Below are positions 1 through 64,000 of a stretch of DNA of 64,000 nt, piece by piece. A model generated the notes under the pieces. It was not told the DNA's origin. It saw only the letters and a program-made list of their open reading frames with translations, and searched no databases. How positions within the stretch are numbered: the stretch's first letter is position 1; each line of letters starts with the position of its first letter. Both the position numbers and the translations under genes were made by a program. This DNA comes from Mycolicibacterium aromaticivorans JS19b1 = JCM 16368 (GTDB lineage Bacteria > Actinomycetota > Actinomycetes > Mycobacteriales > Mycobacteriaceae), in assembly GCF_000559085.1 (NCBI RefSeq), contig NZ_JALN02000001.1, forward strand, positions 2,914,001 through 2,978,000. Reading direction: 5' to 3'.

Positions 1-74
1 GGGTACGCCCAGCGCTGGCCGGTGCGGTCAGCGGGTGACGTCTCCTGCACACAGGCCATGACAACTCCGGAGTA

Positions 75-92
75 GTTTGATGGTCATCGAAC
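75..92. promoter_or_regulatory. Operator dyad 1 of the ArsR-type repressor
   Basis: The sequence GTTTGATggtcATCGAAC is an inverted repeat with 7-base arms and a 4-base spacer, one mismatch between arms. It has the same arms and spacing as the dyad at 112-129. Position upstream of a helix-turn-helix gene suggests autoregulation; this is inference. Confidence 0.6.
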
Positions 93-111
93 CCGTTCGA
101 GCGTACGCTAG

Positions 112-129
112 GTTTGATACTGATCAAAC
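112..129. promoter_or_regulatory. Operator dyad 2 of the ArsR-type repressor
   Basis: GTTTGATactgATCAAAC is a perfect 7-4-7 inverted repeat, 37 bases downstream of the first dyad and 35 bases before the GTG start at 165. A pair of matching dyads directly before an ArsR-family gene is the usual picture of an autoregulated operator; the binding itself is inferred. Confidence 0.65.
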
Positions 130-164
130 TTCGCAGGCCGTGATGGCGGACACAGGAGACAACC

Positions 165-509
165 GTGGTTGAGGTGCAGGCATTCCCTGCCGACAGCTAT
201 CCCGTCCATCGGGTCGGCCCGCTGCACCAGGTGCTCGCGGCCCTGCAGGATCCCGCTCGGCTGGAGATGATCAGGCGGCTGCACAACGCCGGCGCACCCT
301 TGCAGTGCAGCGCGCTCTACGACGGCATCAACAAGTCCACGGCCACCCACCACTTCAAGATCCTGCGCGAAGCCGGATTGCTCGAGCGATTGGTTCTCGG
401 CGGTCTCACCCACCAACGGCTGCGCGCCGAGGAAGTCGACGCTGCACTACCCGGGCTGCTGGCCTCGGTGGTCGACGGCGCCAACCGAGAAGTCGCCGCC
501 CGCGGTTAG
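165..509 (+). CDS. ArsR-family winged helix-turn-helix regulator
   Basis: A 114-residue protein of the length usual for ArsR/SmtB-type repressors. The first half holds LADPxR-like helix VLAALQDPARLEMIRRL, and the recognition helix region reads INKSTATHHFKILREAGLL, the classic S-x-x-S-H-H-L-x-x-L-x-x-A-G-L pattern of the family. A short wing and a C-terminal helix follow. No metal-binding CxC motif is present, so it is probably not a metal sensor. The GTG at 165 is preceded by AGGAGA. The gene ends convergently with zmp1, overlapping its stop by four bases. Two matching dyads upstream point to autoregulation. The regulated pathway is unknown. Confidence 0.85.
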   Translation: MVEVQAFPADSYPVHRVGPLHQVLAALQDPARLEMIRRLHNAGAPLQCSALYDGINKSTATHHFKILREAGLLERLVLGGLTHQRLRAEEVDAALPGLLASVVDGANREVAARG

Positions 510-2518
510 CTCCAGATGCGGACGCGCCGGTCGGGCTCGAGATACAACTCGTCGTCCTCGCTGACATCGAACGCCTCATAGAACGCGTCCATGTTGCGGA
601 TCACGCCGTTGCAGCGGAACTCCGGGGGTGAGTGCGGATCGGTCGCCAGGCGCCGAATCGCCTCGGCCTCACGAGATTTCGTACGCCACACCTGCGCCCA
701 GCCGAAGAACACCCGCTGCCTACCGGTCAGGCCGTCGATCACCGGCGCTTTCTTGCCGTCCAGCGACAGCTCGTAAGCCAGCAGCGCGATCGACAGTCCG
801 CCCAGGTCGCCGATGTTCTCGCCGACGGTGAACGCGCCGTTGACGTGGTGGCTCGGCTGGAGCCCGCGCGGTACGAACTCTTCATACTGCTCGATGAGTT
901 GCTTGGTGCGCGTGCCGAACTCGGTGCGGTCCTCGTCGGTCCACCAGTCGACGAGATTGCCGTCGCCGTCGTACTTGGCGCCCTGGTCGTCGAATCCGTG
1001 GCCGATCTCGTGGCCGATCACGGCGCCGATCCCGCCGTAGTTGGCCGCGTCATCGGCCTCGGCGTCGAAGAACGGCGGCTGCAGAATCGCCGCGGGGAAC
1101 ACGATCTCGTTCATGCCCGGGTTGTAGTAGGCGTTGACCGTCTGCGGGGTCATGAACCACTCGTCGCGATCGACCGGGCCGCCGAGCTTGGCCATTTCCC
1201 GGTCGTGGGCCACCTCGGCACCGCGAATCACATTGCCGTACAGATCGTTTCGATCGATCACCAGTGCCGAGTAGTCACGCCACTTCTTCGGATAGCCGAT
1301 CTTGGCGGTGAACTTGTCCAGCTTGGCCAGCGCGCGCTGACGGGTCTCCGGCGTCATCCACTCCAGGTCGTTGATGCTGACCCGGTAGGCCTCACGCAGG
1401 TTGTCGACGAGCACGTCCATGCGGGCCTTGGCATCCGGCGGGAAGTGCCGCTCGACATAGAGCCGTCCGACCGCGTCGCCCATCAGGCTCTCCACCAGCG
1501 ACACGGCCCGCTTCCAGCGTTCGCGGATCTGCTCGGTGCCCGACAGGGTGCGACCGTAGAAATCGAAGTTCGCCTCCACCACCGCCTCGGTCAGGTAGGC
1601 GGCGCGCGCGTTGATCAGGCGCCAGCGCGCCCAGTCCTGCCAGTCGGCGAAGTCGTGGCCCGACCACAGCTCGGCGAACGCGGTGAGGTAATCAGGTTGG
1701 CGCACAACGAGTTCGGCCACCACGTCCGGTTTGGTGCCCTGCGCGCCGATCCAGCCGGCCCAGTCGAAGCCGGGCGCCTCTACGGGCAGATCGGTGAAGT
1801 TGCGCAGGTTATAGGTCAGGTCCGCGTCGCGGCGCTTGACGACATCCCAGTGCGCGGCAGCCAGTTTGGCCTCCAGTGCGACGATCCGCGCGGCCCGCTC
1901 GGTGTGGTCGTCGGCGGTGCCGCCCAGAACGAGCGCGAACATCGTGGCGATATGCGCCGGGTAGGCACCCAGGATGGAGGCGTGCTGCTCGTCGCGGTAG
2001 TACGACTCGTCCGGCAGACCCAGACCCGACTGCGTGACGTGCAGCAGGTACCGCGTCGAGTTCTTGGAATCGGTGTCGATGTAGAGCCCGACGCCACCGC
2101 CCACGCCGGTGCGCTGCAGCGAGCCGATCACCGCGGCCAGCGCAGCCGGATCGGCCGCGGTATCGATATGCGCCAGCTCGTCGAGCAGCGGCTGCACGCC
2201 GCGGCGCTCGACGGCCTCGGCGTCCAGGAAGCTGGCGTAGAGGTCGCCGATCCGTTGCGCATCGCTGCCCGGCTCGCTTCTGCCATCTCCCGAGTCGCTG
2301 CGCTCCTGCCCACCGGCCGCGGCCATGATGAGCTCGCGCACCTGCTCCTCGGCCCGGTCGTACAACGTCCGGAACGCGCCGTCGGTGGCCCGGTCACCGG
2401 GGATGGTGTACTCGGCCAACCAGCGTCCGTTGACGTGGCCGAACAGATCGTCTTGGGGGCGAACCTGGGCTTCGACGTGGGACAAGTCGATACCCGAGCG
2501 CAGCGTTTCTACCGTCAC
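506..2518 (-). CDS. zmp1: M13-family zinc metallopeptidase Zmp1
   Basis: A 670-residue M13 (neprilysin-like) peptidase. The zinc motif HEIGH lies at residues 503-507, the third ligand is the Glu of GENIGD near 567, and the substrate-binding NAYY motif lies upstream. The C terminus carries the family CNGVIRNM motif. There is no signal peptide, as in M. tuberculosis Zmp1, which is exported by another route and is linked to host inflammasome suppression. I chose the GTG at 2518 because homology begins at SGIDLSH and the sequence AAGGATGG lies just before it; a longer reading frame to 2638 would overlap the divergent omamA. Residues near 70-85 contain an insertion with GGQERSDSG, a copy of the dispersed element described elsewhere; it shifts the zinc ligands by about ten from the published M. 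tuberculosis numbering as I recall it. Confidence 0.93.
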   Translation of the reverse strand: MTVETLRSGIDLSHVEAQVRPQDDLFGHVNGRWLAEYTIPGDRATDGAFRTLYDRAEEQVRELIMAAAGGQERSDSGDGRSEPGSDAQRIGDLYASFLDAEAVERRGVQPLLDELAHIDTAADPAALAAVIGSLQRTGVGGGVGLYIDTDSKNSTRYLLHVTQSGLGLPDESYYRDEQHASILGAYPAHIATMFALVLGGTADDHTERAARIVALEAKLAAAHWDVVKRRDADLTYNLRNFTDLPVEAPGFDWAGWIGAQGTKPDVVAELVVRQPDYLTAFAELWSGHDFADWQDWARWRLINARAAYLTEAVVEANFDFYGRTLSGTEQIRERWKRAVSLVESLMGDAVGRLYVERHFPPDAKARMDVLVDNLREAYRVSINDLEWMTPETRQRALAKLDKFTAKIGYPKKWRDYSALVIDRNDLYGNVIRGAEVAHDREMAKLGGPVDRDEWFMTPQTVNAYYNPGMNEIVFPAAILQPPFFDAEADDAANYGGIGAVIGHEIGHGFDDQGAKYDGDGNLVDWWTDEDRTEFGTRTKQLIEQYEEFVPRGLQPSHHVNGAFTVGENIGDLGGLSIALLAYELSLDGKKAPVIDGLTGRQRVFFGWAQVWRTKSREAEAIRRLATDPHSPPEFRCNGVIRNMDAFYEAFDVSEDDELYLEPDRRVRIWS
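2287..2317 (-). repeat. Dispersed GGQERSDRG element, copy in zmp1
   Basis: On the minus strand this stretch reads through GGGCAGGAGCGCAGCGAC and is translated as GGQERSDSG in zmp1. It differs from the mmpL3 unit at a few positions (CACCGG for CGCCGG, GAGTCG for CGGTCG), so it is a diverged copy. Confidence 0.75.
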
Positions 2519-2588
2519 CCAACCATCCTTACCAGAGGTCCGACCTCGGCGTCCGGCCCGCAGGTGGCCGCCCGGTAGCCTCGCCTTC

Positions 2589-3176
2589 ATGCCTGAGGCC
2601 GAACCGACCGATGACGGCGCCGACGAGCGGACCTTCACCGGCTACGGCGTCGCCTCTGCCGTTCTTGGTGTGGTGGCTGTCGCGGCCGTCGTGTTGGGCG
2701 TGCTGATCTGGTCCGGGCACCACGACGCCGCCGACGAGCGGGCCTATCAGTCCAAGGTGATGTCGGCCGCCGCGAACTGGACAAGTGTTCTGATCAACAT
2801 GAACGTCGACAACGTCGACGCCAGCCTGGCGAAACTGCACGACGGCACCGCCGGCCAGCTCAACTCCGATTTCGAAGCCGCCATCAAGCCCTACCGCGAG
2901 GTGGTCCGCACCCTGCAGGCCCGCACCACGGGACAGATCGAGTCGGTGTCCTTCGAAGCGGTGCACCACGACCTGAACGTGCAGCCGGGTCAACCTCCGC
3001 AGGCGCCCGCCCTGCCGCCGGAGCTGGCCAAACGCACCGACTCCGTGCTCGTGGTCGCCACCTCGGTCAGCGAGAACTCCGGCAACAAGCCCACCACCGT
3101 GCGCTGGAACCTGCGGCTGGGCGTCTCCGATGTGGACGGCAAGCTGATGATCTCGCGGCTGGAGTCGCTGCGATGA
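2589..3176 (+). CDS. omamA: Mce-associated membrane protein, OmamA-like
   Basis: A 195-residue protein with a short cytoplasmic N terminus, one transmembrane helix (about residues 20-45, rich in Val and Ala) and an extracytoplasmic domain with the NTF2-like fold expected of Mce-associated membrane proteins. It lies directly after zmp1, the position of Rv0199 in M. tuberculosis, which was named OmamA for its role in stabilising the Mce transporter ATPase MceG and in cholesterol and fatty acid import. The ATG at 2589 is used. Its stop overlaps the next start in an ATGA arrangement, so the two genes are translationally coupled. Confidence 0.85.
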   Translation: MPEAEPTDDGADERTFTGYGVASAVLGVVAVAAVVLGVLIWSGHHDAADERAYQSKVMSAAANWTSVLINMNVDNVDASLAKLHDGTAGQLNSDFEAAIKPYREVVRTLQARTTGQIESVSFEAVHHDLNVQPGQPPQAPALPPELAKRTDSVLVVATSVSENSGNKPTTVRWNLRLGVSDVDGKLMISRLESLR

Positions 3177-3862
3177 GAAACCTGGCCCGCGTCCTGGCGT
3201 TCGACACCGTGGCGCCGCTGGCCGCCATCGCGGCCCTGTTGTCCATCGGCGTGGTGCTCGGCTGGCCGCTGTGGTGGGTGGCGGTGTGTTCGATGCTGTG
3301 CCTGCTCATCGTCGAAGGCGTGATCGTCAACATCGTGCTGTTCCGCCGGGATTCGGTGACCGTCGGTACCGACGACGACGGCCCCGGCCTACGCCTGGCC
3401 GTCGTCGCGCTGGCCACCACGGCGCTGGTCGCCACCGTCATCGTCGGCTACACCCAGTGGACGCGCCCGGACCGGGATTTCATCCGCGACTCCGCCGAGG
3501 TGGTGCGCATCGCGACCGCCGCGTCCGAAGCCACCGCGACGTTCACACCGGCCGATCCGATGTCGTCGATCGACCGGGCCGCTACGTTCATGGCACCCGA
3601 CCGGGCCGATGCGTTCAAGAACGAATTCTCCCAAGCCACTTCAGATCTGGCCAAGAAGAACATCTCCGCCACCGCGCAGACCACGTCCGCCGGGCTGGAG
3701 GCGCTGGGTCCCGCGGCAGCCAGTGTGGCGGTGGTGATGCGGGGCACCCAAAGCCAGCCGGGTCAGCAGCCCAGTACCGCTGTGCTGGCGCTGCGGGTCA
3801 GCCTTGCCAAGCAGGACGGCCGGTGGCTGGTGCTCGACATCTCGCCGATCAACGCCCGATGA
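3173..3862 (+). CDS. omamB: Mce-associated membrane protein, OmamB-like
   Basis: A 229-residue protein with three or so hydrophobic segments in the first 100 residues (about 15-35, 38-58 and 75-97) and a soluble domain related to that of its neighbour. Its position after omamA matches Rv0200 (OmamB). Known homologues act as accessory subunits for the Mce lipid importers. The start overlaps the omamA stop, and the 3' end overlaps the convergent CoA-binding gene by 14 bases. Confidence 0.82.
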   Translation: MRNLARVLAFDTVAPLAAIAALLSIGVVLGWPLWWVAVCSMLCLLIVEGVIVNIVLFRRDSVTVGTDDDGPGLRLAVVALATTALVATVIVGYTQWTRPDRDFIRDSAEVVRIATAASEATATFTPADPMSSIDRAATFMAPDRADAFKNEFSQATSDLAKKNISATAQTTSAGLEALGPAAASVAVVMRGTQSQPGQQPSTAVLALRVSLAKQDGRWLVLDISPINAR

Positions 3863-4268
3863 GCCGGGCGTAGTCCACCTTCAGGCACCGGTCCATCACG
3901 ACGCGCAGCCCGGCGGCGCGCGCCTGCTCAGCCACCTCGTCATGCCACAGACCCTGTTGCAGCCACAGGTATTTCGGATGCGGGCTCAGCGCGAGCGTGT
4001 CCGCCAGTACCCCAGGAAGATCGTCGTAACGGCGGAACACGTCGACCATGTCCGGCACGACGGGCACTTCGGCCAGCGACGGATAGACCCGCGCGCCGTC
4101 GATGTCACTGATGTTCGGGTTCACCGGATACAGCTCGAAATCGCTGAACCGCGCCAGATACTCGTACACCTCGTGGCTCGGCCGAGCCGGATTGTCAGAG
4201 GCGCCCACCACGGCGACCGTGCGGGTGTCACGCAGAATCGCTTCCAGCTCAGCCGAATTCGGGGTCAA
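3849..4268 (-). CDS. CoA-binding domain protein (YccU-like)
   Basis: A 139-residue single-domain protein with a Rossmann-type CoA-binding fold. The N-terminal strand-turn-helix TVAVVGASDNPARPSHEV is the nucleotide-binding motif, followed by YPVNPN and the conserved WLQQGLWHDE segment typical of CoA_binding_2 proteins. The physiological role of this family is not established. The predicted start is a TTG at 4268, four bases after the stop of the upstream gene at 4273, so the two are likely one transcript; the TTG assignment is less certain than the gene itself. Confidence 0.85.
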   Translation of the reverse strand: MTPNSAELEAILRDTRTVAVVGASDNPARPSHEVYEYLARFSDFELYPVNPNISDIDGARVYPSLAEVPVVPDMVDVFRRYDDLPGVLADTLALSPHPKYLWLQQGLWHDEVAEQARAAGLRVVMDRCLKVDYARLIGR

Positions 4269-4272
4269 CGGC

Positions 4273-4767
4273 TCAGTCTCCGCCGGACGCGCGCTGGGCG
4301 CGCATCTTGGCGAACCGGTCCGACAGCCTGCGCATCCGGATCATCAGCGACGCAGGCGGACTGACCGTGGCGTCGAGATAGGAGACCAGATCCGATTGAG
4401 CCACCCCGATGCGGGAGGCGAATTCCTGCTCGGCCAAGCCGGACCGGTCGAGCAGCAGCCGGACGTGCCGGGCGGCCTCGGCGCGCTCGTTGGCCTCCAG
4501 GTGGCTGCGGGCGCGCAGCAGCACCTCGACCAGTGCTTTCGAGATGCCGTACGGCTGTGAGTGTTCGAGCACTTCCTCGACCTGGCGGGCGGTCCGGCCG
4601 TAGGGATCTCGCTTGATGGCCATCACGATCCGCTGCCAGACGGTGATGTCGCCGCTCTCGAGCGCCTCACGGATCGAGGCCGTGGGCCAGAACTCGACGG
4701 GACGGGGGTCGATGAATGATTGTGCGGCCGCTGCGGGTACGGCATCGCGTTCCGCTGCCACCGTCAC
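4273..4767 (-). CDS. Small helix-turn-helix protein, Rv0201c-like
   Basis: A 164-residue protein. The first half contains WQRIVMAIKRDPYGRTARQVEEVL and the second half a likely helix-turn-helix, LAEQEFASRIGVAQSDLVSY, resembling an Xre-type DNA-binding segment. The GTG start at 4767 overlaps the mmpL11 stop in a GTGA arrangement and gives almost the length of Rv0201c (166 residues as I recall). A longer frame up to 4923 would run far into mmpL11 and has no support. Coupling to mmpL11 suggests co-expression with the lipid exporter. DNA targets are unknown. Confidence 0.8.
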   Translation of the reverse strand: MTVAAERDAVPAAAAQSFIDPRPVEFWPTASIREALESGDITVWQRIVMAIKRDPYGRTARQVEEVLEHSQPYGISKALVEVLLRARSHLEANERAEAARHVRLLLDRSGLAEQEFASRIGVAQSDLVSYLDATVSPPASLMIRMRRLSDRFAKMRAQRASGGD

Positions 4768-7703
4768 CTCGCCTCCTCCAGGATCGCCACCGCCACCGCA
4801 AGGCAACGCTGCCTGATCCGCTCCCATTCGGCGGCCCCCTCCGGCCCTGCCCACCGCTCGTCGTCGCCGACATCGGACGGGTTGGGGTCGGCCAGCCGGC
4901 GGACCAGCTGAGTCGCCACCCATTGTCGCTTAGGTTGTTCAGAACAGTAATACCGGTCCATCCCTGCGAGTACCACCGCGGCGGTCTCGGTATCCATCCC
5001 ACCCACCAGGTCGGCGAACTCGGCGAAATCCGACCGGCTGTTGCGGCACATGATCAGGAACGCCTGCATGCGCAATGTCTCCGCGCACGTCGGGATCTGC
5101 AGCCGGTCACCCGTCGACAGCTGGACGTGGGTGGTCTCCACCGGGCTGAGCCGCTCCACGCCGCCGTGCCCGTCGTCGGCGGCACCGGTCTCCAGCGCGT
5201 CGAGGGCGATCGCGAGCCGGCCCCGCCACATCGTGACCGGGTGGATCGGCCGCGGCGCCGACGTCCTGGCGCTGCGGTAACCGCGGATCAGCTTGACGGT
5301 CGACGTACCGCCCGGGCCGATGCGGACGGGTCGGGCGCGGGCGTCGTCGCTGCCCTTGACCTTGCCGGCCAGCTCGCTGCACCCGGTGAACGCCAGCGGA
5401 TCCGCCACGCTCACCGCGTCCGGGGCCAGCGTCTTCAGCTTGGCCGCGCCCTTGACCACCATCTTCAGATCGGCGGCCGGCGGCGCCAGCGACGAGATGT
5501 CGTCGGGAATGACGACCAGGTCGCCGAGGTCGACCTTGGGCAGCGGCTTTTCGAAGTCCACCGACGGCAGGATCCGGGCCAGCCAGGCCGGCAGCCACCA
5601 GTTCCACTGGTCGAACATCGCCATCAAGGCAGGCACCAGGACCAGCCGGACGATCGTGGCGTCGACGGCGATCGCCACCGCACACGCCACCCCCAGTTCG
5701 GCGACCAACGGCATGCCTGCGAACGCGAACCCGATGAATACCGCGATCATGATCAGCGCGGCGCTGGTGATCGTGCGGGCACTGGTGGACACGCCGTAGG
5801 CGACGGCGTCGCGGGTGTCACCGACCTGCACGTAGCGCTCCCGGATGCGGGTCAGCAGGAAGATCTCGTAGTCCATCGACAGGCCGAACGTCATCGCCAG
5901 CACCAGTGGCGGGATCGTCGAGTCGATGGAGGTGATCCGATGGAAGCCCAGCCCTTCCAGCCAGCCCCACTGGAAGACCATCACCAGGCTGCCGTAGGCC
6001 GCGGCGACGGACAGCACCGTCATCAGCACGCCCTTGAAGGCCAGGAACACCGACCGCACCGAGATCAGCAGCATCACGAACGCGATCGCCGCGACGAACA
6101 CGAAAACCAGCGGCTGGGTGTGTCCGACCCGGTCGTCGAAGTCCTTGATCAGTGCGGTCGGCCCGCCTACGTCGATCTGCGCGCCCTTCGCCGCGGGCAG
6201 TGCGGTGAGGTGGCTGCGCATCCAGTCGATCGAATTGCGGGCGGCGAGGTCCTCGGGGTCCACCGACAAGATCGCCGAGATCAGTGCGCTGCTGTTGTTG
6301 TTGGCGAACACCGGCGTCGACACCGAAACGACGTCGGGCGCCTTCGAGATCTCGTTGTTGATCGCGCCCAGCGCGGCGGCGTTCTTCGGGTCGGAGGCCG
6401 CGCCACCCGGGAAGGTGACCAGCACCCGCACCGGGCCCAGCGCGCCGGGCCCGAGTGCCTGGGCGGCCGCGGCCACCCCGCCGCGGATCTCATGGGTGGC
6501 CGGGAACTGGCGCTGCATACTGTTGCCGAGCACCATCGAGAACGCGGGTGCGGCCATCAGCAGGAGCACCGCCGTCGCACCCAGCGCCGACAGCCACGGC
6601 CTGCGCATCACCTCGCCGACCCAGCGGGTCCAGAACCGCGATTGGGTCGCCTCGGCGCGGCGCGACCACTGCAGCATCCGCGAACGTCGGGCCACCGGCC
6701 TGCCGAACGTGGCCAGCACCGCCGGGGTCAATGTCGTCGAGGTCAGCACCGCGACCGCCACGGCCAGGATCGCGCCGGTGGCCATCGACCGCAGCACCGG
6801 CGTGTTGATCAGGTAGATGCCGGTCAGCGAGGCGATCACGGTCAGACCGGACAGCAGCACCGCCAGACCCGAGGTGGCCATCGCGGCGTCGGCGGCCTGC
6901 TGCGGGTCTCGGCCCGCGCGCAGTTCCTCGCGGTAGCGCATCAGGATGAACAGTGAATAGTCGACGGCCAGTGCGATACCGAACATCGACACCGTCGACG
7001 TCACGAACACCGACATGCTCATCACGGTCGACAGCAGATAGACCACGCCCATGGTCACCACGACGGTGCACACCGCCAGCAGGAGCGGGACCGCCGCGGC
7101 CGCCAGCGAGCCGAATACCGCGAGCAGAACAATCAGAACGATCGGCAGGTTCCATCGCTCGGCCTCGGCGATGTCGTGTTTGGTGCTGGTCTGGGCGGCG
7201 GCGCCGAGCGCGCCCTGACCGATCACATAGAGCTTGACCCGGCCGTTCTGGATCTGGCCGGGCTGATCGCCGGTGACACCGATCTTTTGGCGCAGCTGCC
7301 GCGCGACGTCGACCGCGCCGGTGTTGTTGAAGTCCAGCCGCAGCGACACCACGTAGGGCCGGTCCGGGGCGGGTGCGGGCTGACCCTGGTTGGGCACCAC
7401 CATCACGCTGGGAACCTGCTTGGCGACTTCCTCCAACTGCGCGACGGCGGTGTTCATGTCGGCGTAGCTCGCGTCGGCGCGAGGCGCGGCCACCAAGGCG
7501 AGAGGGGACGCACCCTGGTCGGGGAAATGGTCCTCGAGCTGATACTGCACATGCAGCGACTGGGAGCCGGCGACGTCGAAGCCACCACCGGTCAGGTGAT
7601 TGGACTCGGTGAGGGCCAGATATACCGACGGCACCAATGCCAGCAACCAGCACGCGAACACCAGCCAGCGGAATCTGCGCAGGTTGCCGCTGAGGCGCAT
7701 CAT
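4764..7703 (-). CDS. mmpL11: RND-family lipid transporter MmpL11
   Basis: A 979-residue inner-membrane transporter of the MmpL family with two repeats, each of a transmembrane helix, a periplasmic loop and a helix bundle. The proton-relay Asp-Tyr pairs are present in IALAVDYSLFILMRYREE and FGLSMDYEIFLLTRIRER. MmpL11 in other mycobacteria exports mycolic acid wax esters and long-chain triacylglycerols and has been tied to heme uptake together with the Rv0203 hemophore, which fits the hemophore genes next to it. I start at the ATG at 7703 (MMRLSGNLRR), where homology begins; the frame extends to 7832 without support. The C-terminal domain of about 250 residues follows the last membrane segment. 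Confidence 0.93.
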   Translation of the reverse strand: MMRLSGNLRRFRWLVFACWLLALVPSVYLALTESNHLTGGGFDVAGSQSLHVQYQLEDHFPDQGASPLALVAAPRADASYADMNTAVAQLEEVAKQVPSVMVVPNQGQPAPAPDRPYVVSLRLDFNNTGAVDVARQLRQKIGVTGDQPGQIQNGRVKLYVIGQGALGAAAQTSTKHDIAEAERWNLPIVLIVLLAVFGSLAAAAVPLLLAVCTVVVTMGVVYLLSTVMSMSVFVTSTVSMFGIALAVDYSLFILMRYREELRAGRDPQQAADAAMATSGLAVLLSGLTVIASLTGIYLINTPVLRSMATGAILAVAVAVLTSTTLTPAVLATFGRPVARRSRMLQWSRRAEATQSRFWTRWVGEVMRRPWLSALGATAVLLLMAAPAFSMVLGNSMQRQFPATHEIRGGVAAAAQALGPGALGPVRVLVTFPGGAASDPKNAAALGAINNEISKAPDVVSVSTPVFANNNSSALISAILSVDPEDLAARNSIDWMRSHLTALPAAKGAQIDVGGPTALIKDFDDRVGHTQPLVFVFVAAIAFVMLLISVRSVFLAFKGVLMTVLSVAAAYGSLVMVFQWGWLEGLGFHRITSIDSTIPPLVLAMTFGLSMDYEIFLLTRIRERYVQVGDTRDAVAYGVSTSARTITSAALIMIAVFIGFAFAGMPLVAELGVACAVAIAVDATIVRLVLVPALMAMFDQWNWWLPAWLARILPSVDFEKPLPKVDLGDLVVIPDDISSLAPPAADLKMVVKGAAKLKTLAPDAVSVADPLAFTGCSELAGKVKGSDDARARPVRIGPGGTSTVKLIRGYRSARTSAPRPIHPVTMWRGRLAIALDALETGAADDGHGGVERLSPVETTHVQLSTGDRLQIPTCAETLRMQAFLIMCRNSRSDFAEFADLVGGMDTETAAVVLAGMDRYYCSEQPKRQWVATQLVRRLADPNPSDVGDDERWAGPEGAAEWERIRQRCLAVAVAILEEAR

Positions 7704-7942
7704 GAACTGCTGGATGGCTGTCTCCCCGCATTCTCCCCGGATTGCGTGGTTGCGAGCGTACCGCAGATGCCTGTGCGCTGACCTGTCGTGACCGGCGGTC
7801 TTAGCTGGATTGAGACGTCGGCGATCAGGCATTCGTTACCTGCGCACGAGTGGCGGTCCGGCCGTTGCCGATGGCAGGATGTCCACCGACCACACCCACG
7901 GTCGGGGACCGTGCCGAGTCGTAGCGATGCTGCGCCCCGGCG

Positions 7943-7961
7943 TGACGTCATTCAAACGTCA
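7943..7961. promoter_or_regulatory. Inverted repeat before the first hemophore gene
   Basis: TGACGTcattcaaACGTCA is a perfect 6-base inverted repeat with a 7-base spacer, about 20 bases before the ATG at 7981. It lies just upstream of the ribosome binding site, a place where a repressor could block expression. No known regulator motif is matched with certainty. Confidence 0.4.
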
Positions 7962-7980
7962 GCGAAGTCGAGGAGTCCCC

Positions 7981-8538
7981 ATGTCTGCATCCACCATCTC
8001 CACCATCTCCGCCGGCGCGGGCCTGCGCCGCGGGGTGTGTGCCGTGCTGGCCGCCACCGCCGCCGGCGGTGCCGCCCTGCTGGCGCTGTCGACATCGGTG
8101 TCGGTGTCGGTGGCGACCGCAGCCCCCGACCCGTGCGCGGCCAGCCAGCTCGCCAAGACGGTCGGCACGGTGGCCACCAACACCGGGACTTATCTGGACG
8201 CGCACCCGCAGACCAATCAGGCGCTGACGACGATCTCCCAGCAGCAGGCCGGTCCGCAGACCGTGGTCGCGCTGAAGAGTTATTTCGACGCCAACCCGCA
8301 GGCCGCCAAGGATCTGCAGGCCATCCAGCAGCCGTTGACGAGTATGTCCACCCAGTGCAAGCTGCCGGTGAGCCTGCCGCAACTGCTCGGCCTGCTGCAG
8401 TCGGCTCAGACCGGCGGCCTGCCTGCAACGGCGCCGGGCGCGCTGACGGGTACGCCAGCGGCGCAACAACTCTCCGGCAACCAGGCCGTACTCGGCAACG
8501 GCCCGTTGCCGGGCCCGGCCACGATCGGTACTCGCTGA
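7981..8538 (+). CDS. Secreted heme-binding protein (hemophore), Rv0203-like
   Basis: A 185-residue protein with a Sec signal peptide (hydrophobic core about residues 20-45, cleavage near ATAAPDP). The mature part carries two Cys (DPCAAS and TQCKLP) and the helical pattern GTYLDAHPQTNQALT of the Rv0203 hemophore family, with a longer disordered tail rich in Gly, Pro and Ala. Rv0203 binds heme outside the cell and passes it to MmpL3 or MmpL11. The start has GAGGAG nine bases upstream. It stands divergent to mmpL11 and is followed by a paralogue. Confidence 0.85.
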   Translation: MSASTISTISAGAGLRRGVCAVLAATAAGGAALLALSTSVSVSVATAAPDPCAASQLAKTVGTVATNTGTYLDAHPQTNQALTTISQQQAGPQTVVALKSYFDANPQAAKDLQAIQQPLTSMSTQCKLPVSLPQLLGLLQSAQTGGLPATAPGALTGTPAAQQLSGNQAVLGNGPLPGPATIGTR

Positions 8539-8652
8539 ATCGGCGCGCTCGACGACCCCTCAGAAGCCGCCCTGAGCAGCCACATCGGAACATTCTTACG
8601 ATTGGTTAAGCTCAAGGCGCGAAAGTCTGCAGCAATTCTGCTTAGCTTTCTT

Positions 8653-8675
8653 CTGTCAGTACCGGTTACTGGCAG
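8653..8675. promoter_or_regulatory. Interrupted dyad before the second hemophore gene
   Basis: The core CAGTAccggtTACTG (8657-8671) is a perfect 5-base inverted repeat, and the arms continue after one mismatch (CTG at 8653, CAG at 8673). It ends 29 bases before the ATG at 8705. It differs from the dyad upstream of the first hemophore. Operator function is inferred. Confidence 0.35.
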
Positions 8676-8704
8676 TGCTTCTCCCAACGCTAAGGAGTCC
8701 GAGC

Positions 8705-9076
8705 ATGTTGCTTAATGCCCGTCTGGCCCGTCGCGCGGTCGTCGGAGCGATCGGCACGGGCGCCGTCGCCGGCGCGATGCTGATTGGCGCAGCCCCGTCG
8801 GCGCTGGCCGACCCGCCGCCGAACTGCACCGCCGCCGACCTCGCCGGGGTGGCCGCGGGTGTGTCCGCGGCGACGTCGGCCTATCTGTTCACGCACCCGG
8901 ACGTCAACGCGTTCTTCACCGGTCTGGAGGGTGCCCCGCGCGACACCATCCGGACCCAGGTGAAGCAGTACCTGGACTACAACCCTTCGGTGAAAGCAGA
9001 CCTGCAGGGCATCCGTCAGCCGCTTGTCGACTTGAAGAACCGCTGCGGCAATAGCCCCAACGTTCCTGCCTCTTAG
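8705..9076 (+). CDS. Second hemophore-type secreted protein
   Basis: A 123-residue protein with a Sec signal peptide (core about residues 12-35, cleavage after SALA). The mature domain has two Cys (PPNCTAAD and LKNRCG) and the pattern AYLFTHPDVNAFF / YLDYNPSVKADLQGI, which parallels YLDAHPQTNQAL / YFDANPQAAKDLQAI in the gene upstream, so the two are tandem paralogues. The ATG at 8705 is chosen because AAGGAG lies seven bases before it; an in-frame start at 8675 lacks such a site. M. tuberculosis, as I recall, has only one hemophore gene at this locus. Probably heme binding or transfer. Confidence 0.78.
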   Translation: MLLNARLARRAVVGAIGTGAVAGAMLIGAAPSALADPPPNCTAADLAGVAAGVSAATSAYLFTHPDVNAFFTGLEGAPRDTIRTQVKQYLDYNPSVKADLQGIRQPLVDLKNRCGNSPNVPAS

Positions 9077-9082
9077 TCCGCA

Positions 9083-9802
9083 GTGCGGCTAGGACAGCAG
9101 CCCGCGCAGGAAGGCGCTGGCCGCACCGTCCTGATGGTCGACGACGACCCGGACGTCCGGACTTCGGTCGCCCGCGGTTTACGGCATTCCGGCTTCGACG
9201 TTCGGGTCGCGGCGACTGGCAAGGAAGCGTTGCGGCTGTTGGCGACCGAGAATCACGACGCGTTGGTGCTCGACGTCCAGATGCCGGAGCTCGACGGTGT
9301 GGCGGTGGTGACCGCGCTGCGAGCGCTGGGCAACGACATTCCGATCTGCGTGCTGTCGGCCCGCGACACCGTCAACGATCGCATCGCCGGTCTGGAGGCC
9401 GGCGCCGACGACTACCTGACCAAGCCGTTCGATCTGGGCGAGCTGGTGGCCAGATTGCACGCGCTGCTGCGGCGGGCGTCGCATTCACACGAGGGTTCGG
9501 ACGCCGTCACGATCGGACCGCTGACCATCGACACCGCCCGGCGGCTGGTGTTCGTCAACGGCGACCGGGTCGAGCTGACCAAACGCGAATTCGACCTGTT
9601 GGCGGTGCTCGCCGAAAACTCCGGTGTGGTGCTGTCCAGGCAGCGGCTGCTGGAGTTGGTGTGGGGCTACGACTTCGACGTCGACACCAACGTCGCCGAC
9701 GTGTTCATCAGTTATCTGCGCCGCAAACTCGAACGCGAGGGTGTGCCGCGGGTGATCCATACGGTGCGCGGCATCGGATACGTCCTCCGGTCGGAGCCGT
9801 GA
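9083..9802 (+). CDS. OmpR-type response regulator, PrrA-like
   Basis: A 239-residue regulator with an N-terminal receiver domain (acidic pocket DDD near 20-22, phospho-acceptor D64 in [12 protein letters not shown], Lys114 in TKPF) and a C-terminal winged helix (from about residue 140, ending [11 protein letters not shown]). The sequence follows PrrA of M. tuberculosis closely, for example [17 protein letters not shown] and [21 protein letters not shown]. The GTG at 9083 is six bases after the hemophore stop, so this gene is probably in the same transcript as the second hemophore. It is followed by its cognate kinase. Start choice is moderately certain. Confidence 0.9.
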
Positions 9803-9809
9803 TCCGGTC

Positions 9810-11138
9810 GTGAGTTCGCTGGGCCAGAGCCTGTCCCTGCGCAGCCGGGTTGCCCTGGCTGCCGCATTGGCCGCCGCGATCGTTGTCGCGCTGCTGGCGG
9901 TGCTGACCTCGATCGTGCTGGCGAACAACGATGAGGCGCAACTGGACAAGCGTCTCGACTCGATCGTCGACGCCAGCATGTATCCCGAACAGCTGCGCGA
10001 TCCCAGCCGCGTGGTGACGACGGGACGATCCCGGCGTACCGGCCAGGTGATGTTCCAGCGCGGGTTCCAGTTGCCGCCGCTGCCGCCCGGGACCGCGACG
10101 GTCACCGTCAACGGCTTCGACTATCGGGTGCGGACGGTGACCGTCGACCAGTCCGGCGGGATTCTGGTCTCGATCGGTATCCGCGCCGACAGCATCCTGT
10201 TGAGCCGCGCCAGAATTCCGCTCTATGTGTTGATCGTCTGTCTCGCGGTGATGGTGGCGCTGGCGCTGGGCTGGATCCTGGCCGGCCCAGCGATCCGGCC
10301 GCTGCTGAAGCTCACCGAGCAGACCCGGCGATTGGGGACCGGCCACGATCGCCTCGATCCGGTGCACGGCTCCCGGGAGGCCGAGGATCTGTCCGAGGCG
10401 ATGATCGCGATGCTCAACCGGCTTGCGGATGCCCAGGCGGCGACCACGAATTCGCTTCAGGCAGCACAGGATTTCGCGGCCAACGCCGCCCACGAACTGC
10501 GCACTCCGCTGACCGCGATGCGCGCTGACCTGGACACGCTGCGCATCCACGACCTGCCGCCCGAGGAGCGGGAGGAGGTGGTCGCGGATCTGGCGCGCGC
10601 GCAGCGCCGGGTGGAGGCGATCATCACCGCGCTGGGGCAGTTGGCCTCCGGGCAGCTGGCCCGCGCCGAGGACCGCGAGCCGATCGATGTCGCCGAGATG
10701 CTCGATCGGGTTGCGCGGGAGAACATCCGGTCCGGGGTGGGGGAGATCATCGTGGAGGCCGACGAGGCCGGCACGGTGTGGGGCTGGCCGGCCGGGTTGC
10801 GGTTGGCCGTGGACAACCTGGTGCGCAACGCGATCACCCACGGGGAAGCCACCCGCATCGTGCTGCGGGCCCGCCGCCAGGGCCCGCTGCTGGCCATCAC
10901 CGTCGACGACAACGGTCGTGGTCTGCCGGCCGAAGAGCATCGAAAAGTGTTGGGCCGCTTCGCCCGTGGCAGCACAGCCACTGCAGGCGGTTCGGGGCTC
11001 GGCTTGGCGCTGGTGGCTCAGCAGGCCGCGCTGCACGGTGGCGACATCGAACTCTCCGACGGCCCACTCGGCGGCTTGCGCGCCGTGTTGACGGTCTCGA
11101 CCGCCCCGGAACCCGGGTTCCCGGCGGGGCAGGCTTAA
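9810..11138 (+). CDS. Sensor histidine kinase, PrrB-like
   Basis: A 442-residue membrane kinase. A transmembrane helix at about 15-38, an extracytoplasmic loop to about 133, a second helix at 137-158, then HAMP, the HisKA box with His228 in NAAHELRTPLTAMR, and the ATPase domain with N box VDNLVRNAITHG, G1 DDNGRG and G2 GSGLGLALV. The whole resembles PrrB. It begins seven bases after the regulator gene. Its place behind two hemophore genes suggests it responds to heme or envelope conditions, which is inference. It overlaps the convergent DUF3054 gene by four bases. Confidence 0.9.
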   Translation: MSSLGQSLSLRSRVALAAALAAAIVVALLAVLTSIVLANNDEAQLDKRLDSIVDASMYPEQLRDPSRVVTTGRSRRTGQVMFQRGFQLPPLPPGTATVTVNGFDYRVRTVTVDQSGGILVSIGIRADSILLSRARIPLYVLIVCLAVMVALALGWILAGPAIRPLLKLTEQTRRLGTGHDRLDPVHGSREAEDLSEAMIAMLNRLADAQAATTNSLQAAQDFAANAAHELRTPLTAMRADLDTLRIHDLPPEEREEVVADLARAQRRVEAIITALGQLASGQLARAEDREPIDVAEMLDRVARENIRSGVGEIIVEADEAGTVWGWPAGLRLAVDNLVRNAITHGEATRIVLRARRQGPLLAITVDDNGRGLPAEEHRKVLGRFARGSTATAGGSGLGLALVAQQAALHGGDIELSDGPLGGLRAVLTVSTAPEPGFPAGQA

Positions 11139-11512
11139 CCGCTGCGTTTGGCGACGACGGCGGCGACGCCGCGCCAGCCCAGCAGCATTACCGCCGTCAC
11201 CACCGATGCGACGACGATGAAGCTCACCGCAACGCCTTGAGAACTGGCCTTGCGCAACAACATTCCCACCACCACGGTGCAGACCCAGACGATCACGCCG
11301 GTCGGCGCGATAGCGGTCGGTGCGCGCCAGGCCCGGGAGATCAGCCAGCCGGCGACGGTGCCGGACAGGAACGGCCATGCCGTCTCGGCGATTCCGGCAA
11401 GCGTCAGGCCTTCGGCGTGGCTGCGGCGACCGATCGCGCAGAACACCACGACGCAGACGATGTCGCCGGCCAGCGCCAGTACGGCCGGGCGGGTGTCGCT
11501 ACGAACTGCCAT
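11135..11512 (-). CDS. DUF3054 family membrane protein
   Basis: A 125-residue protein with four predicted transmembrane helices. It carries the family signature near the N terminus, GDIVCVVVFCAIGRRSHAEG, and a second block AWPFLSGTVAGWLISRAWRAP. Members are found across actinobacteria and have no known function. The ATG at 11512 is taken because homology starts there; the frame extends to 12334 only as a shadow of the upstream gene. It lies 26 bases downstream of the flippase-like gene and probably shares its transcript. Confidence 0.85.
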   Translation of the reverse strand: MAVRSDTRPAVLALAGDIVCVVVFCAIGRRSHAEGLTLAGIAETAWPFLSGTVAGWLISRAWRAPTAIAPTGVIVWVCTVVVGMLLRKASSQGVAVSFIVVASVVTAVMLLGWRGVAAVVAKRSG

Positions 11513-11538
11513 GTTCGGATTCAAGCACACGCCGCGGA

Positions 11539-12717
11539 TCAGGGTTGGGCGTCGTCGTCGGGGTCCGGGCACGGCGGCGGCACCGGGCCCTGGAGGGCGG
11601 TGTCGGCCGGATCGTCGACGGTCGCGCTGCCGCTGTGGGCTTCCGCTGCGGCGATCTCGTCGGCGACCGCGTCCGGGTCCAGCGGACCCTCGGTGCGGAA
11701 CAGGAAGAAGAACACCACCCAGCCGATCGCCGAGATGAAGATCCAGCTGACCAGCCGATAGATCAGCATCGCCGAGATCGCACCGGACAGCGCCATCCCG
11801 CTGGACACCAGGCCGGGTACCAGCACGGCCTCCACGACCAGCAGGCCGCCCGGCATCAACGGGATCGAGCCGACGGCGCGGGCGGCGGCGTAGGCGACGG
11901 TCAATCCGGCCAGCGACGGCCTGCCGCCGGTGGCGTAGGCGGCGAAGGCAAGGCACGCCACGTCGCACACCCAGTTGAAGAACGACCAGCCGAACGCCAC
12001 CCCGAGGGTGCGGCGACTCAAGCTGACCGATTCCAGTTGGTTCAGCGTTTCGCGCCACCTGCGCAGACCGGTGTCGGTGGGCTTGCCGCGCACCGAGTTG
12101 ACCCAGCCGAGGACCTTGACGCCGATGCCGTCGATGAGTTCGGGACGGGTGGCCACCGCCTGCGCGAGCAGCAGCAGGGCGATGAAACCGCCGAGGGTGA
12201 ACAGCAGGGAGAACGGATTGTTCTTGGCGCCCAACAGAAATGCGCCACCGAGGCCGAGCAGCGCCAGACCCACCACCTGCAGCGCACCCGACATCACCAA
12301 CTGCCACGACGCGACCACCGGGGAGGCGCCCCACAGCCGCTGCTGCCGATAGACGAACGTCGCCGAGAGCACGGGACCGCCGGGCATCGTGGTGCTCAGC
12401 GCGTTACCCGCATAGAACGCCGCTTCGGAGCGCCACTGGTGGACCACCACCCCGGCCGAACGCAGCAGCGTCCGCTGGATCTGGGCGAAGCTGTGCATCG
12501 ACAGCATGGCCGCGGCGGCCGCCGCCAGCACCCACCAGCCGTTCGCCGAGATCAGGCTTGTCCAGGCCTTGGCCAGCTGATCCCACACCAGGGTGGCCTC
12601 GACGACCAGAACGATCAGCGCGACGCCGAGCAGCGCCCAGCGGACCCACCAGTACTTCCCGCGCGCCGGGGGACCGTGTTCCTCGCGGGCGGCGTTCACC
12701 GACGCGTCGTAGGACAC
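11539..12717 (-). CDS. Lysylphosphatidylglycerol synthetase-type membrane protein (Rv0204c-like)
   Basis: A 392-residue polytopic protein with about eight transmembrane helices and a charged, Pro- and Asp-rich C-terminal tail. It has the fold signature of the LPG synthase transmembrane (UPF0104) family, including STTMPGGPVLSATFVYRQQ and GSIPLMPGGLLVVEA, the two conserved PGG motifs. There is no catalytic aminoacyl transferase domain, so it may be a lipid or glycolipid flippase. The GTG at 12717 starts it. Position before Rv0205 and mmpL3 homologues fits Rv0204c. Confidence 0.82.
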   Translation of the reverse strand: MSYDASVNAAREEHGPPARGKYWWVRWALLGVALIVLVVEATLVWDQLAKAWTSLISANGWWVLAAAAAAMLSMHSFAQIQRTLLRSAGVVVHQWRSEAAFYAGNALSTTMPGGPVLSATFVYRQQRLWGASPVVASWQLVMSGALQVVGLALLGLGGAFLLGAKNNPFSLLFTLGGFIALLLLAQAVATRPELIDGIGVKVLGWVNSVRGKPTDTGLRRWRETLNQLESVSLSRRTLGVAFGWSFFNWVCDVACLAFAAYATGGRPSLAGLTVAYAAARAVGSIPLMPGGLLVVEAVLVPGLVSSGMALSGAISAMLIYRLVSWIFISAIGWVVFFFLFRTEGPLDPDAVADEIAAAEAHSGSATVDDPADTALQGPVPPPCPDPDDDAQP

Positions 12718-12737
12718 GCCGATCAGCGTAACGCTGT

Positions 12738-12772
12738 CGACATCCCGCGACGGTTTCCGCCGCGGGATGTCG
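12738..12772. terminator. Hairpin terminator after the PGRS-peptidase gene
   Basis: A perfect 12-base stem (CGACATCCCGCG paired with CGCGGGATGTCG) lies 15 bases beyond the stop of the gene that ends at 12787, with a further three pairs inside the loop. It also sits just upstream of the next minus-strand gene, so it separates the two transcripts. Confidence 0.75.
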
Positions 12773-12786
12773 GGGTGGTCAGCGCC

Positions 12787-15700
12787 TTAGACGACGGTGG
12801 TCGGTGCGTTCGGAGTGATGATCGTCAAGTCGTAGCCGGCAGCCTGCCACCCGCTCATGAACACGCCGATCGGCAGCGCTTTGGCCTGCCCGACATTCAC
12901 ACCCTTGTTCTGCATCGAGCTGTCGTTGACGTACACCACGCCGTTCTTCAGATCGACCTGCGTCACCACTGCGGCGTGGTCGGCCGTCCAGTAGCTGTCT
13001 TTCGACTCAGGCGTGAAGTCGGTGACCGCGGTCCAGACGATCGAGACCGGGTAGGCCACCATCGCCGATTTCCCTTCGGCCAGTGCGGCTTCGAGGTCCT
13101 GCAGCGCTTGCTCGCCGGCCTCCTGCGTCTTGTCGTATTCACGGTAGGTGGCGGTGACGTTGAAGTACTTGTTGATCAGCGCCACGGCGTCCTGGGTCGC
13201 GACACCTTCCGCGATGTTGGCGTCCAGGTACATCTTTGCGCCCGGCGTCACGACGGAATCGTTGGTCTTCGCCCAGTCAACCCAGGTCTGCTCGGTGTCC
13301 GCCGTCGGCAGCTGCTTGAGCGCCTGCAGGACTGCGGATGCGGCGGCCTGCAGCTGGCAGTTGGAGTAGCTCTGGCTCACCCAGTAGGCGGCGGCGGTGG
13401 TTGCGTTGCCGTACTGCTTGGTGCCGTCGACGGTGACTTCGATCGTCTCGTCGAATGTGTCGGGCTTGGCCGCACCGACCATTATCGCGAAGGAATGCAG
13501 CATGCCCTGCACCATCCCGGCTAGGCCGGGGAGCTTGGCCGCCGTGCCGTTGTTGACCGTGATGGTGAAGTGGTCGACGATTCCCGGCTGGATGAGTGCG
13601 TCGTTTGCGGTGTAGATGAACGTGCCCGGCGTGTCGCCGGCGACGACGCTGCCGAACTTCGGATCTACCTTCACGGTGTAGCTGACGCCGTAGCCGTTGT
13701 TGCTTTCGCCCTTGACCGTCACCTGGATCTGTTTGGTCGGACCGGCTTGGCCGCCGACTTCGACGGTGACGCTCGGCGCGCGGTTGAAGAAGATGTAGGC
13801 GATCTGGCGGCTGATTTCCTCGAAGAACGCCGCCGGGCCCGCAGGCTGGGCAGCGGCCGACTTCGCCGCCACCGCACTCGCCGCAACTGTCGACGAGCCA
13901 TTGGCGCCGCGGATGCCCGGGGTTCCGTCGTCCCCGACCGAACCGCCCCGGGTGCCGGCCCCGGCCCCGCCCTCGCCGCCGTCGCCGCCCAGGCCGCCGA
14001 CGCTGCCGTCGCCGCCCTTGCCGCCGTCTCCGCCGTTGCCGCCGCTTGCGCCGGGACCGGCGTCGATCGCGGCGTAACCACCGGCGGCACCGTCACCGGC
14101 CGCACCGCCGGCACCGCCGCGGCCCGCCTCGAGCGTGGCGCTCGCTTCGCCACCGTCGCCGCCGGCACCCCCGCTACCGCCGGAGCCGCCCTGGCCGCCG
14201 CCGTATGCGCCGGCGCCGCCGGCACCGCCGTTGCCGCCCGCGCCGCCGTTGGCACCCACACCACCTGCGGCGCCGGCTCCGCCGTTGCCGCCGTTGCCAC
14301 CCGACCCGCCGGTCACGTCGTTGAGCGAGCGGCCGTACCCGCCGGCACCGCCCTGGCCGCCCTTGCCGCCTTGACCGCTGCCGCCGGCGGCTCCGTTGGA
14401 GGCGATGAGGAACAGCACCCGTCCCGTGCCCCCTGCACCCCCGGTTGCTCCGCCGAGGCCGCCGGCGCCGCCGTTGCCGCCGTTGCCGCCGTTCAATCCC
14501 GGATCGATGGTCTCGTCGTACGGGGCGTACCCGGTACCACCTTGGCCGCCGTCACCGCCTTGGCCGCCGTCGCCACCCAGGCCCCCGGTACCGATGACCC
14601 AGCTGCCGTTGCCGCCTCGACCACCGGAACCGCCCGCACCGCCGGGTGCGCCGTCGCCCCCGTTGATCGAGTAGGACGGGTTCTTGCCGGGATCGGCACC
14701 GTTGGTGCCGACGATGCCGGCCTGGCCGAGGCCACCGGCACCGCCGTCTCCGCCCGCGCCGAACATCGACAGCAGGCCGACACTCCCGCCGTTTCCGCCG
14801 TCGCCGCCGCCTACTCCGCCTACTCCGCCGTCGCCGCCGCTTCCGGCCCACAGCCCGCCACGTCCGCCGTTGCCTCCGTTACCGCCGTGGTCGGTGGCCG
14901 TCACGCCTTTCGCCGGGCTGTCGCCACCGGCCCCGCCGTCGCCGCCGAAGGCGAAGAGCGAGAACAGGCCGCCGTTGCCGCCGTTGCCGCCACGACCGCC
15001 GAACGTGGCCTTACCGCCGGCCCCGCCGTCACCGGAACTCGCGCCACCGCCTTCGCCACCGTCACCGGCGATGCCCCAGAACGAGACCAACCCGGTGTCG
15101 CCGCCGTTGCCGCCCGTACCACCGGTCTGGCCGTTCAGGATGGCATTACCGCCGGCGCCGCCGGCACCGCCGTTACCGACGTAGAGGCCGCCGGTGCCAC
15201 CGCGACCGCCGGTGCCTCCCTGGTAGTCGCCGGTCGACGTCCCGCCTGCGCCGCCGGCGCCACCGTTACCTGTCAGGCCGGCCGAACCACCCCGGCCACC
15301 CGTCGATGCGGACGCTGTCGTCGCGCCCGCGCCACCGGCACCACCGTTGCCGGTGATCAGGCCTCCGCGCCCGCCGTTGCCGCCGTTGCCGCCGTTGACG
15401 GTCACGAGTCCGGCGCCGCCGGCCCCGCCGTTGCCGAACCAGCCCGCGCTGCCGCCGTTGCCTCCGTTGAAACCGTCGCCGCCGTTGCCGAAGACGCCGC
15501 TGTTGCCGCCCTTGCAGGAGGTGTTCGACGCGCACGTGTCGGCGGTCCAGGTGTAGCCGTTTCCGGCGAGGATTCCGGCGTTCGGGTGTGTCGCGGTCCC
15601 GTCGCCGACGAAGAAGCTGATGATTGTCTGGGCTGCGGCTTCCGGCGTGGGAAGCGCGGACGCCCGCGGGGTCGCGGCCGCTGCGGCGGGGCTCGCCAGC

Positions 15701-16041
15701 CGAGTGCTGATCGTCGACTTCTTGCTCGAGGTTGCTGTCGCGCTGGCCGAATCGGAGCCGGACGGGGTCGACGAGACCGTGGTGTCCGACGCTGTGGGCC
15801 GGACGCTCTTCTTGGGCGCAGCTGAGTGGCCGGTGGATTTCGACGGCCCGCCTGCCGATGAGCTACTCGATGTCGAGGGTCCCTTGGACCCGGCGGAGCC
15901 GGTTGAGTCGGCGGCGGCCACCGCAGGCATCGAAGCGATCGCGGCGCCGACACCCAGGGCCACGGCAGATGCGCCAAGCCAGGTCAGCGCGTGCGAATTG
16001 GCAAGTGCTGCAAGGCCGAAGTCGACGCGGTTCAACTGCAT
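12787..16041 (-). CDS. Secreted PGRS-type glycine-rich protein with C-terminal C39-like cysteine peptidase domain
   Basis: A 1084-residue modular protein. Residues 1-45 form a Sec signal (core WLGASAVALGVGAAIAS, cleavage near AVAAADS). Residues 46-135 are a Ser/Thr/Ala/Pro-rich linker. A conserved junction with two Cys follows (HPNAGILAGNGYTW, about 152-165). From about 180 to 735 come GGNGG/GGAGG repeats as in PE_PGRS proteins. A cadherin/VCBS-like beta domain spans about 755-835. The last 200 residues look like a papain-type C39_2 peptidase: Cys895 in SYSNCQLQAAAS, His1022 in DHAAVV, Asn1039 in VYVNDSS. No PE domain is present. Start: ATG at 16041 just before the signal; upstream in-frame codons up to 16350 look non-coding. 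The peptidase call is by motif reading only. Confidence 0.82.
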   Translation of the reverse strand: MQLNRVDFGLAALANSHALTWLGASAVALGVGAAIASMPAVAAADSTGSAGSKGPSTSSSSSAGGPSKSTGHSAAPKKSVRPTASDTTVSSTPSGSDSASATATSSKKSTISTRLASPAAAAATPRASALPTPEAAAQTIISFFVGDGTATHPNAGILAGNGYTWTADTCASNTSCKGGNSGVFGNGGDGFNGGNGGSAGWFGNGGAGGAGLVTVNGGNGGNGGRGGLITGNGGAGGAGATTASASTGGRGGSAGLTGNGGAGGAGGTSTGDYQGGTGGRGGTGGLYVGNGGAGGAGGNAILNGQTGGTGGNGGDTGLVSFWGIAGDGGEGGGASSGDGGAGGKATFGGRGGNGGNGGLFSLFAFGGDGGAGGDSPAKGVTATDHGGNGGNGGRGGLWAGSGGDGGVGGVGGGDGGNGGSVGLLSMFGAGGDGGAGGLGQAGIVGTNGADPGKNPSYSINGGDGAPGGAGGSGGRGGNGSWVIGTGGLGGDGGQGGDGGQGGTGYAPYDETIDPGLNGGNGGNGGAGGLGGATGGAGGTGRVLFLIASNGAAGGSGQGGKGGQGGAGGYGRSLNDVTGGSGGNGGNGGAGAAGGVGANGGAGGNGGAGGAGAYGGGQGGSGGSGGAGGDGGEASATLEAGRGGAGGAAGDGAAGGYAAIDAGPGASGGNGGDGGKGGDGSVGGLGGDGGEGGAGAGTRGGSVGDDGTPGIRGANGSSTVAASAVAAKSAAAQPAGPAAFFEEISRQIAYIFFNRAPSVTVEVGGQAGPTKQIQVTVKGESNNGYGVSYTVKVDPKFGSVVAGDTPGTFIYTANDALIQPGIVDHFTITVNNGTAAKLPGLAGMVQGMLHSFAIMVGAAKPDTFDETIEVTVDGTKQYGNATTAAAYWVSQSYSNCQLQAAASAVLQALKQLPTADTEQTWVDWAKTNDSVVTPGAKMYLDANIAEGVATQDAVALINKYFNVTATYREYDKTQEAGEQALQDLEAALAEGKSAMVAYPVSIVWTAVTDFTPESKDSYWTADHAAVVTQVDLKNGVVYVNDSSMQNKGVNVGQAKALPIGVFMSGWQAAGYDLTIITPNAPTTVV

Positions 16042-16370
16042 CTTGGTGCTTCGGTCGCCACGGCGCCCCTTCACCTCCGTGCGATCAACGCCGTCATGAC
16101 CTGATTTTGAGCCGACAGAATCCACGAACCCACCCCCCGTTTGGGTTTGAACCGACTTGAAGCCAACCGTCGCAACCCGACGTGTACGACGTAGCAAAGG
16201 GGAGCTTAAAGCTAATTCACAGCTCCGTCCATAACAACACTTACTTTTGTTGTGAGCGCAAGTTTGTGGTGTCCACATTTGTTTTGCTCGCCATCTCCCG
16301 CAGCGGGTGCCGAATCGCGTCGGACGACGTTCCGCAAGCATTCGGACCAACTCCCACTACGCTTGGCCGC
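16042..16370. other. Divergent intergenic region between the PGRS-peptidase gene and the AI-2E-type transporter
   Basis: About 330 bases without a supported gene, clearly more AT-rich than its surroundings between 16190 and 16280. It holds weak inverted repeats (GGAGCT at 16201 with AGCTCC at 16221; ACAACA at 16234 with TGTTGT at 16248). It presumably contains both divergent promoters. I cannot place -10 or -35 boxes with confidence. Confidence 0.4.
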
Positions 16371-17525
16371 ATGCCGGCCACGCGCGTTTCGGACGACGAC
16401 TCGGTCGATCCCTTCCTCCGTAAAACCGCAGCCTGGTCCTGGCGCCTGCTGGTCGTCGGAGGGGCCATCGTGGCCCTGCTATGGCTGGTCAGCCGCCTCG
16501 AGGTCATCGTGGTTCCGGTGGCCCTGGCCACCATGCTGGCGGCCCTGCTGCTGCCGGCCGTGGACTGGCTCGACCGTCGCGGAGCTCCCCGCGGCGGGGC
16601 GGTGGCCCTGATCCTCCTCGGCGGCTTCGCGATCTTCGGCGGGATTCTGACTTTCGTTGTCAGCCAATTTGTTTCGGGCTTGCCGGGCCTGGTGGAGCAG
16701 GTCACCTACAGTATCGACGGCTTGCGCCGTTGGCTCGTCGACGGCCCTGCGCATCTGAGCCGCGAACAGATCGACAACGCAGGCGACACGGCGATCAAGG
16801 CGCTGCGCGACAACCAGGAGCAGCTGACCACCGGCGCGCTGTCGACAGCGGCCACCCTCACCGAACTCGTCACCGGCGCACTGCTGGTGCTGTTCACCTT
16901 GATCTTCCTGTTGCACGGCGGTCGCAACATCTACAGCTTCGTCACCAAGATCGTTCCGTCGCACGCCCGCGAGCGGGTGCGGGACGCGGGCCGGGCCGGT
17001 TTCGGCTCGCTGATCGGCTACGTGCGCGCCACAGCGCTCGTCGCATTGGTGGATGCCGTCGGTATCGGCACCGGTCTGGCGATCATGGGCATCCCGCTGG
17101 CGTTGCCCCTGGCCTCACTGGTCTTCCTCGGCGCGTTCATTCCCCTGGTGGGTGCCGTCGTCACCGGCTTCCTCGCGGTGGTGGTGGCGCTACTGGCCAA
17201 AGGCGTGGTCTACGCGGCGATCACGCTGGGGCTGATCATCGCAGTGCAGCAGTTGGAGGCGCACATCCTGCAACCGCTGGTGATGGGTCGCGCGGTGTCG
17301 ATCCATCCGCTGGCGATCGTGCTCGCCATCTCGGCCGGTGCGGTGCTGGCCGGCATCGTCGGCGCGCTGCTGTCGGTGCCGTTGGTGGCCTTCCTCAACA
17401 GCGCCATCCGGGTGCTGGTCGCGGACGACCCCGCCGAGGAGGCCGCCGAACTCGAGGAGAACGACGACGGCATCGTCTTCAACGCCGAACCCGACGTCGT
17501 TCCGCCGAAGCGCGACAACAGCTAG
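16371..17525 (+). CDS. AI-2E family transporter, Rv0205-like
   Basis: A 384-residue integral membrane protein of the PerM/AI-2E exporter family. Two N-terminal helices (about 25-65 and 75-100), a cytoplasmic helical stretch to 165, and five or six further helices. Family signatures include [42 protein letters not shown] and [21 protein letters not shown]. The substrate in mycobacteria is not known; the family name comes from autoinducer-2 export in E. coli. The ATG at 16371 follows AT-rich sequence; upstream codons in the frame have no support. The stop lies next to the convergent mmpL3 stop with no gap. Confidence 0.87.
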
Positions 17526-20500
17526 CTACAACCGGCCTTCGCGGCGCAGCAGATCCTGCGCGCTGACGCCGCCGCCACGACGGGGGCGTTCGTCGCCCTC
17601 TTTCTTGCCGCGCGAGTTCAGCTTCTCGGTCGCCACCTCGGAGTCGCCGTGATCGGGCCGGCTGATCGGGATGGCACGGGTCTCCTCGGCGCTGATCGCG
17701 GGGGAGACATCGCCGTTCTGCTCGCGCTGGGCCGGGATGGCCGTCGTCGCGTCGTCTGGAGCCGACATCGCCTGAGTCGGCTGCGCAGACGGCTGCTGCG
17801 GCGGGGTCGGGCCCGGCTTGGCCATTCCCCGGTCGCTTCGCTCCTGCCCGCCGGTACCCCGCAGCTCACCCAGCCACGACTCGATCTCCCGATCCGGGGC
17901 CGGTGGCGTGGGCGCGCGGTTGGTCTTGGCGGCCGAGGCGGCGGTGTTCACCGCGTTCTTCACGGCGTTCTTGGCCACCGAAAATCGCGTGGTCGGTGCT
18001 TCGGTGATTCCCCGGTCGCTGCGCTCCTGCCCGCCGGCGGTGATTCCCCGCTCGCTGCGCTCCTGCCCGCCGGCGGTGATTCCCCGGTCGCTGCGCTCCT
18101 GCCCGCCGGCGGTGATTCCCCGGTCGCTGCGCTCCTGCCCGCCGGCGGTGATCTCGGTGCGGGCTTCGACCGGATCGGGCATCCGCGCGGTTCCGGCAGC
18201 TGACGGGGCTTCCTGCGGCGGCGGCGGGTTGCGGTATTCGGCGCGTCCGACGACACGCGGCATCGCGCGGCCCTCGACGGGATGGGTCGGGTCGTGCGCC
18301 GGTCGTCGGGCTTCGGCGGCTGCCGATACCGGCGCACCGGCACCCACCAGCGCGGGATCCGGTTCACGCACGACCGGCCGCTTGCGCTCGTCGGTCAGGT
18401 GGGTCTCACCGAGGCCGATCCGCACCTGCAGGCGCTTCATCCAGCGCGGCGCCCACCAGCAGTCGTCGCCGAGCAGTTTCATGATGGCCGGGACCAGGAA
18501 CATCCGGATGACGGTGGCGTCCAGCAGCAAAGCGATCAGCAGACCGAAGGCCAGATACTTCATCACAACCAGGTCGGAGAATGCGAACGCGGCGACCACC
18601 ACGGCCAGTACCAGCGCGGCACCGGTAATGAGTCGGCCGGTGGTGGCCGTGCCGATCCGGATGGCCTCTGCGGTGGACAGGCCGCGCTCACGGGCCTCCA
18701 CCATCCGGGAGACCAGGAACACCTCGTAGTCCGTGGACAGGCCCCAGATCACCGCGATGATCAGACCGATCATCGGGGCGAACAAGGGCTGCGGCGTGTA
18801 ATTCAACAGGCCAGAACCGTGTCCGCCCTCGACGAACATCCAGGTCAGAATGCCCATTGTGGAGCCCAGCGTCAGTGCGCTCATCAATGCGGCCTTGATC
18901 GGAAGCACCACCGAGCCGAACGCCAGGAACATCAGGACGGTGGTGGTGAGCACCAGGATCAGCACCATCAGCGGCAGCTTGTCGAACAGCGTCAGAATGC
19001 TGTCCTGTGCCAGCGCCTGGGTACCGCCGACGAGGACCGTGGTACCCCTGGGCGGGGTCAGCGCGCGCAGCTGTTGGATCTTCTGGGGTGCGGTACTGCT
19101 GTCTATCAGTCCGTTCTGGATCACCCGTACGGACGGATCCTTTGATCCGCCGTTCTGGGCCGAACGTTCCTCCCACATCTTCGACGGGTCGTCGCTGCCT
19201 GCGAAGCCGGACACCGTCTGCGCTTCGGCACGCAGATCGTCGAGCTGCTGTTGGGTTACCGGCGAGCCGTTGTTGGTTTTGATGACCAGGGTCAGCGGTT
19301 CGGTGCGGAAACTGGAGAACTCTTTGTCGAATTGCTCCTGCGCGCTGCGCACCGGGTTGTCCGGCGGCAGGTATTTCTCACTGAGCCCGCCCAACGCCAG
19401 CTGCCCCATCGGGATGATGAGCAACGTCATGATGATCACGATGGGAGCGGCAAACGCGATAGGCCGCTTCATCACCACATTGACCAGGCGGCCCCAGAAT
19501 CCCTTTTCGACCTCCTCGCGGGTCTTGGTCTTCTGGGTTTTCTCGATGAACCAGTCGATGATCCTGCGCGAGAACGGCCAGTTGGCCAGGAACGGCACTC
19601 GGAGCAGAGTCCGCACCCCCAGAGCGTCGACGTTGGCACCCAGAATTCCCAGGACAGCGGGCAGCACCGTGATCGACAGGAAGGCCGCGAGCAGCACCGA
19701 AGCGATGATCGCGTAGGTAATCGACCTCAGGAAGCCAAGTGGGATCAGTAGAAGCGGTAGCGAGGACGCCACGATGATGACCGAGGAGAACGCGACGGTG
19801 CGGCCCGACGTCATCACCGACCGCCGTACCGCCGCTTCGACGTCGTAGCCTTCGGCGAGTTCCTCTCGGAACCTGCTGACGACGAACAATCCGTAGTCGA
19901 TGGCTATGCCGAAGCCCATCATCGTCACGACGGGCTGGGCGAAGAAGTGCACCGGTCCGAACTCGGCGGTCAGCCGGAGGATGCCGAGCGCTCCGCCGAT
20001 GGTGAGGCCACCGATGATGGCGGGCAGCGCGGCCGCGACGGCGCCGCCGAAGACAAAGAACAGGACCACCGCCACCAGTGGGACGATCGCGATTTCGGCG
20101 CGGGCCTGGTCGGTGCCGATGGTCCCGGTGAGCTCGCTGGCGAGCGGATTGAGGCCGGCGAGCTGGATAGTGCCGCCGTTGATCTTCTTGAGGGCTGGCT
20201 CGATGGTCTGGTAATTCTTCAGGATCGTGTCGTCGTCATCTCCCTTGAGCGGGATGCTGACGAAGGTATGACGGAGATCCGCCGTCTTCATCTGATTGAC
20301 GGTCGGGTCGGTGGTGTCGGGCGCTTTCAGCCAGCCGACCCAGCCCACGATCTGATCGGGATGGTCCTTGACCACCTGGTCGAGCTCATCGGTGACTGTC
20401 TTCTGCCAGTTCTTGTCAGTCACCTTCTCGTCGCCCGGCGGCGTCAGGATGGCGACCACGTGGCTGGTGCGGTCACGGCCGTACACCTCGTCGGCGAGCG

Positions 20501-20663
20501 TCGAGGCCCGCACCGACTCGCTGCCGTTGTCGTAAAAACCGCTCTGGGTGACGTGCTTGCCCAAGGAGGCCCCGTATACGGCGCCACCGAGGCACAGCCC
20601 GACCATGACCGCGATCACGATGTATCGATATCGATACACAGTTCGACCCCACCAGGCGAACAC
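17526..20663 (-). CDS. mmpL3: Trehalose monomycolate flippase MmpL3
   Basis: A 1045-residue RND transporter, the essential exporter of trehalose monomycolate to the periplasm for mycolic acid assembly. The N terminus FAWWGRTVYRYR and the two proton-relay pairs Asp256-Tyr257 (GIAIDYGLFVVSRF) and Asp645-Tyr646 (GLSTDYEVFLVSRM) match M. tuberculosis MmpL3 residue for residue. The protein ends in the conserved GGGVSAQDLLRREGRL. The cytoplasmic tail from about residue 740 is roughly 100 residues longer than in M. tuberculosis, in large part because of five copies of the GGQERSDRG element: four in tandem at about 838-887 and one at 937-946. The GTG start at 20663 has AGGAG six bases upstream. It is followed on the same strand by nothing; upstream lie the NYN gene and trmB. 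Confidence 0.96.
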   Translation of the reverse strand: MFAWWGRTVYRYRYIVIAVMVGLCLGGAVYGASLGKHVTQSGFYDNGSESVRASTLADEVYGRDRTSHVVAILTPPGDEKVTDKNWQKTVTDELDQVVKDHPDQIVGWVGWLKAPDTTDPTVNQMKTADLRHTFVSIPLKGDDDDTILKNYQTIEPALKKINGGTIQLAGLNPLASELTGTIGTDQARAEIAIVPLVAVVLFFVFGGAVAAALPAIIGGLTIGGALGILRLTAEFGPVHFFAQPVVTMMGFGIAIDYGLFVVSRFREELAEGYDVEAAVRRSVMTSGRTVAFSSVIIVASSLPLLLIPLGFLRSITYAIIASVLLAAFLSITVLPAVLGILGANVDALGVRTLLRVPFLANWPFSRRIIDWFIEKTQKTKTREEVEKGFWGRLVNVVMKRPIAFAAPIVIIMTLLIIPMGQLALGGLSEKYLPPDNPVRSAQEQFDKEFSSFRTEPLTLVIKTNNGSPVTQQQLDDLRAEAQTVSGFAGSDDPSKMWEERSAQNGGSKDPSVRVIQNGLIDSSTAPQKIQQLRALTPPRGTTVLVGGTQALAQDSILTLFDKLPLMVLILVLTTTVLMFLAFGSVVLPIKAALMSALTLGSTMGILTWMFVEGGHGSGLLNYTPQPLFAPMIGLIIAVIWGLSTDYEVFLVSRMVEARERGLSTAEAIRIGTATTGRLITGAALVLAVVVAAFAFSDLVVMKYLAFGLLIALLLDATVIRMFLVPAIMKLLGDDCWWAPRWMKRLQVRIGLGETHLTDERKRPVVREPDPALVGAGAPVSAAAEARRPAHDPTHPVEGRAMPRVVGRAEYRNPPPPQEAPSAAGTARMPDPVEARTEITAGGQERSDRGITAGGQERSDRGITAGGQERSERGITAGGQERSDRGITEAPTTRFSVAKNAVKNAVNTAASAAKTNRAPTPPAPDREIESWLGELRGTGGQERSDRGMAKPGPTPPQQPSAQPTQAMSAPDDATTAIPAQREQNGDVSPAISAEETRAIPISRPDHGDSEVATEKLNSRGKKEGDERPRRGGGVSAQDLLRREGRL
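17824..17854 (-). repeat. Dispersed GGQERSDRG element, single copy in mmpL3 tail
   Basis: The minus strand encodes GTGGQERSDRGMA. The DNA differs from the tandem units by one base in the centre (CGCTTCGCTCC for CGCTGCGCTCC on the plus strand). It lies about 150 bases from the tandem array. Confidence 0.8.
18003..18152 (-). repeat. Four-unit 36-bp tandem array of the dispersed element in mmpL3
   Basis: Units at 18003-18038, 18039-18074, 18075-18110 and 18111-18146 are nearly identical; the second differs by one base (CTCGCT for GTCGCT), giving SERG instead of SDRG. A six-base start of a fifth unit (GGTGAT) follows to 18152. Each unit encodes ITAGGQERSDRG. There are no spacers between units, and the array is in frame with the cytoplasmic tail of MmpL3. 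Confidence 0.95.
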
Positions 20664-20712
20664 CTAAGCTCCTAACCAAATCTTTTGCGACCTGCGCATC
20701 GGTTTCTCCTAC

Positions 20713-21402
20713 TCAGACGCGCGATGTCAGTAATGAGGACAGCGGCCGGAACGGTTGTAGCCATGCCCCCTGCTCTGGGAGCGAATCTAGGCCGATTCGC
20801 GGCAGCGGCTCTCGGAAAACACCAGGAATGTCTTCCAGGTCGACAAACTCCAAGGTATCCGACGCTAACGCCCAGCTGGCATGTTCGCGAAATCCGAGCA
20901 CGTAGGCGGGGGTGCCGGCCTTGGCGATTTCCTCCAGCGGCGCGCGGAATGCCTGCCCGTCGGCCGAGGCGACCAGTACGGCGGCCAGACCTTCGGTGCG
21001 ACGCATCTCGATGTGGGCCAGCATGTCGGAGTCGACGTCACTGTCTTCGTCGATCTTGGGCTTGGCGAATACCGCGAAACCCACGTTGCGCAACGCTTCC
21101 ACCCAGGGGCGGACGACGTCCGCGCTGCCGGGCGCGATGTTGGTGAACACCGTCGCCTCCGGTTCCACCGACACTTCCGGGTGGCCGGCCGACAATTCGG
21201 CGGTGCGGGTCAGGAGCCAGCGGCCCAGCGCGTCGAATCGCGGCCGGTGCGCGGCCGTCGGTCGACCGCCGAGGATCGAACCCAGGCCCATGTCCAGGTT
21301 GGGCGCGTCCCAGACCAGAAGCACCCGCTGAATCGGCGGGCTCACCGGCTGATCCCCGCTGTCCGGCAGTGCGGGAGCCGTCGCGTCTTCGATCACGCTC
21401 AT
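20713..21402 (-). CDS. NYN-domain protein, Rv0207c-like
   Basis: A 229-residue protein with an NYN (LabA/DUF88, PIN-like nuclease) domain over most of its length. The first strand LLVWDAPNLDMGL carries the acidic WDxxN motif, DSDVDSDMLAHI gives the second acidic cluster and ASADGQAF the third, a pattern consistent with metal-dependent RNase chemistry. The function is unproven in mycobacteria. The ATG at 21402 overlaps the trmB stop (ATGA), so it is coupled to trmB; mmpL3 follows 50 bases downstream. The longer frame to 21417 is not needed. Confidence 0.85.
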   Translation of the reverse strand: MSVIEDATAPALPDSGDQPVSPPIQRVLLVWDAPNLDMGLGSILGGRPTAAHRPRFDALGRWLLTRTAELSAGHPEVSVEPEATVFTNIAPGSADVVRPWVEALRNVGFAVFAKPKIDEDSDVDSDMLAHIEMRRTEGLAAVLVASADGQAFRAPLEEIAKAGTPAYVLGFREHASWALASDTLEFVDLEDIPGVFREPLPRIGLDSLPEQGAWLQPFRPLSSLLTSRV

Positions 21403-22193
21403 CGTTGCCTCAACCACAGAAGTTCGGCCACCGCGCTGCCCGCCTCAGCGGCCTTCGTCTCGTATTTGGTCCTCGGGCGCTGCACCGAGACCGGCAGTTC
21501 GTCGCCGGGCTGCACACGGCGCAGCAGGGATTCGGCGTCGCCCGCGTCGGCGATCTGCTCGGCGTAGCCCGCGTGGTCGGTCGCGGCGTGCAGCACACCA
21601 CCCGGTCGCAACCGATCGGCGATCAGCGAGATCGTGTTCGGCTGCAGCAGCCGTCGCTTGTGGTGTCGTGATTTCGGCCACGGGTCGGGGAAGAACACCC
21701 GGACCCCGGTCAGCGAGCCGGGGCCGAACATGTTCTCCAACACGTCGACCGCGTCGCCGCGGACCAGCCGAATGTTCGGCACACCTTCGCGGCCGACGGC
21801 GCTGAGCAGCTGAGCCAGCCCGCGCTTGTAGACCTCGACCGCCACCACATCGATATCCGGCTCGGCCATCGCCATCGCCAGCGTCGACGTACCGGTTCCG
21901 CAGCCGATCTCCAGGACCACGGGCGCCTGTCTGCCGAACCACGCCGTGGTGTCCAGCAGTCCCGCAGGCTTCGCCGGGGTGAATCCCCGGTCGCTGCGCT
22001 CCTGCCCGCCGACCTCACGCGCCATCGTGCCCATCTCGGGCCACAGCCGATCCCACGCGTCCTGCTGCGCCTCGGTCAGGGTCGAGCGCCGCGAACGGAA
22101 GCTGGTGATCCGGGGATAGGGATGCGCCGGCCAGGCATCGGGCGTGGCTGAGCCACCGTGGCGCTGCGCATGCATCCGTCCATGGTCGCTCAT
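21399..22193 (-). CDS. trmB: tRNA (guanine-N7)-methyltransferase TrmB
   Basis: A 264-residue SAM-dependent enzyme that methylates G46 in the variable loop of tRNA. Motif I is VVLEIGCGTGTSTLAMA (about 92-108), the signature FFPDPWPKSRHHKRRLLQP lies at 167-185, and ATDHAGYAE and RPRTKYETKA near the C terminus are also typical. The ATG at 22193 gives MSDHGRMHAQ, which matches the M. tuberculosis start as I recall. Residues 61-70 (VGGQERSDRG) are a copy of the dispersed element, placed in the variable linker between the N-terminal basic region and the Rossmann fold. It is the first gene of the trmB-NYN-mmpL3 operon. Confidence 0.95.
   Translation of the reverse strand: MSDHGRMHAQRHGGSATPDAWPAHPYPRITSFRSRRSTLTEAQQDAWDRLWPEMGTMAREVGGQERSDRGFTPAKPAGLLDTTAWFGRQAPVVLEIGCGTGTSTLAMAMAEPDIDVVAVEVYKRGLAQLLSAVGREGVPNIRLVRGDAVDVLENMFGPGSLTGVRVFFPDPWPKSRHHKRRLLQPNTISLIADRLRPGGVLHAATDHAGYAEQIADAGDAESLLRRVQPGDELPVSVQRPRTKYETKAAEAGSAVAELLWLRQR
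21978..22012 (-). repeat. Dispersed GGQERSDRG element, copy in trmB
   Basis: Thirty-five bases match the mmpL3 36-bp unit over nearly the whole length, including the flanking GGTGA part, with single differences (GGTGAATCCCC for GGTGATTCCCC, and CCGAC for CCGGC at the other end). It encodes VGGQERSDRGFTP. Confidence 0.88.
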
Positions 22194-22286
22194 GAACAGA
22201 GGTGTACCCGCTCCGTGGTGCATATTGATACCCAACAGTTGCCTTCTCCTGGTAGTGGCTCGCGCCACACGCCCGCTGATGCCAGC

Positions 22287-23195
22287 ATGTCCGATGTGGT
22301 GGGGCTGCCGGTGCGGGTCAAGGTGGTCGGCAGGCCAGGGTGCGGCCGACGCACGGTGACCCGCGTGCTGCATGGGGCCGGTGTGGCGGTGGTGGCTTCG
22401 ACTGCGGTTGCTGACCTGGACGTTCACGTATTCGCCGAGACGTTGAAGCCCGAAGACCGGCGCGCGCTGACCATGTCGCCGCGGCCCGTCGTCGCGGTGC
22501 TCAACAAGGCGGATCTGACCGGATTCGGCGGTCGCGGGCCGGTCGCGGCGGCCGCCGAGCGCTGCCGGCTGCTCGGCGACCGCGTGGGTGTGACGGTCTA
22601 TCCCTTGGCCGGACTGGCCGCGGCCGCCGCGGTGGACGATCGGATCCTGGACGACGAGCTGCTCGGCGCGCTGCGGACGTTGACGGTCGACCCGGCCGAC
22701 CTGGGTTCCACTGACCGGTTCGCGGGCGGTGAGCACCGGCTGCCCAATGCGGTGCGGCAGCGACTGCTCGCCGACCTCGATCTGTTCGGTATCGCGCACG
22801 CTGTGCTGGCGCTGCGCAGCGGCGCGGAGCGAGCCGGGGTGATCGCGGCGCTGCGCCGGGCGAGCGCGCTGGACGGGTTGCTCGCCGGGCTCGAGGCGAT
22901 CGCGGCGCCGGTGCGCTACCGCCGGTTGACCGAGCAGTTCGCCGATTCGGCCGCCGACGAGGTCGTCGCCGCCAGGATGGCAGCGGCGGTCGAGGTGGTG
23001 GAGGCCGCCGGGATGACCGTCGACGCCGACGTCAGCGCGCACGCGCACCTACGGCGCGCCGTTGTCTGGCAGCGGTATTCACACGGGCCGGTGTCGCGGC
23101 TGCACAGCCGGTGCGGTGCCGACATCGCCCGCGGCTCGCTACGGCTGTGGGAACGCGCGGGCGGCGTCCCAGAGCCGGTGGAGCTGAAGCCGTGA
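22287..23195 (+). CDS. Putative GTPase-like protein, Rv0209-like
   Basis: A 302-residue protein with a degenerate P-loop near the N terminus (VVGRPGCGRRTVTRVL) and an NKADLTG motif near residue 77, which together suggest a GTP-binding domain. The DLDVHVFAETLKPEDRRAL segment could be a switch region. The C-terminal half is helical. I start at the ATG at 22287, immediately before the first strand; the frame reaches further upstream but would overlap trmB. Its stop overlaps the GTG of the next gene, so they are one operon. The family has no known function. Confidence 0.72.
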   Translation: MSDVVGLPVRVKVVGRPGCGRRTVTRVLHGAGVAVVASTAVADLDVHVFAETLKPEDRRALTMSPRPVVAVLNKADLTGFGGRGPVAAAAERCRLLGDRVGVTVYPLAGLAAAAAVDDRILDDELLGALRTLTVDPADLGSTDRFAGGEHRLPNAVRQRLLADLDLFGIAHAVLALRSGAERAGVIAALRRASALDGLLAGLEAIAAPVRYRRLTEQFADSAADEVVAARMAAAVEVVEAAGMTVDADVSAHAHLRRAVVWQRYSHGPVSRLHSRCGADIARGSLRLWERAGGVPEPVELKP

Positions 23196-24646
23196 CCGAC
23201 GCCGACACCCTGGTGGCACAGCTCGATGCAGCCCTGCCGATGCCCTCGATCGTGCGGCGCGACGTGGTGCTGGTGGCCGGTCCATGGCTGGGCGGGGCCA
23301 GCAGTGTGGTGACCGCTCTGCGGAAGCGGCTGCCCGAGCACACCGTGGTCGAAGCCGACGAGGTGGCCGCCGGCCAGGCCCCCGCCGCGGTGGTGTTCGT
23401 GGTCTCGGCGACTGCGCCGCTCACCGAGTCCGACTGTGCGCTGCTGGATGCCGTCGCCGCCGACACCGACGCGGTCATCGGGGTGGTGACCAAGATCGAC
23501 GTCCATCGCACCTGGCGCGATGTGCTCGACGCCGACCGTGCAGTGCTGGCGCAGCGGGCGCCCCGCTACCGCGACATGCGGTGGGTCGGCACCGCCGCCG
23601 CGCCCGATCTCGGCGTAGCCGTCATCGACGAGCTCGTCACCGCGCTGCGAGACATCCTCGCCGACGCGACGCGAGATCGACGAAATCGATTGCGGGCCTT
23701 GGAGAATCGTTTGCTTACGGTGCAGCGGAGGCTGGAGCTCGAGGTCGCAGGGGCCGGCCGGGGGGCGCGGCTGGGTGCCCTGCGGACCGAGCGCACCGCG
23801 GCGTTGCACCGGTACCGGGTGGAGAAGTCGCAGCGGTCCATCGCGCTGCGCGCCCAGGTTCAGCACGCCCGCCTTACGCTGACCTATTTCGCCCGCAACC
23901 GGTGCGCGTCGGTGCGAACGGAGTTACAGGAAGACCTGGCGGCCCTGGGCCGACGCGGCCTCGCCCATTTCCCCGACGAGGTGCGGCGCCGGGCGGCCGA
24001 GGTGGCCGACGACGTCGCCGCCGGCGTCGTCCGGCAACTGGGCGATGTCGGCGAGGAGTTGGGTCTTGCGGTCGAGCCGGTCGACTCCCGTCCCGCGGTC
24101 GAGGTGCGGGCCGCGCCGTCGCGGGCCCGCGGTGCGGAGACCCGATTGATGCTGCTGCTGGGTGGCGGCTTCGGTGTCGGGGTGGCGTTGACCCTCAGCC
24201 GGGTGTTCGCCGGCCTGGCCCCACAGTGGGCGGTCGGCGGCGTACTCGGCGGCGCCGTCATCGGAGTCGCTCTGACCGTCTGGGTGGTCGCGGTCCGCGG
24301 CCTTCTGCATGACCGGGCCGTACTCGACCGTTGGGTGGTGGAGGTCATCGGCAGGCAGCGCACCGCGGTGGAGGAATGGGTGGCCGCCCGCGTACTGGCG
24401 GCCGAGGCGTCACTGGGCCGTGCCGCCGCCGAACGCGACGCCGCGGACCACGCCCGAACCGAGGACACCATCGCCCGCATCGACCGCGAGATCCGCGAAC
24501 ACGCGACCGCCGGTGCCCGTGCGGCCGCGGCGCGCGACCGGCATGTCCCAGTGATCGAGAGTGCGCTGGCGGCGGTCGGCCACGAACTCGACGCGCTGAA
24601 TACAGCCAAACCGACCGATTCGCGGTCTTCTGAATCGTTCCTGTGA
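23192..24646 (+). CDS. Dynamin-like or GTPase-associated membrane protein, Rv0210-like
   Basis: A 484-residue protein. The N-terminal domain has a weak P-loop-like strand (VVLVAGPWLGGASSVV) and VTKID near residue 90, which resembles the NKxD/TKxD guanine-binding motif. A long helical region rich in Arg and Leu spans 140-300, two transmembrane helices lie at about 318-340 and 350-372, and another long charged helix follows to the end. This layout of GTPase head, coiled coil and paired membrane helices is like that of bacterial dynamin-type proteins. It is coupled to the preceding gene by GTGA. Function is inferred from layout only. Confidence 0.72.
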   Translation: MTDADTLVAQLDAALPMPSIVRRDVVLVAGPWLGGASSVVTALRKRLPEHTVVEADEVAAGQAPAAVVFVVSATAPLTESDCALLDAVAADTDAVIGVVTKIDVHRTWRDVLDADRAVLAQRAPRYRDMRWVGTAAAPDLGVAVIDELVTALRDILADATRDRRNRLRALENRLLTVQRRLELEVAGAGRGARLGALRTERTAALHRYRVEKSQRSIALRAQVQHARLTLTYFARNRCASVRTELQEDLAALGRRGLAHFPDEVRRRAAEVADDVAAGVVRQLGDVGEELGLAVEPVDSRPAVEVRAAPSRARGAETRLMLLLGGGFGVGVALTLSRVFAGLAPQWAVGGVLGGAVIGVALTVWVVAVRGLLHDRAVLDRWVVEVIGRQRTAVEEWVAARVLAAEASLGRAAAERDAADHARTEDTIARIDREIREHATAGARAAAARDRHVPVIESALAAVGHELDALNTAKPTDSRSSESFL

Positions 24647-24671
24647 GTGATCGGACATAATCCCGATTAAC

Positions 24672-24703
24672 CGCGGGTATCTCACCCGCGTTAACCTATT
24701 TTT
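24672..24703. terminator. Hairpin with T-run between the GTPase pair and pckG
   Basis: CGCGGGTatctcACCCGCG is a perfect 7-base stem with a 5-base loop, followed by TTAACCTATTTTT. It lies 26 bases after the stop at 24646, in the position of an intrinsic terminator. The stem is framed by TTAAC on both sides, so an operator role for pckG is an alternative. Confidence 0.6.
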
Positions 24704-24776
24704 CAGGGAGGACCGTGTCTCGGCGCGGAATCCGGCCTGCGTCCTGGCCATAAAAATAAGCAGGAGATTGACAGCG

Positions 24777-26603
24777 ATGACTTCAGCGACCATCCCCGGT
24801 CTGGATAACGCACCGACCAAGCATCAGGGCCTGCTCGCTTGGGTCCAGGAAGTCGCCGAACTCACGCAGCCCGACCGGGTGGTCTTCGCCGACGGCTCCG
24901 AAGAGGAATACACGCGGTTGTGCGGCGAGCTCGTCGCCGCCGGAACCTTTACCAAGCTGAGCGACTCCGAGGAGCCGAGCTCTTATCTCGCCCGTTCGGC
25001 GCCGTCGGACGTGGCTCGCGTCGAGTCGCGCACGTTCATCTGCTCGGAGCGGGAGATCGACGCCGGCCCCACGAACAACTGGATGGATCCGGCCGAGATG
25101 CGCGGCCTCATGACCGACCTGTACCGCGGCTCGATGCGCGGCCGCACCATGTACGTGGTGCCGTTCTGCATGGGCCCGCTCGGTGCCGACGACCCCAAGC
25201 TCGGCGTCGAGATCACCGACTCCGAGTATGTGGTCGTCTCGATGCGGACGATGACGCGGATGGGCAAGGCCGCGCTGGAGAAGATCGGCGACGACGGATT
25301 TTTCGTCAAGGCGCTGCACTCACTCGGCGCGCCGCTCGCGCCGGGCGAAGAAGACGTGCCGTGGCCGTGCAACGACACCAAATACATCACCCACTTCCCG
25401 GAGACCCGCGAGATCTGGAGCTTCGGTTCGGGTTACGGCGGAAACGCGCTGCTCGGCAAGAAGTGCTACTCGCTGCGCATCGCCTCGGCGATGGCACACG
25501 ACGAGGGCTGGCTCGCCGAGCACATGCTGATCCTCAAGCTGATCTCCCCGGAGAACAAGGCGTACTTCGTCGCCGCCGCGTTCCCGTCCGCGTGTGGCAA
25601 GACCAACCTCGCGATGCTGCAGCCGACCATCCCGGGCTGGCGTGCCGAGACCGTCGGTGACGACATCGCCTGGATGCGCTTCGGCAAGGACGGCCGGCTG
25701 TACGCCACCAACCCGGAGTTCGGTTTCTTCGGGGTCGCGCCGGGCACCAACTGGAGCTCGAACCCGAACGCGATGAAGACCGTCGCGGCAGGCAACACCG
25801 TGTTCACCAACGTCGCGCTGACCGACGACGGCGGCGTGTGGTGGGAGGGCCTCGAAGGCGACCCGCAGCACTTGATCGACTGGAAGGGCAACGATTGGGA
25901 ACCGGGGTCGCCCGACAAGGCTGCCCACCCGAATTCGCGCTACTGCACCCCGATGTCGCAGTGCCCGACGCTGGCCCCGGAGTGGGACGACCCGCAGGGG
26001 GTGCCGATCTCGGCAATCCTGTTCGGCGGCCGTCGCAAGACCACGGTGCCGCTGGTGACGCAGGCCCGCGATTGGCAGCACGGCGTCTTCATCGGGGCCA
26101 CGCTGGGCTCCGAGCAGACCGCCGCCGCCGAGGGCAAGGTCGGCACCGTCCGTCGTGACCCGATGGCCATGCTGCCGTTCCTCGGCTACAACGTCGGCGA
26201 CTACTTCGCCCACTGGATCAACCTCGGTAAGAACGCCGACGAGTCGAAGATGCCCAAGATCTTCTTCGTGAACTGGTTCCGCCGCGGCGATGACGGCCGG
26301 TTCCTGTGGCCGGGCTTCGGCGAGAACAGCCGCGTGATGAAGTGGATCATCGAGCGGGTCGAGGGCAAGGCCAACGGCTCCACCACCCCGATCGGCATCG
26401 TGCCGAGCGCCGGCGATCTGGACCTCGAGGGCCTGGACGCCGATCCGGCTGACGTCAACGAGGCACTGGCGGTCAACGTCCAGGAATGGCGCGACGAGCT
26501 CCCGCAGATCGAGGAGTGGTTCGAGTTCGTCGGGGAGAAGCTGCCGACCGGGGTCAAGGACGAGTTCGAGGCGCTCAAGCAGCGGCTTGCCGAAGCCGAC
26601 TAA
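24777..26603 (+). CDS. pckG: Phosphoenolpyruvate carboxykinase (GTP)
   Basis: A 608-residue GTP-dependent PEPCK that converts oxaloacetate and GTP to phosphoenolpyruvate, CO2 and GDP, the first step of gluconeogenesis; in mycobacteria it is needed for growth on fatty acids and cholesterol. Typical motifs are [13 protein letters not shown] (P-loop with the reactive Cys), NEFGF-like [22 protein letters not shown] and [22 protein letters not shown]. The ATG at 24777 is chosen over a TTG at 24768 because CAGGAG lies ten bases upstream. Its place beside fatty acid genes suits its role. Confidence 0.97.
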
Positions 26604-26651
26604 CTTCCGTTACGGCCAGTTCGGCCCCAGACCCCAGCTAATATCCGTTCG

Positions 26652-27557
26652 GTGGGGGTCCCGTCGGCGGATGCGCCGGCGCCGGCGAGGAATGCGCCAG
26701 CGCCCGCTCAGTCGTGGTGGCGCCGGATCGCCACCGTCGGCGTCATTCTCGCCATCTATATCGGGTCGGTGGCGGGCTACTTCTGGATCGACAGTTCGGC
26801 GCACTCGCTGAAGCCCACCAATCTGGACACCGCCAACGAGACCGTTGTCCTGTTGGAGCTCACGGCCATTCATCCGCTCGACAATCGGGTGGACGTCGAA
26901 GTTCTGGTGATACCGCAGAAGGGCTTCCTGGATCCCGAGTTCGGCAACCTCACCACCGACATGGTGGTGCGGCTGTGTCCGTGCATCGAGTTCGGGGAGC
27001 TGACCTTCCCCAAGGGGCAGGTTCCCAAGGTCGCCAAGACATCGCTGTTGGCCACCGGGGACGCCGACAGGTGGCCGTTCGACAGGTACACCACCGACAC
27101 CATCGGCGCCGACGTGTATGTCGGGTCGGGCGATCAGAGGCGTTATGTGCCTGCCCGGGTGGAGGTGAGCGGATCGCTGTACGGCTGGGATGTTCGCAGC
27201 GATCGGACGGGGCCCGCCACCCACTCCGGCGGCGCCGACGACAACGCGACCGTCACGTTCTCCCGATCCCGCGGTCCGCTGGCGCTGATCTTCGGGATCT
27301 GCCTGGTGCTGCTGATGCTGCCTGCGCTGGCGCTGTACGCGGCGATCGAAATGCTGCTGGGCAAGAAGAAATTCCAGCCGCCGTTCTCGACGTGGTTCGC
27401 GGCGATGCTCTTCGCGGTTGTCCCGATCCGCAACGTGCTGCCTGGCGATCCGCCGCCGGGGTCCTGGATCGACGAGGCGCTGGTCTTCTGGGTGTTGGTG
27501 GCGTTGGTCGCGGCGCTGGTCATCTACCTGGTGTCCTGGGCCCGGCACAGCGACTGA
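26652..27557 (+). CDS. DUF4436-like membrane protein
   Basis: A 301-residue protein with an N-terminal transmembrane helix (about 25-45), an extracytoplasmic beta-rich domain of about 150 residues that includes WPFDRYTTDTIGADVYV, and three C-terminal helices (about 212-235, 250-270, 278-298) with the motif VPIRNVLPGDPPPGSWID. A second protein of the same design lies at 48858-49799 (YPFDRYTGRLEVHVYS, IPLRNAVPGNPPIGSIID). The family is of unknown function. The GTG at 26652 follows pckG by 48 bases. Confidence 0.75.
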   Translation: MGVPSADAPAPARNAPAPAQSWWRRIATVGVILAIYIGSVAGYFWIDSSAHSLKPTNLDTANETVVLLELTAIHPLDNRVDVEVLVIPQKGFLDPEFGNLTTDMVVRLCPCIEFGELTFPKGQVPKVAKTSLLATGDADRWPFDRYTTDTIGADVYVGSGDQRRYVPARVEVSGSLYGWDVRSDRTGPATHSGGADDNATVTFSRSRGPLALIFGICLVLLMLPALALYAAIEMLLGKKKFQPPFSTWFAAMLFAVVPIRNVLPGDPPPGSWIDEALVFWVLVALVAALVIYLVSWARHSD

Positions 27558-27609
27558 CTAGCAGCACCTAGTTGACACCCGTCAAGAGGCTCTGTCGTAC
27601 AGTGCTCCC

Positions 27610-29142
27610 ATGCAGATCCGCGAGCATGCGCACGCCACTCCCGACAAGCCGGCAGTCATCCTGTATCCGTCCGGGAAAACGGTCACGTTCGGCGAGATGG
27701 AAGCCCGGGCCAACCAGCTGGCACACCTGTTCCGGCAGGCCGGGCTGCGTGAGGGCGACTCCGTCGCGATCCTCATCGAGAACAACGAGCACTTCCACAC
27801 CGTGTTGTGGGCGGCGCGGCGTTCCGGGCTCTATTACGTGCCGATCAACACGCACCTGACGGCGGCCGAAGCCGCGTACATCATCGACAACAGTGAGGCC
27901 AAAGCCGTCGTCGGCTCGGCCGGGCTGAAGGACACCCTCGCCGGGCTCGCCGCGGAGGTGCCGACGATGCCGCCGCTGCTGATCATCACCGACGGCGAAC
28001 TCGACGGCTGGCGCAGCTACCCGGAATGCGTTGCGGACCAGCCGGTTACGCCGATCGACGACGAGATCGAGGGCGACCTGCTGCAGTACTCGTCGGGAAC
28101 GACGGGGCGGCCCAAGGGAATCAAGCGCGAACTTCCGCACCTGCCGCCCACCGAGGTGCCCGGCATGATGGCCGGACTCATCGGATTCTGGATGAACCCC
28201 GATGCGGTCTACATCAGCCCCGCCCCGCTGTATCACACCGCGCCCTCGGTGTGGTCGATGCAGACGCTCGCGGCGGGAATCACCACTGTGGTGCTGGAGA
28301 AGTTCGACGCGCAGGGCTGCCTCGACGCGATCGCGCGCCATAAGGTCACTCACGGCCAGTTCGTCCCGGTGATGTTCACCCGGATGCTGAAACTGCCTGA
28401 GGATGTTCGCAATTCGTACGACATCTCGAGTCTGCAGCGGGTCATGCACGCGGCCGCGCCCTGCCCGGTCGAGATCAAGAAGCAGATGATCGATTGGTGG
28501 GGTCCGATCGTCGACGAGTACTACGCATCCTCCGAGGCCATCGGGTCGACGTTGATCTTCGCCGAGGACTGGCTGACCCACCCGGGCTCGGTCGGCAAGC
28601 CGATGATGGGCGGACTGCACATCCTCGACGAGGACGGCAACGAGTTGCCGCCCGGCCAGGCGGGGGAGATCTATTTCGAAGGCGGCATGGATTTCGAGTA
28701 CCTCAACGACGCCGAGAAGACCGCCAAGTCGCGCGACAGCCACGGCTGGAAGACGGTCGGCGACATCGGTTATCTGGACGAGGAGGGCTACCTCTACCTC
28801 ACCGATCGCCGGCATCACATGATCATCTCGGGCGGGGTGAACATCTATCCGCAGGAAGCCGAGAACATGCTCGTCACGCACCCGAAGGTGATGGATGCCG
28901 CCGTGTTCGGCGTGCCCGACGAGGAGATGGGCCAAAGCGTCAAGGGTGTGGTCCAGCTGGTCGACTCCGCGGACGCGACGGAGGAATTCGCTGCCGAGCT
29001 GCTGGCGTGGTTGCGTGATCGGCTCTCGCACTACAAGTGTCCGCGGTCGATCTCGTTCGAGTCCGAGCTGCCCCGCACCGACACCGGCAAGCTGTACAAG
29101 CAGGAACTGATCGTCAAGTATTCGCCCGCGCCCACCGGCTAG
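27610..29142 (+). CDS. fadD4: Acyl-CoA synthetase FadD4
   Basis: A 510-residue member of the AMP-forming ANL family that activates carboxylic acids to acyl-CoA or acyl-AMP. The phosphate-binding loop is LLQYSSGTTGRPKGIKREL (about 157-175), the adenine-binding motif YYASSEAIGSTLI, the hinge and core motif DRRHHMIISGGVNIYPQEAE, and the catalytic Lys is in RTDTGKLYKQEL near the end. The sequence tracks M. tuberculosis FadD4 closely and it sits before a fadE3 homologue as in that species. The next gene starts directly after its stop. Confidence 0.92.
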   Translation: MQIREHAHATPDKPAVILYPSGKTVTFGEMEARANQLAHLFRQAGLREGDSVAILIENNEHFHTVLWAARRSGLYYVPINTHLTAAEAAYIIDNSEAKAVVGSAGLKDTLAGLAAEVPTMPPLLIITDGELDGWRSYPECVADQPVTPIDDEIEGDLLQYSSGTTGRPKGIKRELPHLPPTEVPGMMAGLIGFWMNPDAVYISPAPLYHTAPSVWSMQTLAAGITTVVLEKFDAQGCLDAIARHKVTHGQFVPVMFTRMLKLPEDVRNSYDISSLQRVMHAAAPCPVEIKKQMIDWWGPIVDEYYASSEAIGSTLIFAEDWLTHPGSVGKPMMGGLHILDEDGNELPPGQAGEIYFEGGMDFEYLNDAEKTAKSRDSHGWKTVGDIGYLDEEGYLYLTDRRHHMIISGGVNIYPQEAENMLVTHPKVMDAAVFGVPDEEMGQSVKGVVQLVDSADATEEFAAELLAWLRDRLSHYKCPRSISFESELPRTDTGKLYKQELIVKYSPAPTG

Positions 29143-30081
29143 ATGCATCTCGTCGACCTGTCCGACCCGCCGCCGCTCGGGATCACCGGTCCGTCGGGCG
29201 TCGTCGTTGCGGTCGGCGAGCCGTCGACGCCGGAGGGCGAATTCTGGCTGGACACAGCCACCTTCGCCCTGACCGACAGGGAACACGAAGACCGCCGCTT
29301 CGTCGCGGTGGAGTCGGTGAGCGACACCGTGGCCCTACTGCGGGATCGTTGCCTGCACTGGCCGCACGCCAGCGCCGTCTGCGACGACGTGTTGCGGTCG
29401 GTCGACGTGACCGGCCCGGCGCTCCCCGGGATCATCACCGAGTCGCTGGCGTACTCGACGTTGCAGTCCGGGCCGGAGTTCGCCCGCTGGCGTGACTCGC
29501 GCGGTCCGGCGTCGTTGCCCGACATCGCCGACCCGGTGCTCGCCGAGCGTGACGGCGGCACGCTGCGCATCCGGTTCAACCGCCCGCAGCGTCATAACGC
29601 GTTCAGCACCGACGCCCGAGCACTGTTGTTGGAGGCGCTGACCGTCGCGCTGCTCGACGACACCGTGACCGTGCTGGTGCTCAGTGGCAATGGCGCATCC
29701 TTCTGCAGCGGTGGGGATCTCGGCGAGTTCGGCACCTTCGCCGACCCGGCTTCGGCGCATCTGGCGCGGACCCGGCACAGCCCGGCGTTGGCGCTCGACG
29801 AGCTGAGCCGGCGCCTCGGCCGGGCCTGCCGGGCCGACATCCACGGTCGCGTTCTCGGCAGCGGACTGGAGATGGCGTCGTTCTGCGGCTGGGTGAGCTG
29901 CCACCCCCACGCGGTGCTGGGGTTGCCGGAACTGACACTCGGCCTGATCCCCGGCGCCGGTGGAACCGTCAGCATCACCCGGCGGATCGGGCGTTGGCGC
30001 ACAGCCTATTTGGTGCTGTCCGGCCGGACCATCGATCCGGCTACCGCGCTGGCGTGGGGCCTGGTCGACGAGGTCGCCTAG
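29143..30081 (+). CDS. Divergent enoyl-CoA hydratase/isomerase
   Basis: A 312-residue crotonase-fold protein with an extra N-terminal domain of about 125 residues. The fold proper begins at LRIRFNRPQRHNAFST. The oxyanion-hole loops are FCSGGDLGEFG and ADIHGRVLGSGLEMASFCGW, and the second catalytic region reads LPELTLGLIPGAGGTVSITRRIG. The Glu in PELTLG and the acidic residue of the first helix are in place, so activity is likely. It begins with an ATG touching the fadD4 stop, so it is co-translated with it. Substrate unknown; probably the hydration step after activation by FadD4. Confidence 0.85.
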   Translation: MHLVDLSDPPPLGITGPSGVVVAVGEPSTPEGEFWLDTATFALTDREHEDRRFVAVESVSDTVALLRDRCLHWPHASAVCDDVLRSVDVTGPALPGIITESLAYSTLQSGPEFARWRDSRGPASLPDIADPVLAERDGGTLRIRFNRPQRHNAFSTDARALLLEALTVALLDDTVTVLVLSGNGASFCSGGDLGEFGTFADPASAHLARTRHSPALALDELSRRLGRACRADIHGRVLGSGLEMASFCGWVSCHPHAVLGLPELTLGLIPGAGGTVSITRRIGRWRTAYLVLSGRTIDPATALAWGLVDEVA

Positions 30082-30833
30082 CTGGAGCGGCGCAGCGTGA
30101 CCCGGTAGGTGTACTGCTCGGGCAGGAAGTGGCTGACCGACAGCTCCACCGGGGTGCCGGTGGTGTCGGAGTACAGCCGGTCCACCCGCAGCATCGGGTG
30201 GTCTCGCTCGCAGCCGAGCGCCTCGGCGACCAGCTCGTCGGCGGTTGCGACCGTGATCGACTGGGCTGCTTCGGCTATCGGCTGATCCAGGTGCGGTTCC
30301 AGGACGCCGATCACGGTGTTGGTGCCGACCGCGCCGTCTGCCAACTCCGGGGAGTCGAACACCAGCCGGGCGATGTGCTCCGGTAGGTGCACCGTGGTCA
30401 CCACGAACGGAACCCCGTCGATATCCCCGGGTCGCTGCGCTCCTGCCCGCCGGTCATGGACACGCCTGAACACCACGGTGTACACCACGTCGTGCTCCAG
30501 CCGCAGTCGGCTGGCCGCCGTCACGTCGACACGTCGCGAAAGGCCCTGCAGCACTTCCATGCTGGTGTCTTCGGACAGGCTCATCAAGTCCTCGATCGAA
30601 CCGAGCTGCCGCAGATACCCGCGGTTGGCGTACGTGCCGCGGCCGGGCACCCGGTACACCACGCCTTCGGCCACCAGATCCTGGAACGCCCGGCGGACCG
30701 TCTGCCGGGACAGCCCGTGCTCGGCGACCAGCTCCGATTCGGTCGGCAACCGCACGCCGTCGGGGTAGGCCCCGGCCGCGATCTCATCGCGGAGTCGCTG
30801 CCGCAGAACCTGATACGCGGGTTCAGGCTTCAT
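30078..30833 (-). CDS. GntR-family regulator with UTRA domain, carrying the dispersed element
   Basis: A 251-residue HutC-type regulator. The winged helix spans about 8-72 (LPTESELVAEHGLSRQTVRRAFQDLVAEGVV, RVPGRGTYA) and the UTRA ligand domain about 92-245. Within UTRA, between FRRVH and GVPFVVTTVHLPEHIA, there is an insertion of about a dozen residues (DRRAGAQRPGDI) encoded by a copy of the dispersed element, read in a different frame from the other copies. It sits in what should be a loop of the ligand domain, so the protein may still fold. It converges on the enoyl-CoA hydratase with a four-base overlap and lies just after fadE3, so it may control these fatty acid genes. Confidence 0.87.
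   Translation of the reverse strand: MKPEPAYQVLRQRLRDEIAAGAYPDGVRLPTESELVAEHGLSRQTVRRAFQDLVAEGVVYRVPGRGTYANRGYLRQLGSIEDLMSLSEDTSMEVLQGLSRRVDVTAASRLRLEHDVVYTVVFRRVHDRRAGAQRPGDIDGVPFVVTTVHLPEHIARLVFDSPELADGAVGTNTVIGVLEPHLDQPIAEAAQSITVATADELVAEALGCERDHPMLRVDRLYSDTTGTPVELSVSHFLPEQYTYRVTLRRSS
30421..30453 (-). repeat. Dispersed element, copy in gntR in a shifted frame
   Basis: The core GGGTCGCTGCGCTCCTGCCC on the plus strand equals the other copies except for one extra G in the CCCCGG run (CCCCGGG). The gntR reading frame passes through it as RRAGAQRPG rather than GGQERSDRG. Confidence 0.85.
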
Positions 30834-30840
30834 GTCGGTA

Positions 30841-31998
30841 TCAGATGCCTCCGCGCGCGACGAGCTGCCCGGCGATCACATTGCGCTGGATCTCATTGGT
30901 GCCCTCACCGACGATCATCAGCGGCGCGTCCCGGAAGTACCGTTCGACGTCGTACTCGGTTGAGTAGCCGTAGCCGCCGTGGATACGCACGGCGTTCAGC
31001 GCGATCTCCATCGCCACCTCGGAGGCGAACAACTTCGCCATCCCGGCCTCCATGTCGCAACGTTCCCCGCTGTCGTAGCGTTCGGCGGCGTAGCGGGTGA
31101 GCTGGCGTGCGGCGGTCAGCTTGGTGGCCATGTCGGCCAGGTAGTTGCCCACAGACTGGTGCTTCCAGATCGGCTGGCCGAAGCTCTCCCGGTCCTGGGC
31201 GTAGGCCAGCGCGTCCTCCAAAGCCGCCGTCGCCACGCCGAGGGCGCGGGACGCGACCTGAATACGGCCGGTCTCAAGGCCTTTCATCATCTGGCTGAAA
31301 CCGCGTCCGGGCGCACCACCCAGGATCGCCGAGGCCGGCACCCGGCAGTCGTCGAAGGCCAGCTCGCAGGACTCCACGCCCTTGTAGCCGAGCTTGGGCA
31401 GGTCGCGTGAGATCGTCAGCCCGGCTGTGGGCGACTCGACGAGCACCACCGAGATGCCCTTGTGGCGCGGCGTGGCCTGCGGATCGGTCTTGCACAACAG
31501 TGCGATCAGACCCGACCGGCGGGCGTTGGAGATCCACGTCTTGGCTCCGTTGATCACCAGTTCGTCGCCGTCGGCGCGGGCGACGCACGCCATGTTCTGC
31601 AGATCCGAACCGCCGCCCGGCTCGGTCAGCGCCATCGTCGCGCGTACGTCGCCAGTGGCCATCCTCGGCAGGTAGTTCTGCTTCTGCTCCTCGGTCCCGA
31701 AGATCTCCAGCAGCTTGGCCACCACGGTGTGCCCGCCCATCGCGCCGGCCAGGCTCATCCAGCCGCGGGCGAGTTCCTGGGTGACCTCGACGTAGCAGGG
31801 CATCGACACCGGGGTGCCGCCGTACTGCTCGCTGATCGCCAGGCCGTAGATCCCGATCTGCTTCATCTGCTCGATCCACGCCTCGGGGTAGGTGTTGGCG
31901 TGCTCGACCTCACGGACGGAAGGTTTGACGTCGCGGTCGATGAATGCCCGCACCGTCTCCACCAGCATGGTCTCTTCGTCGTTGAGTGCAGTGCCCAC
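30841..31998 (-). CDS. fadE3: Acyl-CoA dehydrogenase FadE3
   Basis: A 385-residue FAD enzyme that introduces the 2,3-double bond in acyl-CoA. The N-terminal helical domain, the middle beta domain with MALTEPGGGSDL and TWISNARRSG, and the C-terminal helical domain with FGQPIWKHQSVGNYLADM and IHGGYGYSTEYDVERYFRDA are all present. The Glu in VGEGTNEIQRNVIA is in the usual region. The GTG at 31998 is preceded by GGAGCGG; the frame upstream to 32193 runs into the divergent hydratase gene. Position before an Rv0216 homologue matches M. tuberculosis fadE3. Confidence 0.93.
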   Translation of the reverse strand: MGTALNDEETMLVETVRAFIDRDVKPSVREVEHANTYPEAWIEQMKQIGIYGLAISEQYGGTPVSMPCYVEVTQELARGWMSLAGAMGGHTVVAKLLEIFGTEEQKQNYLPRMATGDVRATMALTEPGGGSDLQNMACVARADGDELVINGAKTWISNARRSGLIALLCKTDPQATPRHKGISVVLVESPTAGLTISRDLPKLGYKGVESCELAFDDCRVPASAILGGAPGRGFSQMMKGLETGRIQVASRALGVATAALEDALAYAQDRESFGQPIWKHQSVGNYLADMATKLTAARQLTRYAAERYDSGERCDMEAGMAKLFASEVAMEIALNAVRIHGGYGYSTEYDVERYFRDAPLMIVGEGTNEIQRNVIAGQLVARGGI

Positions 31999-32024
31999 GT
32001 AGTCCGCTCCAAGAAGTCGTGAAA

Positions 32025-32096
32025 TGTACGGCCATATTGACACGACACGTGTAGAAGCACCAGGATGAGCGACTGTGACTTTGTACGGCCATATTG
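32025..32096. repeat. 15-bp direct repeat across the fadE3/Rv0216-like divergent promoter
   Basis: TGTACGGCCATATTG occurs at 32025-32039 and again at 32082-32096, 57 bases apart. The second copy covers codons 3 to 7 of the hydratase gene, the first lies about 27 bases upstream of the fadE3 start. The core TACGGCCATA is nearly palindromic. An 8-base palindrome ACACGTGT (32045-32052) lies between the copies. Confidence 0.7.
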
Positions 32097-33088
32097 GCGG
32101 GGGCGAGTCGGGCGGACCGTATTTCGACGACCTGGTCGTCGGCCAGGTCTTCGACTGGGCGCCGTCGATGACGCTGACCTCCGGCGCCGCCACCGGCCAT
32201 CAGGCGATCGTCGGCGATCGGCTCCGGTTGTCCCTGGACGCCGGACTGGCGCACGCAGTGGTGGGTAGCACGGCTGAGCTGGCCCATCCGGCGCTGGTGT
32301 GTGACGTCGCGATCGGGCAGAGCACGCTGGCCACCCAGCGGGTCAAGGCCAACCTGTTCTACCGGGGGCTCACGTTCTACCGCTATCCGGTCATCGGCGA
32401 CACCATCTTCACGCGGACCGAGGTGGTCGGGCTGCGGCAGAACAGTGCCAAGTCCGGACGGGCGCCGACGGGCCTGGCGGCGTTGCGGATGACCACCATC
32501 GATCAGGTCGGCCGACTGGTTCTGGACTTCTACCGGTGCGCGATGCTGCCGATGAGCCCCGGCGCGCCGGACACCGGGCACGCTGACGACCTGTCGGTGA
32601 TCGGCGCCGAGTTGCCCGCGCCGCCGCAGCCGACAGCCGACTGGAACGCGGTGGCGTTCCGCGAGCGGGTTCCCGGCCCGCACTTCTACCCCGACATGGC
32701 CGGTTCGGTTCTGCGCAGCACCGGCGACGTGGTGAGCTCCGCGCCGGAGCTGGCCCGGCTGACCCTGAACATCGCTGCCACCCATCATGATTCGCGGGTG
32801 GGCGGCCAGCGCCTGGTGTACGGCGGGCACACCATCGGGCTGGCGTTGGCCCAGGCCGGTCAGCTGCTGCCGAATCTCGCGACGGTGCTGGGGTGGGCGT
32901 CGTGCGACCACACCGGTCCCGTGCACGAGGGCGACACGCTGTACAGCGACCTGCACATCGAGGCGGCCCATCCGTTGCCCGGAGACCGGGGCGGGGTGCT
33001 CACCCTGCGTTCGGTGGTCTATGCCGTCGCCGACGAAGGTGACGACCGGCAGGTGCTGGACTGGCGGTTCACCGCCCTGCATTTCTGA
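32075..33088 (+). CDS. Double hotdog MaoC-like hydratase, Rv0216-like
   Basis: A 337-residue protein with two hotdog domains. The sequence YGHIGGGESGGPYFDDL at the N terminus and the central motif LAHPALVCDVAIGQSTLATQRVKANLFYRG follow Rv0216, whose crystal structure shows a double hotdog fold related to (R)-hydratases and whose substrate is unproven. In the second domain NIAATHHDSRVGGQRLVYGGHT resembles the hydratase-2 active-site loop with Asp and His in altered spacing. The GTG at 32075 gives the best fit to the family N terminus. Divergent from fadE3. Confidence 0.87.
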   Translation: MTLYGHIGGGESGGPYFDDLVVGQVFDWAPSMTLTSGAATGHQAIVGDRLRLSLDAGLAHAVVGSTAELAHPALVCDVAIGQSTLATQRVKANLFYRGLTFYRYPVIGDTIFTRTEVVGLRQNSAKSGRAPTGLAALRMTTIDQVGRLVLDFYRCAMLPMSPGAPDTGHADDLSVIGAELPAPPQPTADWNAVAFRERVPGPHFYPDMAGSVLRSTGDVVSSAPELARLTLNIAATHHDSRVGGQRLVYGGHTIGLALAQAGQLLPNLATVLGWASCDHTGPVHEGDTLYSDLHIEAAHPLPGDRGGVLTLRSVVYAVADEGDDRQVLDWRFTALHF

Positions 33089-33218
33089 TCCGAGAGACAA
33101 AACCCGAACGCAGTCCCGGCCGTCACCTGTCCGCTTCGTCGATCTCGATACCGATATCGATCCGGATGTTGTCGCAGGATCTCTGCGGGGGCCCTCCGGC
33201 GCGCGCGACAATGGTCGG

Positions 33219-34397
33219 GTGAACGACGCCGGCGCCGACTGGGCCAACAGTGGCCTGGCCTGGTTGACCGGCCGGTCCGACGGTCCGCCGGACCACTCCC
33301 GGGCGGCAATGCTGACCCGGGTCGACGCCGTCGCTGCCGAGCTGACTCATCTCCTGGGCATCCCGGTCGATGTCGCCACCATCCTCACCGGACGGGCCGC
33401 TCTGCTCGGCCTGCATCGCAACGGCCGCGTCTCGGCCGGCGGGGCAACCCACCTCATGCCGACCCTGGACGGCTGGTGGGCCCTGACCCTGTCGCGCGCC
33501 GACGACATCGAGGCCGTCCCCGCTCTCGTTGAAGCCGACTCGGTGCCCGACCCGTGGCCCGCGGTCGAGGAGTGGGCCGCCTGTCGTCGCGGCGACGAGG
33601 TTCTCGACCGGGCCACTTTGCTGGACCTGCCCGCCGCCCGCCTCGGCGAGACGACGCCGGCGCCGCCGGTGGTGCGAACTTCGGGGCCGCGCACCGGACC
33701 CCGCACGGCACAAGGCCTATTGGTCGCCGACCTGTCGTCGATGTGGGCTGGCCCGCTGTGTGGTCGGCTCCTCGCGACGGCGGGGGCCACCGTTGTGAAG
33801 GTGGAGAGTCCGGGCCGCCCCGACGGCACCCGGTCCGGCAACGCGGCCTTCTTTGATTGGATGAATCACGGAAAGCTCTCCTATGCTGTCGATTTCGACA
33901 GCGGGAGCCTGCGCCCACTGCTGGCGGCCGCGGACGTCGTGATTGAAGGCTCACGGCCCGGTGTGCTGCAGCGGCGGGGCCTGAGCTCCGAGTCACTGCC
34001 CGGCCCGGCGGGCCAGGTCTGGCTTCGCATCACCGGTCATGGGTCGCGGTCGCAGCGCCCCGCCTTCGGTGACGACGCGGCCGTCGCGGGCGGACTGGTC
34101 GGCACCAGCCCGAACGACCCGGTGTTCTGCGCCGACGCCGTCGCCGACCCGCTGACCGGTCTGGAAGCCGCACTGGCCGTAGCCCGTTCGCTGCGCCGTG
34201 GTGGCGGTGAGACCCTCGACATCGCGATGGCTGCCGTCGCGGCCACATACGCGGCCTTGTCCACCGGGCCGTCGCTGTCACCGATCCAGGTGCGGCAGCC
34301 TCATGCTCCGCCGCCCAGCCCGCCGGCATCGGCGCTGGGCGCAGACAGCGCCGCGGTGGAAGCACTTGTCCAGCAGCGGAACTCGGTGCCATGCTGA
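33219..34397 (+). CDS. CoA transferase family III (CaiB/BaiF-type), rearranged
   Basis: A 392-residue protein. The typical N-terminal core of the family, LLVADLSSMWAGPLCGRLLATAGATVVKVE, appears only at about residue 165 instead of at the start, and continues through the region ADAVADPLTGLEAALAVARSL where the catalytic Asp is expected. The first 160 residues contain THLMPTLDGWWALTL, which looks like the C-terminal half of a CaiB domain, so the two halves seem to be in swapped order. The GTG at 33219 follows 130 bases without a gene after the hydratase. It overlaps the next start by seven bases. Probably transfers CoA between carboxylic acids in the surrounding lipid pathway. Confidence 0.78.
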   Translation: MNDAGADWANSGLAWLTGRSDGPPDHSRAAMLTRVDAVAAELTHLLGIPVDVATILTGRAALLGLHRNGRVSAGGATHLMPTLDGWWALTLSRADDIEAVPALVEADSVPDPWPAVEEWAACRRGDEVLDRATLLDLPAARLGETTPAPPVVRTSGPRTGPRTAQGLLVADLSSMWAGPLCGRLLATAGATVVKVESPGRPDGTRSGNAAFFDWMNHGKLSYAVDFDSGSLRPLLAAADVVIEGSRPGVLQRRGLSSESLPGPAGQVWLRITGHGSRSQRPAFGDDAAVAGGLVGTSPNDPVFCADAVADPLTGLEAALAVARSLRRGGGETLDIAMAAVAATYAALSTGPSLSPIQVRQPHAPPPSPPASALGADSAAVEALVQQRNSVPC

Positions 34398-35689
34398 TCC
34401 AGCGAGCCCACCTGTTGGACGGGCGAAAAGTCGACATCAGGGTAGCCGCCGCCATCGACGAGATCGCCGACTCGTTGACCCCCCGCCGCGGTGAGGACAC
34501 CTTCGACGCCGCGGGCGGCACGGTCATCCCGGGCCTGCACGATCACCACGTACACCTGCGGGCCGCGGCTGCGGCGCTGGACTCCGCGCAGGTCGGCCCG
34601 GCGCTGGTCCACAGCCGTGCGGAATTCGCCGCCGTGCTCGCCGCCGCGCCGGTCGGCGAGGACGGCTGGATCCGGGCCGTCGGCTACCACGAGTCGGCCG
34701 CGGGCCCACTGGACCGCAGTCTGCTCGACGATCTCACTCCCGCTGTGCCGGTACGCATTCAACATCGCAGTGGCGTGCTGTGGTACCTCAATTCCGCGGG
34801 TCTGTCCGCGGTGGGTTTGCCCGATCATCCCGACGGCAGGCTACGCAGCTACGACAACTGGTCGGATGCGGTCGCGCGCCGCGACACATCGCTGGCCACG
34901 GTCAGCAGGCGGCTTCTCGGCTATGGCGTCACCGGCGTCACCGATGCCACTCCGAACCTCGGCGCCGACGACATCATCACCCTGACCGAGGAACACCGGC
35001 ACGGTGGGTTGCATCAACACGTGCACTGGCTGGCACCGGGAAAGCGCATCCTGCATGACGATTCGCTCGATCTCGACGATCTCGCCGGATGGATCGCCGC
35101 GCAGCACCGCGAGAACCGGGCTGTCGCCCTGCACTGTGTGACGGCAGGCCAGCTGGTGGTCACACTGGCCGCGCTGCGGCTGGCGGGCACCCACCCCGAC
35201 GACCGGATCGAGCATGCGGCGGTGGTTCCCGACGATGCGCTCGCCGACCTCGCCGACCTCGCCGTGCTGGTGGTGACCCAGCCGAACTTCGTCGCCGAAC
35301 GTGGTGACCAGTACCTGATCGACGTCGACGCCGCTGACCAGCCCGCGCTGTGGCGACTGGCATCACTGCGACACGCCGGGGTGCGGGTGGCCCTGTCGAC
35401 GGACCAGCCGTTCGGTGATGCCGACCCGTGGGCGTGCATGCGCGCCGCGGTGCACCGCACCACCAAGGCCGGGGCGGTGCTGAATGCAGACGAATGCGTC
35501 TCGGCCGCAACGGCACTGACGCTGTTCACCGGGCATGCCGAGCGTCCCGACGTGCCCAGGACCGTCGAGCCGGGGCAGTCCGGTGACCTGTGTGTGCTGA
35601 GCGCAGCGCCCGCCGAGGTGCTCGACGCCCTCGACGCCGAACTCGTGACCGCCACCGTCATCGGCGGCCACCTGCACCTGCGGCCCTAG
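34391..35689 (+). CDS. Amidohydrolase-family protein
   Basis: A 432-residue metal-dependent hydrolase. The first metal motif is GLHDHHVHLRA (about 49-59), later motifs include HCVTAGQ (about 246) and RIEHAAVV (about 276), and the final Asp is in ALSTDQPFGDADPW. The C-terminal small beta domain ends with GDLCVLSA. It belongs near the YtcJ-like/ amidohydrolase 3 group; the substrate is unknown. Its start overlaps the CoA transferase gene by seven bases, so both, with the hydratase upstream, form a likely operon. Confidence 0.85.
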   Translation: MLIQRAHLLDGRKVDIRVAAAIDEIADSLTPRRGEDTFDAAGGTVIPGLHDHHVHLRAAAAALDSAQVGPALVHSRAEFAAVLAAAPVGEDGWIRAVGYHESAAGPLDRSLLDDLTPAVPVRIQHRSGVLWYLNSAGLSAVGLPDHPDGRLRSYDNWSDAVARRDTSLATVSRRLLGYGVTGVTDATPNLGADDIITLTEEHRHGGLHQHVHWLAPGKRILHDDSLDLDDLAGWIAAQHRENRAVALHCVTAGQLVVTLAALRLAGTHPDDRIEHAAVVPDDALADLADLAVLVVTQPNFVAERGDQYLIDVDAADQPALWRLASLRHAGVRVALSTDQPFGDADPWACMRAAVHRTTKAGAVLNADECVSAATALTLFTGHAERPDVPRTVEPGQSGDLCVLSAAPAEVLDALDAELVTATVIGGHLHLRP

Positions 35690-36969
35690 TCTTTCTCGTC
35701 ATCCTTGGGCAGAAACCGTTCAGGGTGGTGGTAGTTGTTGGTGCCGCCGCGCAGTGGCACATCGGGTGGTGGGTCCCATTGGGTCTGGCCGTCTGCCAGT
35801 TGGCGGGTGGTCCAGCCGTCGTTCTCGACGAGTAGGTTGTCGCATTTGCAGGCCAGGGTGAGGTCGTCGATGTCGGTCGTGCCGCCGTGTTTCCAGTCTT
35901 TGGTCGCGTGGTGCACCTGGCTGTTGTAGCCGTTGACCGTGCAACCGGGTGCGGTGCAGCCACGGTATTTGCCCAGCAGCATGATTCGCTGATCCGCTGA
36001 GGCCAGTCGCTTGGACCGGCCTAGCCACAAAGACTGCCCGGTGACACCGTCGAACACCGCCAAATAGTTGTACGTCGGCGTGGCCATCCGGAGCAGGTCT
36101 GAGATCGGCAGCAAGGTCCCTCCGGCGGTCACCCCGTGTCCGGCTCCGGACGCCAGGTCTTGCAAGGTCGTAGTGACGATCATCGTGACCGGAAGTCCGT
36201 TGTGCTTACCCAGTTTCGGGTCGCCCAGCTGACGACGGACCAGTACGGCCAGTGCGTCGTGCTGCCGTTGTGCGTGGCTTCGGGTGTCCTCAGGCTCGGG
36301 AGCGGCGAACTTCGCCAACCAGGCATCAAGCATCCCCCGTAGAGTTGGGTCGGCGATCAGTTTTCCGACGCTCATGCCGTCAGCTCGTTGGCCGCCGCAC
36401 CACTGGAAGCCACGCTTACGGGCACGGTCCTCGTCGGAGAACGTGCCGTCGGGGTTGAGATGGGCGCCCAGCCGATCAGCGATCTTCTCCAACTGATCAG
36501 GCCGCATCACCTGCGCATGCTCAGCCAGGGTGCGTTCGGCCTTCTCGACCTCGACCGGTCCGACATGATCCGGCAGATCCCGGAAAAACCGTTGGATGAC
36601 CCGCACATGCTCGCCGTCGAGCAGCCCGGCGTTCCATGCCCTACCTGTGGCCGGCAACAACGCGGGCAGTTCCGCGCCGGTCAATGTCTGACGCGGCACC
36701 AGCTGTTCGGCGTCACGAACTCGGCGCTTGGCCGCACCACGACTGATCCGCAACACGTCAGCCACCACGATCGAAATCGGCGGGCACCCCTCATACCGCT
36801 CCAGCCGTGTGAGCTGCGAGTGCGAGATCGCAACCTGCCGGCGCATCGCGGTCTCGAGTCGTTCCAGAACCGCGAATCGCTGTGGCGCGGGCACGTCTTC
36901 GATATCAGCCGCGCCCACTAATTCGATCGCTGCGTCGAGCGCATCCAACGCTGCCGTCATCGAACCCAT
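35686..36969 (-). CDS. 13E12-type DUF222/HNH endonuclease family protein
   Basis: A 427-residue protein with an N-terminal DUF222 region and a C-terminal HNH domain with CTAPGCTVNGYNSQVHHATKD and DIDDLTLACKCDNLLVE. This is the REP13E12 family present in several copies in mycobacteria and often linked to mobile DNA. The ATG at 36969 (MGSMTAAL) is preferred over a GTG at 36999 because an SOS box covers the intervening bases. The protein stops four bases inside the end of the convergent amidohydrolase. Expected to be induced by DNA damage; nuclease activity is inferred. Confidence 0.9.
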   Translation of the reverse strand: MGSMTAALDALDAAIELVGAADIEDVPAPQRFAVLERLETAMRRQVAISHSQLTRLERYEGCPPISIVVADVLRISRGAAKRRVRDAEQLVPRQTLTGAELPALLPATGRAWNAGLLDGEHVRVIQRFFRDLPDHVGPVEVEKAERTLAEHAQVMRPDQLEKIADRLGAHLNPDGTFSDEDRARKRGFQWCGGQRADGMSVGKLIADPTLRGMLDAWLAKFAAPEPEDTRSHAQRQHDALAVLVRRQLGDPKLGKHNGLPVTMIVTTTLQDLASGAGHGVTAGGTLLPISDLLRMATPTYNYLAVFDGVTGQSLWLGRSKRLASADQRIMLLGKYRGCTAPGCTVNGYNSQVHHATKDWKHGGTTDIDDLTLACKCDNLLVENDGWTTRQLADGQTQWDPPPDVPLRGGTNNYHHPERFLPKDDEKD

Positions 36970-36972
36970 GAT

Positions 36973-36988
36973 TAGAACATTAGTTCGA
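36973..36988 (-). promoter_or_regulatory. SOS (LexA) box before the 13E12 gene
   Basis: On the minus strand the sequence is TCGAACtaatGTTCTA. The mycobacterial LexA consensus is TCGAAC-N4-GTTCGA; there is one mismatch and the spacing is exact. It ends four bases before the ATG at 36969. LexA control of 13E12 genes has been described in M. tuberculosis. Confidence 0.85.
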
Positions 36989-37039
36989 ACCACTGACAAA
37001 AACCGACAAGCGTTTCAACCCGGAACCCGCGAGAAATCC

Positions 37040-38203
37040 CTAGCTCGAGGACGGCAACTCCCGGAACGCGGTATTGCGGTACGGCTCCGGCTCTTTCGGC
37101 AAGCCCAGCACCCGCTCGCCGACGATGTTGCGCTGAATCTGGTCGGTGCCGCCGCCGATCGAGGTGAAGTACGCATTCAAAGTCCGGAACGTGACCGCGT
37201 CGCCGACCGGATTGTCCGGCCCGGTCAGCATCGACTCCGGACCAGCGATCTCGGTCTGCACCCTCGCTGTCTCGTGCAGGATCCGCGACATCGCGATCTT
37301 GCCCAGTGCCAGCAGTGTGGCGGCCTCCGCGCGATCAGAGGTTGCCTTGGCGCGCTGGGTGTTCCACCGGTTCACTGCCGCATACCCTTCGACCCGCGCG
37401 ATCTCCTGGCGGACGAACGAGTCGTCGAGCTTGCCGGCACTGCGCGCCATCGCCACGAGACTGTCGGCATCGGCCTGAGGCTTGCGCGCCCCGCGCGATG
37501 TGCGGGCCAGATCGCCCATCAGGCGCCGCTCGTAGGCCAGCGCCACCTGCAGCACCGACCAGCCGCCGCCGGGCTGGCCGACCAGGTTGGCGTCCGGCAC
37601 CCGCGCCCCGGAGATGAAGACTTCGTTGAATTCCGACTCGCCGGTGATCTGATGGATCGGACGGATCTCGACGCCGGGCTGCCGCATCGGGAACATGAAG
37701 AAGCTGATCCCGTTGTGCTTGGGCACATCCCAGTCGGTACGCGCCACCAGTAGCCCGTAGTCGGCGGTCTTGGCGAACGACGTCCACACCTTCTGGCCGT
37801 TGATCACCCAGTCGTCGCCGTCTCGTTCAGCACGGGTGCGCAGCCCCGCCAGATCCGACCCGGCGCCGGGCTCGGAATACAGCAGGCACCACTTGGTCTC
37901 GCCGCGGATCGACGGCGGGATCAGGCGCTGCTTCTGCTCGTCGGTGCCGAGGTCGTGCAGCGTGCAGGCGAACAGATTCGCCCGGTCGTGGCCGGTGCCC
38001 GGTGCGCCCATCGCGGCGAATTCGGCTGCCACGATGCGGGATTGCGGGTCACTCAGGCCCCGCCCCCACCACTGCGGCTCCCAGCTCGGGACCGCCCAGC
38101 CAGCGTCGAACACCCGCTGTGCCCAGGTGCCGCGATCCAACTCGGGGTCCCAGTTGTCAGCCAGCCATTCCCGGACTTCGTTGCGCACGTCGTCGTCGGT
38201 CAT
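37040..38203 (-). CDS. Acyl-CoA dehydrogenase
   Basis: A 387-residue acyl-CoA dehydrogenase with the usual three domains. LLYSEPGAGSDLAGL and WVINGQKVWTSFAKTADYGLLVART are the FAD-binding and substrate loops of the middle domain; FTSIGGGTDQIQRNIVGERVLGLP is the C-terminal FAD-binding segment. The catalytic base is not at the position of short-chain enzymes, as in many actinobacterial FadE proteins that act as alpha2beta2 heteromers. It starts with an ATG overlapping the stop of the second dehydrogenase (ATGA), so the two are probably subunits of one enzyme, as for steroid side-chain FadE pairs. Confidence 0.9.
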   Translation of the reverse strand: MTDDDVRNEVREWLADNWDPELDRGTWAQRVFDAGWAVPSWEPQWWGRGLSDPQSRIVAAEFAAMGAPGTGHDRANLFACTLHDLGTDEQKQRLIPPSIRGETKWCLLYSEPGAGSDLAGLRTRAERDGDDWVINGQKVWTSFAKTADYGLLVARTDWDVPKHNGISFFMFPMRQPGVEIRPIHQITGESEFNEVFISGARVPDANLVGQPGGGWSVLQVALAYERRLMGDLARTSRGARKPQADADSLVAMARSAGKLDDSFVRQEIARVEGYAAVNRWNTQRAKATSDRAEAATLLALGKIAMSRILHETARVQTEIAGPESMLTGPDNPVGDAVTFRTLNAYFTSIGGGTDQIQRNIVGERVLGLPKEPEPYRNTAFRELPSSS

Positions 38204-39303
38204 CACTGTGCCTCTCGCAGTCGCACGTAACGTTCCCGGTGCCACGCCGGGTCGCCGAACAGTTCGGCATCGGTCCGGGCCCGCCGCAGGTAGAGGTGGG
38301 CAGGATGCTCCCAGGTGAACCCGATGCCGCCGTGCACCTGAATGCTGTCTGCCGCGACTGTGACGAATGCCTCCGAGCAATACGCCTGTGCGGCAGCCAG
38401 ATCCACAAAGCGTGATTCGTCCGAGGCGTCGAACGCCGCCGCGACATGCCGGGCCGCCGACAACGCCGACTCGGCCTCTAGCAGCATGTCGGCGCACATG
38501 TGCTTGATCGCCTGGAAGCTGCCGATGGCCCGACCGAACTGGAACCGCGTCTTGGCGTAGTCGGCGGCCATCCGCATCGCACACATCGCGCCACCGGCCT
38601 GCTCGCCGAGCAGCGCCACCGATGCCAGGTCCAGGGCTTGGCCGAGCGCTTCCGCACCGGAGTCGGCCGCACCCACCAGCCGGGCGGGCGTGTCGTTCAA
38701 CACGACTCGGCCCTGTTTGCGAGTCTGGTCAACCGTCGACAGCACGCTGACGTCGAGACCCGGGGCGTCGGCATCCAGCGCGAACACCCCGTCCCCGGCA
38801 AGCACGTAGATCCGCCCGGCGCTCGCCGCGTCCAGGACGTGGGTCTTGCTGCCCGACAACCGCCAGCCCGACCCGTCGGCGCGCGCCGTCGTGGTCGAGG
38901 CCAGGGGCGGCCGTGCCGACCCCGCCTCGGCGAACGCCACCGTCGTGATCAGCTCGCCCGCGGCGATCCGCGGCAGCACGTCGGCCTGTTCGTCCGAATC
39001 ACCCAGTGCCGCAAGCAGTTGCGTGGTCAGCACGGCGGTGGATAGGTACGGCGCACAGAGCAGCGCTCGTCCCATGGCCTCCATCACCAGACCCACCTCG
39101 ACGGCGCCGGCCCCGGAGCCGCCGAACTCTTCGGGTATCGCCAGGCCCAGCAGGCCCATGCCGGCGAGCTCGGCCCACACCCCGGGGTCGTATCCGGCGT
39201 CGGTGGCCATGAGTCGGCGTACCTCGGCCTCCGGCGACCGCTTGGCCATCAGGTCGGTCACCGCCTCGGCAAGGTCTCGCTGTTCGGTGGTCAACGCTGT
39301 CAT
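38203..39303 (-). CDS. Acyl-CoA dehydrogenase, partner subunit
   Basis: A 366-residue acyl-CoA dehydrogenase with a shorter, more diverged middle domain (VAFAEAGSARPPLASTTT) and C-terminal motifs RFQFGRAIGSFQAIKHMCADML and QVHGGIGFTWEHPAHLYLRRA. The pair with the gene at 37040-38203 has the organisation of known heterotetrameric FadE enzymes, in which only one subunit keeps the full FAD site. Located immediately after lipW in the same direction. Confidence 0.9.
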   Translation of the reverse strand: MTALTTEQRDLAEAVTDLMAKRSPEAEVRRLMATDAGYDPGVWAELAGMGLLGLAIPEEFGGSGAGAVEVGLVMEAMGRALLCAPYLSTAVLTTQLLAALGDSDEQADVLPRIAAGELITTVAFAEAGSARPPLASTTTARADGSGWRLSGSKTHVLDAASAGRIYVLAGDGVFALDADAPGLDVSVLSTVDQTRKQGRVVLNDTPARLVGAADSGAEALGQALDLASVALLGEQAGGAMCAMRMAADYAKTRFQFGRAIGSFQAIKHMCADMLLEAESALSAARHVAAAFDASDESRFVDLAAAQAYCSEAFVTVAADSIQVHGGIGFTWEHPAHLYLRRARTDAELFGDPAWHRERYVRLREAQ

Positions 39304-39307
39304 CGGC

Positions 39308-40195
39308 TCAGCTCCCGAAACTCATGCGCAGGCTGTCGCACTGGCTGGTGAAGAACGCCTTGGAGACCTCGGCTTTGGCGACGATCCCGTCGAACCCGTG
39401 GAACGCGCCGGGCACCACGTGGACTTCGCACGGCACACCGGCAGCCTGAAGCCGCGCAGCGTAGTCGAGGTCCTCGTCGTGAAACAGGTCCAGTGTGCCG
39501 ACGCCGAGCCAGGCCGGTGGTAATCCGGCGAGGTCGGTGCGGCGCGCGGGCGCCGCGATCTCGGGATCGGCGCCACCGAGGTAGGCCTGCCAGCCGAACC
39601 GGTTACTGGTGGCGTTCCAGAGCCGCTGCCCCGGATCGTTGAGGTGCTGGCCCACGCTGCGGTCGTCGATCATCGGGTAGACCAGCAGCTGAAAGACCGG
39701 CTTCACGCCATCGCGATCGCGGGCCAGGAATGCCAGTGCGGCGGCAAGTCCGCCGCCGGCGCTGGCCCCGCCGATCGCGATCCGGTCGGCGTCGACAGCG
39801 GGCAGGCCGGCCAGCCACTGCAGGGCGGTATAGCAGTCCTCCAACGGCGCGGGGTACGGATGCTCCGGTGCCAGGCGATAGTCGACGGAGGCGACCGTGA
39901 TGCCCAAGGCCTGGACGAATCGGCGGCACAGGGCATCGTCTTGCGCCGCGGTCCCCAGGACGTAACCGCCGCCGTGGATCCACAGCAGCGCCGGCGTGGT
40001 CGTGGTCGCGTCGGCAGGCCGATAGAGGCGGATACCGACTCCCGACTCCAACGTCAGGACCTCGACGCCGTCGTTCTTCGGTCGTTGCAGGCCTGTCAGC
40101 CGCCGCAGGACCGGCAGGGTCCGGGCGGAGATCAGCGCGCGTGGGGTGAACCGCGCGGCTTTGCGCAGTTCGGGATGGATGTCGGTGTTGGCCAC
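39308..40195 (-). CDS. lipW: Alpha/beta hydrolase esterase LipW
   Basis: A 295-residue esterase of the hormone-sensitive lipase group. The oxyanion motif HGGGYVLG lies at about 75-82, the nucleophile elbow GGASAGGGLA at about 144, and the catalytic Asp and His near VGTLDLFHDED and PGAFHGFDG. The GTG at 40195 gives ANTDIHPEL as start, matching Rv0217c as I remember; upstream codons to 40273 lie in the operator region of the divergent gene. Likely cleaves short acyl esters in the cytoplasm. Operon with the two dehydrogenases downstream. Confidence 0.88.
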   Translation of the reverse strand: MANTDIHPELRKAARFTPRALISARTLPVLRRLTGLQRPKNDGVEVLTLESGVGIRLYRPADATTTTPALLWIHGGGYVLGTAAQDDALCRRFVQALGITVASVDYRLAPEHPYPAPLEDCYTALQWLAGLPAVDADRIAIGGASAGGGLAAALAFLARDRDGVKPVFQLLVYPMIDDRSVGQHLNDPGQRLWNATSNRFGWQAYLGGADPEIAAPARRTDLAGLPPAWLGVGTLDLFHDEDLDYAARLQAAGVPCEVHVVPGAFHGFDGIVAKAEVSKAFFTSQCDSLRMSFGS

Positions 40196-40266
40196 GCCGC
40201 CCAGTATGGCAAGACCGCTTTCAGGACTGGACCTTGATCCTCGACGGCGCCGACAGTATCGTGGTG

Positions 40267-40303
40267 GCGGCAATTACGGAACGCTGCGTAGCGTAATTGC
40301 CGC
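40267..40303. promoter_or_regulatory. Perfect 12-bp inverted repeat before the monooxygenase gene
   Basis: GCGGCAATTACG (40267-40278) and CGTAATTGCCGC (40292-40303) pair perfectly over 12 bases with a 13-base spacer. A second inverted repeat ACGCT/AGCGT lies inside the spacer. It is centred about 40 bases before the ATG at 40324 and about 90 bases from lipW. Most likely an operator for a dimeric repressor. Confidence 0.65.
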
Positions 40304-40323
40304 TGGCTGAGAGGACACCGTCG

Positions 40324-42267
40324 ATGACGACCAATCCGTATGCGGGCCAACCGTTCACGTCTTCCGATGAGGAGATCGCGGCGGCCTTGGAGCAGGTCAG
40401 CATTCCCACGCTGCTGTTGTCGTTGGTCCACATCACCGGTGATCCGCGGTTCATCCGGGAGTTCACCCAGGCCGGCGTCTTCCTCAACGAGGTCCAGGGC
40501 TTCATGTCCGAGGAGGACAAGGCCAAGGCGCGGGCGCTCGCCCTGCCGATCATCGCCGACTACCGCGACCGGGGCTGCCCGGGGCCGGTGCCGCTGAGCC
40601 CGGAACTGATCGGAGAGATGCTGGACTGGACGGCCTGCGAGCACGTCGACGACGAGTACCGTCCGATGGTGCTCGAAGAGATGGACCTCGAGGACGTCGA
40701 CCCACGCCGCCCCGTCGCACTGGACCCCGCCGCGACCGACGACTTCCCGGTCGTCGTGATCGGCTGTGGGGAATCGGGTCTGCTCGCCGGCATCCGGCTC
40801 AAGCAGGCCAACATCCCGTTCACGATCGTGGAGAAGAATGCCGGCCCGGGCGGAACCTGGTGGGAGAACAGCTATCCCGGTGCCCGGGTGGACGTGGCGA
40901 ATCACTTCTACTGCTACAGCTTCGAGCCGAGCAACGACTGGTCGCACTACTTCGCCGAGCAACCCGAGCTGCGGGCCTACTTCGAGACCGTTCTGGACCG
41001 GCACCAGCTCGACGCCAATGTCCGCTGGCAGACCGAGGTGGTCTCGGCCGCATGGAGTGACGCCGACGGAATCTGGCGAGTCACCCTGCGGGACAAGGAC
41101 GGAAACGAATCCACGATTGCCGCCCGCGCCGTCATCACCGCGGTCGGTCAGCTGAACCGGCCCGCGCTGCCCGACATCGAGGGCGCTGATACGTTCGAGG
41201 GACCGGCCTTCCACTCCGCGGCGTGGGACCACTCCGTGGACCTGACCGGCAAGCGCGTCGCACTCATCGGCGCCGGCGCCAGCGGCTTCCAGATCGCTCC
41301 GGCGATCGCCGACCAGGTGGCGCACCTGACGGTCTTCCAGCGGACCGCGCAGTGGATGTTCCCCAACCCGATGTACCACGACAGCGTCCCCGACGGCGTG
41401 CGGTGGGCGATGAATCACCTTCCCTACTACAACCGTTGGTACCGCTTCCTGCTCCTGTGGCCCGGTGCGGACAAAGGGCTGGAGGCGGCCCGATCCGACC
41501 CGGACTACGTCCACCCCGATGATCCGAACTACGCGGTCAGCGAGATCAACGCGATGGCCCGCTTGATGTTCACCGACTGGATCACCACCCAGGTCGGCGA
41601 CGATCAGGATCTGCTGGCAAAGGTGCTGCCCGACTATCCGGCGACCGGTAAACGCACGTTGCAGGACAACGGAACCTGGCTCACCACCCTGCGCCGCGAC
41701 GACGTCGAATTGGTGCGCACTCCGATCGAGCGGATCACGCCGCACGGTGTGGTGACGGCCGACGGGGTCGCCCACGACATCGACGTCATCGTCTACGCCA
41801 CCGGTTTCCGTGCCACCGAGGTGCTGTACCCGATGCAGATCACCGGGCGCGACGGGGTGGAATTGCGCGCCTCCTGGGGTGAGCGCCCGGCTGCCTATCT
41901 GGGTATCACCGTGCCCGGGTTCCCGAACTTCTTCATGCTCTACGGGCCGGGTAATCACCTGGCGCACGGCGGCAGCCTGATCTTCAACTCCGAACTGCAG
42001 ATGCGCTACGTCAACAGCTGTCTGGCCGATATCGTCGAAAATGACTGGAAGGCAGTCGAACCGACGGCCGAGGCCACCGAGGCATGGCACCGCAAGCATC
42101 AGGACGAGATCAACCAGATGGTGTGGGCCCACCCCTCGATCGAACACTCGTACTTCAAGAACCGGGATGGGGAGATCCACACCGTGAGCCCGTGGCGGCT
42201 GCCGGTCTACTGGAATGCGATTCGCACCCCGGACTGGTCGAATTTCGTTGTGACAAAGGGAGAGTGA
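40324..42267 (+). CDS. Type I Baeyer-Villiger monooxygenase with N-terminal extension
   Basis: A 647-residue flavoprotein. The first FAD-binding motif VVVIGCGESGLLAGIR is at about 140, the fingerprint FEGPAFHSAAWDH (family consensus FxGxxxHxxxW) near 295, and the NADPH motif VALIGAGASGFQIAP near 313. An N-terminal extension of about 135 residues of helical character precedes the fold, as in 4-hydroxyacetophenone monooxygenase and relatives of about 640 residues. Such enzymes insert oxygen next to a ketone to form an ester or lactone. The ATG at 40324 is preceded by GAGAGG. It is followed after seven bases by an alcohol dehydrogenase, which suits oxidation of an alcohol to the ketone substrate, and the neighbouring lipW esterase could hydrolyse the product. 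Confidence 0.9.
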   Translation: MTTNPYAGQPFTSSDEEIAAALEQVSIPTLLLSLVHITGDPRFIREFTQAGVFLNEVQGFMSEEDKAKARALALPIIADYRDRGCPGPVPLSPELIGEMLDWTACEHVDDEYRPMVLEEMDLEDVDPRRPVALDPAATDDFPVVVIGCGESGLLAGIRLKQANIPFTIVEKNAGPGGTWWENSYPGARVDVANHFYCYSFEPSNDWSHYFAEQPELRAYFETVLDRHQLDANVRWQTEVVSAAWSDADGIWRVTLRDKDGNESTIAARAVITAVGQLNRPALPDIEGADTFEGPAFHSAAWDHSVDLTGKRVALIGAGASGFQIAPAIADQVAHLTVFQRTAQWMFPNPMYHDSVPDGVRWAMNHLPYYNRWYRFLLLWPGADKGLEAARSDPDYVHPDDPNYAVSEINAMARLMFTDWITTQVGDDQDLLAKVLPDYPATGKRTLQDNGTWLTTLRRDDVELVRTPIERITPHGVVTADGVAHDIDVIVYATGFRATEVLYPMQITGRDGVELRASWGERPAAYLGITVPGFPNFFMLYGPGNHLAHGGSLIFNSELQMRYVNSCLADIVENDWKAVEPTAEATEAWHRKHQDEINQMVWAHPSIEHSYFKNRDGEIHTVSPWRLPVYWNAIRTPDWSNFVVTKGE

Positions 42268-42274
42268 GGACACC

Positions 42275-43300
42275 ATGCGCGCGGTGCTCATCGACACGCC
42301 GGGCTCGGTGCGGGTCGACGACTGGCCCGACCCGGTGCTGCCCGGATCGACCGGCGCCATCGTCAAGGTGACGGCGGCCGCCATCTGTGGCTCGGACCTG
42401 CACTTCTACGAAGGTGACTATCCGCTGTTCCAGCCTGTCTCGCTGGGCCACGAGGCCATCGGCACCGTGGTCGAGGTCGGCTCGGACGTGCGCACGGTGA
42501 CGGTCGGCGACCAGGTCATCGTGTCGTCGGTGGCCGGCTGTGGCGCCTGCACCGGGTGCGCGACCAAGGATCCGATCCTGTGCGCGTCGGGTCCGCAGGT
42601 GTTCGGTTCCGGGGTGCTCGGCGGAGCGCAGGCCGAACTGATGGCCGTGCCGGCCGCAGACTTCCAGCTGCTCAAGATGCCGGAGGGCATCGACACCGAG
42701 CAGGCCCTGCTGCTCACCGACAACCTGTCCACCGGCTGGATCGCCGCCAAGCGTGCCGACATCCCGCTCGGCGGTACAGCGGTGGTCATCGGTCTTGGCG
42801 CGGTCGGGCTGTGCGCGGTGCGCAGCGCGCTGTTCCAAGGTGCGGCAAGGGTTTACGCCGTCGACCCGGTCGCCGAACGCCGGGATCGGGCCGCCCGCCT
42901 CGGTGCGATCGCGGTCGAACCGGCCGCTGCGCAGACCGTCATGGACGCGACCGGCGGTCTCGGGGCGCACTCGGTGATCGACGCCGTCGGCAACGACACG
43001 ACCATCGACGACTCGCTGGCCACCGTGCGTGCCGGCGGCACGGTGTCGGTGGTCGGGGTGCACAACCTCAACCCGTACCCGTTCCCGGCGCTCACCGCCC
43101 TACTGCGCAGCCTCACCTTCCGGATGACCACCGCGCCGGTGCAGCAGACCTGGCCGGAACTCATCCCGCTGCTGCAGAGCGGTCGCCTCGACGTCGACGG
43201 CATCTTCACCACCACCCTGCCGCTGGAGCAGGCCGCCGACGGCTATGCCGCCGTCGCGGCGCGGTCGGGGGAGGTCGTCAAGGTCCTGCTCACGCCGTGA
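42275..43300 (+). CDS. Zinc-dependent alcohol dehydrogenase
   Basis: A 341-residue medium-chain dehydrogenase. The catalytic zinc ligands are Cys38 (ICGSDLHFYEGD) and the His-Glu pair of SLGHEAIG, the structural zinc Cys cluster is GCGACTGCATKDPILC, and the NAD-binding motif is VVIGLGAVGLCAV (about 170). Residues DP after YAV indicate NAD rather than NADP. Its start is seven bases after the monooxygenase stop. Likely supplies the ketone to the monooxygenase from a secondary alcohol. Confidence 0.92.
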   Translation: MRAVLIDTPGSVRVDDWPDPVLPGSTGAIVKVTAAAICGSDLHFYEGDYPLFQPVSLGHEAIGTVVEVGSDVRTVTVGDQVIVSSVAGCGACTGCATKDPILCASGPQVFGSGVLGGAQAELMAVPAADFQLLKMPEGIDTEQALLLTDNLSTGWIAAKRADIPLGGTAVVIGLGAVGLCAVRSALFQGAARVYAVDPVAERRDRAARLGAIAVEPAAAQTVMDATGGLGAHSVIDAVGNDTTIDDSLATVRAGGTVSVVGVHNLNPYPFPALTALLRSLTFRMTTAPVQQTWPELIPLLQSGRLDVDGIFTTTLPLEQAADGYAAVAARSGEVVKVLLTP

Positions 43301-43322
43301 CATGGGGCGCCAGCGCCCTGAC

Positions 43323-44960
43323 CTACGCCCGGTAGACGGTCGAACCTTCCTTGATCGTCTCGACAACGGTGATGTCCTTGATCTTCATGGGGTCGACTGT
43401 CAGTGGATTGTCGTCCAGCACAACGAGATCGGCGAGCTTCCCGACCTCGAGCGAGCCTTTGGTATCCGCCTCGCGGTACTGGCGTGCAGCGTTGATCGTG
43501 ATGGCCTTCAACGCCTCCAGCGCGGTGACACGCTGGTCGGCGCCGATGGTTTCGCCGCTGCGCGAGATCCGGTTCACCGCGGTCCACACCACGAACATCT
43601 GATCCAGCGGCGTGACAACGAAGTCCGTGTGGTTGGTGGGGTGCAGCCCGATATCGATCGCCGCGCGCATCGGGGACAGGAAATCTGCCTGGGCCTTGCC
43701 GCGCAACCGGACGTGCGCGTCGCCGAAGTAGAAGGTGTGCGGGGTGAAGAAGGACGGGGTGATCTGGTAGTCGACGTAGCGCCGCAGTTGATCTCGACGA
43801 ACGAACTGCGAATGCACCATGACCGTGAGACGGTCCTTGCCGAGATCGCCTGCGCCCGCGAATTCATGGGCGGCAAGCGCGACGTCGATGGCCGCATCTC
43901 CGTTGGCGTGGATGTCCAGCGGTAGGCCCAGGTCGTAGACCTTCTTGAACCAGCCGTTGACGGTCTCCTGGGAGAAGCCGAGCTCACCGCACCAGTTGTG
44001 TTGCCCGTCGGGGCCATCGGTCAGGTACGGCGTCGTGAAATATGCGGTGCGGCCTTGCGGTGAGCCGTCCAGTGTGACTTTCACCCCGCCGAGCTTGACC
44101 CGGTTGTGATAGCTGCCGAACGTCTCCGCAGGGTGACGTTGCAGCACCTCGTCGAGTTCCAGAATGAACGGGTAGGCCACCACGTCGATCAGGGTCGCTC
44201 CGCCTTCGGCGGCCCGGTAGATCAGTTCCACGTCGGCGGCGTGGGTGGCGCCTTCATGCGCCGTCGTGATGCCTGCCGCGGCATAGAGCATCTGGCCCGC
44301 CCTGCTCCAGGCGATCTCCTCCGACGGTGTCGGCTTGGGCATGGCGGCGAAGATCGGTAGGAACGCGGTCTCCATCACCAGCCCGTCCGGCTCGGTGGAG
44401 CCGTCCTTGCGGACGATCACCCCGCCTGCCGGGGTGACGGTGTCCGCGGTGATGTCGAACATCCGCATTGCCGCCGAGTTGAGCACCGCGCCGTGCATCG
44501 AAACATGCCCGACCAGTACGGGATTGGCGGGGAAGTCGATGTCGAGGTCGTCCTTGTGCAGTGTCCGCCCGTCGGGCATCAGGGTGTCGTCGTAGCCGTA
44601 CGCGACAATCATCTCGCCCGGTGGCACCCGATGCGAGTCCCGAAATGACCTGAGGGAATTCAGGATTGCCTCGACATCCGCGCCCGGTCCGGCCGGCGGT
44701 GCAAAGACGTTCACCTGATTGGCGACGGTCAGGGAATTGATGTAATGGCTGTGCGGGTCGAGGAAGCCCGGCAGCAGCGCCGCCCCGTCGAGGTCGACCA
44801 CTCGGGTGCCCGGCCCCTGGTGCGCCGCGACCACATCGTCCCGGCTGCCCACCGCGGTGATTCGGCCGGCCCGAACCGCCAGCGCGGTCGCGGACGGGTT
44901 GCGGTCGTCGATCGTGACGATAGTGCCGCCCGCGTAAATCACATCTGCGGCCTCGGTCAT
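43323..44960 (-). CDS. YtcJ-like amidohydrolase
   Basis: A 545-residue amidohydrolase of the amidohydrolase 3 family. The first metal motif is GFLDPHSHYINS (about 66), later HANGDAAID (about 352) and MVHSQFV (about 380), and a terminal region HPTNHTDFVVTPLDQM. The C-terminal small domain ends LADLVVLDDNPLTVDPMKIK, usual for the family. Substrate unknown; related proteins hydrolyse cyclic amides or formyl groups. The ATG at 44960 is chosen because AAGGAGG lies seven bases before it. It converges on the alcohol dehydrogenase. Confidence 0.87.
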   Translation of the reverse strand: MTEAADVIYAGGTIVTIDDRNPSATALAVRAGRITAVGSRDDVVAAHQGPGTRVVDLDGAALLPGFLDPHSHYINSLTVANQVNVFAPPAGPGADVEAILNSLRSFRDSHRVPPGEMIVAYGYDDTLMPDGRTLHKDDLDIDFPANPVLVGHVSMHGAVLNSAAMRMFDITADTVTPAGGVIVRKDGSTEPDGLVMETAFLPIFAAMPKPTPSEEIAWSRAGQMLYAAAGITTAHEGATHAADVELIYRAAEGGATLIDVVAYPFILELDEVLQRHPAETFGSYHNRVKLGGVKVTLDGSPQGRTAYFTTPYLTDGPDGQHNWCGELGFSQETVNGWFKKVYDLGLPLDIHANGDAAIDVALAAHEFAGAGDLGKDRLTVMVHSQFVRRDQLRRYVDYQITPSFFTPHTFYFGDAHVRLRGKAQADFLSPMRAAIDIGLHPTNHTDFVVTPLDQMFVVWTAVNRISRSGETIGADQRVTALEALKAITINAARQYREADTKGSLEVGKLADLVVLDDNPLTVDPMKIKDITVVETIKEGSTVYRA

Positions 44961-45061
44961 CTCGGCCTCCTTCAGGGTCACCTGAGTCTAGGGAAGAAGT
45001 GCCGTTCGGTGCGCCTGACAGTTGGCGTTTGCCGCCGGCGCGCATTAGCTTTTCTCCGGTG

Positions 45062-46048
45062 ATGTCCTTCGCTGCCGGTGCCGTCGCACGGTGGATCGCC
45101 CCGTTCATGACCCTCGCCGTCGTCGCCGGGCTGGTACTCAGCACCGGGCCGGTTCACACCGGCCCCATCCGCCTCGCGGATGACGCGGCCCCGATCGGTG
45201 GATCGCCGTTCTACGTGGACCCGAACTCGGCTGCCATGCGGGCCTCGAAGGCCAATCCGGACAACCCCGAACTGGCTTACATTGCCAACACCCCCCAGGC
45301 CTACTTCATCGACAACCTGGTGCCGGCCGCTGCGGTGAGCACCTACCTCAACGGGGCCTGGGCGGCCGGAGCAATGCCGATGCTGGCCATCTACTCCCTG
45401 CCGAACCGCGACTGCGGAAGTTTCGCGGCAGGCGGGTTCGGCTCGGGTGAGGCCTATCGCGGGTGGATCGACCGCGTCGCCTCCCAGATCGGCGGCGGTC
45501 CGGTGACGATCATCCTGGAACCGGATGCCCTCGACATGGCCGACTGCCTGTCGGCCAGCGCGCGCCAGGAACGCTTCGACCTGATCCGCTACGGCGTGGA
45601 CACGCTGACCCGCAATCCAGCCGCCGCCGTATACGTCGACGCCGGGCACTCGCGTTGGCTGCCCGCCGACGAGATCGCCAACCGGCTCAACCAGGTGGGT
45701 ATCGAGAAGGCCCGTGGCTTCAGCCTCAACGTCTCCAACTTCTTCACCACTGACGAGGAAATCGGTTACGGCGAAGCGGTTTCCGGCATGACCGGCGGAA
45801 AGCCCTATGTCATCGATACCTCGCGCAACGGCAACGGACCGGCCGACGGCGAACTGTACTGGTGCAACCCGAGCGGGCGCGCGCTCGGCGTCCAGCCCAC
45901 CACCAACACCGGGAACGGCCACATCGACGCGTTCCTGTGGGTCAAGCGTCCGGGTGACTCCGACGGGTCCTGCGGCCGGGGCGATCCGGGCCCGGGCCAC
46001 TTCGTGAACTCGTTCGCGATCGACCTGGCGCGAAACGCCGGCCACTGA
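45062..46048 (+). CDS. Secreted glycoside hydrolase family 6 protein (cellulase-like)
   Basis: A 328-residue secreted protein with an N-terminal membrane or signal segment (about 10-30, WIAPFMTLAVVAGLVLSTG) and a GH6 catalytic domain. Family motifs are IILEPDALDMADCL (proton donor Asp in EPD), NVSNFFTTDEEI and VIDTSRNGNGP, followed by WCNPSGRALG and DAFLWVKRPGDSDGSC. GH6 enzymes cleave beta-1,4-glucan. M. tuberculosis has a GH6 protein, CelA1, elsewhere. In an environmental mycobacterium it may degrade cellulose or remodel a biofilm. The start could also be a GTG one codon upstream. Confidence 0.88.
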   Translation: MSFAAGAVARWIAPFMTLAVVAGLVLSTGPVHTGPIRLADDAAPIGGSPFYVDPNSAAMRASKANPDNPELAYIANTPQAYFIDNLVPAAAVSTYLNGAWAAGAMPMLAIYSLPNRDCGSFAAGGFGSGEAYRGWIDRVASQIGGGPVTIILEPDALDMADCLSASARQERFDLIRYGVDTLTRNPAAAVYVDAGHSRWLPADEIANRLNQVGIEKARGFSLNVSNFFTTDEEIGYGEAVSGMTGGKPYVIDTSRNGNGPADGELYWCNPSGRALGVQPTTNTGNGHIDAFLWVKRPGDSDGSCGRGDPGPGHFVNSFAIDLARNAGH

Positions 46049-46188
46049 GCGAACACCGACGTCCGGGCAAACGCCCGCGTACCGCGGGATTCACTGGGCA
46101 CGACTGAATCTCGATTGGGCCAGCAAACCAGTGAACATTCCGAAGAATTTGTCGTTTCAGAAAGTGCCAGCGGGGTACGCTTCGCGCC
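46049..46188. terminator. Possible terminator hairpins after the GH6 gene
   Basis: CCCGCGtacCGCGGG at 46074-46088 is a perfect 6-base stem with a 3-base loop, and CGGGCaaacGCCCG overlaps it just upstream. Neither has a T-run. They lie about 25 bases after the GH6 stop. The rest of the gap presumably holds the lipC promoter; nothing else was recognised. Confidence 0.35.
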
Positions 46189-47385
46189 ATGACGGTTAGA
46201 CCGTGGACGACGGCCCGCTGGCTGATGCAGGCGGGTCCGGCCGACTACCTGATGGCGATGAGCATGGCTTCTGCCCAGCTGCCCGTAGTCGGCAAGCATC
46301 TCGAACCGCTGGGCGCGCTGAGCGCCATGAGTGTCTGGGGCGCCAAGCAGATGCCCGAGCTTCTCGGTGCGGCCGCCAAGTCGTGGCTGGCGCCCGACGC
46401 AGGCCGCGTTCGCCGGGTCCAGCGGGAGAGCACCCGCCAGGTCGCCGAAACCGGGCTGCGAGGTGTGGTGCTGCCCGAGGACCTGCAGATCGACTGGCCG
46501 GCACCCGACACCAAGCCGCCGGTAGCGAGGGCCCTGGAGCACCGCAAGCATCTCTACCGCTCTTCGGTCCGCTACGGCGATCACCCGACCCAGGTTCTCG
46601 ATGTCTGGCGCCGCAAGGACCTGCCCGCCGAGCCCGCACCGGTTCTGGTGTTCGTTCCCGGCGGTGCCTGGGTGCACGGCAGCCGCATCCTGCAGGGCTA
46701 CGCGCTGATGTCGCACCTGGCCGCGCAGGGCTGGGTGTGCCTGTCCGTGGAGTACCGCGTCGCACCGCACCATCCGTGGCCGCAGCACATCCACGACATC
46801 AAGGCCGCGATCGCGTGGGCCCGCGCCAACGTCGACCGGTTCGGCGGCGACCGCGACTTCGTTGCCGTCGCCGGGTGTTCGGCCGGTGGCCACCTGGCCG
46901 CGCTGGCCGGACTCACCATCGACGACCCCGAGTTCCAGGAGCACCTGCCGGAGGGGTCGGACACCGCCGTCGACGCCGTCGTGGGCATCTACGGCCGGTA
47001 CGACTGGGAAGACCGCTCGACGCCGGAACGCATCCGGTTCGTCGACTTCCTCGAGCGCGTGGTGGTCAACAAGAAGCAGAGCAAGCACGCCGACCTGTTC
47101 CGCAAGGCATCGCCGATCGCGCGGATCCATCCCAAGGCCCCGCCGTTCCTGGTGGTGCACGGCTCCGGCGACAGCGTGATACCGGTCGCGCAGGCCCAGA
47201 GCTTCGTCGAGCGGCTCCGCAGCGTGTCGCACTCGCCGGTCGGATATGTCGAATTGCCCGGTGCCGGACACGGATTCGACATGACCGACGGTGCCCGCAC
47301 TGGTTCGGTGTCCACCGCAATCGGCCTGTTCCTCAATCGGATTCACCGCGACCGCGCGGCGATGTCCACCAAAGAGGTCATCTGA
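46189..47385 (+). CDS. lipC: Alpha/beta hydrolase, LipC-like esterase
   Basis: A 398-residue esterase. The N-terminal 120 residues form a helical region usual for LipC-type proteins. The oxyanion motif is VPGGAWVHGS (about 155), the nucleophile elbow VAGCSAGGHLAAL (about 226) and the catalytic His is in GAGHGFDM (about 363). M. tuberculosis LipC (Rv0220) is a surface-exposed esterase. It is followed at 58 bases by a wax ester synthase, as in M. tuberculosis Rv0221, so the two probably act on the same lipid stores. The related protein at 49792-51078 is a paralogue. Confidence 0.87.
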   Translation: MTVRPWTTARWLMQAGPADYLMAMSMASAQLPVVGKHLEPLGALSAMSVWGAKQMPELLGAAAKSWLAPDAGRVRRVQRESTRQVAETGLRGVVLPEDLQIDWPAPDTKPPVARALEHRKHLYRSSVRYGDHPTQVLDVWRRKDLPAEPAPVLVFVPGGAWVHGSRILQGYALMSHLAAQGWVCLSVEYRVAPHHPWPQHIHDIKAAIAWARANVDRFGGDRDFVAVAGCSAGGHLAALAGLTIDDPEFQEHLPEGSDTAVDAVVGIYGRYDWEDRSTPERIRFVDFLERVVVNKKQSKHADLFRKASPIARIHPKAPPFLVVHGSGDSVIPVAQAQSFVERLRSVSHSPVGYVELPGAGHGFDMTDGARTGSVSTAIGLFLNRIHRDRAAMSTKEVI

Positions 47386-47442
47386 GACCTACTCGGCTGT
47401 ATCGTCCCGAACGGGACGGGGCAGGGGCGGAGAGGCGCACGG

Positions 47443-48861
47443 ATGAAGAGACTGCGTGGCTGGGATGCTGTGCTGCTGTACAGCGAGGCTCCCAATGTGC
47501 ACATGCACACCCTCAAGGTGGCGATCATCGAACTGCAGGATCTCGGTGGCCGAACCTTCGGCGTCGAAGAGTTCCGTCAGGTGATCCGGGGCAGGCTCTA
47601 CAAGCTCGACCCCTTCCGCTATCAGCTGGTCACCATCCCGTTCAAGTTCCACCACCCGATGTGGCGGGAGAACTGCGACGTCGACCTGAATTACCACATC
47701 CGCCCGTGGCGGGTGAAGGAGCCGGGTGGCAGGCGCGAACTGGATGAGGCGATCGGCGAGATCGCCAGCACCCCGCTGGACCGAGACCGTCCGCTGTGGG
47801 AGATGTACTTCATCGAAGGTCTTGCCAACGGCCGCATCGCGGTTGTCGGCAAGATCCACCACGCGCTGGCCGACGGAGTCGCCTCCGGGAACCTGATGGC
47901 ACGCGGGATGGATCTGCAGAGCGGTCCCGACCCCGACCAGGACTTCTCGACCGATCCCTCACCACGGAGTGGTGAGCTGGTGCGCTCGGCGTTCGCCGAT
48001 CATTTCCGGCAGATCGCCAAGCTGCCCAGCGTCATCAAGTACACCGCCGACGGGATGGCCCGGGTGCGTCGCAGCAACCGCAAGCTGTCGCCCGAGCTGA
48101 CCATGCCCTTCACCCCGCCGCCGTCCTTCCTCAACCACATGCTCACCCCCGAACGACGCTTCGCCACAGCAACTTTGGCGCTCGCCGAAATCAAAGAGAC
48201 CAGCAAGCTCCTCGGCGTCACGATCAACGACATGGTGCTGGCCACCGCCGCAGGCGCGTTGCGCACGCTGCTGCTGCGCTACGACGGGGTGGCCGATCAC
48301 CCGCTGCTGGCGTCGGTGCCGGTGAGCTTCAACTTCGATCCGGACCGCGTGTCGGGCAACTACTTCACCGGCATGATGGTGGCCGTCCCGGTCGACGTCG
48401 CCGATCCGCTGGAGCGGGTGCGGCAGACCCACGATGCGGCGGTGTTGGCCAAGGAGAGCCATCAGCTCATCGGGCCGGAATTGATCAGCCGGTGGTCCAC
48501 CTACCTACCGCCGGCACCGGCCCAAGCGCTGTTCAAGTGGTTGTCCACCAAGGACGGCCAGAACAAGGTCCTCAATCTGCCGATCTCGAATGTGCCCGGC
48601 CCGCGTGAACACGGGCGGGTCGGCGGCGCGCTGGTCACCGAGATCTACTCCGTCGGCCCGCTGACCACCGGCAGCGGAATGAACATCACCGTGTGGAGCT
48701 ACGTCGACCAGCTCAACATCTCGGTGCTCACGGACAGTGTCACCGTCGAGGACCCGCATGAGGTGACCGAGGCCATGCTCGCGGCATTCTCCGAAATACG
48801 GTTGGCGGCAGGGCTTTCCGGTGAGCTGGCGGTCGTGGAGACCGCCATGGCGCAGGCCTAG
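47443..48861 (+). CDS. Wax ester synthase/diacylglycerol acyltransferase (WS/DGAT)
   Basis: A 472-residue acyltransferase that makes triacylglycerol or wax esters from acyl-CoA. The catalytic motif HHALADG lies at about residue 139 (KIHHALADGVASG), the conserved start KRLRGWDAVLLYSE at residue 2, the structural motif NLPISNVPGPRE near 373. Length equals Rv0221 within a few residues. The ATG at 47443 is preceded by GGAGAGG. It converges with the DUF4436-like gene with a four-base overlap. Confidence 0.93.
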   Translation: MKRLRGWDAVLLYSEAPNVHMHTLKVAIIELQDLGGRTFGVEEFRQVIRGRLYKLDPFRYQLVTIPFKFHHPMWRENCDVDLNYHIRPWRVKEPGGRRELDEAIGEIASTPLDRDRPLWEMYFIEGLANGRIAVVGKIHHALADGVASGNLMARGMDLQSGPDPDQDFSTDPSPRSGELVRSAFADHFRQIAKLPSVIKYTADGMARVRRSNRKLSPELTMPFTPPPSFLNHMLTPERRFATATLALAEIKETSKLLGVTINDMVLATAAGALRTLLLRYDGVADHPLLASVPVSFNFDPDRVSGNYFTGMMVAVPVDVADPLERVRQTHDAAVLAKESHQLIGPELISRWSTYLPPAPAQALFKWLSTKDGQNKVLNLPISNVPGPREHGRVGGALVTEIYSVGPLTTGSGMNITVWSYVDQLNISVLTDSVTVEDPHEVTEAMLAAFSEIRLAAGLSGELAVVETAMAQA

Positions 48862-49799
48862 GGGCGTTCCGCAGGCAGCGTCGAGGTGTCGTCGGACGGG
48901 ATGCCGTCCAGCACCTCGGTGGGTGCGTTCTCGGCGAGCTCGATCTTTCGTTGGTGGCGGAAGCCCACGACGATGCTGGAGATCAGCGAGATCGAGATCA
49001 CCGCTTCGGCGATGAAGAACGACCCGAAGTCGATGATCGACCCGATCGGCGGGTTGCCGGGCACCGCATTGCGCAGCGGGATCAACGCGAAAAGGATGGC
49101 GGCCATCATCGAGCAGGCCGGGAAGATCAGGCCGCGCCGCCAATTCAGGATGTAGAAGGCTGCCACCACCGCGCCGAGCGCCAGGCCGAGCATCAGCACC
49201 ATGATGAAGACCGCGAAGATGATCGTGGGCATGCTGCGGTGCAGGCCGAGATTCACCAGCACACCGCCGCTCTGCGCGGCGCCAGCCGAGGTGTTCAGGC
49301 CGAAGAACGGATCGGTGTTGACCACGGTGAGGGCTACCGGAACGTTGCTTCCGTCGGCGCTGTAGACGTGGACTTCCAGCCGGCCGGTGTACCGGTCGAA
49401 CGGATAGTCGGTCACGGCGCCGTCCACACCGACCTTCTGCTCGATGTCCGGGGCGGGGTCGCCGGCCTTGATCTCGGCCTTCCAATTACCGATCGCAGCG
49501 GTCGTCAGCGTCACGTCCTGGGCGAAGTTGCCCTCAGGGTCGGCCAGCTTCCCAGTGGGCGCCACATCGACGATGGTCACCGAAAGTTGTTGTGTCGCTG
49601 AGTCCACCTTTGTGATCCAGGCGGTGACGTTGACCCGATCCGAATTTTCCCCGTCGCCGAAGAAACTCTCCTGGTCGGTGTTGTTGCGGCTGGTGACATA
49701 CCCCGCAACACTCGCCGCGATCACCGCTACCAGCAGTGCGGAGGCGATGATCAATCGGCGTAGTCCGACATCGCGGACCCGTCGGATGTGATTACGCAT
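48858..49799 (-). CDS. DUF4436-like membrane protein, second copy
   Basis: A 313-residue protein with an N-terminal membrane helix (about 14-34), an extracytoplasmic domain of about 150 residues (VNVTAWITKVD, DYPFDRYTGRLEVHVYS, VNTDPFFGLN), and three or four C-terminal helices with PLRNAVPGNPPIGSIIDFGS. It matches the protein at 26652-27557 in design and motifs. The start overlaps the end of the lipO-like gene by eight bases, so it is the last gene of the acyltransferase-fadD-lipO transcript. Function unknown; the company suggests a role near lipid metabolism at the membrane. Confidence 0.75.
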   Translation of the reverse strand: MRNHIRRVRDVGLRRLIIASALLVAVIAASVAGYVTSRNNTDQESFFGDGENSDRVNVTAWITKVDSATQQLSVTIVDVAPTGKLADPEGNFAQDVTLTTAAIGNWKAEIKAGDPAPDIEQKVGVDGAVTDYPFDRYTGRLEVHVYSADGSNVPVALTVVNTDPFFGLNTSAGAAQSGGVLVNLGLHRSMPTIIFAVFIMVLMLGLALGAVVAAFYILNWRRGLIFPACSMMAAILFALIPLRNAVPGNPPIGSIIDFGSFFIAEAVISISLISSIVVGFRHQRKIELAENAPTEVLDGIPSDDTSTLPAERP

Positions 49800-51078
49800 G
49801 CTCCCCCTTGGTCATCCTCTTCGCGTATACCCAAGACAAGAACTGCCCGACCGCTTCGGCGGACTGATGTGCCCGCGGCGAGGAGAAAATGTCGAAAGCG
49901 TGTTGCGCCCCGGGCAATTCGGCATAGAGCACCGGCGCTTCCGAGACCTTGCGGAATTCGCCGACGAAATCCCGCGCCTCGTCGACCGGGATCACCGAAT
50001 CGTGCTCGCCGTGCAAGACGAAGAACGGCGGTGCGTCCGCGCGTAGCCGGCGGATCGGTGATGCAGCGGTGTAGATCTCACGGAACCTGCTGAACTGCCG
50101 CTTGACGACGAGGCGCTCGAGGTAGCCAACAAACTCGCGGCGGCCGTTGCCGTGCGTGGTGTACCAGTCGTAGCGGCCGTACACCGGGACCGCGGCCACC
50201 ACGGCGGTGTCGGCGTCGGTGAATCCCGGCTGATACTCCGGGTCGTTGGGTGTCAGGGCCGCCAGCGCCGCCAGGTGACCGCCGGCCGAACCACCGGTGA
50301 TGGCAACGAAATCGGGGTCGCCGCCGTAGTCGGCGATGTTCTCTTTTATCCAGGCCAGCGCACGCTTGACGTCGACGATGTGGTCCGGCCAGGTGTGTGC
50401 CGGGCTGACCCGATAGTTCATCGCCACGCAGATCCAGCCCCGGTCGGCGAGGTGGCTCATCAACGGGTAGGCCTGAGGACGGCGCCAGCCGATCGCCCAC
50501 GCTCCACCGGGCACCTCGAGCAGCACCGGGGCCTTGCCGTCAGGGGGCAGATCACGGCGGCGCCACACGTCGGCCAGATTGGCGCGGCCGTGTGGCCCGT
50601 AGCTGATCGTGCTCGTCTTGTCGACGAACCGTCGCCGCGACCACGTCGTCCGCCACGCGGTGGGCCGGCCCGACGGGGACGGTGTACTCGGCAAGGTGTC
50701 CAGAACGTCGGCGAAGTCCTTGCCGAGCCCCTGCACCAGCGCGTCGCGCAAAACCGGCCGGGGTGTGGTCACGTTGCGGCGCTGAATCGCCAGCAAGAAC
50801 AGCCATGACGCGGCCGTCAGCGCAAGGGCCGCGACACCCCGCCGGCCGCGGAAGTCGCCGCGCAGGCCGCGCCGCGCCGCGTCGAGGACGGAGCCGCCCA
50901 GGTAGAGCATCGGCACTTCTGAGGTGGGCCAGCCGAACGAGAAGACCACCAGCGTCTTGTAGCCCTGGCGCCCCAGTGGGCGAAATCCGTTGGCGGCATT
51001 GGCCGCTTCGGCGATCGCGCGTACCAAGGGGCGCGGGCGCCGAAGCTCAGCCGTCAGCCGTGTGAGAGATGAGTTCAT
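49792..51078 (-). CDS. Alpha/beta hydrolase, LipO-like esterase
   Basis: A 428-residue esterase related to the LipC-like protein in the same window. A hydrophobic stretch at about 82-98 may anchor it in the membrane. The oxyanion motif is VPGGAWAIGW (about 190), the nucleophile elbow TGGSAGGHLAAL (about 261) and the catalytic His lies in PGAQHAFDI (about 397). Its place directly after a fadD12-like gene and an acyltransferase gene matches, as I recall, M. tuberculosis lipO-fadD12-Rv1428c. It overlaps the 3' end of the synthetase gene by 32 bases. Confidence 0.85.
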   Translation of the reverse strand: MNSSLTRLTAELRRPRPLVRAIAEAANAANGFRPLGRQGYKTLVVFSFGWPTSEVPMLYLGGSVLDAARRGLRGDFRGRRGVAALALTAASWLFLLAIQRRNVTTPRPVLRDALVQGLGKDFADVLDTLPSTPSPSGRPTAWRTTWSRRRFVDKTSTISYGPHGRANLADVWRRRDLPPDGKAPVLLEVPGGAWAIGWRRPQAYPLMSHLADRGWICVAMNYRVSPAHTWPDHIVDVKRALAWIKENIADYGGDPDFVAITGGSAGGHLAALAALTPNDPEYQPGFTDADTAVVAAVPVYGRYDWYTTHGNGRREFVGYLERLVVKRQFSRFREIYTAASPIRRLRADAPPFFVLHGEHDSVIPVDEARDFVGEFRKVSEAPVLYAELPGAQHAFDIFSSPRAHQSAEAVGQFLSWVYAKRMTKGEHA

Positions 51079-52685
51079 TACGCAGGATTTTGCCAGTGCT
51101 TCCGCGCGGCAGTTCGCTCAGGATGGTGATGTCCCGCGGAACCTTGTAGTTGGCCAAGTTCTCCCGGACGTGCGCCTTCAGGTCGTCGGGGTTCGTGGTC
51201 GCACCGTTGGTGAGTACCACGAACGCCACCAGTCGCTGGCCGTACTGTTCGTCGTCGACGCCCAGCACTGTGGCTTCGGCCACCTCCGCGTGCCCGGCCA
51301 ACGTCTTCTCCACCTCGATCGGGTACACGTTCTCACCGCCGGAGACGATCATCTCGTCGTCGCGGCCCACCACGAACAGCCGGCCCGCGTCGTCGAGGCG
51401 GCCGATGTCGCCCGACGACATGAAGCCGTCGTGAAAGTCCTTGGTACTGCCCCCCCGGACCAGATGAGGTGTAGCCGTCGAACTGGGTGGAGTTCTTCAC
51501 GAAGATCCGCCCGACCTCGCCGGTCGCAACGGTGTTGAACTCGTCGTCGTAGATGCGGATCTCGGTACCCACGGCCGGCTTTCCCGCGGTGTCGGGTGCG
51601 GCCCGCAGATCGGTCGGGGTCGCGGTGGCGATCATGCCCGCTTCGGTGGCGTTGTAGTTGTTGTAGATGACGTCGCCGAACTCGTCCATGAACCTGGTGA
51701 CCACGTCGGGCCGCATTCGCGATCCCGAGCAGGCCGCGAACCGAAGAGTGCGTCCGCTGTAGCGTTTTCGGACGTCCTCGGGAAGGTCCATGATGCGGTC
51801 GAACATCACCGGCACCACACACAATCCGGTGGCTTTGTATCGGTCGACGAGGTCCAGCGTCGCCTCCGGGTCGAACTTGCGCCGGGTCACCACGGTGCAT
51901 GCCATCGCCGAGGCGAACACCAGCTGCGAGAAGCCCCAGGCGTGGAACATCGGGGCAACCACCACCGTGGTCTCGCCCAGCCGCCACGGTGTGCGGCTCA
52001 AGATCGCGATGAGATTGCTTGCCCCGCCGCCGGAGTGCTTGGCGCCCTTCGGAGTTCCGGTGGTACCGGAGGTCAGCAGGATGAGCTTGCTCTTGCGCTC
52101 GCTCGGGGTCGCTTTCTGTCCCTTGTGCGCGGTGATGAGCTTCTCGACGGTAACCGCGTCGGTCGGCTCATCGGTCCAGGCCAGGATGCGGACGGCGTCC
52201 GGGCGGTCGGCCACCGCGCGGTCCACCGACGCGGTGAACTCCTCGTCGTAGATCACGACATCGGCGTGTTCGCGATTGACGACCTCGGCCAGCGCCGGGC
52301 CGGCGAACGAGGTGTTGAGCAGCAGCACGTCCGCACCGATGCGGGTGGCGGCGATCAGCGATTCGACGAACCCGCGGTGGTTGCGGGCCATGATGCCGAC
52401 CACTTCTGGCGTGCCGCCGGGCAGCTGCTGCAGCGCGGCCGCCAGCGCGTGCGCTCGCTGGTCGAGTTCGCGCCACGTCAGGGTGCCCAGTTCGTCGATC
52501 AGCCCGGGGCTGTCAGGGCGGCGGGCGGCGGCCGTCGCGAACCCGGTGGCGATCGACAACCCCTCGGCGCGCGCGGCGTTCACCATCGCAACCGTCCGGT
52601 CCGGACGCATCGGGGTCAGGAAGCCGGCCTTGGCCAGGGTGACGACGGCGTCGCCGACGGACGTCAGCCGGGTCAGCAGGTCCAT
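51047..52685 (-). pseudogene. FadD12-like acyl-CoA synthetase split by a one-base frameshift
   Basis: The N-terminal part (52685 down to about 51450) encodes the AMP-binding core with LILLTSGTTGTPKGAKHSG and NNYNATEAGMIAT; the C-terminal part, in another frame (about 51450 to 51047), encodes SSGDIGRLDDAGRLFVVGRDDEMIVSGGENVYP and the catalytic Lys region GSTGKILRNEL. The frames switch at a run of seven C on the plus strand at 51450-51456; six bases there would restore a single protein of about 545 residues with a smooth join TSSGPGG-STKDFHDGF. It may be a real inactivating or phase-variable frameshift, or a sequencing error in the homopolymer. The start overlaps the acyltransferase stop, so it lies in the same operon. 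Confidence 0.88.
51450..51456. other. Seven-C run at the frameshift point
   Basis: A homopolymer of seven C (seven G in the coding strand) coincides with the frame change between the two halves of the fadD12-like gene. Such runs are prone both to sequencing error and to slipped-strand mutation. Confidence 0.85.
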
Positions 52686-53491
52686 CAGCCGATCACCGGG
52701 AGTCGACGTTCGGAGGCCAGTTCGTCCAGGGCCCGTTGCATGACGCCGCGCACGTAGGCGTCGACGGCATGGATGTCGGGGTCCTCGCCGAACTGTGCGG
52801 TGATGTCGATGGGCTCGAGCACCCGGACGACGATCTTGGTGGGCAGCGGCACGTTCAGCGGAACGACGGCGCTCAACCCGAACGGGAAACCGAACGAGAT
52901 CGGCAGGATCTTCGCGCGCAACAGCTTGTCCAGCCGCAGCGCCTTGGCCACGCCGGTGCCGCGGGTGAGGAAGATCTGGCTCTCCTGGCCGCCGATCGCG
53001 ACCGTGGGCACGATCGGAACCCCGGCGTTGATGGCGGCTTTCACATAGCCGGTGCGCCCGTCGAAGTCGATCTTGTTCTGGGACAGCGTCGGCCGGTAGA
53101 CGTCATAGTCGCCGCCGGGGAACACCACCACCACGCCACCGGAGCGCAGTGCCTCGTCGGCGTTTTCATGGTTGGCCCGGATGAAACCGTTGCGCTTGAA
53201 GAAGCCGGCTGTCGGACCGGTCAGGACCAGATCGTGGCTCAGCGTGTAGACCGGCCGGTCGTAGCCGAAGTGGTCGTAGAACCCCAGGGCAAACACCGGC
53301 ACGTCCATCGCGAACAGGCCGCCGGAATGGTTGGACACCACCAGGGCACCGCCGGGCGGGAATGACTCCAGTCCGCGGACCTCACTGCGGTGGTAGAGCT
53401 TGAGGAACGGGCGCAGCACGCCCATCGTCCTCTCGACCAGGCCGGGGTCCCATTTCTCCGTCTCGGCGGGTGTCGCGTCGCTGGTGCTCAC
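52685..53491 (-). CDS. PlsC-like lysophospholipid acyltransferase family protein (Rv1428c-like)
   Basis: A 268-residue acyltransferase. The acceptor region has VVSNHSGGLFAMDVPVF, a variant of the NHx4D box, followed by FIRANHENADEALRSGG and the second conserved block VVFPGGDYDVYRP and INAGVPIVPTVAIGGQES. Enzymes with this variant are common in mycobacteria and transfer acyl groups to glycerolipids or similar acceptors. The GTG at 53491 has GGAGG upstream. It is the first gene of an operon with the fadD12-like and lipO-like genes, behind a KstR-type box. Confidence 0.85.
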   Translation of the reverse strand: MSTSDATPAETEKWDPGLVERTMGVLRPFLKLYHRSEVRGLESFPPGGALVVSNHSGGLFAMDVPVFALGFYDHFGYDRPVYTLSHDLVLTGPTAGFFKRNGFIRANHENADEALRSGGVVVVFPGGDYDVYRPTLSQNKIDFDGRTGYVKAAINAGVPIVPTVAIGGQESQIFLTRGTGVAKALRLDKLLRAKILPISFGFPFGLSAVVPLNVPLPTKIVVRVLEPIDITAQFGEDPDIHAVDAYVRGVMQRALDELASERRLPVIG

Positions 53492-53507
53492 ACATCCTCC
53501 TAGGAAT

Positions 53508-53521
53508 TGGAACGTGTTCTA
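53508..53521. promoter_or_regulatory. KstR-type operator between acyltransferase and echA1
   Basis: TGGAACGTGTTCTA matches the KstR consensus TnnAACnnGTTnnA at every fixed position. KstR represses cholesterol and lipid catabolism genes in mycobacteria. The box lies 17 bases before the acyltransferase GTG at 53491 and 60 bases before the echA1 GTG at 53581, so it could control both directions. Confidence 0.75.
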
Positions 53522-53580
53522 GTTTTCTATGCTACCGGGCTCGCGACTCGCGTCGTACCTCGATAGTTACCATTCCGGAC

Positions 53581-54363
53581 GTGACTGAAAACGCCGTTAC
53601 CGAAGAGCCCGCCGTCCTCACCGAGCGCCGCGGCCGAATTCTGATCATCACCATCAACCGGCCCAAGGCCAAGAACGCCGTGAATGCCGCGGTCAGCAAT
53701 GGTCTGGCCGCCGCGATGGACGAGCTCGACGACGACGCCGGACTGTCCGTCGGCATCGTGACCGGGGCCGGCGGTTCGTTCTGCGCAGGCATGGACCTCA
53801 AGGCGTTCGCCCGCGGGGAGAACGTGGTGGCCGAGGGTCGTGGCCTGGGCTTCACCGAGCGCCCGCCGCTCAAGCCGCTGATCGCCGCGGTCGAGGGGTA
53901 TGCGTTGGCCGGTGGGACGGAGCTGGCGCTCGCCACCGACCTGATCGTGGCGGCCAACGACTCGGCGTTCGGCATCCCCGAGGTCAAGCGTGGCCTGGTG
54001 GCCGGCGGCGGCGGACTGCTGCGCCTGCCGCAGCGCATCCCGTATCAGATCGCGATGGAGCTGGCGCTGACCGGTGAGAACCTGTCCGCGGTGCGTGCCC
54101 ACGAACTGGGTCTGGTCAACGCGCTGGCCGAGCCGGGCCACGCACTCGATGCGGCGATCGATCTGGCCGAGCGCATCACCGTCAACGGCCCGCTCGCGGT
54201 GGCCGCCACCAAGCGGATCATCACCGAGTCGCGCGGCTGGTCACCTGAGGAGCAGTGGAAGAAGCAGGCGAAGATCATGATGCCGGTGTTCGGGTCGAAG
54301 GACGCTCAGGAAGGCGCGATCGCGTTCGCCGAGAAGCGCGCGCCGAACTGGACGGGCAGCTGA
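53581..54363 (+). CDS. echA1: Enoyl-CoA hydratase EchA1
   Basis: A 260-residue crotonase that adds water to 2-enoyl-CoA. The oxyanion-hole motifs are GGSFCAGMDLKAFARG and AVEGYALAGGTELALATDL, and the second block is IPEVKRGLVAGGGGLLRLP. The sequence is very close to M. tuberculosis EchA1 (Rv0222). The usual first catalytic Glu position is occupied by Thr-Glu in GGTELAL, and the second site Pro-Glu-Val is present. The GTG at 53581 is used. The KstR-type box upstream suggests derepression on sterols or related lipids. Confidence 0.93.
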   Translation: MTENAVTEEPAVLTERRGRILIITINRPKAKNAVNAAVSNGLAAAMDELDDDAGLSVGIVTGAGGSFCAGMDLKAFARGENVVAEGRGLGFTERPPLKPLIAAVEGYALAGGTELALATDLIVAANDSAFGIPEVKRGLVAGGGGLLRLPQRIPYQIAMELALTGENLSAVRAHELGLVNALAEPGHALDAAIDLAERITVNGPLAVAATKRIITESRGWSPEEQWKKQAKIMMPVFGSKDAQEGAIAFAEKRAPNWTGS

Positions 54364-54364
54364 G

Positions 54365-55414
54365 CTAGACCCCGCCGACCACGAAGTCCCACGGGTCGTT
54401 GCCGGAAGCCAGCGCCATCCGGCCCAACTTCCTTGCATGCCAGGCGGTGTCACCGAATTCGTCGATCCAGCTGCGGGCTCGCATCGTCGCCAGCCACAAG
54501 CGGTGCTCGATCGTCACACCGATGGCACCGTGCAGCTGGTGGGCGGCGGTCACCACGCTCGGCACCACCCGGCCCAGCACCACCTTGGCGACGGTGACGG
54601 CGTAATCGGCTTGGGCGCTGTCGAATCCGTGGACCGCCACGGCGGCGACGGCCAGCTCGGTGGCGGCGCGTGCCCGTTCCACCTCGCCGGCCATCGAGGC
54701 CAACGTGTGTTGAACCGCCTGAAACGCGCTCAACGGACGGCCGAACTGCACCCGCTCCCGAGTGTGTGCCACCGAGAACTCGACCGCGGCATCCAGCGCG
54801 CCGAGTGCCTGGATGCACCGTGCCCAGGCGCCGCGCCGCGCCAGCTCGTCGGCGGCTCCGTCGAGGGTGACAAACCGCTCGGCAGGGACGGCGATGGTGT
54901 CGCGCGGTTCACCGCCCAGGTTGTGCCCGGTGGCGGTGGTCGCAGGCCCGGTGATCGCCACCGACAGTGCGGCGCCGTCACGCAAGGCCACCACCACCGC
55001 GTCGGCCGAGCCCGCATACGGGACGTCGCTGATGCTCGTCGCCCCGGTCTGGCCGATCGCGATCGCCAGGGGCCCCTGGCCGGGGACATCGAGCCCGGCC
55101 TTCGCGGCCAACCAGGCCGCCAGCACGTCGGTTTCCGCCAGCGGGACGGTGACCGCCTGTCGGGCCAGCGCCCGCAGCACCACCGCGGATTCGGTTGGGC
55201 CGCCGCCTGATTCGGGATCGCTGGTCAGACGGGTCAGGCCGGCGTCCTGCAGATGCCGCCAAGCGGCGGCGTCGACGTCGTCCGGCAGGCCGCGTCGGCC
55301 GATCCGTTCGTCGAAGGAGCGGACACCGATATCCTCGGCCAACTGCCGAAGTTCGGCCAATTCATCTGTGCCGCTGGTGGTGACGAAGACCCCCCCGATC
55401 AACGCCCGCGTCAT
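54365..55414 (-). CDS. Acyl-CoA dehydrogenase, shorter subunit
   Basis: A 349-residue acyl-CoA dehydrogenase with a diverged N-terminal half and a recognisable C-terminal domain (RVQFGRPLSAFQAVQHTLASMAGE, HQLHGAIGVTIEHRLWLATMRA). The middle domain is reduced. It overlaps the stop of the next dehydrogenase gene by ATGA. The pair probably forms a heteromeric FadE. Its stop touches echA1 at a distance of one base in convergent orientation. Confidence 0.9.
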   Translation of the reverse strand: MTRALIGGVFVTTSGTDELAELRQLAEDIGVRSFDERIGRRGLPDDVDAAAWRHLQDAGLTRLTSDPESGGGPTESAVVLRALARQAVTVPLAETDVLAAWLAAKAGLDVPGQGPLAIAIGQTGATSISDVPYAGSADAVVVALRDGAALSVAITGPATTATGHNLGGEPRDTIAVPAERFVTLDGAADELARRGAWARCIQALGALDAAVEFSVAHTRERVQFGRPLSAFQAVQHTLASMAGEVERARAATELAVAAVAVHGFDSAQADYAVTVAKVVLGRVVPSVVTAAHQLHGAIGVTIEHRLWLATMRARSWIDEFGDTAWHARKLGRMALASGNDPWDFVVGGV

Positions 55415-56583
55415 CTCAGCCCCATTCCGCGGGCCACCACACCGCGCAGCACCTCGTTGGTTCCGCCGCGCAGGGTGAACAGCGGCGAGTGGAGTCGGGC
55501 AACGTTCAGCAGCGCCGCCACCCGGTCGCGATCCGGTGAGTCGGTCGCGGCGTAGCCGAACAGGTCGGCCGCCAACTCCACCGACTCCTGCTCGAAGCGG
55601 GTGCCCAGGTCCTTGACCAGTGCGGCCTCGTTGACCGGTGACTGCCCGGCGGCCAGCGCCCTCGCCACGGACACCGATAGTTGACGCAACGAGATCACCC
55701 GGGCCAGCAAGTCGCCGACGGCCGCGGCGGCGTGGTCGTCGAGATCGTCCTGGGCGGCCAGCAGGCGCACCAGTGCCGTCAGTAGCGCAGCGGTGCTCAG
55801 GATGCGTTCTGGGCCACTGCGTTCGAAGGACAGTTCTGCGGTCACCTGATGCCAGCCGTTGCCCATCTCGCCGAGCAGGTTGTCGTCGCCGACGAACATC
55901 TCGTCGAAGGTCACCTCATTGAAATGGTGTTCGCCCGACATGATCACGATGGGACTGATCGTGATCCCCGCACTGTCTGTCGGCACGATGAACTGGCTGA
56001 AGCCGGCGTGACGACGATCGGGGTCGACCGGGCTGGTGCGGGCCAGCACCACGATCTGATGGGCCAGGTGCGCTCCGCTGGTCCACACCTTGGTGCCCGA
56101 CAGCAACCAACCACCGTCGGTTTTGGTTGCCTTCGCGGCCGAGGCGGCCAGGTCCGAACCAGCCTGCGGCTCGCTCATACCGATCGCGGAGAAGTATTGC
56201 CCAGCAGCAATTTTGGGTAGTAGCCGTTGCCGTTGCTCTTCGGATCCGTAGGCCAGCAGCCCTGGTGCGACTTGGCGGTCGGCGATCCAATGTGCAGCCA
56301 CCGGCGCACCGACGGCCAGCAGCTCCTCGGTCACCACGTAGCGATGCAGATGGCTCAGTCCCTGCCCGCCGTATTCGCGCGGAATGGTCAGGCCGAGGAA
56401 TCCCGCCGCGCCGAGGCGGGCGCTGAACCCCTCGTCCCAGCTCGAGAGCCACGCGTCGACGGTTGGCTGCCAGCCGAATTCGTCACGGTCGGCGGCCAGG
56501 AACGCGCGGATCGAGGCGCGCAAGCCGGCCAGTTCGGGCTCATCGGCGCATAGCGCCGCGAAGTCGTCGGTCATGGTGCTCAC
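55411..56583 (-). CDS. Acyl-CoA dehydrogenase
   Basis: A 390-residue acyl-CoA dehydrogenase with complete domains: IPREYGGQGLSHLHRYVV in the N-terminal domain, GMSEPQAGSDLAASAAKATK and WLLSGTKVWTSGAHLAHQIVVLART in the middle, and FTLRGGTNEVLRGVVARGMGLR at the C terminus. The GTG start at 56583 overlaps the stop of the thioesterase gene (GTGA). With the shorter partner downstream it forms a likely heterotetramer for a bulky or branched acyl-CoA. Confidence 0.9.
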   Translation of the reverse strand: MSTMTDDFAALCADEPELAGLRASIRAFLAADRDEFGWQPTVDAWLSSWDEGFSARLGAAGFLGLTIPREYGGQGLSHLHRYVVTEELLAVGAPVAAHWIADRQVAPGLLAYGSEEQRQRLLPKIAAGQYFSAIGMSEPQAGSDLAASAAKATKTDGGWLLSGTKVWTSGAHLAHQIVVLARTSPVDPDRRHAGFSQFIVPTDSAGITISPIVIMSGEHHFNEVTFDEMFVGDDNLLGEMGNGWHQVTAELSFERSGPERILSTAALLTALVRLLAAQDDLDDHAAAAVGDLLARVISLRQLSVSVARALAAGQSPVNEAALVKDLGTRFEQESVELAADLFGYAATDSPDRDRVAALLNVARLHSPLFTLRGGTNEVLRGVVARGMGLR

Positions 56584-57422
56584 CGGTATCCCGTGACGCG
56601 CGCCAGGATGGCCACCTTGCCATCATCACCGACAGCCTGGGCGTCACCGACCGCGGAATTGCGTCCGACCCGCAGTGCGGTTCCCTCGTAACGGGCTTGG
56701 TCGCCTGCGAAGAACGGGCGCAGGAAGTTCACCCGCAACGATGCGGTGCGCAGCGGTTCGGCCTGCCCGTGGTTGATCGCCGCGGAGGCCACGAGTTCCA
56801 GTCCGGTGCTGCTGACCCCACCGTGCACGATCCCGATCAGGTTGTTGATGATCGAATCCGGCCGCTGATCCAACCGGTAGGTGCCGTCCTCGTCCCGCCG
56901 TGGATCGGCGGACATCAACTGCGCCAGCGTCGTCTGCGGTGTGCGCACCAGGGTGTCCGGTCCCCGCCGGATGGGCGCGTCGGGACCACCGGTGATGGCG
57001 ACTGTGCGCACCGTGCCGCCGCCGATCGTGGTGCCGCGGTGACTCAGCGTGCAGATGGCCAGCAGCGTCTCGCCGTGCGGTCCGAGCGGGCGACTGCTCG
57101 CCACGACGGGTTCGTCCGGCGCGGCCTGCAGGCTGTCGATCCCGTCGGGGCTGAGTTCGACGGAGAGCTCACTCGAGACTGTCCACTGGCCGGCGCCGCG
57201 GCGATAGAAGTTGGCCCGGCCGCCGACGTCGTCGACCAGGATGGCCAGCGGACCGATCGTCGGCATCTGAGTGAACGGGTTGGTCAACCGGCCCACCGGC
57301 ATCGAGGCGACGACCGTGAACTCGGTGAAGTTCTCGTCGAGAGTCTCGATGCCGAACCGGCTGATGACGCTTTCCGGGGTCTCCGGGTCCTGCATGCCGG
57401 TGGTTCGGTCGGGCGTCGTCAC
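56580..57422 (-). CDS. PaaI-type thioesterase, double hotdog
   Basis: A 280-residue protein with two hotdog halves. The first has PTIGPLAILVDDVGGRANFYRR and the second NNLIGIVHGGVSSTGLELVASAAINHG, the latter being the PaaI/4HBT signature HGGxxxxL. The C-terminal strand LRVNFLRPFFAGDQARYEGTALRVGRNS completes the fold. It probably hydrolyses an acyl-CoA of the pathway served by the two dehydrogenases downstream, with which it is coupled. Confidence 0.85.
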   Translation of the reverse strand: MTTPDRTTGMQDPETPESVISRFGIETLDENFTEFTVVASMPVGRLTNPFTQMPTIGPLAILVDDVGGRANFYRRGAGQWTVSSELSVELSPDGIDSLQAAPDEPVVASSRPLGPHGETLLAICTLSHRGTTIGGGTVRTVAITGGPDAPIRRGPDTLVRTPQTTLAQLMSADPRRDEDGTYRLDQRPDSIINNLIGIVHGGVSSTGLELVASAAINHGQAEPLRTASLRVNFLRPFFAGDQARYEGTALRVGRNSAVGDAQAVGDDGKVAILARVTGYR

Positions 57423-57697
57423 CCTCGTATTCCAGCATCAGCGGCCGTCGGGCTGCGCAGGCAGGTCCGCAGAGTTCGGGCAGGGCGGCGGAATTGCGAA
57501 TGATCGCGTGCTGAACTCCGGGTGTGCGGATGGCGAATTATCGCGCGGTACAGGCCTTTGTCGGGGTGGCGGAAGCGGGAGAATCGCCGCCGGTCCCGGC
57601 AATACTCCGAAATACCCGCTGTGCCGGTGAGGGTTGGGTAACTTCCCTGTAACGGGCGGGGGCACGGTGTTCTCGCATGAAAAGGGCGAGGAATCAC
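57423..57697. other. Divergent intergenic region between the thioesterase operon and the PGRS gene
   Basis: About 275 bases without a supported gene. It must hold both divergent promoters; no clear -10 or operator dyad was recognised. The ribosome binding site GAGGAA lies six bases before the ATG at 57698. Confidence 0.4.
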
Positions 57698-60208
57698 ATG
57701 ACCGTGCGCAATCTGTCGCAGAGCACCCATCACACCGATACGTCATCGTCCGGATACGCCCGCTGGGTGGGCCGGGTGGGTGTGCTGGCGGTCGCTCTCG
57801 GCGTCGGCGCGGCGTCGGCAGCCCTGCCGGTGGCCGCAGCGGATACCGGCGGTGCGGGCGGCTCCACCGGTTCGGGTTCGGGGCGATCCTCGACCGGTTC
57901 GTCCCACGCAAACGGCGACTCGTCGACCAAGGGTTCCTCGAAGGCGGGCACTGCGCGCAGCGCGCCGCGGAACCGTGCCGCCACCAAGCCGTCGACCTCG
58001 GCGGGCGGTTCTGACTCGACATCCGCCGTCAAGGACGATGCCCCGGCGGCGGCCGCCACGCCCGCGGGCGCAATCGATTTGCCCAGCGCCGCAGTCAAGT
58101 CCACGACGCCCGCCGCCAAGGCGGCAGGTGCGGCGTCACCCGGAGCCGCCGCGATGGCCGCGCTGGCGGGCAACCCGATCACCGACTTCATCCGGATGTA
58201 CGTCGGCAACGGCACCGCCGACCACCCGAACGCCGGCATCCTCTTCGGCAACGGCTATAGCTTCACCTCGACGTCGTGCACCGGAACCACCGCATGCAAC
58301 GGCGGCAAGGCGGGTCTGTTCGGTACCGGCGGCAACGGTTTCAACGGCGGCAACGGCGGCGCGGCAGGCTGGTTCGGCACCGGCGGTAACGGCGGAGCAG
58401 GCGTCGCCACCGTCAACGGTGGCAAGGGCGGCAACGGCGGTGCCGGCGGCCTGATCACCGGCAGTGGCGGCGATGGCGGTGCGGGCCTGGCCGGCAGCGG
58501 AGCCGACGGCGGCGACGGCGGCAGCGTCGGTGGCCTGTCGGTCAGCGGCAGTGGCGGCTTCGGCGGCGCAGGCGGATCCGGCGTGACCGGGACGACCGGC
58601 GCCACCGGCGGGGGCGGTGGCAAGGGTGAGGCCGGCGGCAACGGTGGCGCCGGTGGCAAGGGCAGCATGATCTTCGGTTCGGGTGGCGGCGGCGGTGCCG
58701 GCGGCCAGGGCGGCACCGGTGGCACCGGTGGCACTGGTGCCGACGGCGTGGATGGCGTCAGCGCGGCCGGCAATGGCGGCGGCGGCGGCGAAGGCGGTGT
58801 CGGGGGTGTCGGCGGCGCAGGCGGCGCGGGCGGATTCCTCTTCATCTTCGGTTCCAGCGGTGCGACCGGCAGCGGAGGTGTCGGGGGCACCGGCGGCACG
58901 GGCGGTGTCGGTGGTGCAGGCACAGGCGTCCTGGCCGACGGATCGACGCAAGCCGGCGGTAACGGCGGCTCGGGCGGCAACGGCGGAACGGGAACTGACG
59001 GTGCGGCGTTCGGCACGGGCGGTGTCGGAGGCGCCGGCGGTGCCGGTGCGAGTGACGGCGTCGGAGCCACCGGCGGCAAGGGTGGTTCGGGCGGCAAGGG
59101 TGCCGCGGGCACCGCGGCTGCGGCCGGCCTCGGCGGCGGCGGTGGTGGCGGTGGCGGTGGCGCCCACGTCGAGGGCCTCAATGGTGGCGCGGCCGCCGGT
59201 ACTGCCATCGGTGGTGCGGGCGGTGCGGGCGGCGACGCGACGACCGTGGCGGGAGTCGCGGGCGGTAAGGGCGGTGGCGCGAGCATCGTCGCGGATGGAA
59301 CTCTGAGTTCGGCCAGCGGTACCGCCACCGGCGGTGCCGGCGGCAAGAGCGGTGCTGGTGCCCAGGGTGGTGCCGGCGGCGCCGCGGGAATTCAGTCCGG
59401 CCCGAACGGCACCGCGACCGGAAGCGCCAAGGGCGGCAGCGGCGGTGACGCGACGGGCGCCAGCAGTGTCGGCGGAAACGGTGGTTCGGCCCAGCTGCAA
59501 GCGGGCGTTCTCGGCACCGACTTCGGCCTTGTGAGCGGCAGCGCCACCGGTGGCAACGGTGGCGCAGCCAGCGCCGGCGGTAAGGGCGGTGCGGGCGGTG
59601 ACTCCTCGGTCACGGCCGCGGGTCTCGTCGGCTCGGCTATCGGCATCACGTCCACCGGCGGCAACGGCGGCGCCTCCAGCGTCAACGGCCAAACAGGCGG
59701 TAACGGTGGCTTCTCGGAGGTCATCGGTCTGAACGGCACGATCACGGGCGGCTCGGCGGTCGCCGGCAACGGCGGCGCCACCAAGGGCGCTCTCGGTGGT
59801 GACGGTGGGTTCGCAAAGCTCGACGCGACCGATCCGGCCGTCGCGGGCACCGCGATCATCAACGGCACGTCGACTGGCGGTAACGGTGGGGACGGCGGAG
59901 CCAATGGCACCGGCACGAACGCGGCCGCCGGCGGCGTCGGAGGCACCGGCGGCAACAGCACCTTCCAGCTCTCCGGCGGCCAGACGTCGACCAATGGGGT
60001 CAACGCGGGCGGCAACGGCGGCGCGGGCGGCAAGGGGACCAACAGCGGCACCGGTGGCACCGGAATCGGTGGCGTCGGCGGTAACGGTGGCAACGGCGGC
60101 AATGTCGCGGGCGTCCTGGGTGTGGGCACGGCCGGTACCAACGGCGGCGACGCCCAGGCCAATGGCACCCCGGGCACGGCCGGAACCAACGGGACCAATA
60201 ACCCCTGA
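57698..60208 (+). CDS. Secreted PGRS-type glycine-rich protein without PE domain
   Basis: An 836-residue protein. Residues about 1-50 are a long Sec signal (core VGVLAVALGVGAASAALPVA, cleavage near AAADTGG). A Ser/Thr/Ala/Lys linker follows to about 140, then the junction HPNAGILFGNGYSF with two Cys (TSCTGTTAC), then GLFGTGGNGFNGGNGGAAGW and about 620 residues of GGNGG/GGAGG repeats to the end. The N-terminal half matches the protein encoded at 12787-16041 segment by segment, but there is no C-terminal enzymatic domain. There is no PE domain, so it is not a PE_PGRS protein. The second in-frame ATG at 57698 is chosen because GAGGAA precedes it; one at 57677 lacks such a site. Cell-wall or surface location is inferred. 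Confidence 0.85.
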   Translation: MTVRNLSQSTHHTDTSSSGYARWVGRVGVLAVALGVGAASAALPVAAADTGGAGGSTGSGSGRSSTGSSHANGDSSTKGSSKAGTARSAPRNRAATKPSTSAGGSDSTSAVKDDAPAAAATPAGAIDLPSAAVKSTTPAAKAAGAASPGAAAMAALAGNPITDFIRMYVGNGTADHPNAGILFGNGYSFTSTSCTGTTACNGGKAGLFGTGGNGFNGGNGGAAGWFGTGGNGGAGVATVNGGKGGNGGAGGLITGSGGDGGAGLAGSGADGGDGGSVGGLSVSGSGGFGGAGGSGVTGTTGATGGGGGKGEAGGNGGAGGKGSMIFGSGGGGGAGGQGGTGGTGGTGADGVDGVSAAGNGGGGGEGGVGGVGGAGGAGGFLFIFGSSGATGSGGVGGTGGTGGVGGAGTGVLADGSTQAGGNGGSGGNGGTGTDGAAFGTGGVGGAGGAGASDGVGATGGKGGSGGKGAAGTAAAAGLGGGGGGGGGGAHVEGLNGGAAAGTAIGGAGGAGGDATTVAGVAGGKGGGASIVADGTLSSASGTATGGAGGKSGAGAQGGAGGAAGIQSGPNGTATGSAKGGSGGDATGASSVGGNGGSAQLQAGVLGTDFGLVSGSATGGNGGAASAGGKGGAGGDSSVTAAGLVGSAIGITSTGGNGGASSVNGQTGGNGGFSEVIGLNGTITGGSAVAGNGGATKGALGGDGGFAKLDATDPAVAGTAIINGTSTGGNGGDGGANGTGTNAAAGGVGGTGGNSTFQLSGGQTSTNGVNAGGNGGAGGKGTNSGTGGTGIGGVGGNGGNGGNVAGVLGVGTAGTNGGDAQANGTPGTAGTNGTNNP

Positions 60209-60219
60209 TCGATTGGAAA

Positions 60220-60254
60220 CCAACGGGCACAGCCATTTCGGCTGTGCCCGTTGG
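60220..60254. terminator. Bidirectional terminator between the PGRS and tetR genes
   Basis: CCAACGGGCACAGCC and GGCTGTGCCCGTTGG form a perfect 15-base stem with the 5-base loop ATTTC. It lies 11 bases after the PGRS stop and 4 bases beyond the end of the convergent tetR gene, so it can serve both. Confidence 0.9.
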
Positions 60255-60258
60255 CCAT

Positions 60259-60888
60259 TCAGGGGTTCAGGGTCGGCACACCGAACTTCTTCACGAATTC
60301 CTTTGCCTTGATCAGGAATTCCATCTGGGCGGCGACGTCATGAAGGGGCTGCAGGCTGCGCACCGAGCGGCACAGCACGACCGCACCTTCCATCGCCGAC
60401 AAGGTGGTGTCGGCCAGTGCGCTGGCGTCGGCGGCGTCGAAGCCTTCCCGTAGGTAGGCCTGCTTGGATGCCTCGCGCCAGCGGCTGAAGATCTCACCGG
60501 CGACTGCGGTGAGCTGTTGTTCGTCCTCACCGGATCCGATGGCTGCGGCCAGCACCGGACAGCCGGCGGTGTAATCGCTGGTGATCAGGGCGTCTTCCCA
60601 GAGTTGTACATAGCGGCGCAGAAGCACCCCGGCGTTCTCGCATGCCGCCTCGTCGATGGCGGTCGTGATCGCGTAGCCGGCGTATTCCAGTGCCTCGCGC
60701 AGGATCTGGCTTCGCCCCTCGGGGAAATGGTGATAGACCGAACCGCGCGGCGCACCGCTGCGGGCCAGCACCTCGTCGATCGTCACGCCGGCGGCGCCGC
60801 GTTCACGCAGCATCTCGGCGGCACTCACCAGCATCTTGGTGCGGGTGGAGCCGCGGCTCTTTCGATCGGGTGTCGGGGTCCGGGTCAT
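60259..60888 (-). CDS. TetR-family regulator
   Basis: A 209-residue repressor. The N-terminal helix-turn-helix spans about 12-60 (MLVSAAEMLRERGAAGVTIDEVLARSGAPRGSVYHHFPEGRSQIL). The C-terminal domain with DYTAGCPVLAAAIGS resembles the LmrA/YxaF-type ligand domain that often binds acyl-CoA or aromatic compounds. The ATG at 60888 directly follows the stop of the 45-codon gene upstream. Shared TATGGT-N4-ACCATA dyads lie in front of its transcript and in front of the divergent dehydrogenase, so it most likely represses both. Confidence 0.9.
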   Translation of the reverse strand: MTRTPTPDRKSRGSTRTKMLVSAAEMLRERGAAGVTIDEVLARSGAPRGSVYHHFPEGRSQILREALEYAGYAITTAIDEAACENAGVLLRRYVQLWEDALITSDYTAGCPVLAAAIGSGEDEQQLTAVAGEIFSRWREASKQAYLREGFDAADASALADTTLSAMEGAVVLCRSVRSLQPLHDVAAQMEFLIKAKEFVKKFGVPTLNP

Positions 60889-61026
60889 TCAGGCGGCGGG
60901 GGTTTGACGGAAATGGCTACCCCGCCACGCCAGCGCCCGAGCTCCGCGACCGAACAGCTGACGGCGCTTGTCGGGTACTCGGCGCGTGAACCGGTGGCCG
61001 GCGATGTTCAGCTCGATCAGCCACAT
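60889..61026 (-). CDS. Small 45-residue protein directly before tetR
   Basis: A 46-codon frame on the minus strand starts with ATG at 61026, preceded by AAGGAG at a spacing of seven bases, and ends with TGA at 60891-60889, touching the tetR ATG. The product begins MWLIELNIAGHRFTRRVPD and is basic (about eleven Arg/Lys) with no membrane segment. The ribosome binding site, the tight junction with tetR and the shared operator region argue for a real gene. I do not recognise a family. Possible roles are a regulator partner or small binding protein; both are guesses. Confidence 0.6.
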   Translation of the reverse strand: MWLIELNIAGHRFTRRVPDKRRQLFGRGARALAWRGSHFRQTPAA

Positions 61027-61048
61027 ATCTCTCTCCTTGCGGGGTAGG

Positions 61049-61085
61049 TATGGAGACCAACTCCATAACTATGGTTATGACCATA
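61049..61085. promoter_or_regulatory. Operator cluster upstream of the small gene and tetR
   Basis: Three dyads overlap: TATGGAGaccaaCTCCATA (61049-61067, perfect 7-5-7), CATAACtatgGTTATG (61064-61079, perfect 6-4-6) and TATGGTtatgACCATA (61070-61085, perfect 6-4-6). The last has the same arms and spacing as the dyad before the divergent dehydrogenase at 61187-61202. They lie 23 to 59 bases upstream of the small gene's start. Confidence 0.7.
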
Positions 61086-61185
61086 AGTTAAGAATGGGGT
61101 GAGCGCAACATAGGGCCTGACGCCGACGTTAACAGCAGCCAAACAGCCAGATAGGCCGCACTACCGAGGGTCCGGACGTGCACTT

Positions 61186-61203
61186 ATATGGTCCACACCA
61201 TAT
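61186..61203. promoter_or_regulatory. TetR-type operator upstream of the FadE5-like gene
   Basis: ATATGGTccacACCATAT is a perfect 7-4-7 inverted repeat about 86 bases before the ATG at 61289. Its core TATGGT-N4-ACCATA repeats the dyad at 61070-61085. Sharing of one operator type on both sides of the region suggests one TetR protein controls both transcripts. Confidence 0.72.
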
Positions 61204-61288
61204 TTCAGGACGCTGGATGAACACCCTGATCAGTGCAGGTGAACCGAGCTAGGCTCGGGCTCAGCCGGCGATGAGGAGGACGCACGCG

Positions 61289-63118
61289 ATGAGCCACTAC
61301 AAGAGCAATGTCCGCGACCTCGAGTTCAATCTCTTCGAGTTCCTTGATGTGGAGAAGGCTCTCGACGCCTATCCCGACCTCGACGGGGATTCGATCCGGG
61401 AGATGCTGGCCGAGGCAGCCCGGCTGGCCGAGGGGCCGGTCGCCGAATCGTTCGCCGAGACCGACCGTCATCCGCCCACATTCGACCCCGGTACCCATGC
61501 GGTGTCGTTGCCCGAGCCGTTCTGCACGTCGATGCGGGCCTGGCAGCAGGGGGAGTGGTTCCGCATCGGGCTGTCCGAGGAGGTGGGCGGCGTCCCGGCG
61601 CCTGCAATGGTCACCTGGGCGATCGACGAACTCGTGCTCGGGGCCAATCCCGCGGTGTTCATGTACATGGCCGGGCCGATCATGGCCAACATCCTGTTCC
61701 ACATCGGCAACGAGCAGCAGCGGCACTGGGCCGCCCTGGCAGCCGAACGCAACTGGTGCGCCACCATGGTGCTGACCGAGCCGGACGCCGGCTCCGACGT
61801 GGGTGCGGGCCGCACCAAGGCGGTCGACGCCGGCGACGGGACCTGGCACATCGAAGGCGTCAAACGGTTCATCACCAACGGTGACACCGGCGACTTCTTC
61901 GAGAACATCCTTCATCTGGTGCTGGCGCGCCCGGAAGGCGCCGGCCCCGGCACCAAGGGCCTGAGTCTCTTCCTGGTGCCCAAGTTCCTGCTCGATCCCG
62001 AGACCGGCGAGCCGGGCGAGCGCAATGGCGCGTTCGTCACCAACCTCGAACACAAGATGGGACTGAAGGCCTCGGCCACCACCGAACTCAGCCTGGGCCT
62101 GAACGGTAAGCCGGCCATCGGCTGGCTGGTGGGCGATGTGCACAACGGCATAGCCCAGATGTTCAAGGTCATCGAGTACGCACGAATGTTCGTGGGCACC
62201 AAGGCGATTGCGACGCTGTCCACCGGTTACCTCAATGCGCTGGAGTATGCCAAGACCAGGGTGCAGGGCGCCGACCTGACCCAGATGACCGACAAGACGG
62301 CACCTCGGGTGACGATCATTCATCACCCCGATGTGCGACGTGCCCTGATGACGCAGAAGGCGTACGCCGAAGGGCTGCGCGCGCTCTACCTCTACACCGC
62401 GGCACACCAGGATCCTGCGGTGGCACAGATCGTTTCGGGTGCCGACGCCTCGATGGCCGAGCGGGTCAACGATCTGCTGCTGCCGATCGTCAAGGGTGTC
62501 GGCTCCGAACGCGCCTACCAGTGCCTGACCGAGTCGCTGCAGACGTTCGGCGGATCCGGCTTCCTGCAGGACTACCCGATCGAGCAGTACATCCGCGACG
62601 CCAAGATCGACTCGCTCTACGAGGGCACCACCGCCATCCAGGCCCAGGACTTCTTCTTCCGCAAGATCGCCCGGGACCAGGGTGGGGCACTGGGGCATGT
62701 CGTCACCCAGATCGAGAAGTTCGTCGACAGCCCCGACCCGCGGCCCGAGCTGGCCGCCGCGCGCGCATCGCTGACCGACGCGCTGGACAACGTGCGCGCG
62801 GTCGCGACCGTGATGACCGGTTATCTGCTGGGGGCGCAAGAGGATGCTCGCGAGCTCTACCGGGTGGGACTGGAATCGGTCGGCTTCCTCCTCGCCGTCG
62901 GCGACCTGCTGATCGGCTGGTTCCTGTTGCGCCAGGCCGAGATCGCGCTACACGCACTCGACGGCGACCCGGATCCGCGTGAGCAGGATTTCTACCGCGG
63001 CAAGGTGGCGGTGGCGAAGTTCTTCGCCGGCAACGTGCTGCCGCGGCTGGCCGCCGAGCGGAAGGTCGCGGAGTCGATCGACGTGTCGATCATGGACCTG
63101 CCCGAAGAGGCCTTCTGA
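61289..63118 (+). CDS. FadE5-like acyl-CoA dehydrogenase
   Basis: A 609-residue acyl-CoA dehydrogenase of the long form with an extra C-terminal domain of about 150 residues. The start [17 protein letters not shown] and the blocks [60 protein letters not shown] and [22 protein letters not shown] match M. tuberculosis FadE5 closely. FadE5 has been shown to accept a wide range of acyl-CoA chain lengths. The many small changes and the different neighbours suggest a paralogue rather than the ortholog. GAGGAGG lies ten bases before the ATG. Likely repressed by the TetR protein next door and co-transcribed with the MaoC gene. Confidence 0.92.
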
Positions 63119-63171
63119 GCGTCGGTCAAGATGGCGAGACCAACCGGTGGGATTGACGAGGAAGGGACCCC

Positions 63172-63630
63172 ATGAAGGTGATCACGTCCATCGACGACGC
63201 GGCGTCCGCGGTCGGCGAGGAGCTCGGCGTCAGCGAGTGGCTGCAGATCGATCAGAAGCGCATCAATGACTTCGCCGACGCGACCGGGGATCATCAGTGG
63301 ATCCACGTGGATGTGGAGAAGGCCAAGGCCGAAAGCCCTTACGGCACACCGATTGCGCACGGTTTCCTGACGCTGTCGCTGGTTCCCGCACTGTCCAAGG
63401 ACAACTTCCGCATCGAGAACGCGAAGATGGCGATCAACTACGGACTCAACAAGGTTCGGTTCGTGGCGGCCGTCCCGGTGGACAGCAGCATCCGGGTGCG
63501 GTCCGAACTCGTCGGCGCCGACAAGGTCGACGACAACACCGTCAACCTGACCGTCAAGCACACCATCGAGATCGACGGTGTCGACAAGCCCGCCGCCGTC
63601 GCCGAGATGATCGTCCGCGCGCTCTTCTAA
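63172..63630 (+). CDS. MaoC-like (R)-specific enoyl-CoA hydratase, HtdZ/Rv0130-like
   Basis: A 152-residue single hotdog protein with the hydratase-2 motif FADATGDHQWIHVDVEKA, in which Asp and His are the catalytic pair, and the second motif TPIAHGFLTLSLVP. Length and sequence are as in Rv0130 (HtdZ). It hydrates trans-2-enoyl-CoA to (R)-3-hydroxyacyl-CoA, the step after the FadE5-like dehydrogenase 53 bases upstream. The ATG at 63172 is preceded by GAGGAAGGG. Confidence 0.93.
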   Translation: MKVITSIDDAASAVGEELGVSEWLQIDQKRINDFADATGDHQWIHVDVEKAKAESPYGTPIAHGFLTLSLVPALSKDNFRIENAKMAINYGLNKVRFVAAVPVDSSIRVRSELVGADKVDDNTVNLTVKHTIEIDGVDKPAAVAEMIVRALF

Positions 63631-63635
63631 CCAGA

Positions 63636-63680
63636 CACGAAAAAGCCCCGACACGCTCGCGCGTGCGGGGCTTCTTCGTG
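63636..63680. terminator. Bidirectional terminator between the hydratase and aldehyde dehydrogenase genes
   Basis: A long hairpin with stem parts CACGAA/TTCGTG, AAGCCCCG/CGGGGCTT and CACGC/GCGTG around a TCGC loop. It is flanked by A on the left and T on the right as expected for an intrinsic terminator in both directions. It starts six bases after the hydratase stop. Confidence 0.92.
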
Positions 63681-63687
63681 TGACCGG

Positions 63688-64000
63688 CTATTCGGGGGTG
63701 TACCCGAACGGCAGCAGCACGCTCTTGGCCTGGGTGTACGCCTCGATACCCTCGGGCCCGTTCTCCCGGCCGATGCCGGAGTTCTTGTAGCCACCGAACG
63801 GCGAACCCGGATCGAACGCGTACATGTTGACCGCGTAGGTACCGGTGCGGATCTGGGCGGCGATCTTCATCGCCTTGTCGTTGTCGGTGGTGTAGACCGA
63901 ACCGGCCAGACCGTAGACGGAGTCGTTCGCGATGCGGACGGCATCCTCTTCGGTCTCGTAGGGGATCACCGCCAGGACGGGTCCAAAGATCTCCTCCTGC
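63688..64000 (-). CDS. Aldehyde dehydrogenase, C-terminal part
   Basis: The last about 104 residues of an NAD(P)-dependent aldehyde dehydrogenase; the 5' part lies outside the window. The frame is open to 64000 and begins with EEIFGPVLAVIPYETEEDA, the conserved catalytic-domain motif EIFGPV. Next come NDSVYGLAGSVYTTD and the C-terminal block VNMYAFDPGSPFGGYKNSGIGRENGPEGI, both typical. It converges with the MaoC gene. Substrate cannot be judged from this part. Confidence 0.93.
   Translation of the reverse strand, partial: QEEIFGPVLAVIPYETEEDAVRIANDSVYGLAGSVYTTDNDKAMKIAAQIRTGTYAVNMYAFDPGSPFGGYKNSGIGRENGPEGIEAYTQAKSVLLPFGYTPE

Follow-up and report, generated by a model that had tools for sequence, protein, structure and literature searches.

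The genome examined here carries a 29-bp conserved sequence, TYCCCGGGTCGCT[N]CGCTCCTGCCCGCCG, in 54 copies at 37 sites (genome stretches examined) with precise empty sites in relatives, which bears out a sequence-only reading that had proposed a dispersed mini-element. It is probably a very short, MIRU-like mycobacterial interspersed mini-element that has spread by copy-and-insert, adding about 36 bp each time. The insertions seem recent; there are dozens of them in this mycobacterium, some in frame within coding sequences. The copies are not confined to the window (the whole 64,000-nucleotide stretch of DNA that was analysed), and the same insertions are not found in all relatives.

Results

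The host genes and element copies of the window are:
506..2638, minus strand: host gene, M13 metallopeptidase (zmp1-like; Pfam PF05649, PF01431)
2287..2315, plus strand: element copy in zmp1, a minus-strand gene; in-frame peptide AGGQERSDSGD
17526..20663, minus strand: host gene, MmpL3-like transporter (Pfam PF03176)
17825..17853, plus strand: single element copy in the mmpL3 C-terminal tail
18002..18152, plus strand: tandem array of four units with a 36-bp period in the mmpL3 tail
21399..22175, minus strand: host gene, TrmB-like methyltransferase (Pfam PF02390; gene-finder start, the open frame continues to 23048)
21983..22011, plus strand: element copy in trmB, upstream of the methyltransferase domain match
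30078..30833, minus strand: host gene, GntR/UTRA regulator (Pfam PF00392, PF07702)
30424..30452, plus strand: element copy in the GntR-family regulator gene, in another reading frame (RRAGAQRPG)

All eight copies reported from the sequence alone were found in place, the 18-mer being exact in six and carrying one mismatch in two, while 0.44 copies were expected in the window and no shuffle reached eight. As had been claimed, every copy lies in coding DNA, within minus-strand open reading frames; since all host frames are on the minus strand, the eight share their orientation relative to genes too. The common chromosomal orientation holds locally but not genome-wide, where 29 copies are forward and 22 reverse. 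The described siting in loops, linkers or tails agrees with trmB and with the C-terminal region of the PF03176 transporter, which we take to be MmpL3, but not with zmp1, where the copy (residues about 108–118) is within the Peptidase_M13_N span (61–450). Nor does it suit the gntR copy (residues about 126–138), which directly precedes the UTRA match but is probably inside that domain, because the match, beginning at residue 138, starts only at profile position 43. No Rfam family matched within the 64-kb window.

At zmp1, a 36-bp gap was found in relatives G024 and G136 and a 24-bp gap in G093, with the insert present in G004; the stretches of G053 and G171 examined gave no match. The single mmpL3 copy is present in G024 and G053, and its site is empty, with a 36-bp gap, in G093, G004 and G136. 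The mmpL3 array has the 7-bp CGGTGAT between units and at either end, and its copy number is four in the own genome, two in G024 and G053, one in G136 and none in G004. The trmB copy is present in G024 and replaced by a 36-bp gap in G053 and nine further relatives. The gntR copy is missing in G024, G053, G171, G004 and G136, and the same site is filled in G093.

When empty sites in relatives were used for scoring, the net insert came to 36 bp, or exactly 12 codons, in 16 of the 24 single-copy sites, the length being taken from the better-aligned relative at each site. The remaining eight gave 42, 35, 38, 37, 39, 39, 29–30 and 5–19 bp. For five of these 16, a different length was obtained from the other relative, namely 24 bp for L039, L045 and zmp1 and 33 bp for L053 and L093. 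Two loci stand outside the 24: L047, whose alignment suggests about 31 bp, and L008, left unscored for a too tangled alignment. Among 20 checked own loci, a subset that mostly omits sites with an apparent G024 counterpart, 12 were empty in both close relatives. G053 carries the insertions of L001, L006 and L044, whose sites are empty in G024, the closer relative, and the zmp1 and gntR insertions are found in the own genome and a more distant species, the closest relative being without them; these patchy states require repeated insertion, loss or transfer.

The consensus of 123 non-redundant single copies was strongly conserved from −6 to +20, except for N at +5 (T 50, G 44, C 25, A 4). The ends are asymmetric, the right one sharp at +20/+21 and the left one fuzzy from −7 to −12. 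The length of 28–36 bp first claimed is thus better divided into a conserved part of about 29 bp and a net insertion of usually 36 bp. No terminal inverted repeats were evident in the consensus or the predicted folds. The remark that the element is no obvious palindrome was confirmed, as the DNA folds no better than shuffles: an ordinary hairpin was not predicted in four sequences (z 0.85 to 1.46 against shuffles), under an energy model that may miss special small loops.

Tandem copies are arranged head to tail with periods of 34–39 bp, mostly 36 (spacings up to 45 bp surveyed, orthologous arrays kept unmerged), and no inverted pairs were seen among the copies. The L100 array has six copies against none in a relative. 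The idea that N mutates unusually fast inside arrays was rejected, since only 1 of 106 adjacent pairs in the arrays examined differed there. Mixed N was seen in two G158 arrays in the match list, and a single copy spacing of 58 appeared in the site classification.

A preference of the element for genes was not supported by the classification of 115 sites, which omitted 5 lying too close to the end of a locus and 2 that duplicated sites of the named set. Here 29 sites were deep in genes (90.8 expected), 29 at a gene edge, that is, inside a gene within 60 bp of its end (13.3 expected), 3 overlapping (4.3 expected) and 54 intergenic (6.6 expected). The expectation came from random positions in the named loci and the window, other own loci excluded, 79% of which were deep inside genes. 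Tolerance of in-frame insertion inside genes, part of the original proposal, was upheld: 26 of 30 deep copies were antisense to the gene (p = 6e-5), and 16 of these 26 were in frame 0, with the hydrophilic GGQERSDRG as the predicted added peptide. We read this bias of location, orientation and frame as selection on tolerated insertions.

Across the genus the distribution is broad but patchy, with a match in 248 of 396 genomes and a maximum of 184 copies in one genome; in one genus-wide scoring, 219 of the 396 were unscored. Copy number was far above chance, and reversed-pattern controls were near zero. GGAGCG[N]AGCGACC was also tried as a phylum-wide element and rejected, since its level matched the control or came close to it for the majority of 100 genomes, with the own genome, G004 and G397 as exceptions.

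Among known repeats the closest kind is the MIRU, and by sequence resemblance the element is apparently a short MIRU relative. MIRU repeats are widely used for strain typing and fingerprinting in tuberculosis, and we know of no explanation for how they spread. Both families are present in the own genome. The core TCGCT[N]CGCTC is common to both, as is the 3′ half, with TGC after the core and CGCCGG in certain units; N varies in each family. Both are dispersed and also form head-to-tail tandems of variable copy number, the element being scattered over tens of loci (37 own sites) with arrays of 4, 2, 1 or 0 units at mmpL3. The similarity is short and statistically modest: the alignment score was reached by 0.3–8% of dinucleotide shuffles, depending on the N letter and the MIRU used; the sequence of MIRU292 of M. 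avium subsp. paratuberculosis is given in Table 1 of PMC7977185. The element differs in size, its fixed part being 29 bp and its unit mostly 36 bp, whereas MIRU units are given as 46–101 bp in PMC3914561. Its left flank is TYCCCGGG, against a CGCCGCTCCTCCTCA-type stretch in the MIRU, and it has in-frame insertions within genes, with empty sites. MIRUs sit between genes and at gene boundaries; the element gives a mixed picture here, with 54 of 115 sites intergenic, 29 at a gene edge and 3 overlapping an end, beside 29 deep in genes. Genomes rich in the element are mostly poor in MIRUs, and vice versa. At least 10 copies were present in 55 of 287 genomes for the element and in 48 of 287 for the MIRU, tallied from tables by eye; both reached this number in 1 of 287 against 9.2 expected, when genomes are treated as independent and kinship is ignored.

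Discussion

The presence and absence of copies among genomes suggests movement, and not some other process, as their source. Copy-and-insert would add the 29-bp fixed sequence together with roughly 7 bp of variable junction, and an inserted copy may then expand into a head-to-tail array via slippage or unequal recombination. The TCGCT[N]CGCTC core would be recognised by trans-acting host machinery or by an unrecognised enzyme. Selection would then remove most in-gene insertions, so that those near gene ends and those adding GGQERSDRG in frame remain.

The junctions bear on how copies enter. The mmpL3 (CGGTGAT), L023 and L100 sites hinted at a target-site duplication, which the statistics led us to reject as a general rule: 28 of 123 sites had direct flank repeats of at least 5 bp, where chance predicts 16.5 ± 3.7, and 5 of the 123 had repeats of at least 7 bp, where it predicts 1.0. 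The fixed-length duplication typical of MITEs and insertion sequences is therefore not general in these 123 sites. Copying of donor flanks, suggested by the similar spacers of L049 and L050, was unsupported overall, as junction bases were shared between copies no more than by chance in most tests. One of eight windows (−18 to −8) had an excess, with 105 pairs sharing at least 7 of 10 bases against 79.4 (maximum 102) and 25 sharing at least 8 against 11.5 (maximum 21), and none at 9 or 10. The right edge of this window adjoins the semi-conserved left end.

No mobilising enzyme was found among the two families looked for, and that neither accounts for the element is in keeping with host-driven templated insertion, in which template switching or end-joining captures a 36-nt patch that slippage then multiplies, the sequence provoking its own spread with no dedicated enzyme. 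Small replaced patches or 1–5 bp overlaps at several junctions, the slight excess of short direct repeats and the varying periods of 34–39 bp fit such a process. It leaves the frequent exact 36-bp net length and the constant copying of the same 29 bp unexplained, and the very uneven distribution over genomes, which suggests a variable trans factor, also speaks against it; we consider it possible but unlikely.

The one sharp and one fuzzy end could alternatively be left by retro-insertion, an RNA copy being reverse-transcribed into the genome. Contig C2 of the own genome carries an open frame of about 475 aa with a reverse-transcriptase domain, and three PF00078 matches occur in G018, which is among the four genomes of highest copy number that were tested. 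This reading, improbable in our view, is already weakened by the absence of PF00078 from the rest of those four, G158, G145 and G155 (eight genomes tested).

Still more doubtful is the reading as a REP/RAYT-like element that a Y1 (HUH) transposase mobilises in trans, acting on single-stranded DNA. A short non-autonomous repeat with no regular target duplication would suit it, as would the bottom-strand GCGNAGC, in which the free N would be a loop base; we take this to be the mini-hairpin motif of the DNA-structure literature. The Y1 family PF01797 is present in some high-copy genomes (for example G018, G183 and G285) and matched in 72 of 396 genus genomes. However, it had no match in the own genome, nor in G024, G053, G009, G155 and G158. 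It was matched in 13 of the 55 genomes that have 10 copies or more and in 42 of 232 others (G000–G286, counted by eye), so no clear link exists between this family and copy number. Inverted pairs are unseen, tandem copies run head to tail and no stable fold is predicted, and the Y1 transposase as mover was rejected, being largely refuted for the own genome.

An immobile sequence, whether ancestral (as protein or DNA) or kept by selection as a binding site, would agree with the strongly conserved core and with L024 and L043, common to all three close relatives, and is scarcely credible given the precise empty sites, the lineage-specific copies, the unrelated host genes and flanks and the decay of the old shared L024 copy; it is refuted for most sites examined.

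Other small repeats resemble the MIRU-like mini-element in part. REPINs are described as inverted doublets with predicted hairpins, extragenic and linked to RAYT tyrosine transposases (PMC3116915). REPs and REPINs are, like the element, short, many-copied and non-autonomous (PMC3116915), but the element is without a predicted hairpin or inverted pairs, some of its copies are inside genes, and its own genome is without a Y1 match, unlike the REP/REPIN systems with RAYT. The early comparison with the palindromic elements (RPEs) of Rickettsia holds only as a concept: the element is inserted in frame in unrelated genes, as expected of RPEs. The nearest by sequence found were mycobacterial MIRUs, a family that the early reading does not name. 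An RPE is likewise a short repeat in frame within a gene, one insertion being reported between positions 1560 and 1666 (PMC5656822). Compared by description, that RPE is about 107 bp (PMC5656822) and RPEs are palindromic by name, whereas the element is 36 bp and non-palindromic, folding tests revealing no palindromic sequence of the Rickettsia type.

More tentatively, the bottom-strand core GAGCG[N]AGCGA may mark a superfamily of minimal mobile mycobacterial units to which classical MIRUs, the 36-bp element and perhaps other small families of this genome belong. Such units might spread with no transposase or reverse transcriptase of a known kind, compete with or replace each other between lineages, and, on landing in genes, donate a ready-made hydrophilic peptide of 12 residues. 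A shorter, active-looking MIRU relative with many clean filled/empty pairs makes the spreading mechanism testable. The element also shows clearly how a tiny repeat can add one and the same short peptide to proteins that are unrelated, an MmpL3-like transporter among them, and how copy number can vary within coding genes.

Plasmid and phage collections gave no match to the 161-bp stretch of the mmpL3 array at E 1e-5, a limit below which a lone copy could fall. Six viral contigs contained a 17-base motif.

Copies in the window and the consensus of the element

The 18-mer of the element occurs eight times in the window, six times exactly and twice with one mismatch, at the places claimed by the sequence-only reading. 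In dinucleotide shuffles of the window its mean count was 0.44 and eight was never reached. The copies lie in four host frames, all on the minus strand:

2287..2315, minus-strand host frame, M13 metallopeptidase (zmp1-like), single copy
17825..17853, minus-strand host frame, MmpL3-like, single copy
18002..18152, minus-strand host frame, MmpL3-like, tandem array
21983..22011, minus-strand host frame, TrmB-like, single copy
30424..30452, minus-strand host frame, GntR/UTRA, single copy

The peptide GGQERSD is encoded in the same frame in zmp1, at both mmpL3 places and in trmB, with GGQERSE in its stead in one unit of the mmpL3 array, while the insert in gntR encodes RRAGAQRPG.

Alignment of 123 non-redundant single copies gave the consensus TYCCCGGGTCGCT[N]CGCTCCTGCCCGCCG. 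In this alignment conservation stops abruptly on the right (1.65 bits at +20, 0.29 at +21) and fades gradually on the left (1.67 bits at −6, 0.96 at −7, 0.63 at −8 and 0.24 at −9), and position +5 is free (T50, G44, C25, A4) between nearly invariant neighbours. The predicted fold of either strand was no better than that of shuffles. Among 52 array sequences, counting only spacings of at most 45 bp and leaving orthologous arrays unmerged, the spacing was 36 bp (73 times), 37 (14), 35 (7), 38 (6), 34 (4) or 39 (2); the spacer is mostly constant inside one array and differs from array to array.

Copy number in the genome and the genus

The copies in four genes had been proposed to belong to a mobile mini-element, and many further copies were indeed found. 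The 6.3 Mb genome, whose contig C1 carries the window at 2914001-2978000, contains 25 exact copies of the 18-mer. A 24-mer allowed three mismatches at most occurs there 51 times (29 forward and 22 reverse), and the reversed control of the 24-mer pattern gave zero matches there. In the stretches of this genome read with their flanks, 54 copies at 37 sites were counted. Across the genus, 248 of 396 genomes had at least one match to the 18-mer with up to one mismatch and many had zero; one genome, G158, had 96 matches, or 184 under a looser pattern. Named genomes were scanned as well and gave at least 80 loci, and among those listed 77 were titled Mycobacterium or Mycolicibacterium and three were actinobacterial bins. 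Searches of the plasmid and phage collections with the mmpL3 array gave no match.

Filled and empty sites in relatives

By mmpL3-trmB identity, scored in 177 of the 396 genomes, the closest relatives are G024 (94%), G053 (91%) and G171 (88%). Precise empty sites were found in relatives, as expected of a mobile element in the earlier proposal: the trmB insert is present in the window's genome and G024, and is a clean 36-bp gap in G053 and nine further relatives. The mmpL3 array has four copies in the window's genome, two each in G024 and G053, one in G136 and none in G004. The gntR insert is present in G093 and missing from G024, G053, G171, G004 and G136; the zmp1 insert is present in G004 and missing from G024, G136 and G093 (the G053 and G171 stretches gave no match). 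The occurrence of these two inserts in the window's genome and more distant species and not in the closest relative suggests same-place reinsertion, loss or transfer.

Filled and empty sites were further compared across the window's genome, G024 and G053 at 20 loci of the first and eight of G024. The 20 loci are a non-random sample because they were mostly chosen as unmatched to any G024 copy; with that choice, 12 of the 20 were empty in both relatives, three (L001, L006, L044) were empty in G024 and filled in G053, and the rest were common to G024 or to both relatives, or ambiguous. Single-copy sites with an empty relative could be scored at 24 places, 20 among the compared loci and four in the window. 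With the better-aligned relative, the net insert was exactly 36 bp at 16 of the 24, the others giving 42, 35, 38, 37, 39, 39, 29–30 and 5–19 bp; the second relative disagreed at five of the 16, with 24 bp (L039, L045, zmp1) or 33 bp (L053, L093). Several 36-bp net inserts lie outside genes (L006, L039 and L050 among them), and therefore the length of 36 bp is not only a coding constraint.

Position relative to genes

Genes were taken as called by a simple home-made finder that relies on codon usage, with the window as its training set. Of the 115 sites of the window's genome and the named genomes, 54 were intergenic, 29 lay deep in genes, 29 fell no more than 60 bp from a gene end and three spanned an end, against a random-position expectation (named loci and window) of 6.6, 90.8, 13.3 and 4.3, respectively. 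Deep copies were antisense to the strand of the finding in 26 of 30 cases (12/12 in the window's genome, 1/1 in G024, 13/17 in named genomes), and 16 of these 26 used frame 0. No orientation bias was found for intergenic copies flanked by co-directional genes (sense/antisense 5/3, 14/8 and 0/2 in the window's genome, named genomes and G024). We take the in-gene bias to reflect selection on the encoded peptide and not a property of insertion.

Possible means of movement

Flank repeats of at least 5 bp were present at 28 of 123 sites (16.5 ± 3.7 by chance) and of at least 7 bp at five (1.0 by chance). Target duplication is therefore at best occasional. Sharing between copies of the bases adjoining the left end did not exceed chance in most tests, with an excess in one of eight windows.

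Two families were searched as candidate movers. The window's genome has no match to the Y1 transposase family, which 72 of the 396 genus genomes do have; counted by eye, it occurs in 13 of 55 genomes with high element copy number versus 42 of 232 others. A reverse transcriptase domain was detected in five of eight genomes tested, including the window's genome and G018, four being above the family cut-off, and none was detected in G158, G145 and G155. In the window's genome this domain lies at C2:76882-77571 within a ~475-aa open frame. A host process is one candidate for the mover, an unrecognised factor another.

Relation to MIRU

Matches to the pattern GAGCG[N]AGCGA number 99 in the window's genome, compared with 23 to its reversed control. 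Among the additional places, in G007 and the window's genome, are 50–54 bp tandem arrays of the form TCGCT[N]CGCTCTGCATCGTC with a left part of CGCCGCTCCTCCTCA type, matching MIRU292 as listed in Table 1 of PMC7977185 and primer 3 of PMC10117815. The window's genome carries a three-copy 50-bp array of this type (L319, C1 ~685,679-685,800) and a single unit (L326, C1 ~751,260). MIRUs are described in PMC3914561 as repeats of 46–101 bp at 41 M. tuberculosis loci. The 19-base MIRU core is present in 134 of 287 genus genomes, a wider spread than the statement in PMC4213456 on such MIRUs, by which those of senX3-regX3 are restricted to M. leprae and the M. tuberculosis complex.

The element aligns to MIRU over TCGCT[N]CGCTC-TGC, plus CGCCGG in the unit from the window's genome, with a score reached by 0.3 to 8% of dinucleotide shuffles, varying with N and the MIRU used. 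At least ten copies of the element were counted by eye in 55 genomes and of the MIRU core in 48, with one genome having both versus 9.2 expected (Fisher p = 4e-4, ignoring phylogeny). All six MIRU loci read in short stretches (L317 left out) are intergenic with both neighbours in one direction, and the GAGCG strand has that direction too. We class the element with the MIRUs as a shorter variant, likely but not certainly related to them by descent. No description of the element was found in the open-licence literature, judged on titles, abstracts and term counts.

Other repeats with the core

Four loci of the window's genome (L324, L329, L330, L332) have the form CCCG-(GG)-TCGCTTCGCTC-GCCC, sharing the core with the element and differing in the right half; they are possibly another repeat family. 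A 35-bp tandem pair, GCTCATTGCTTGCC-TCGCTTCGCTC-GCC (L321, C1 ~2,706,247), has the element's core with different flanks. Outside the genus, the 1.6 Mb genome G397, from another family of the phylum, contains GGAGCGAAGCGACC 11 times with the free position always A (control 0), a repeat that is either independent of the element or related to it. Three GGAGCGCAGCGACC with a spacing of 48 bp were observed in G468 (C1:378599-378708), also from another family of the phylum.
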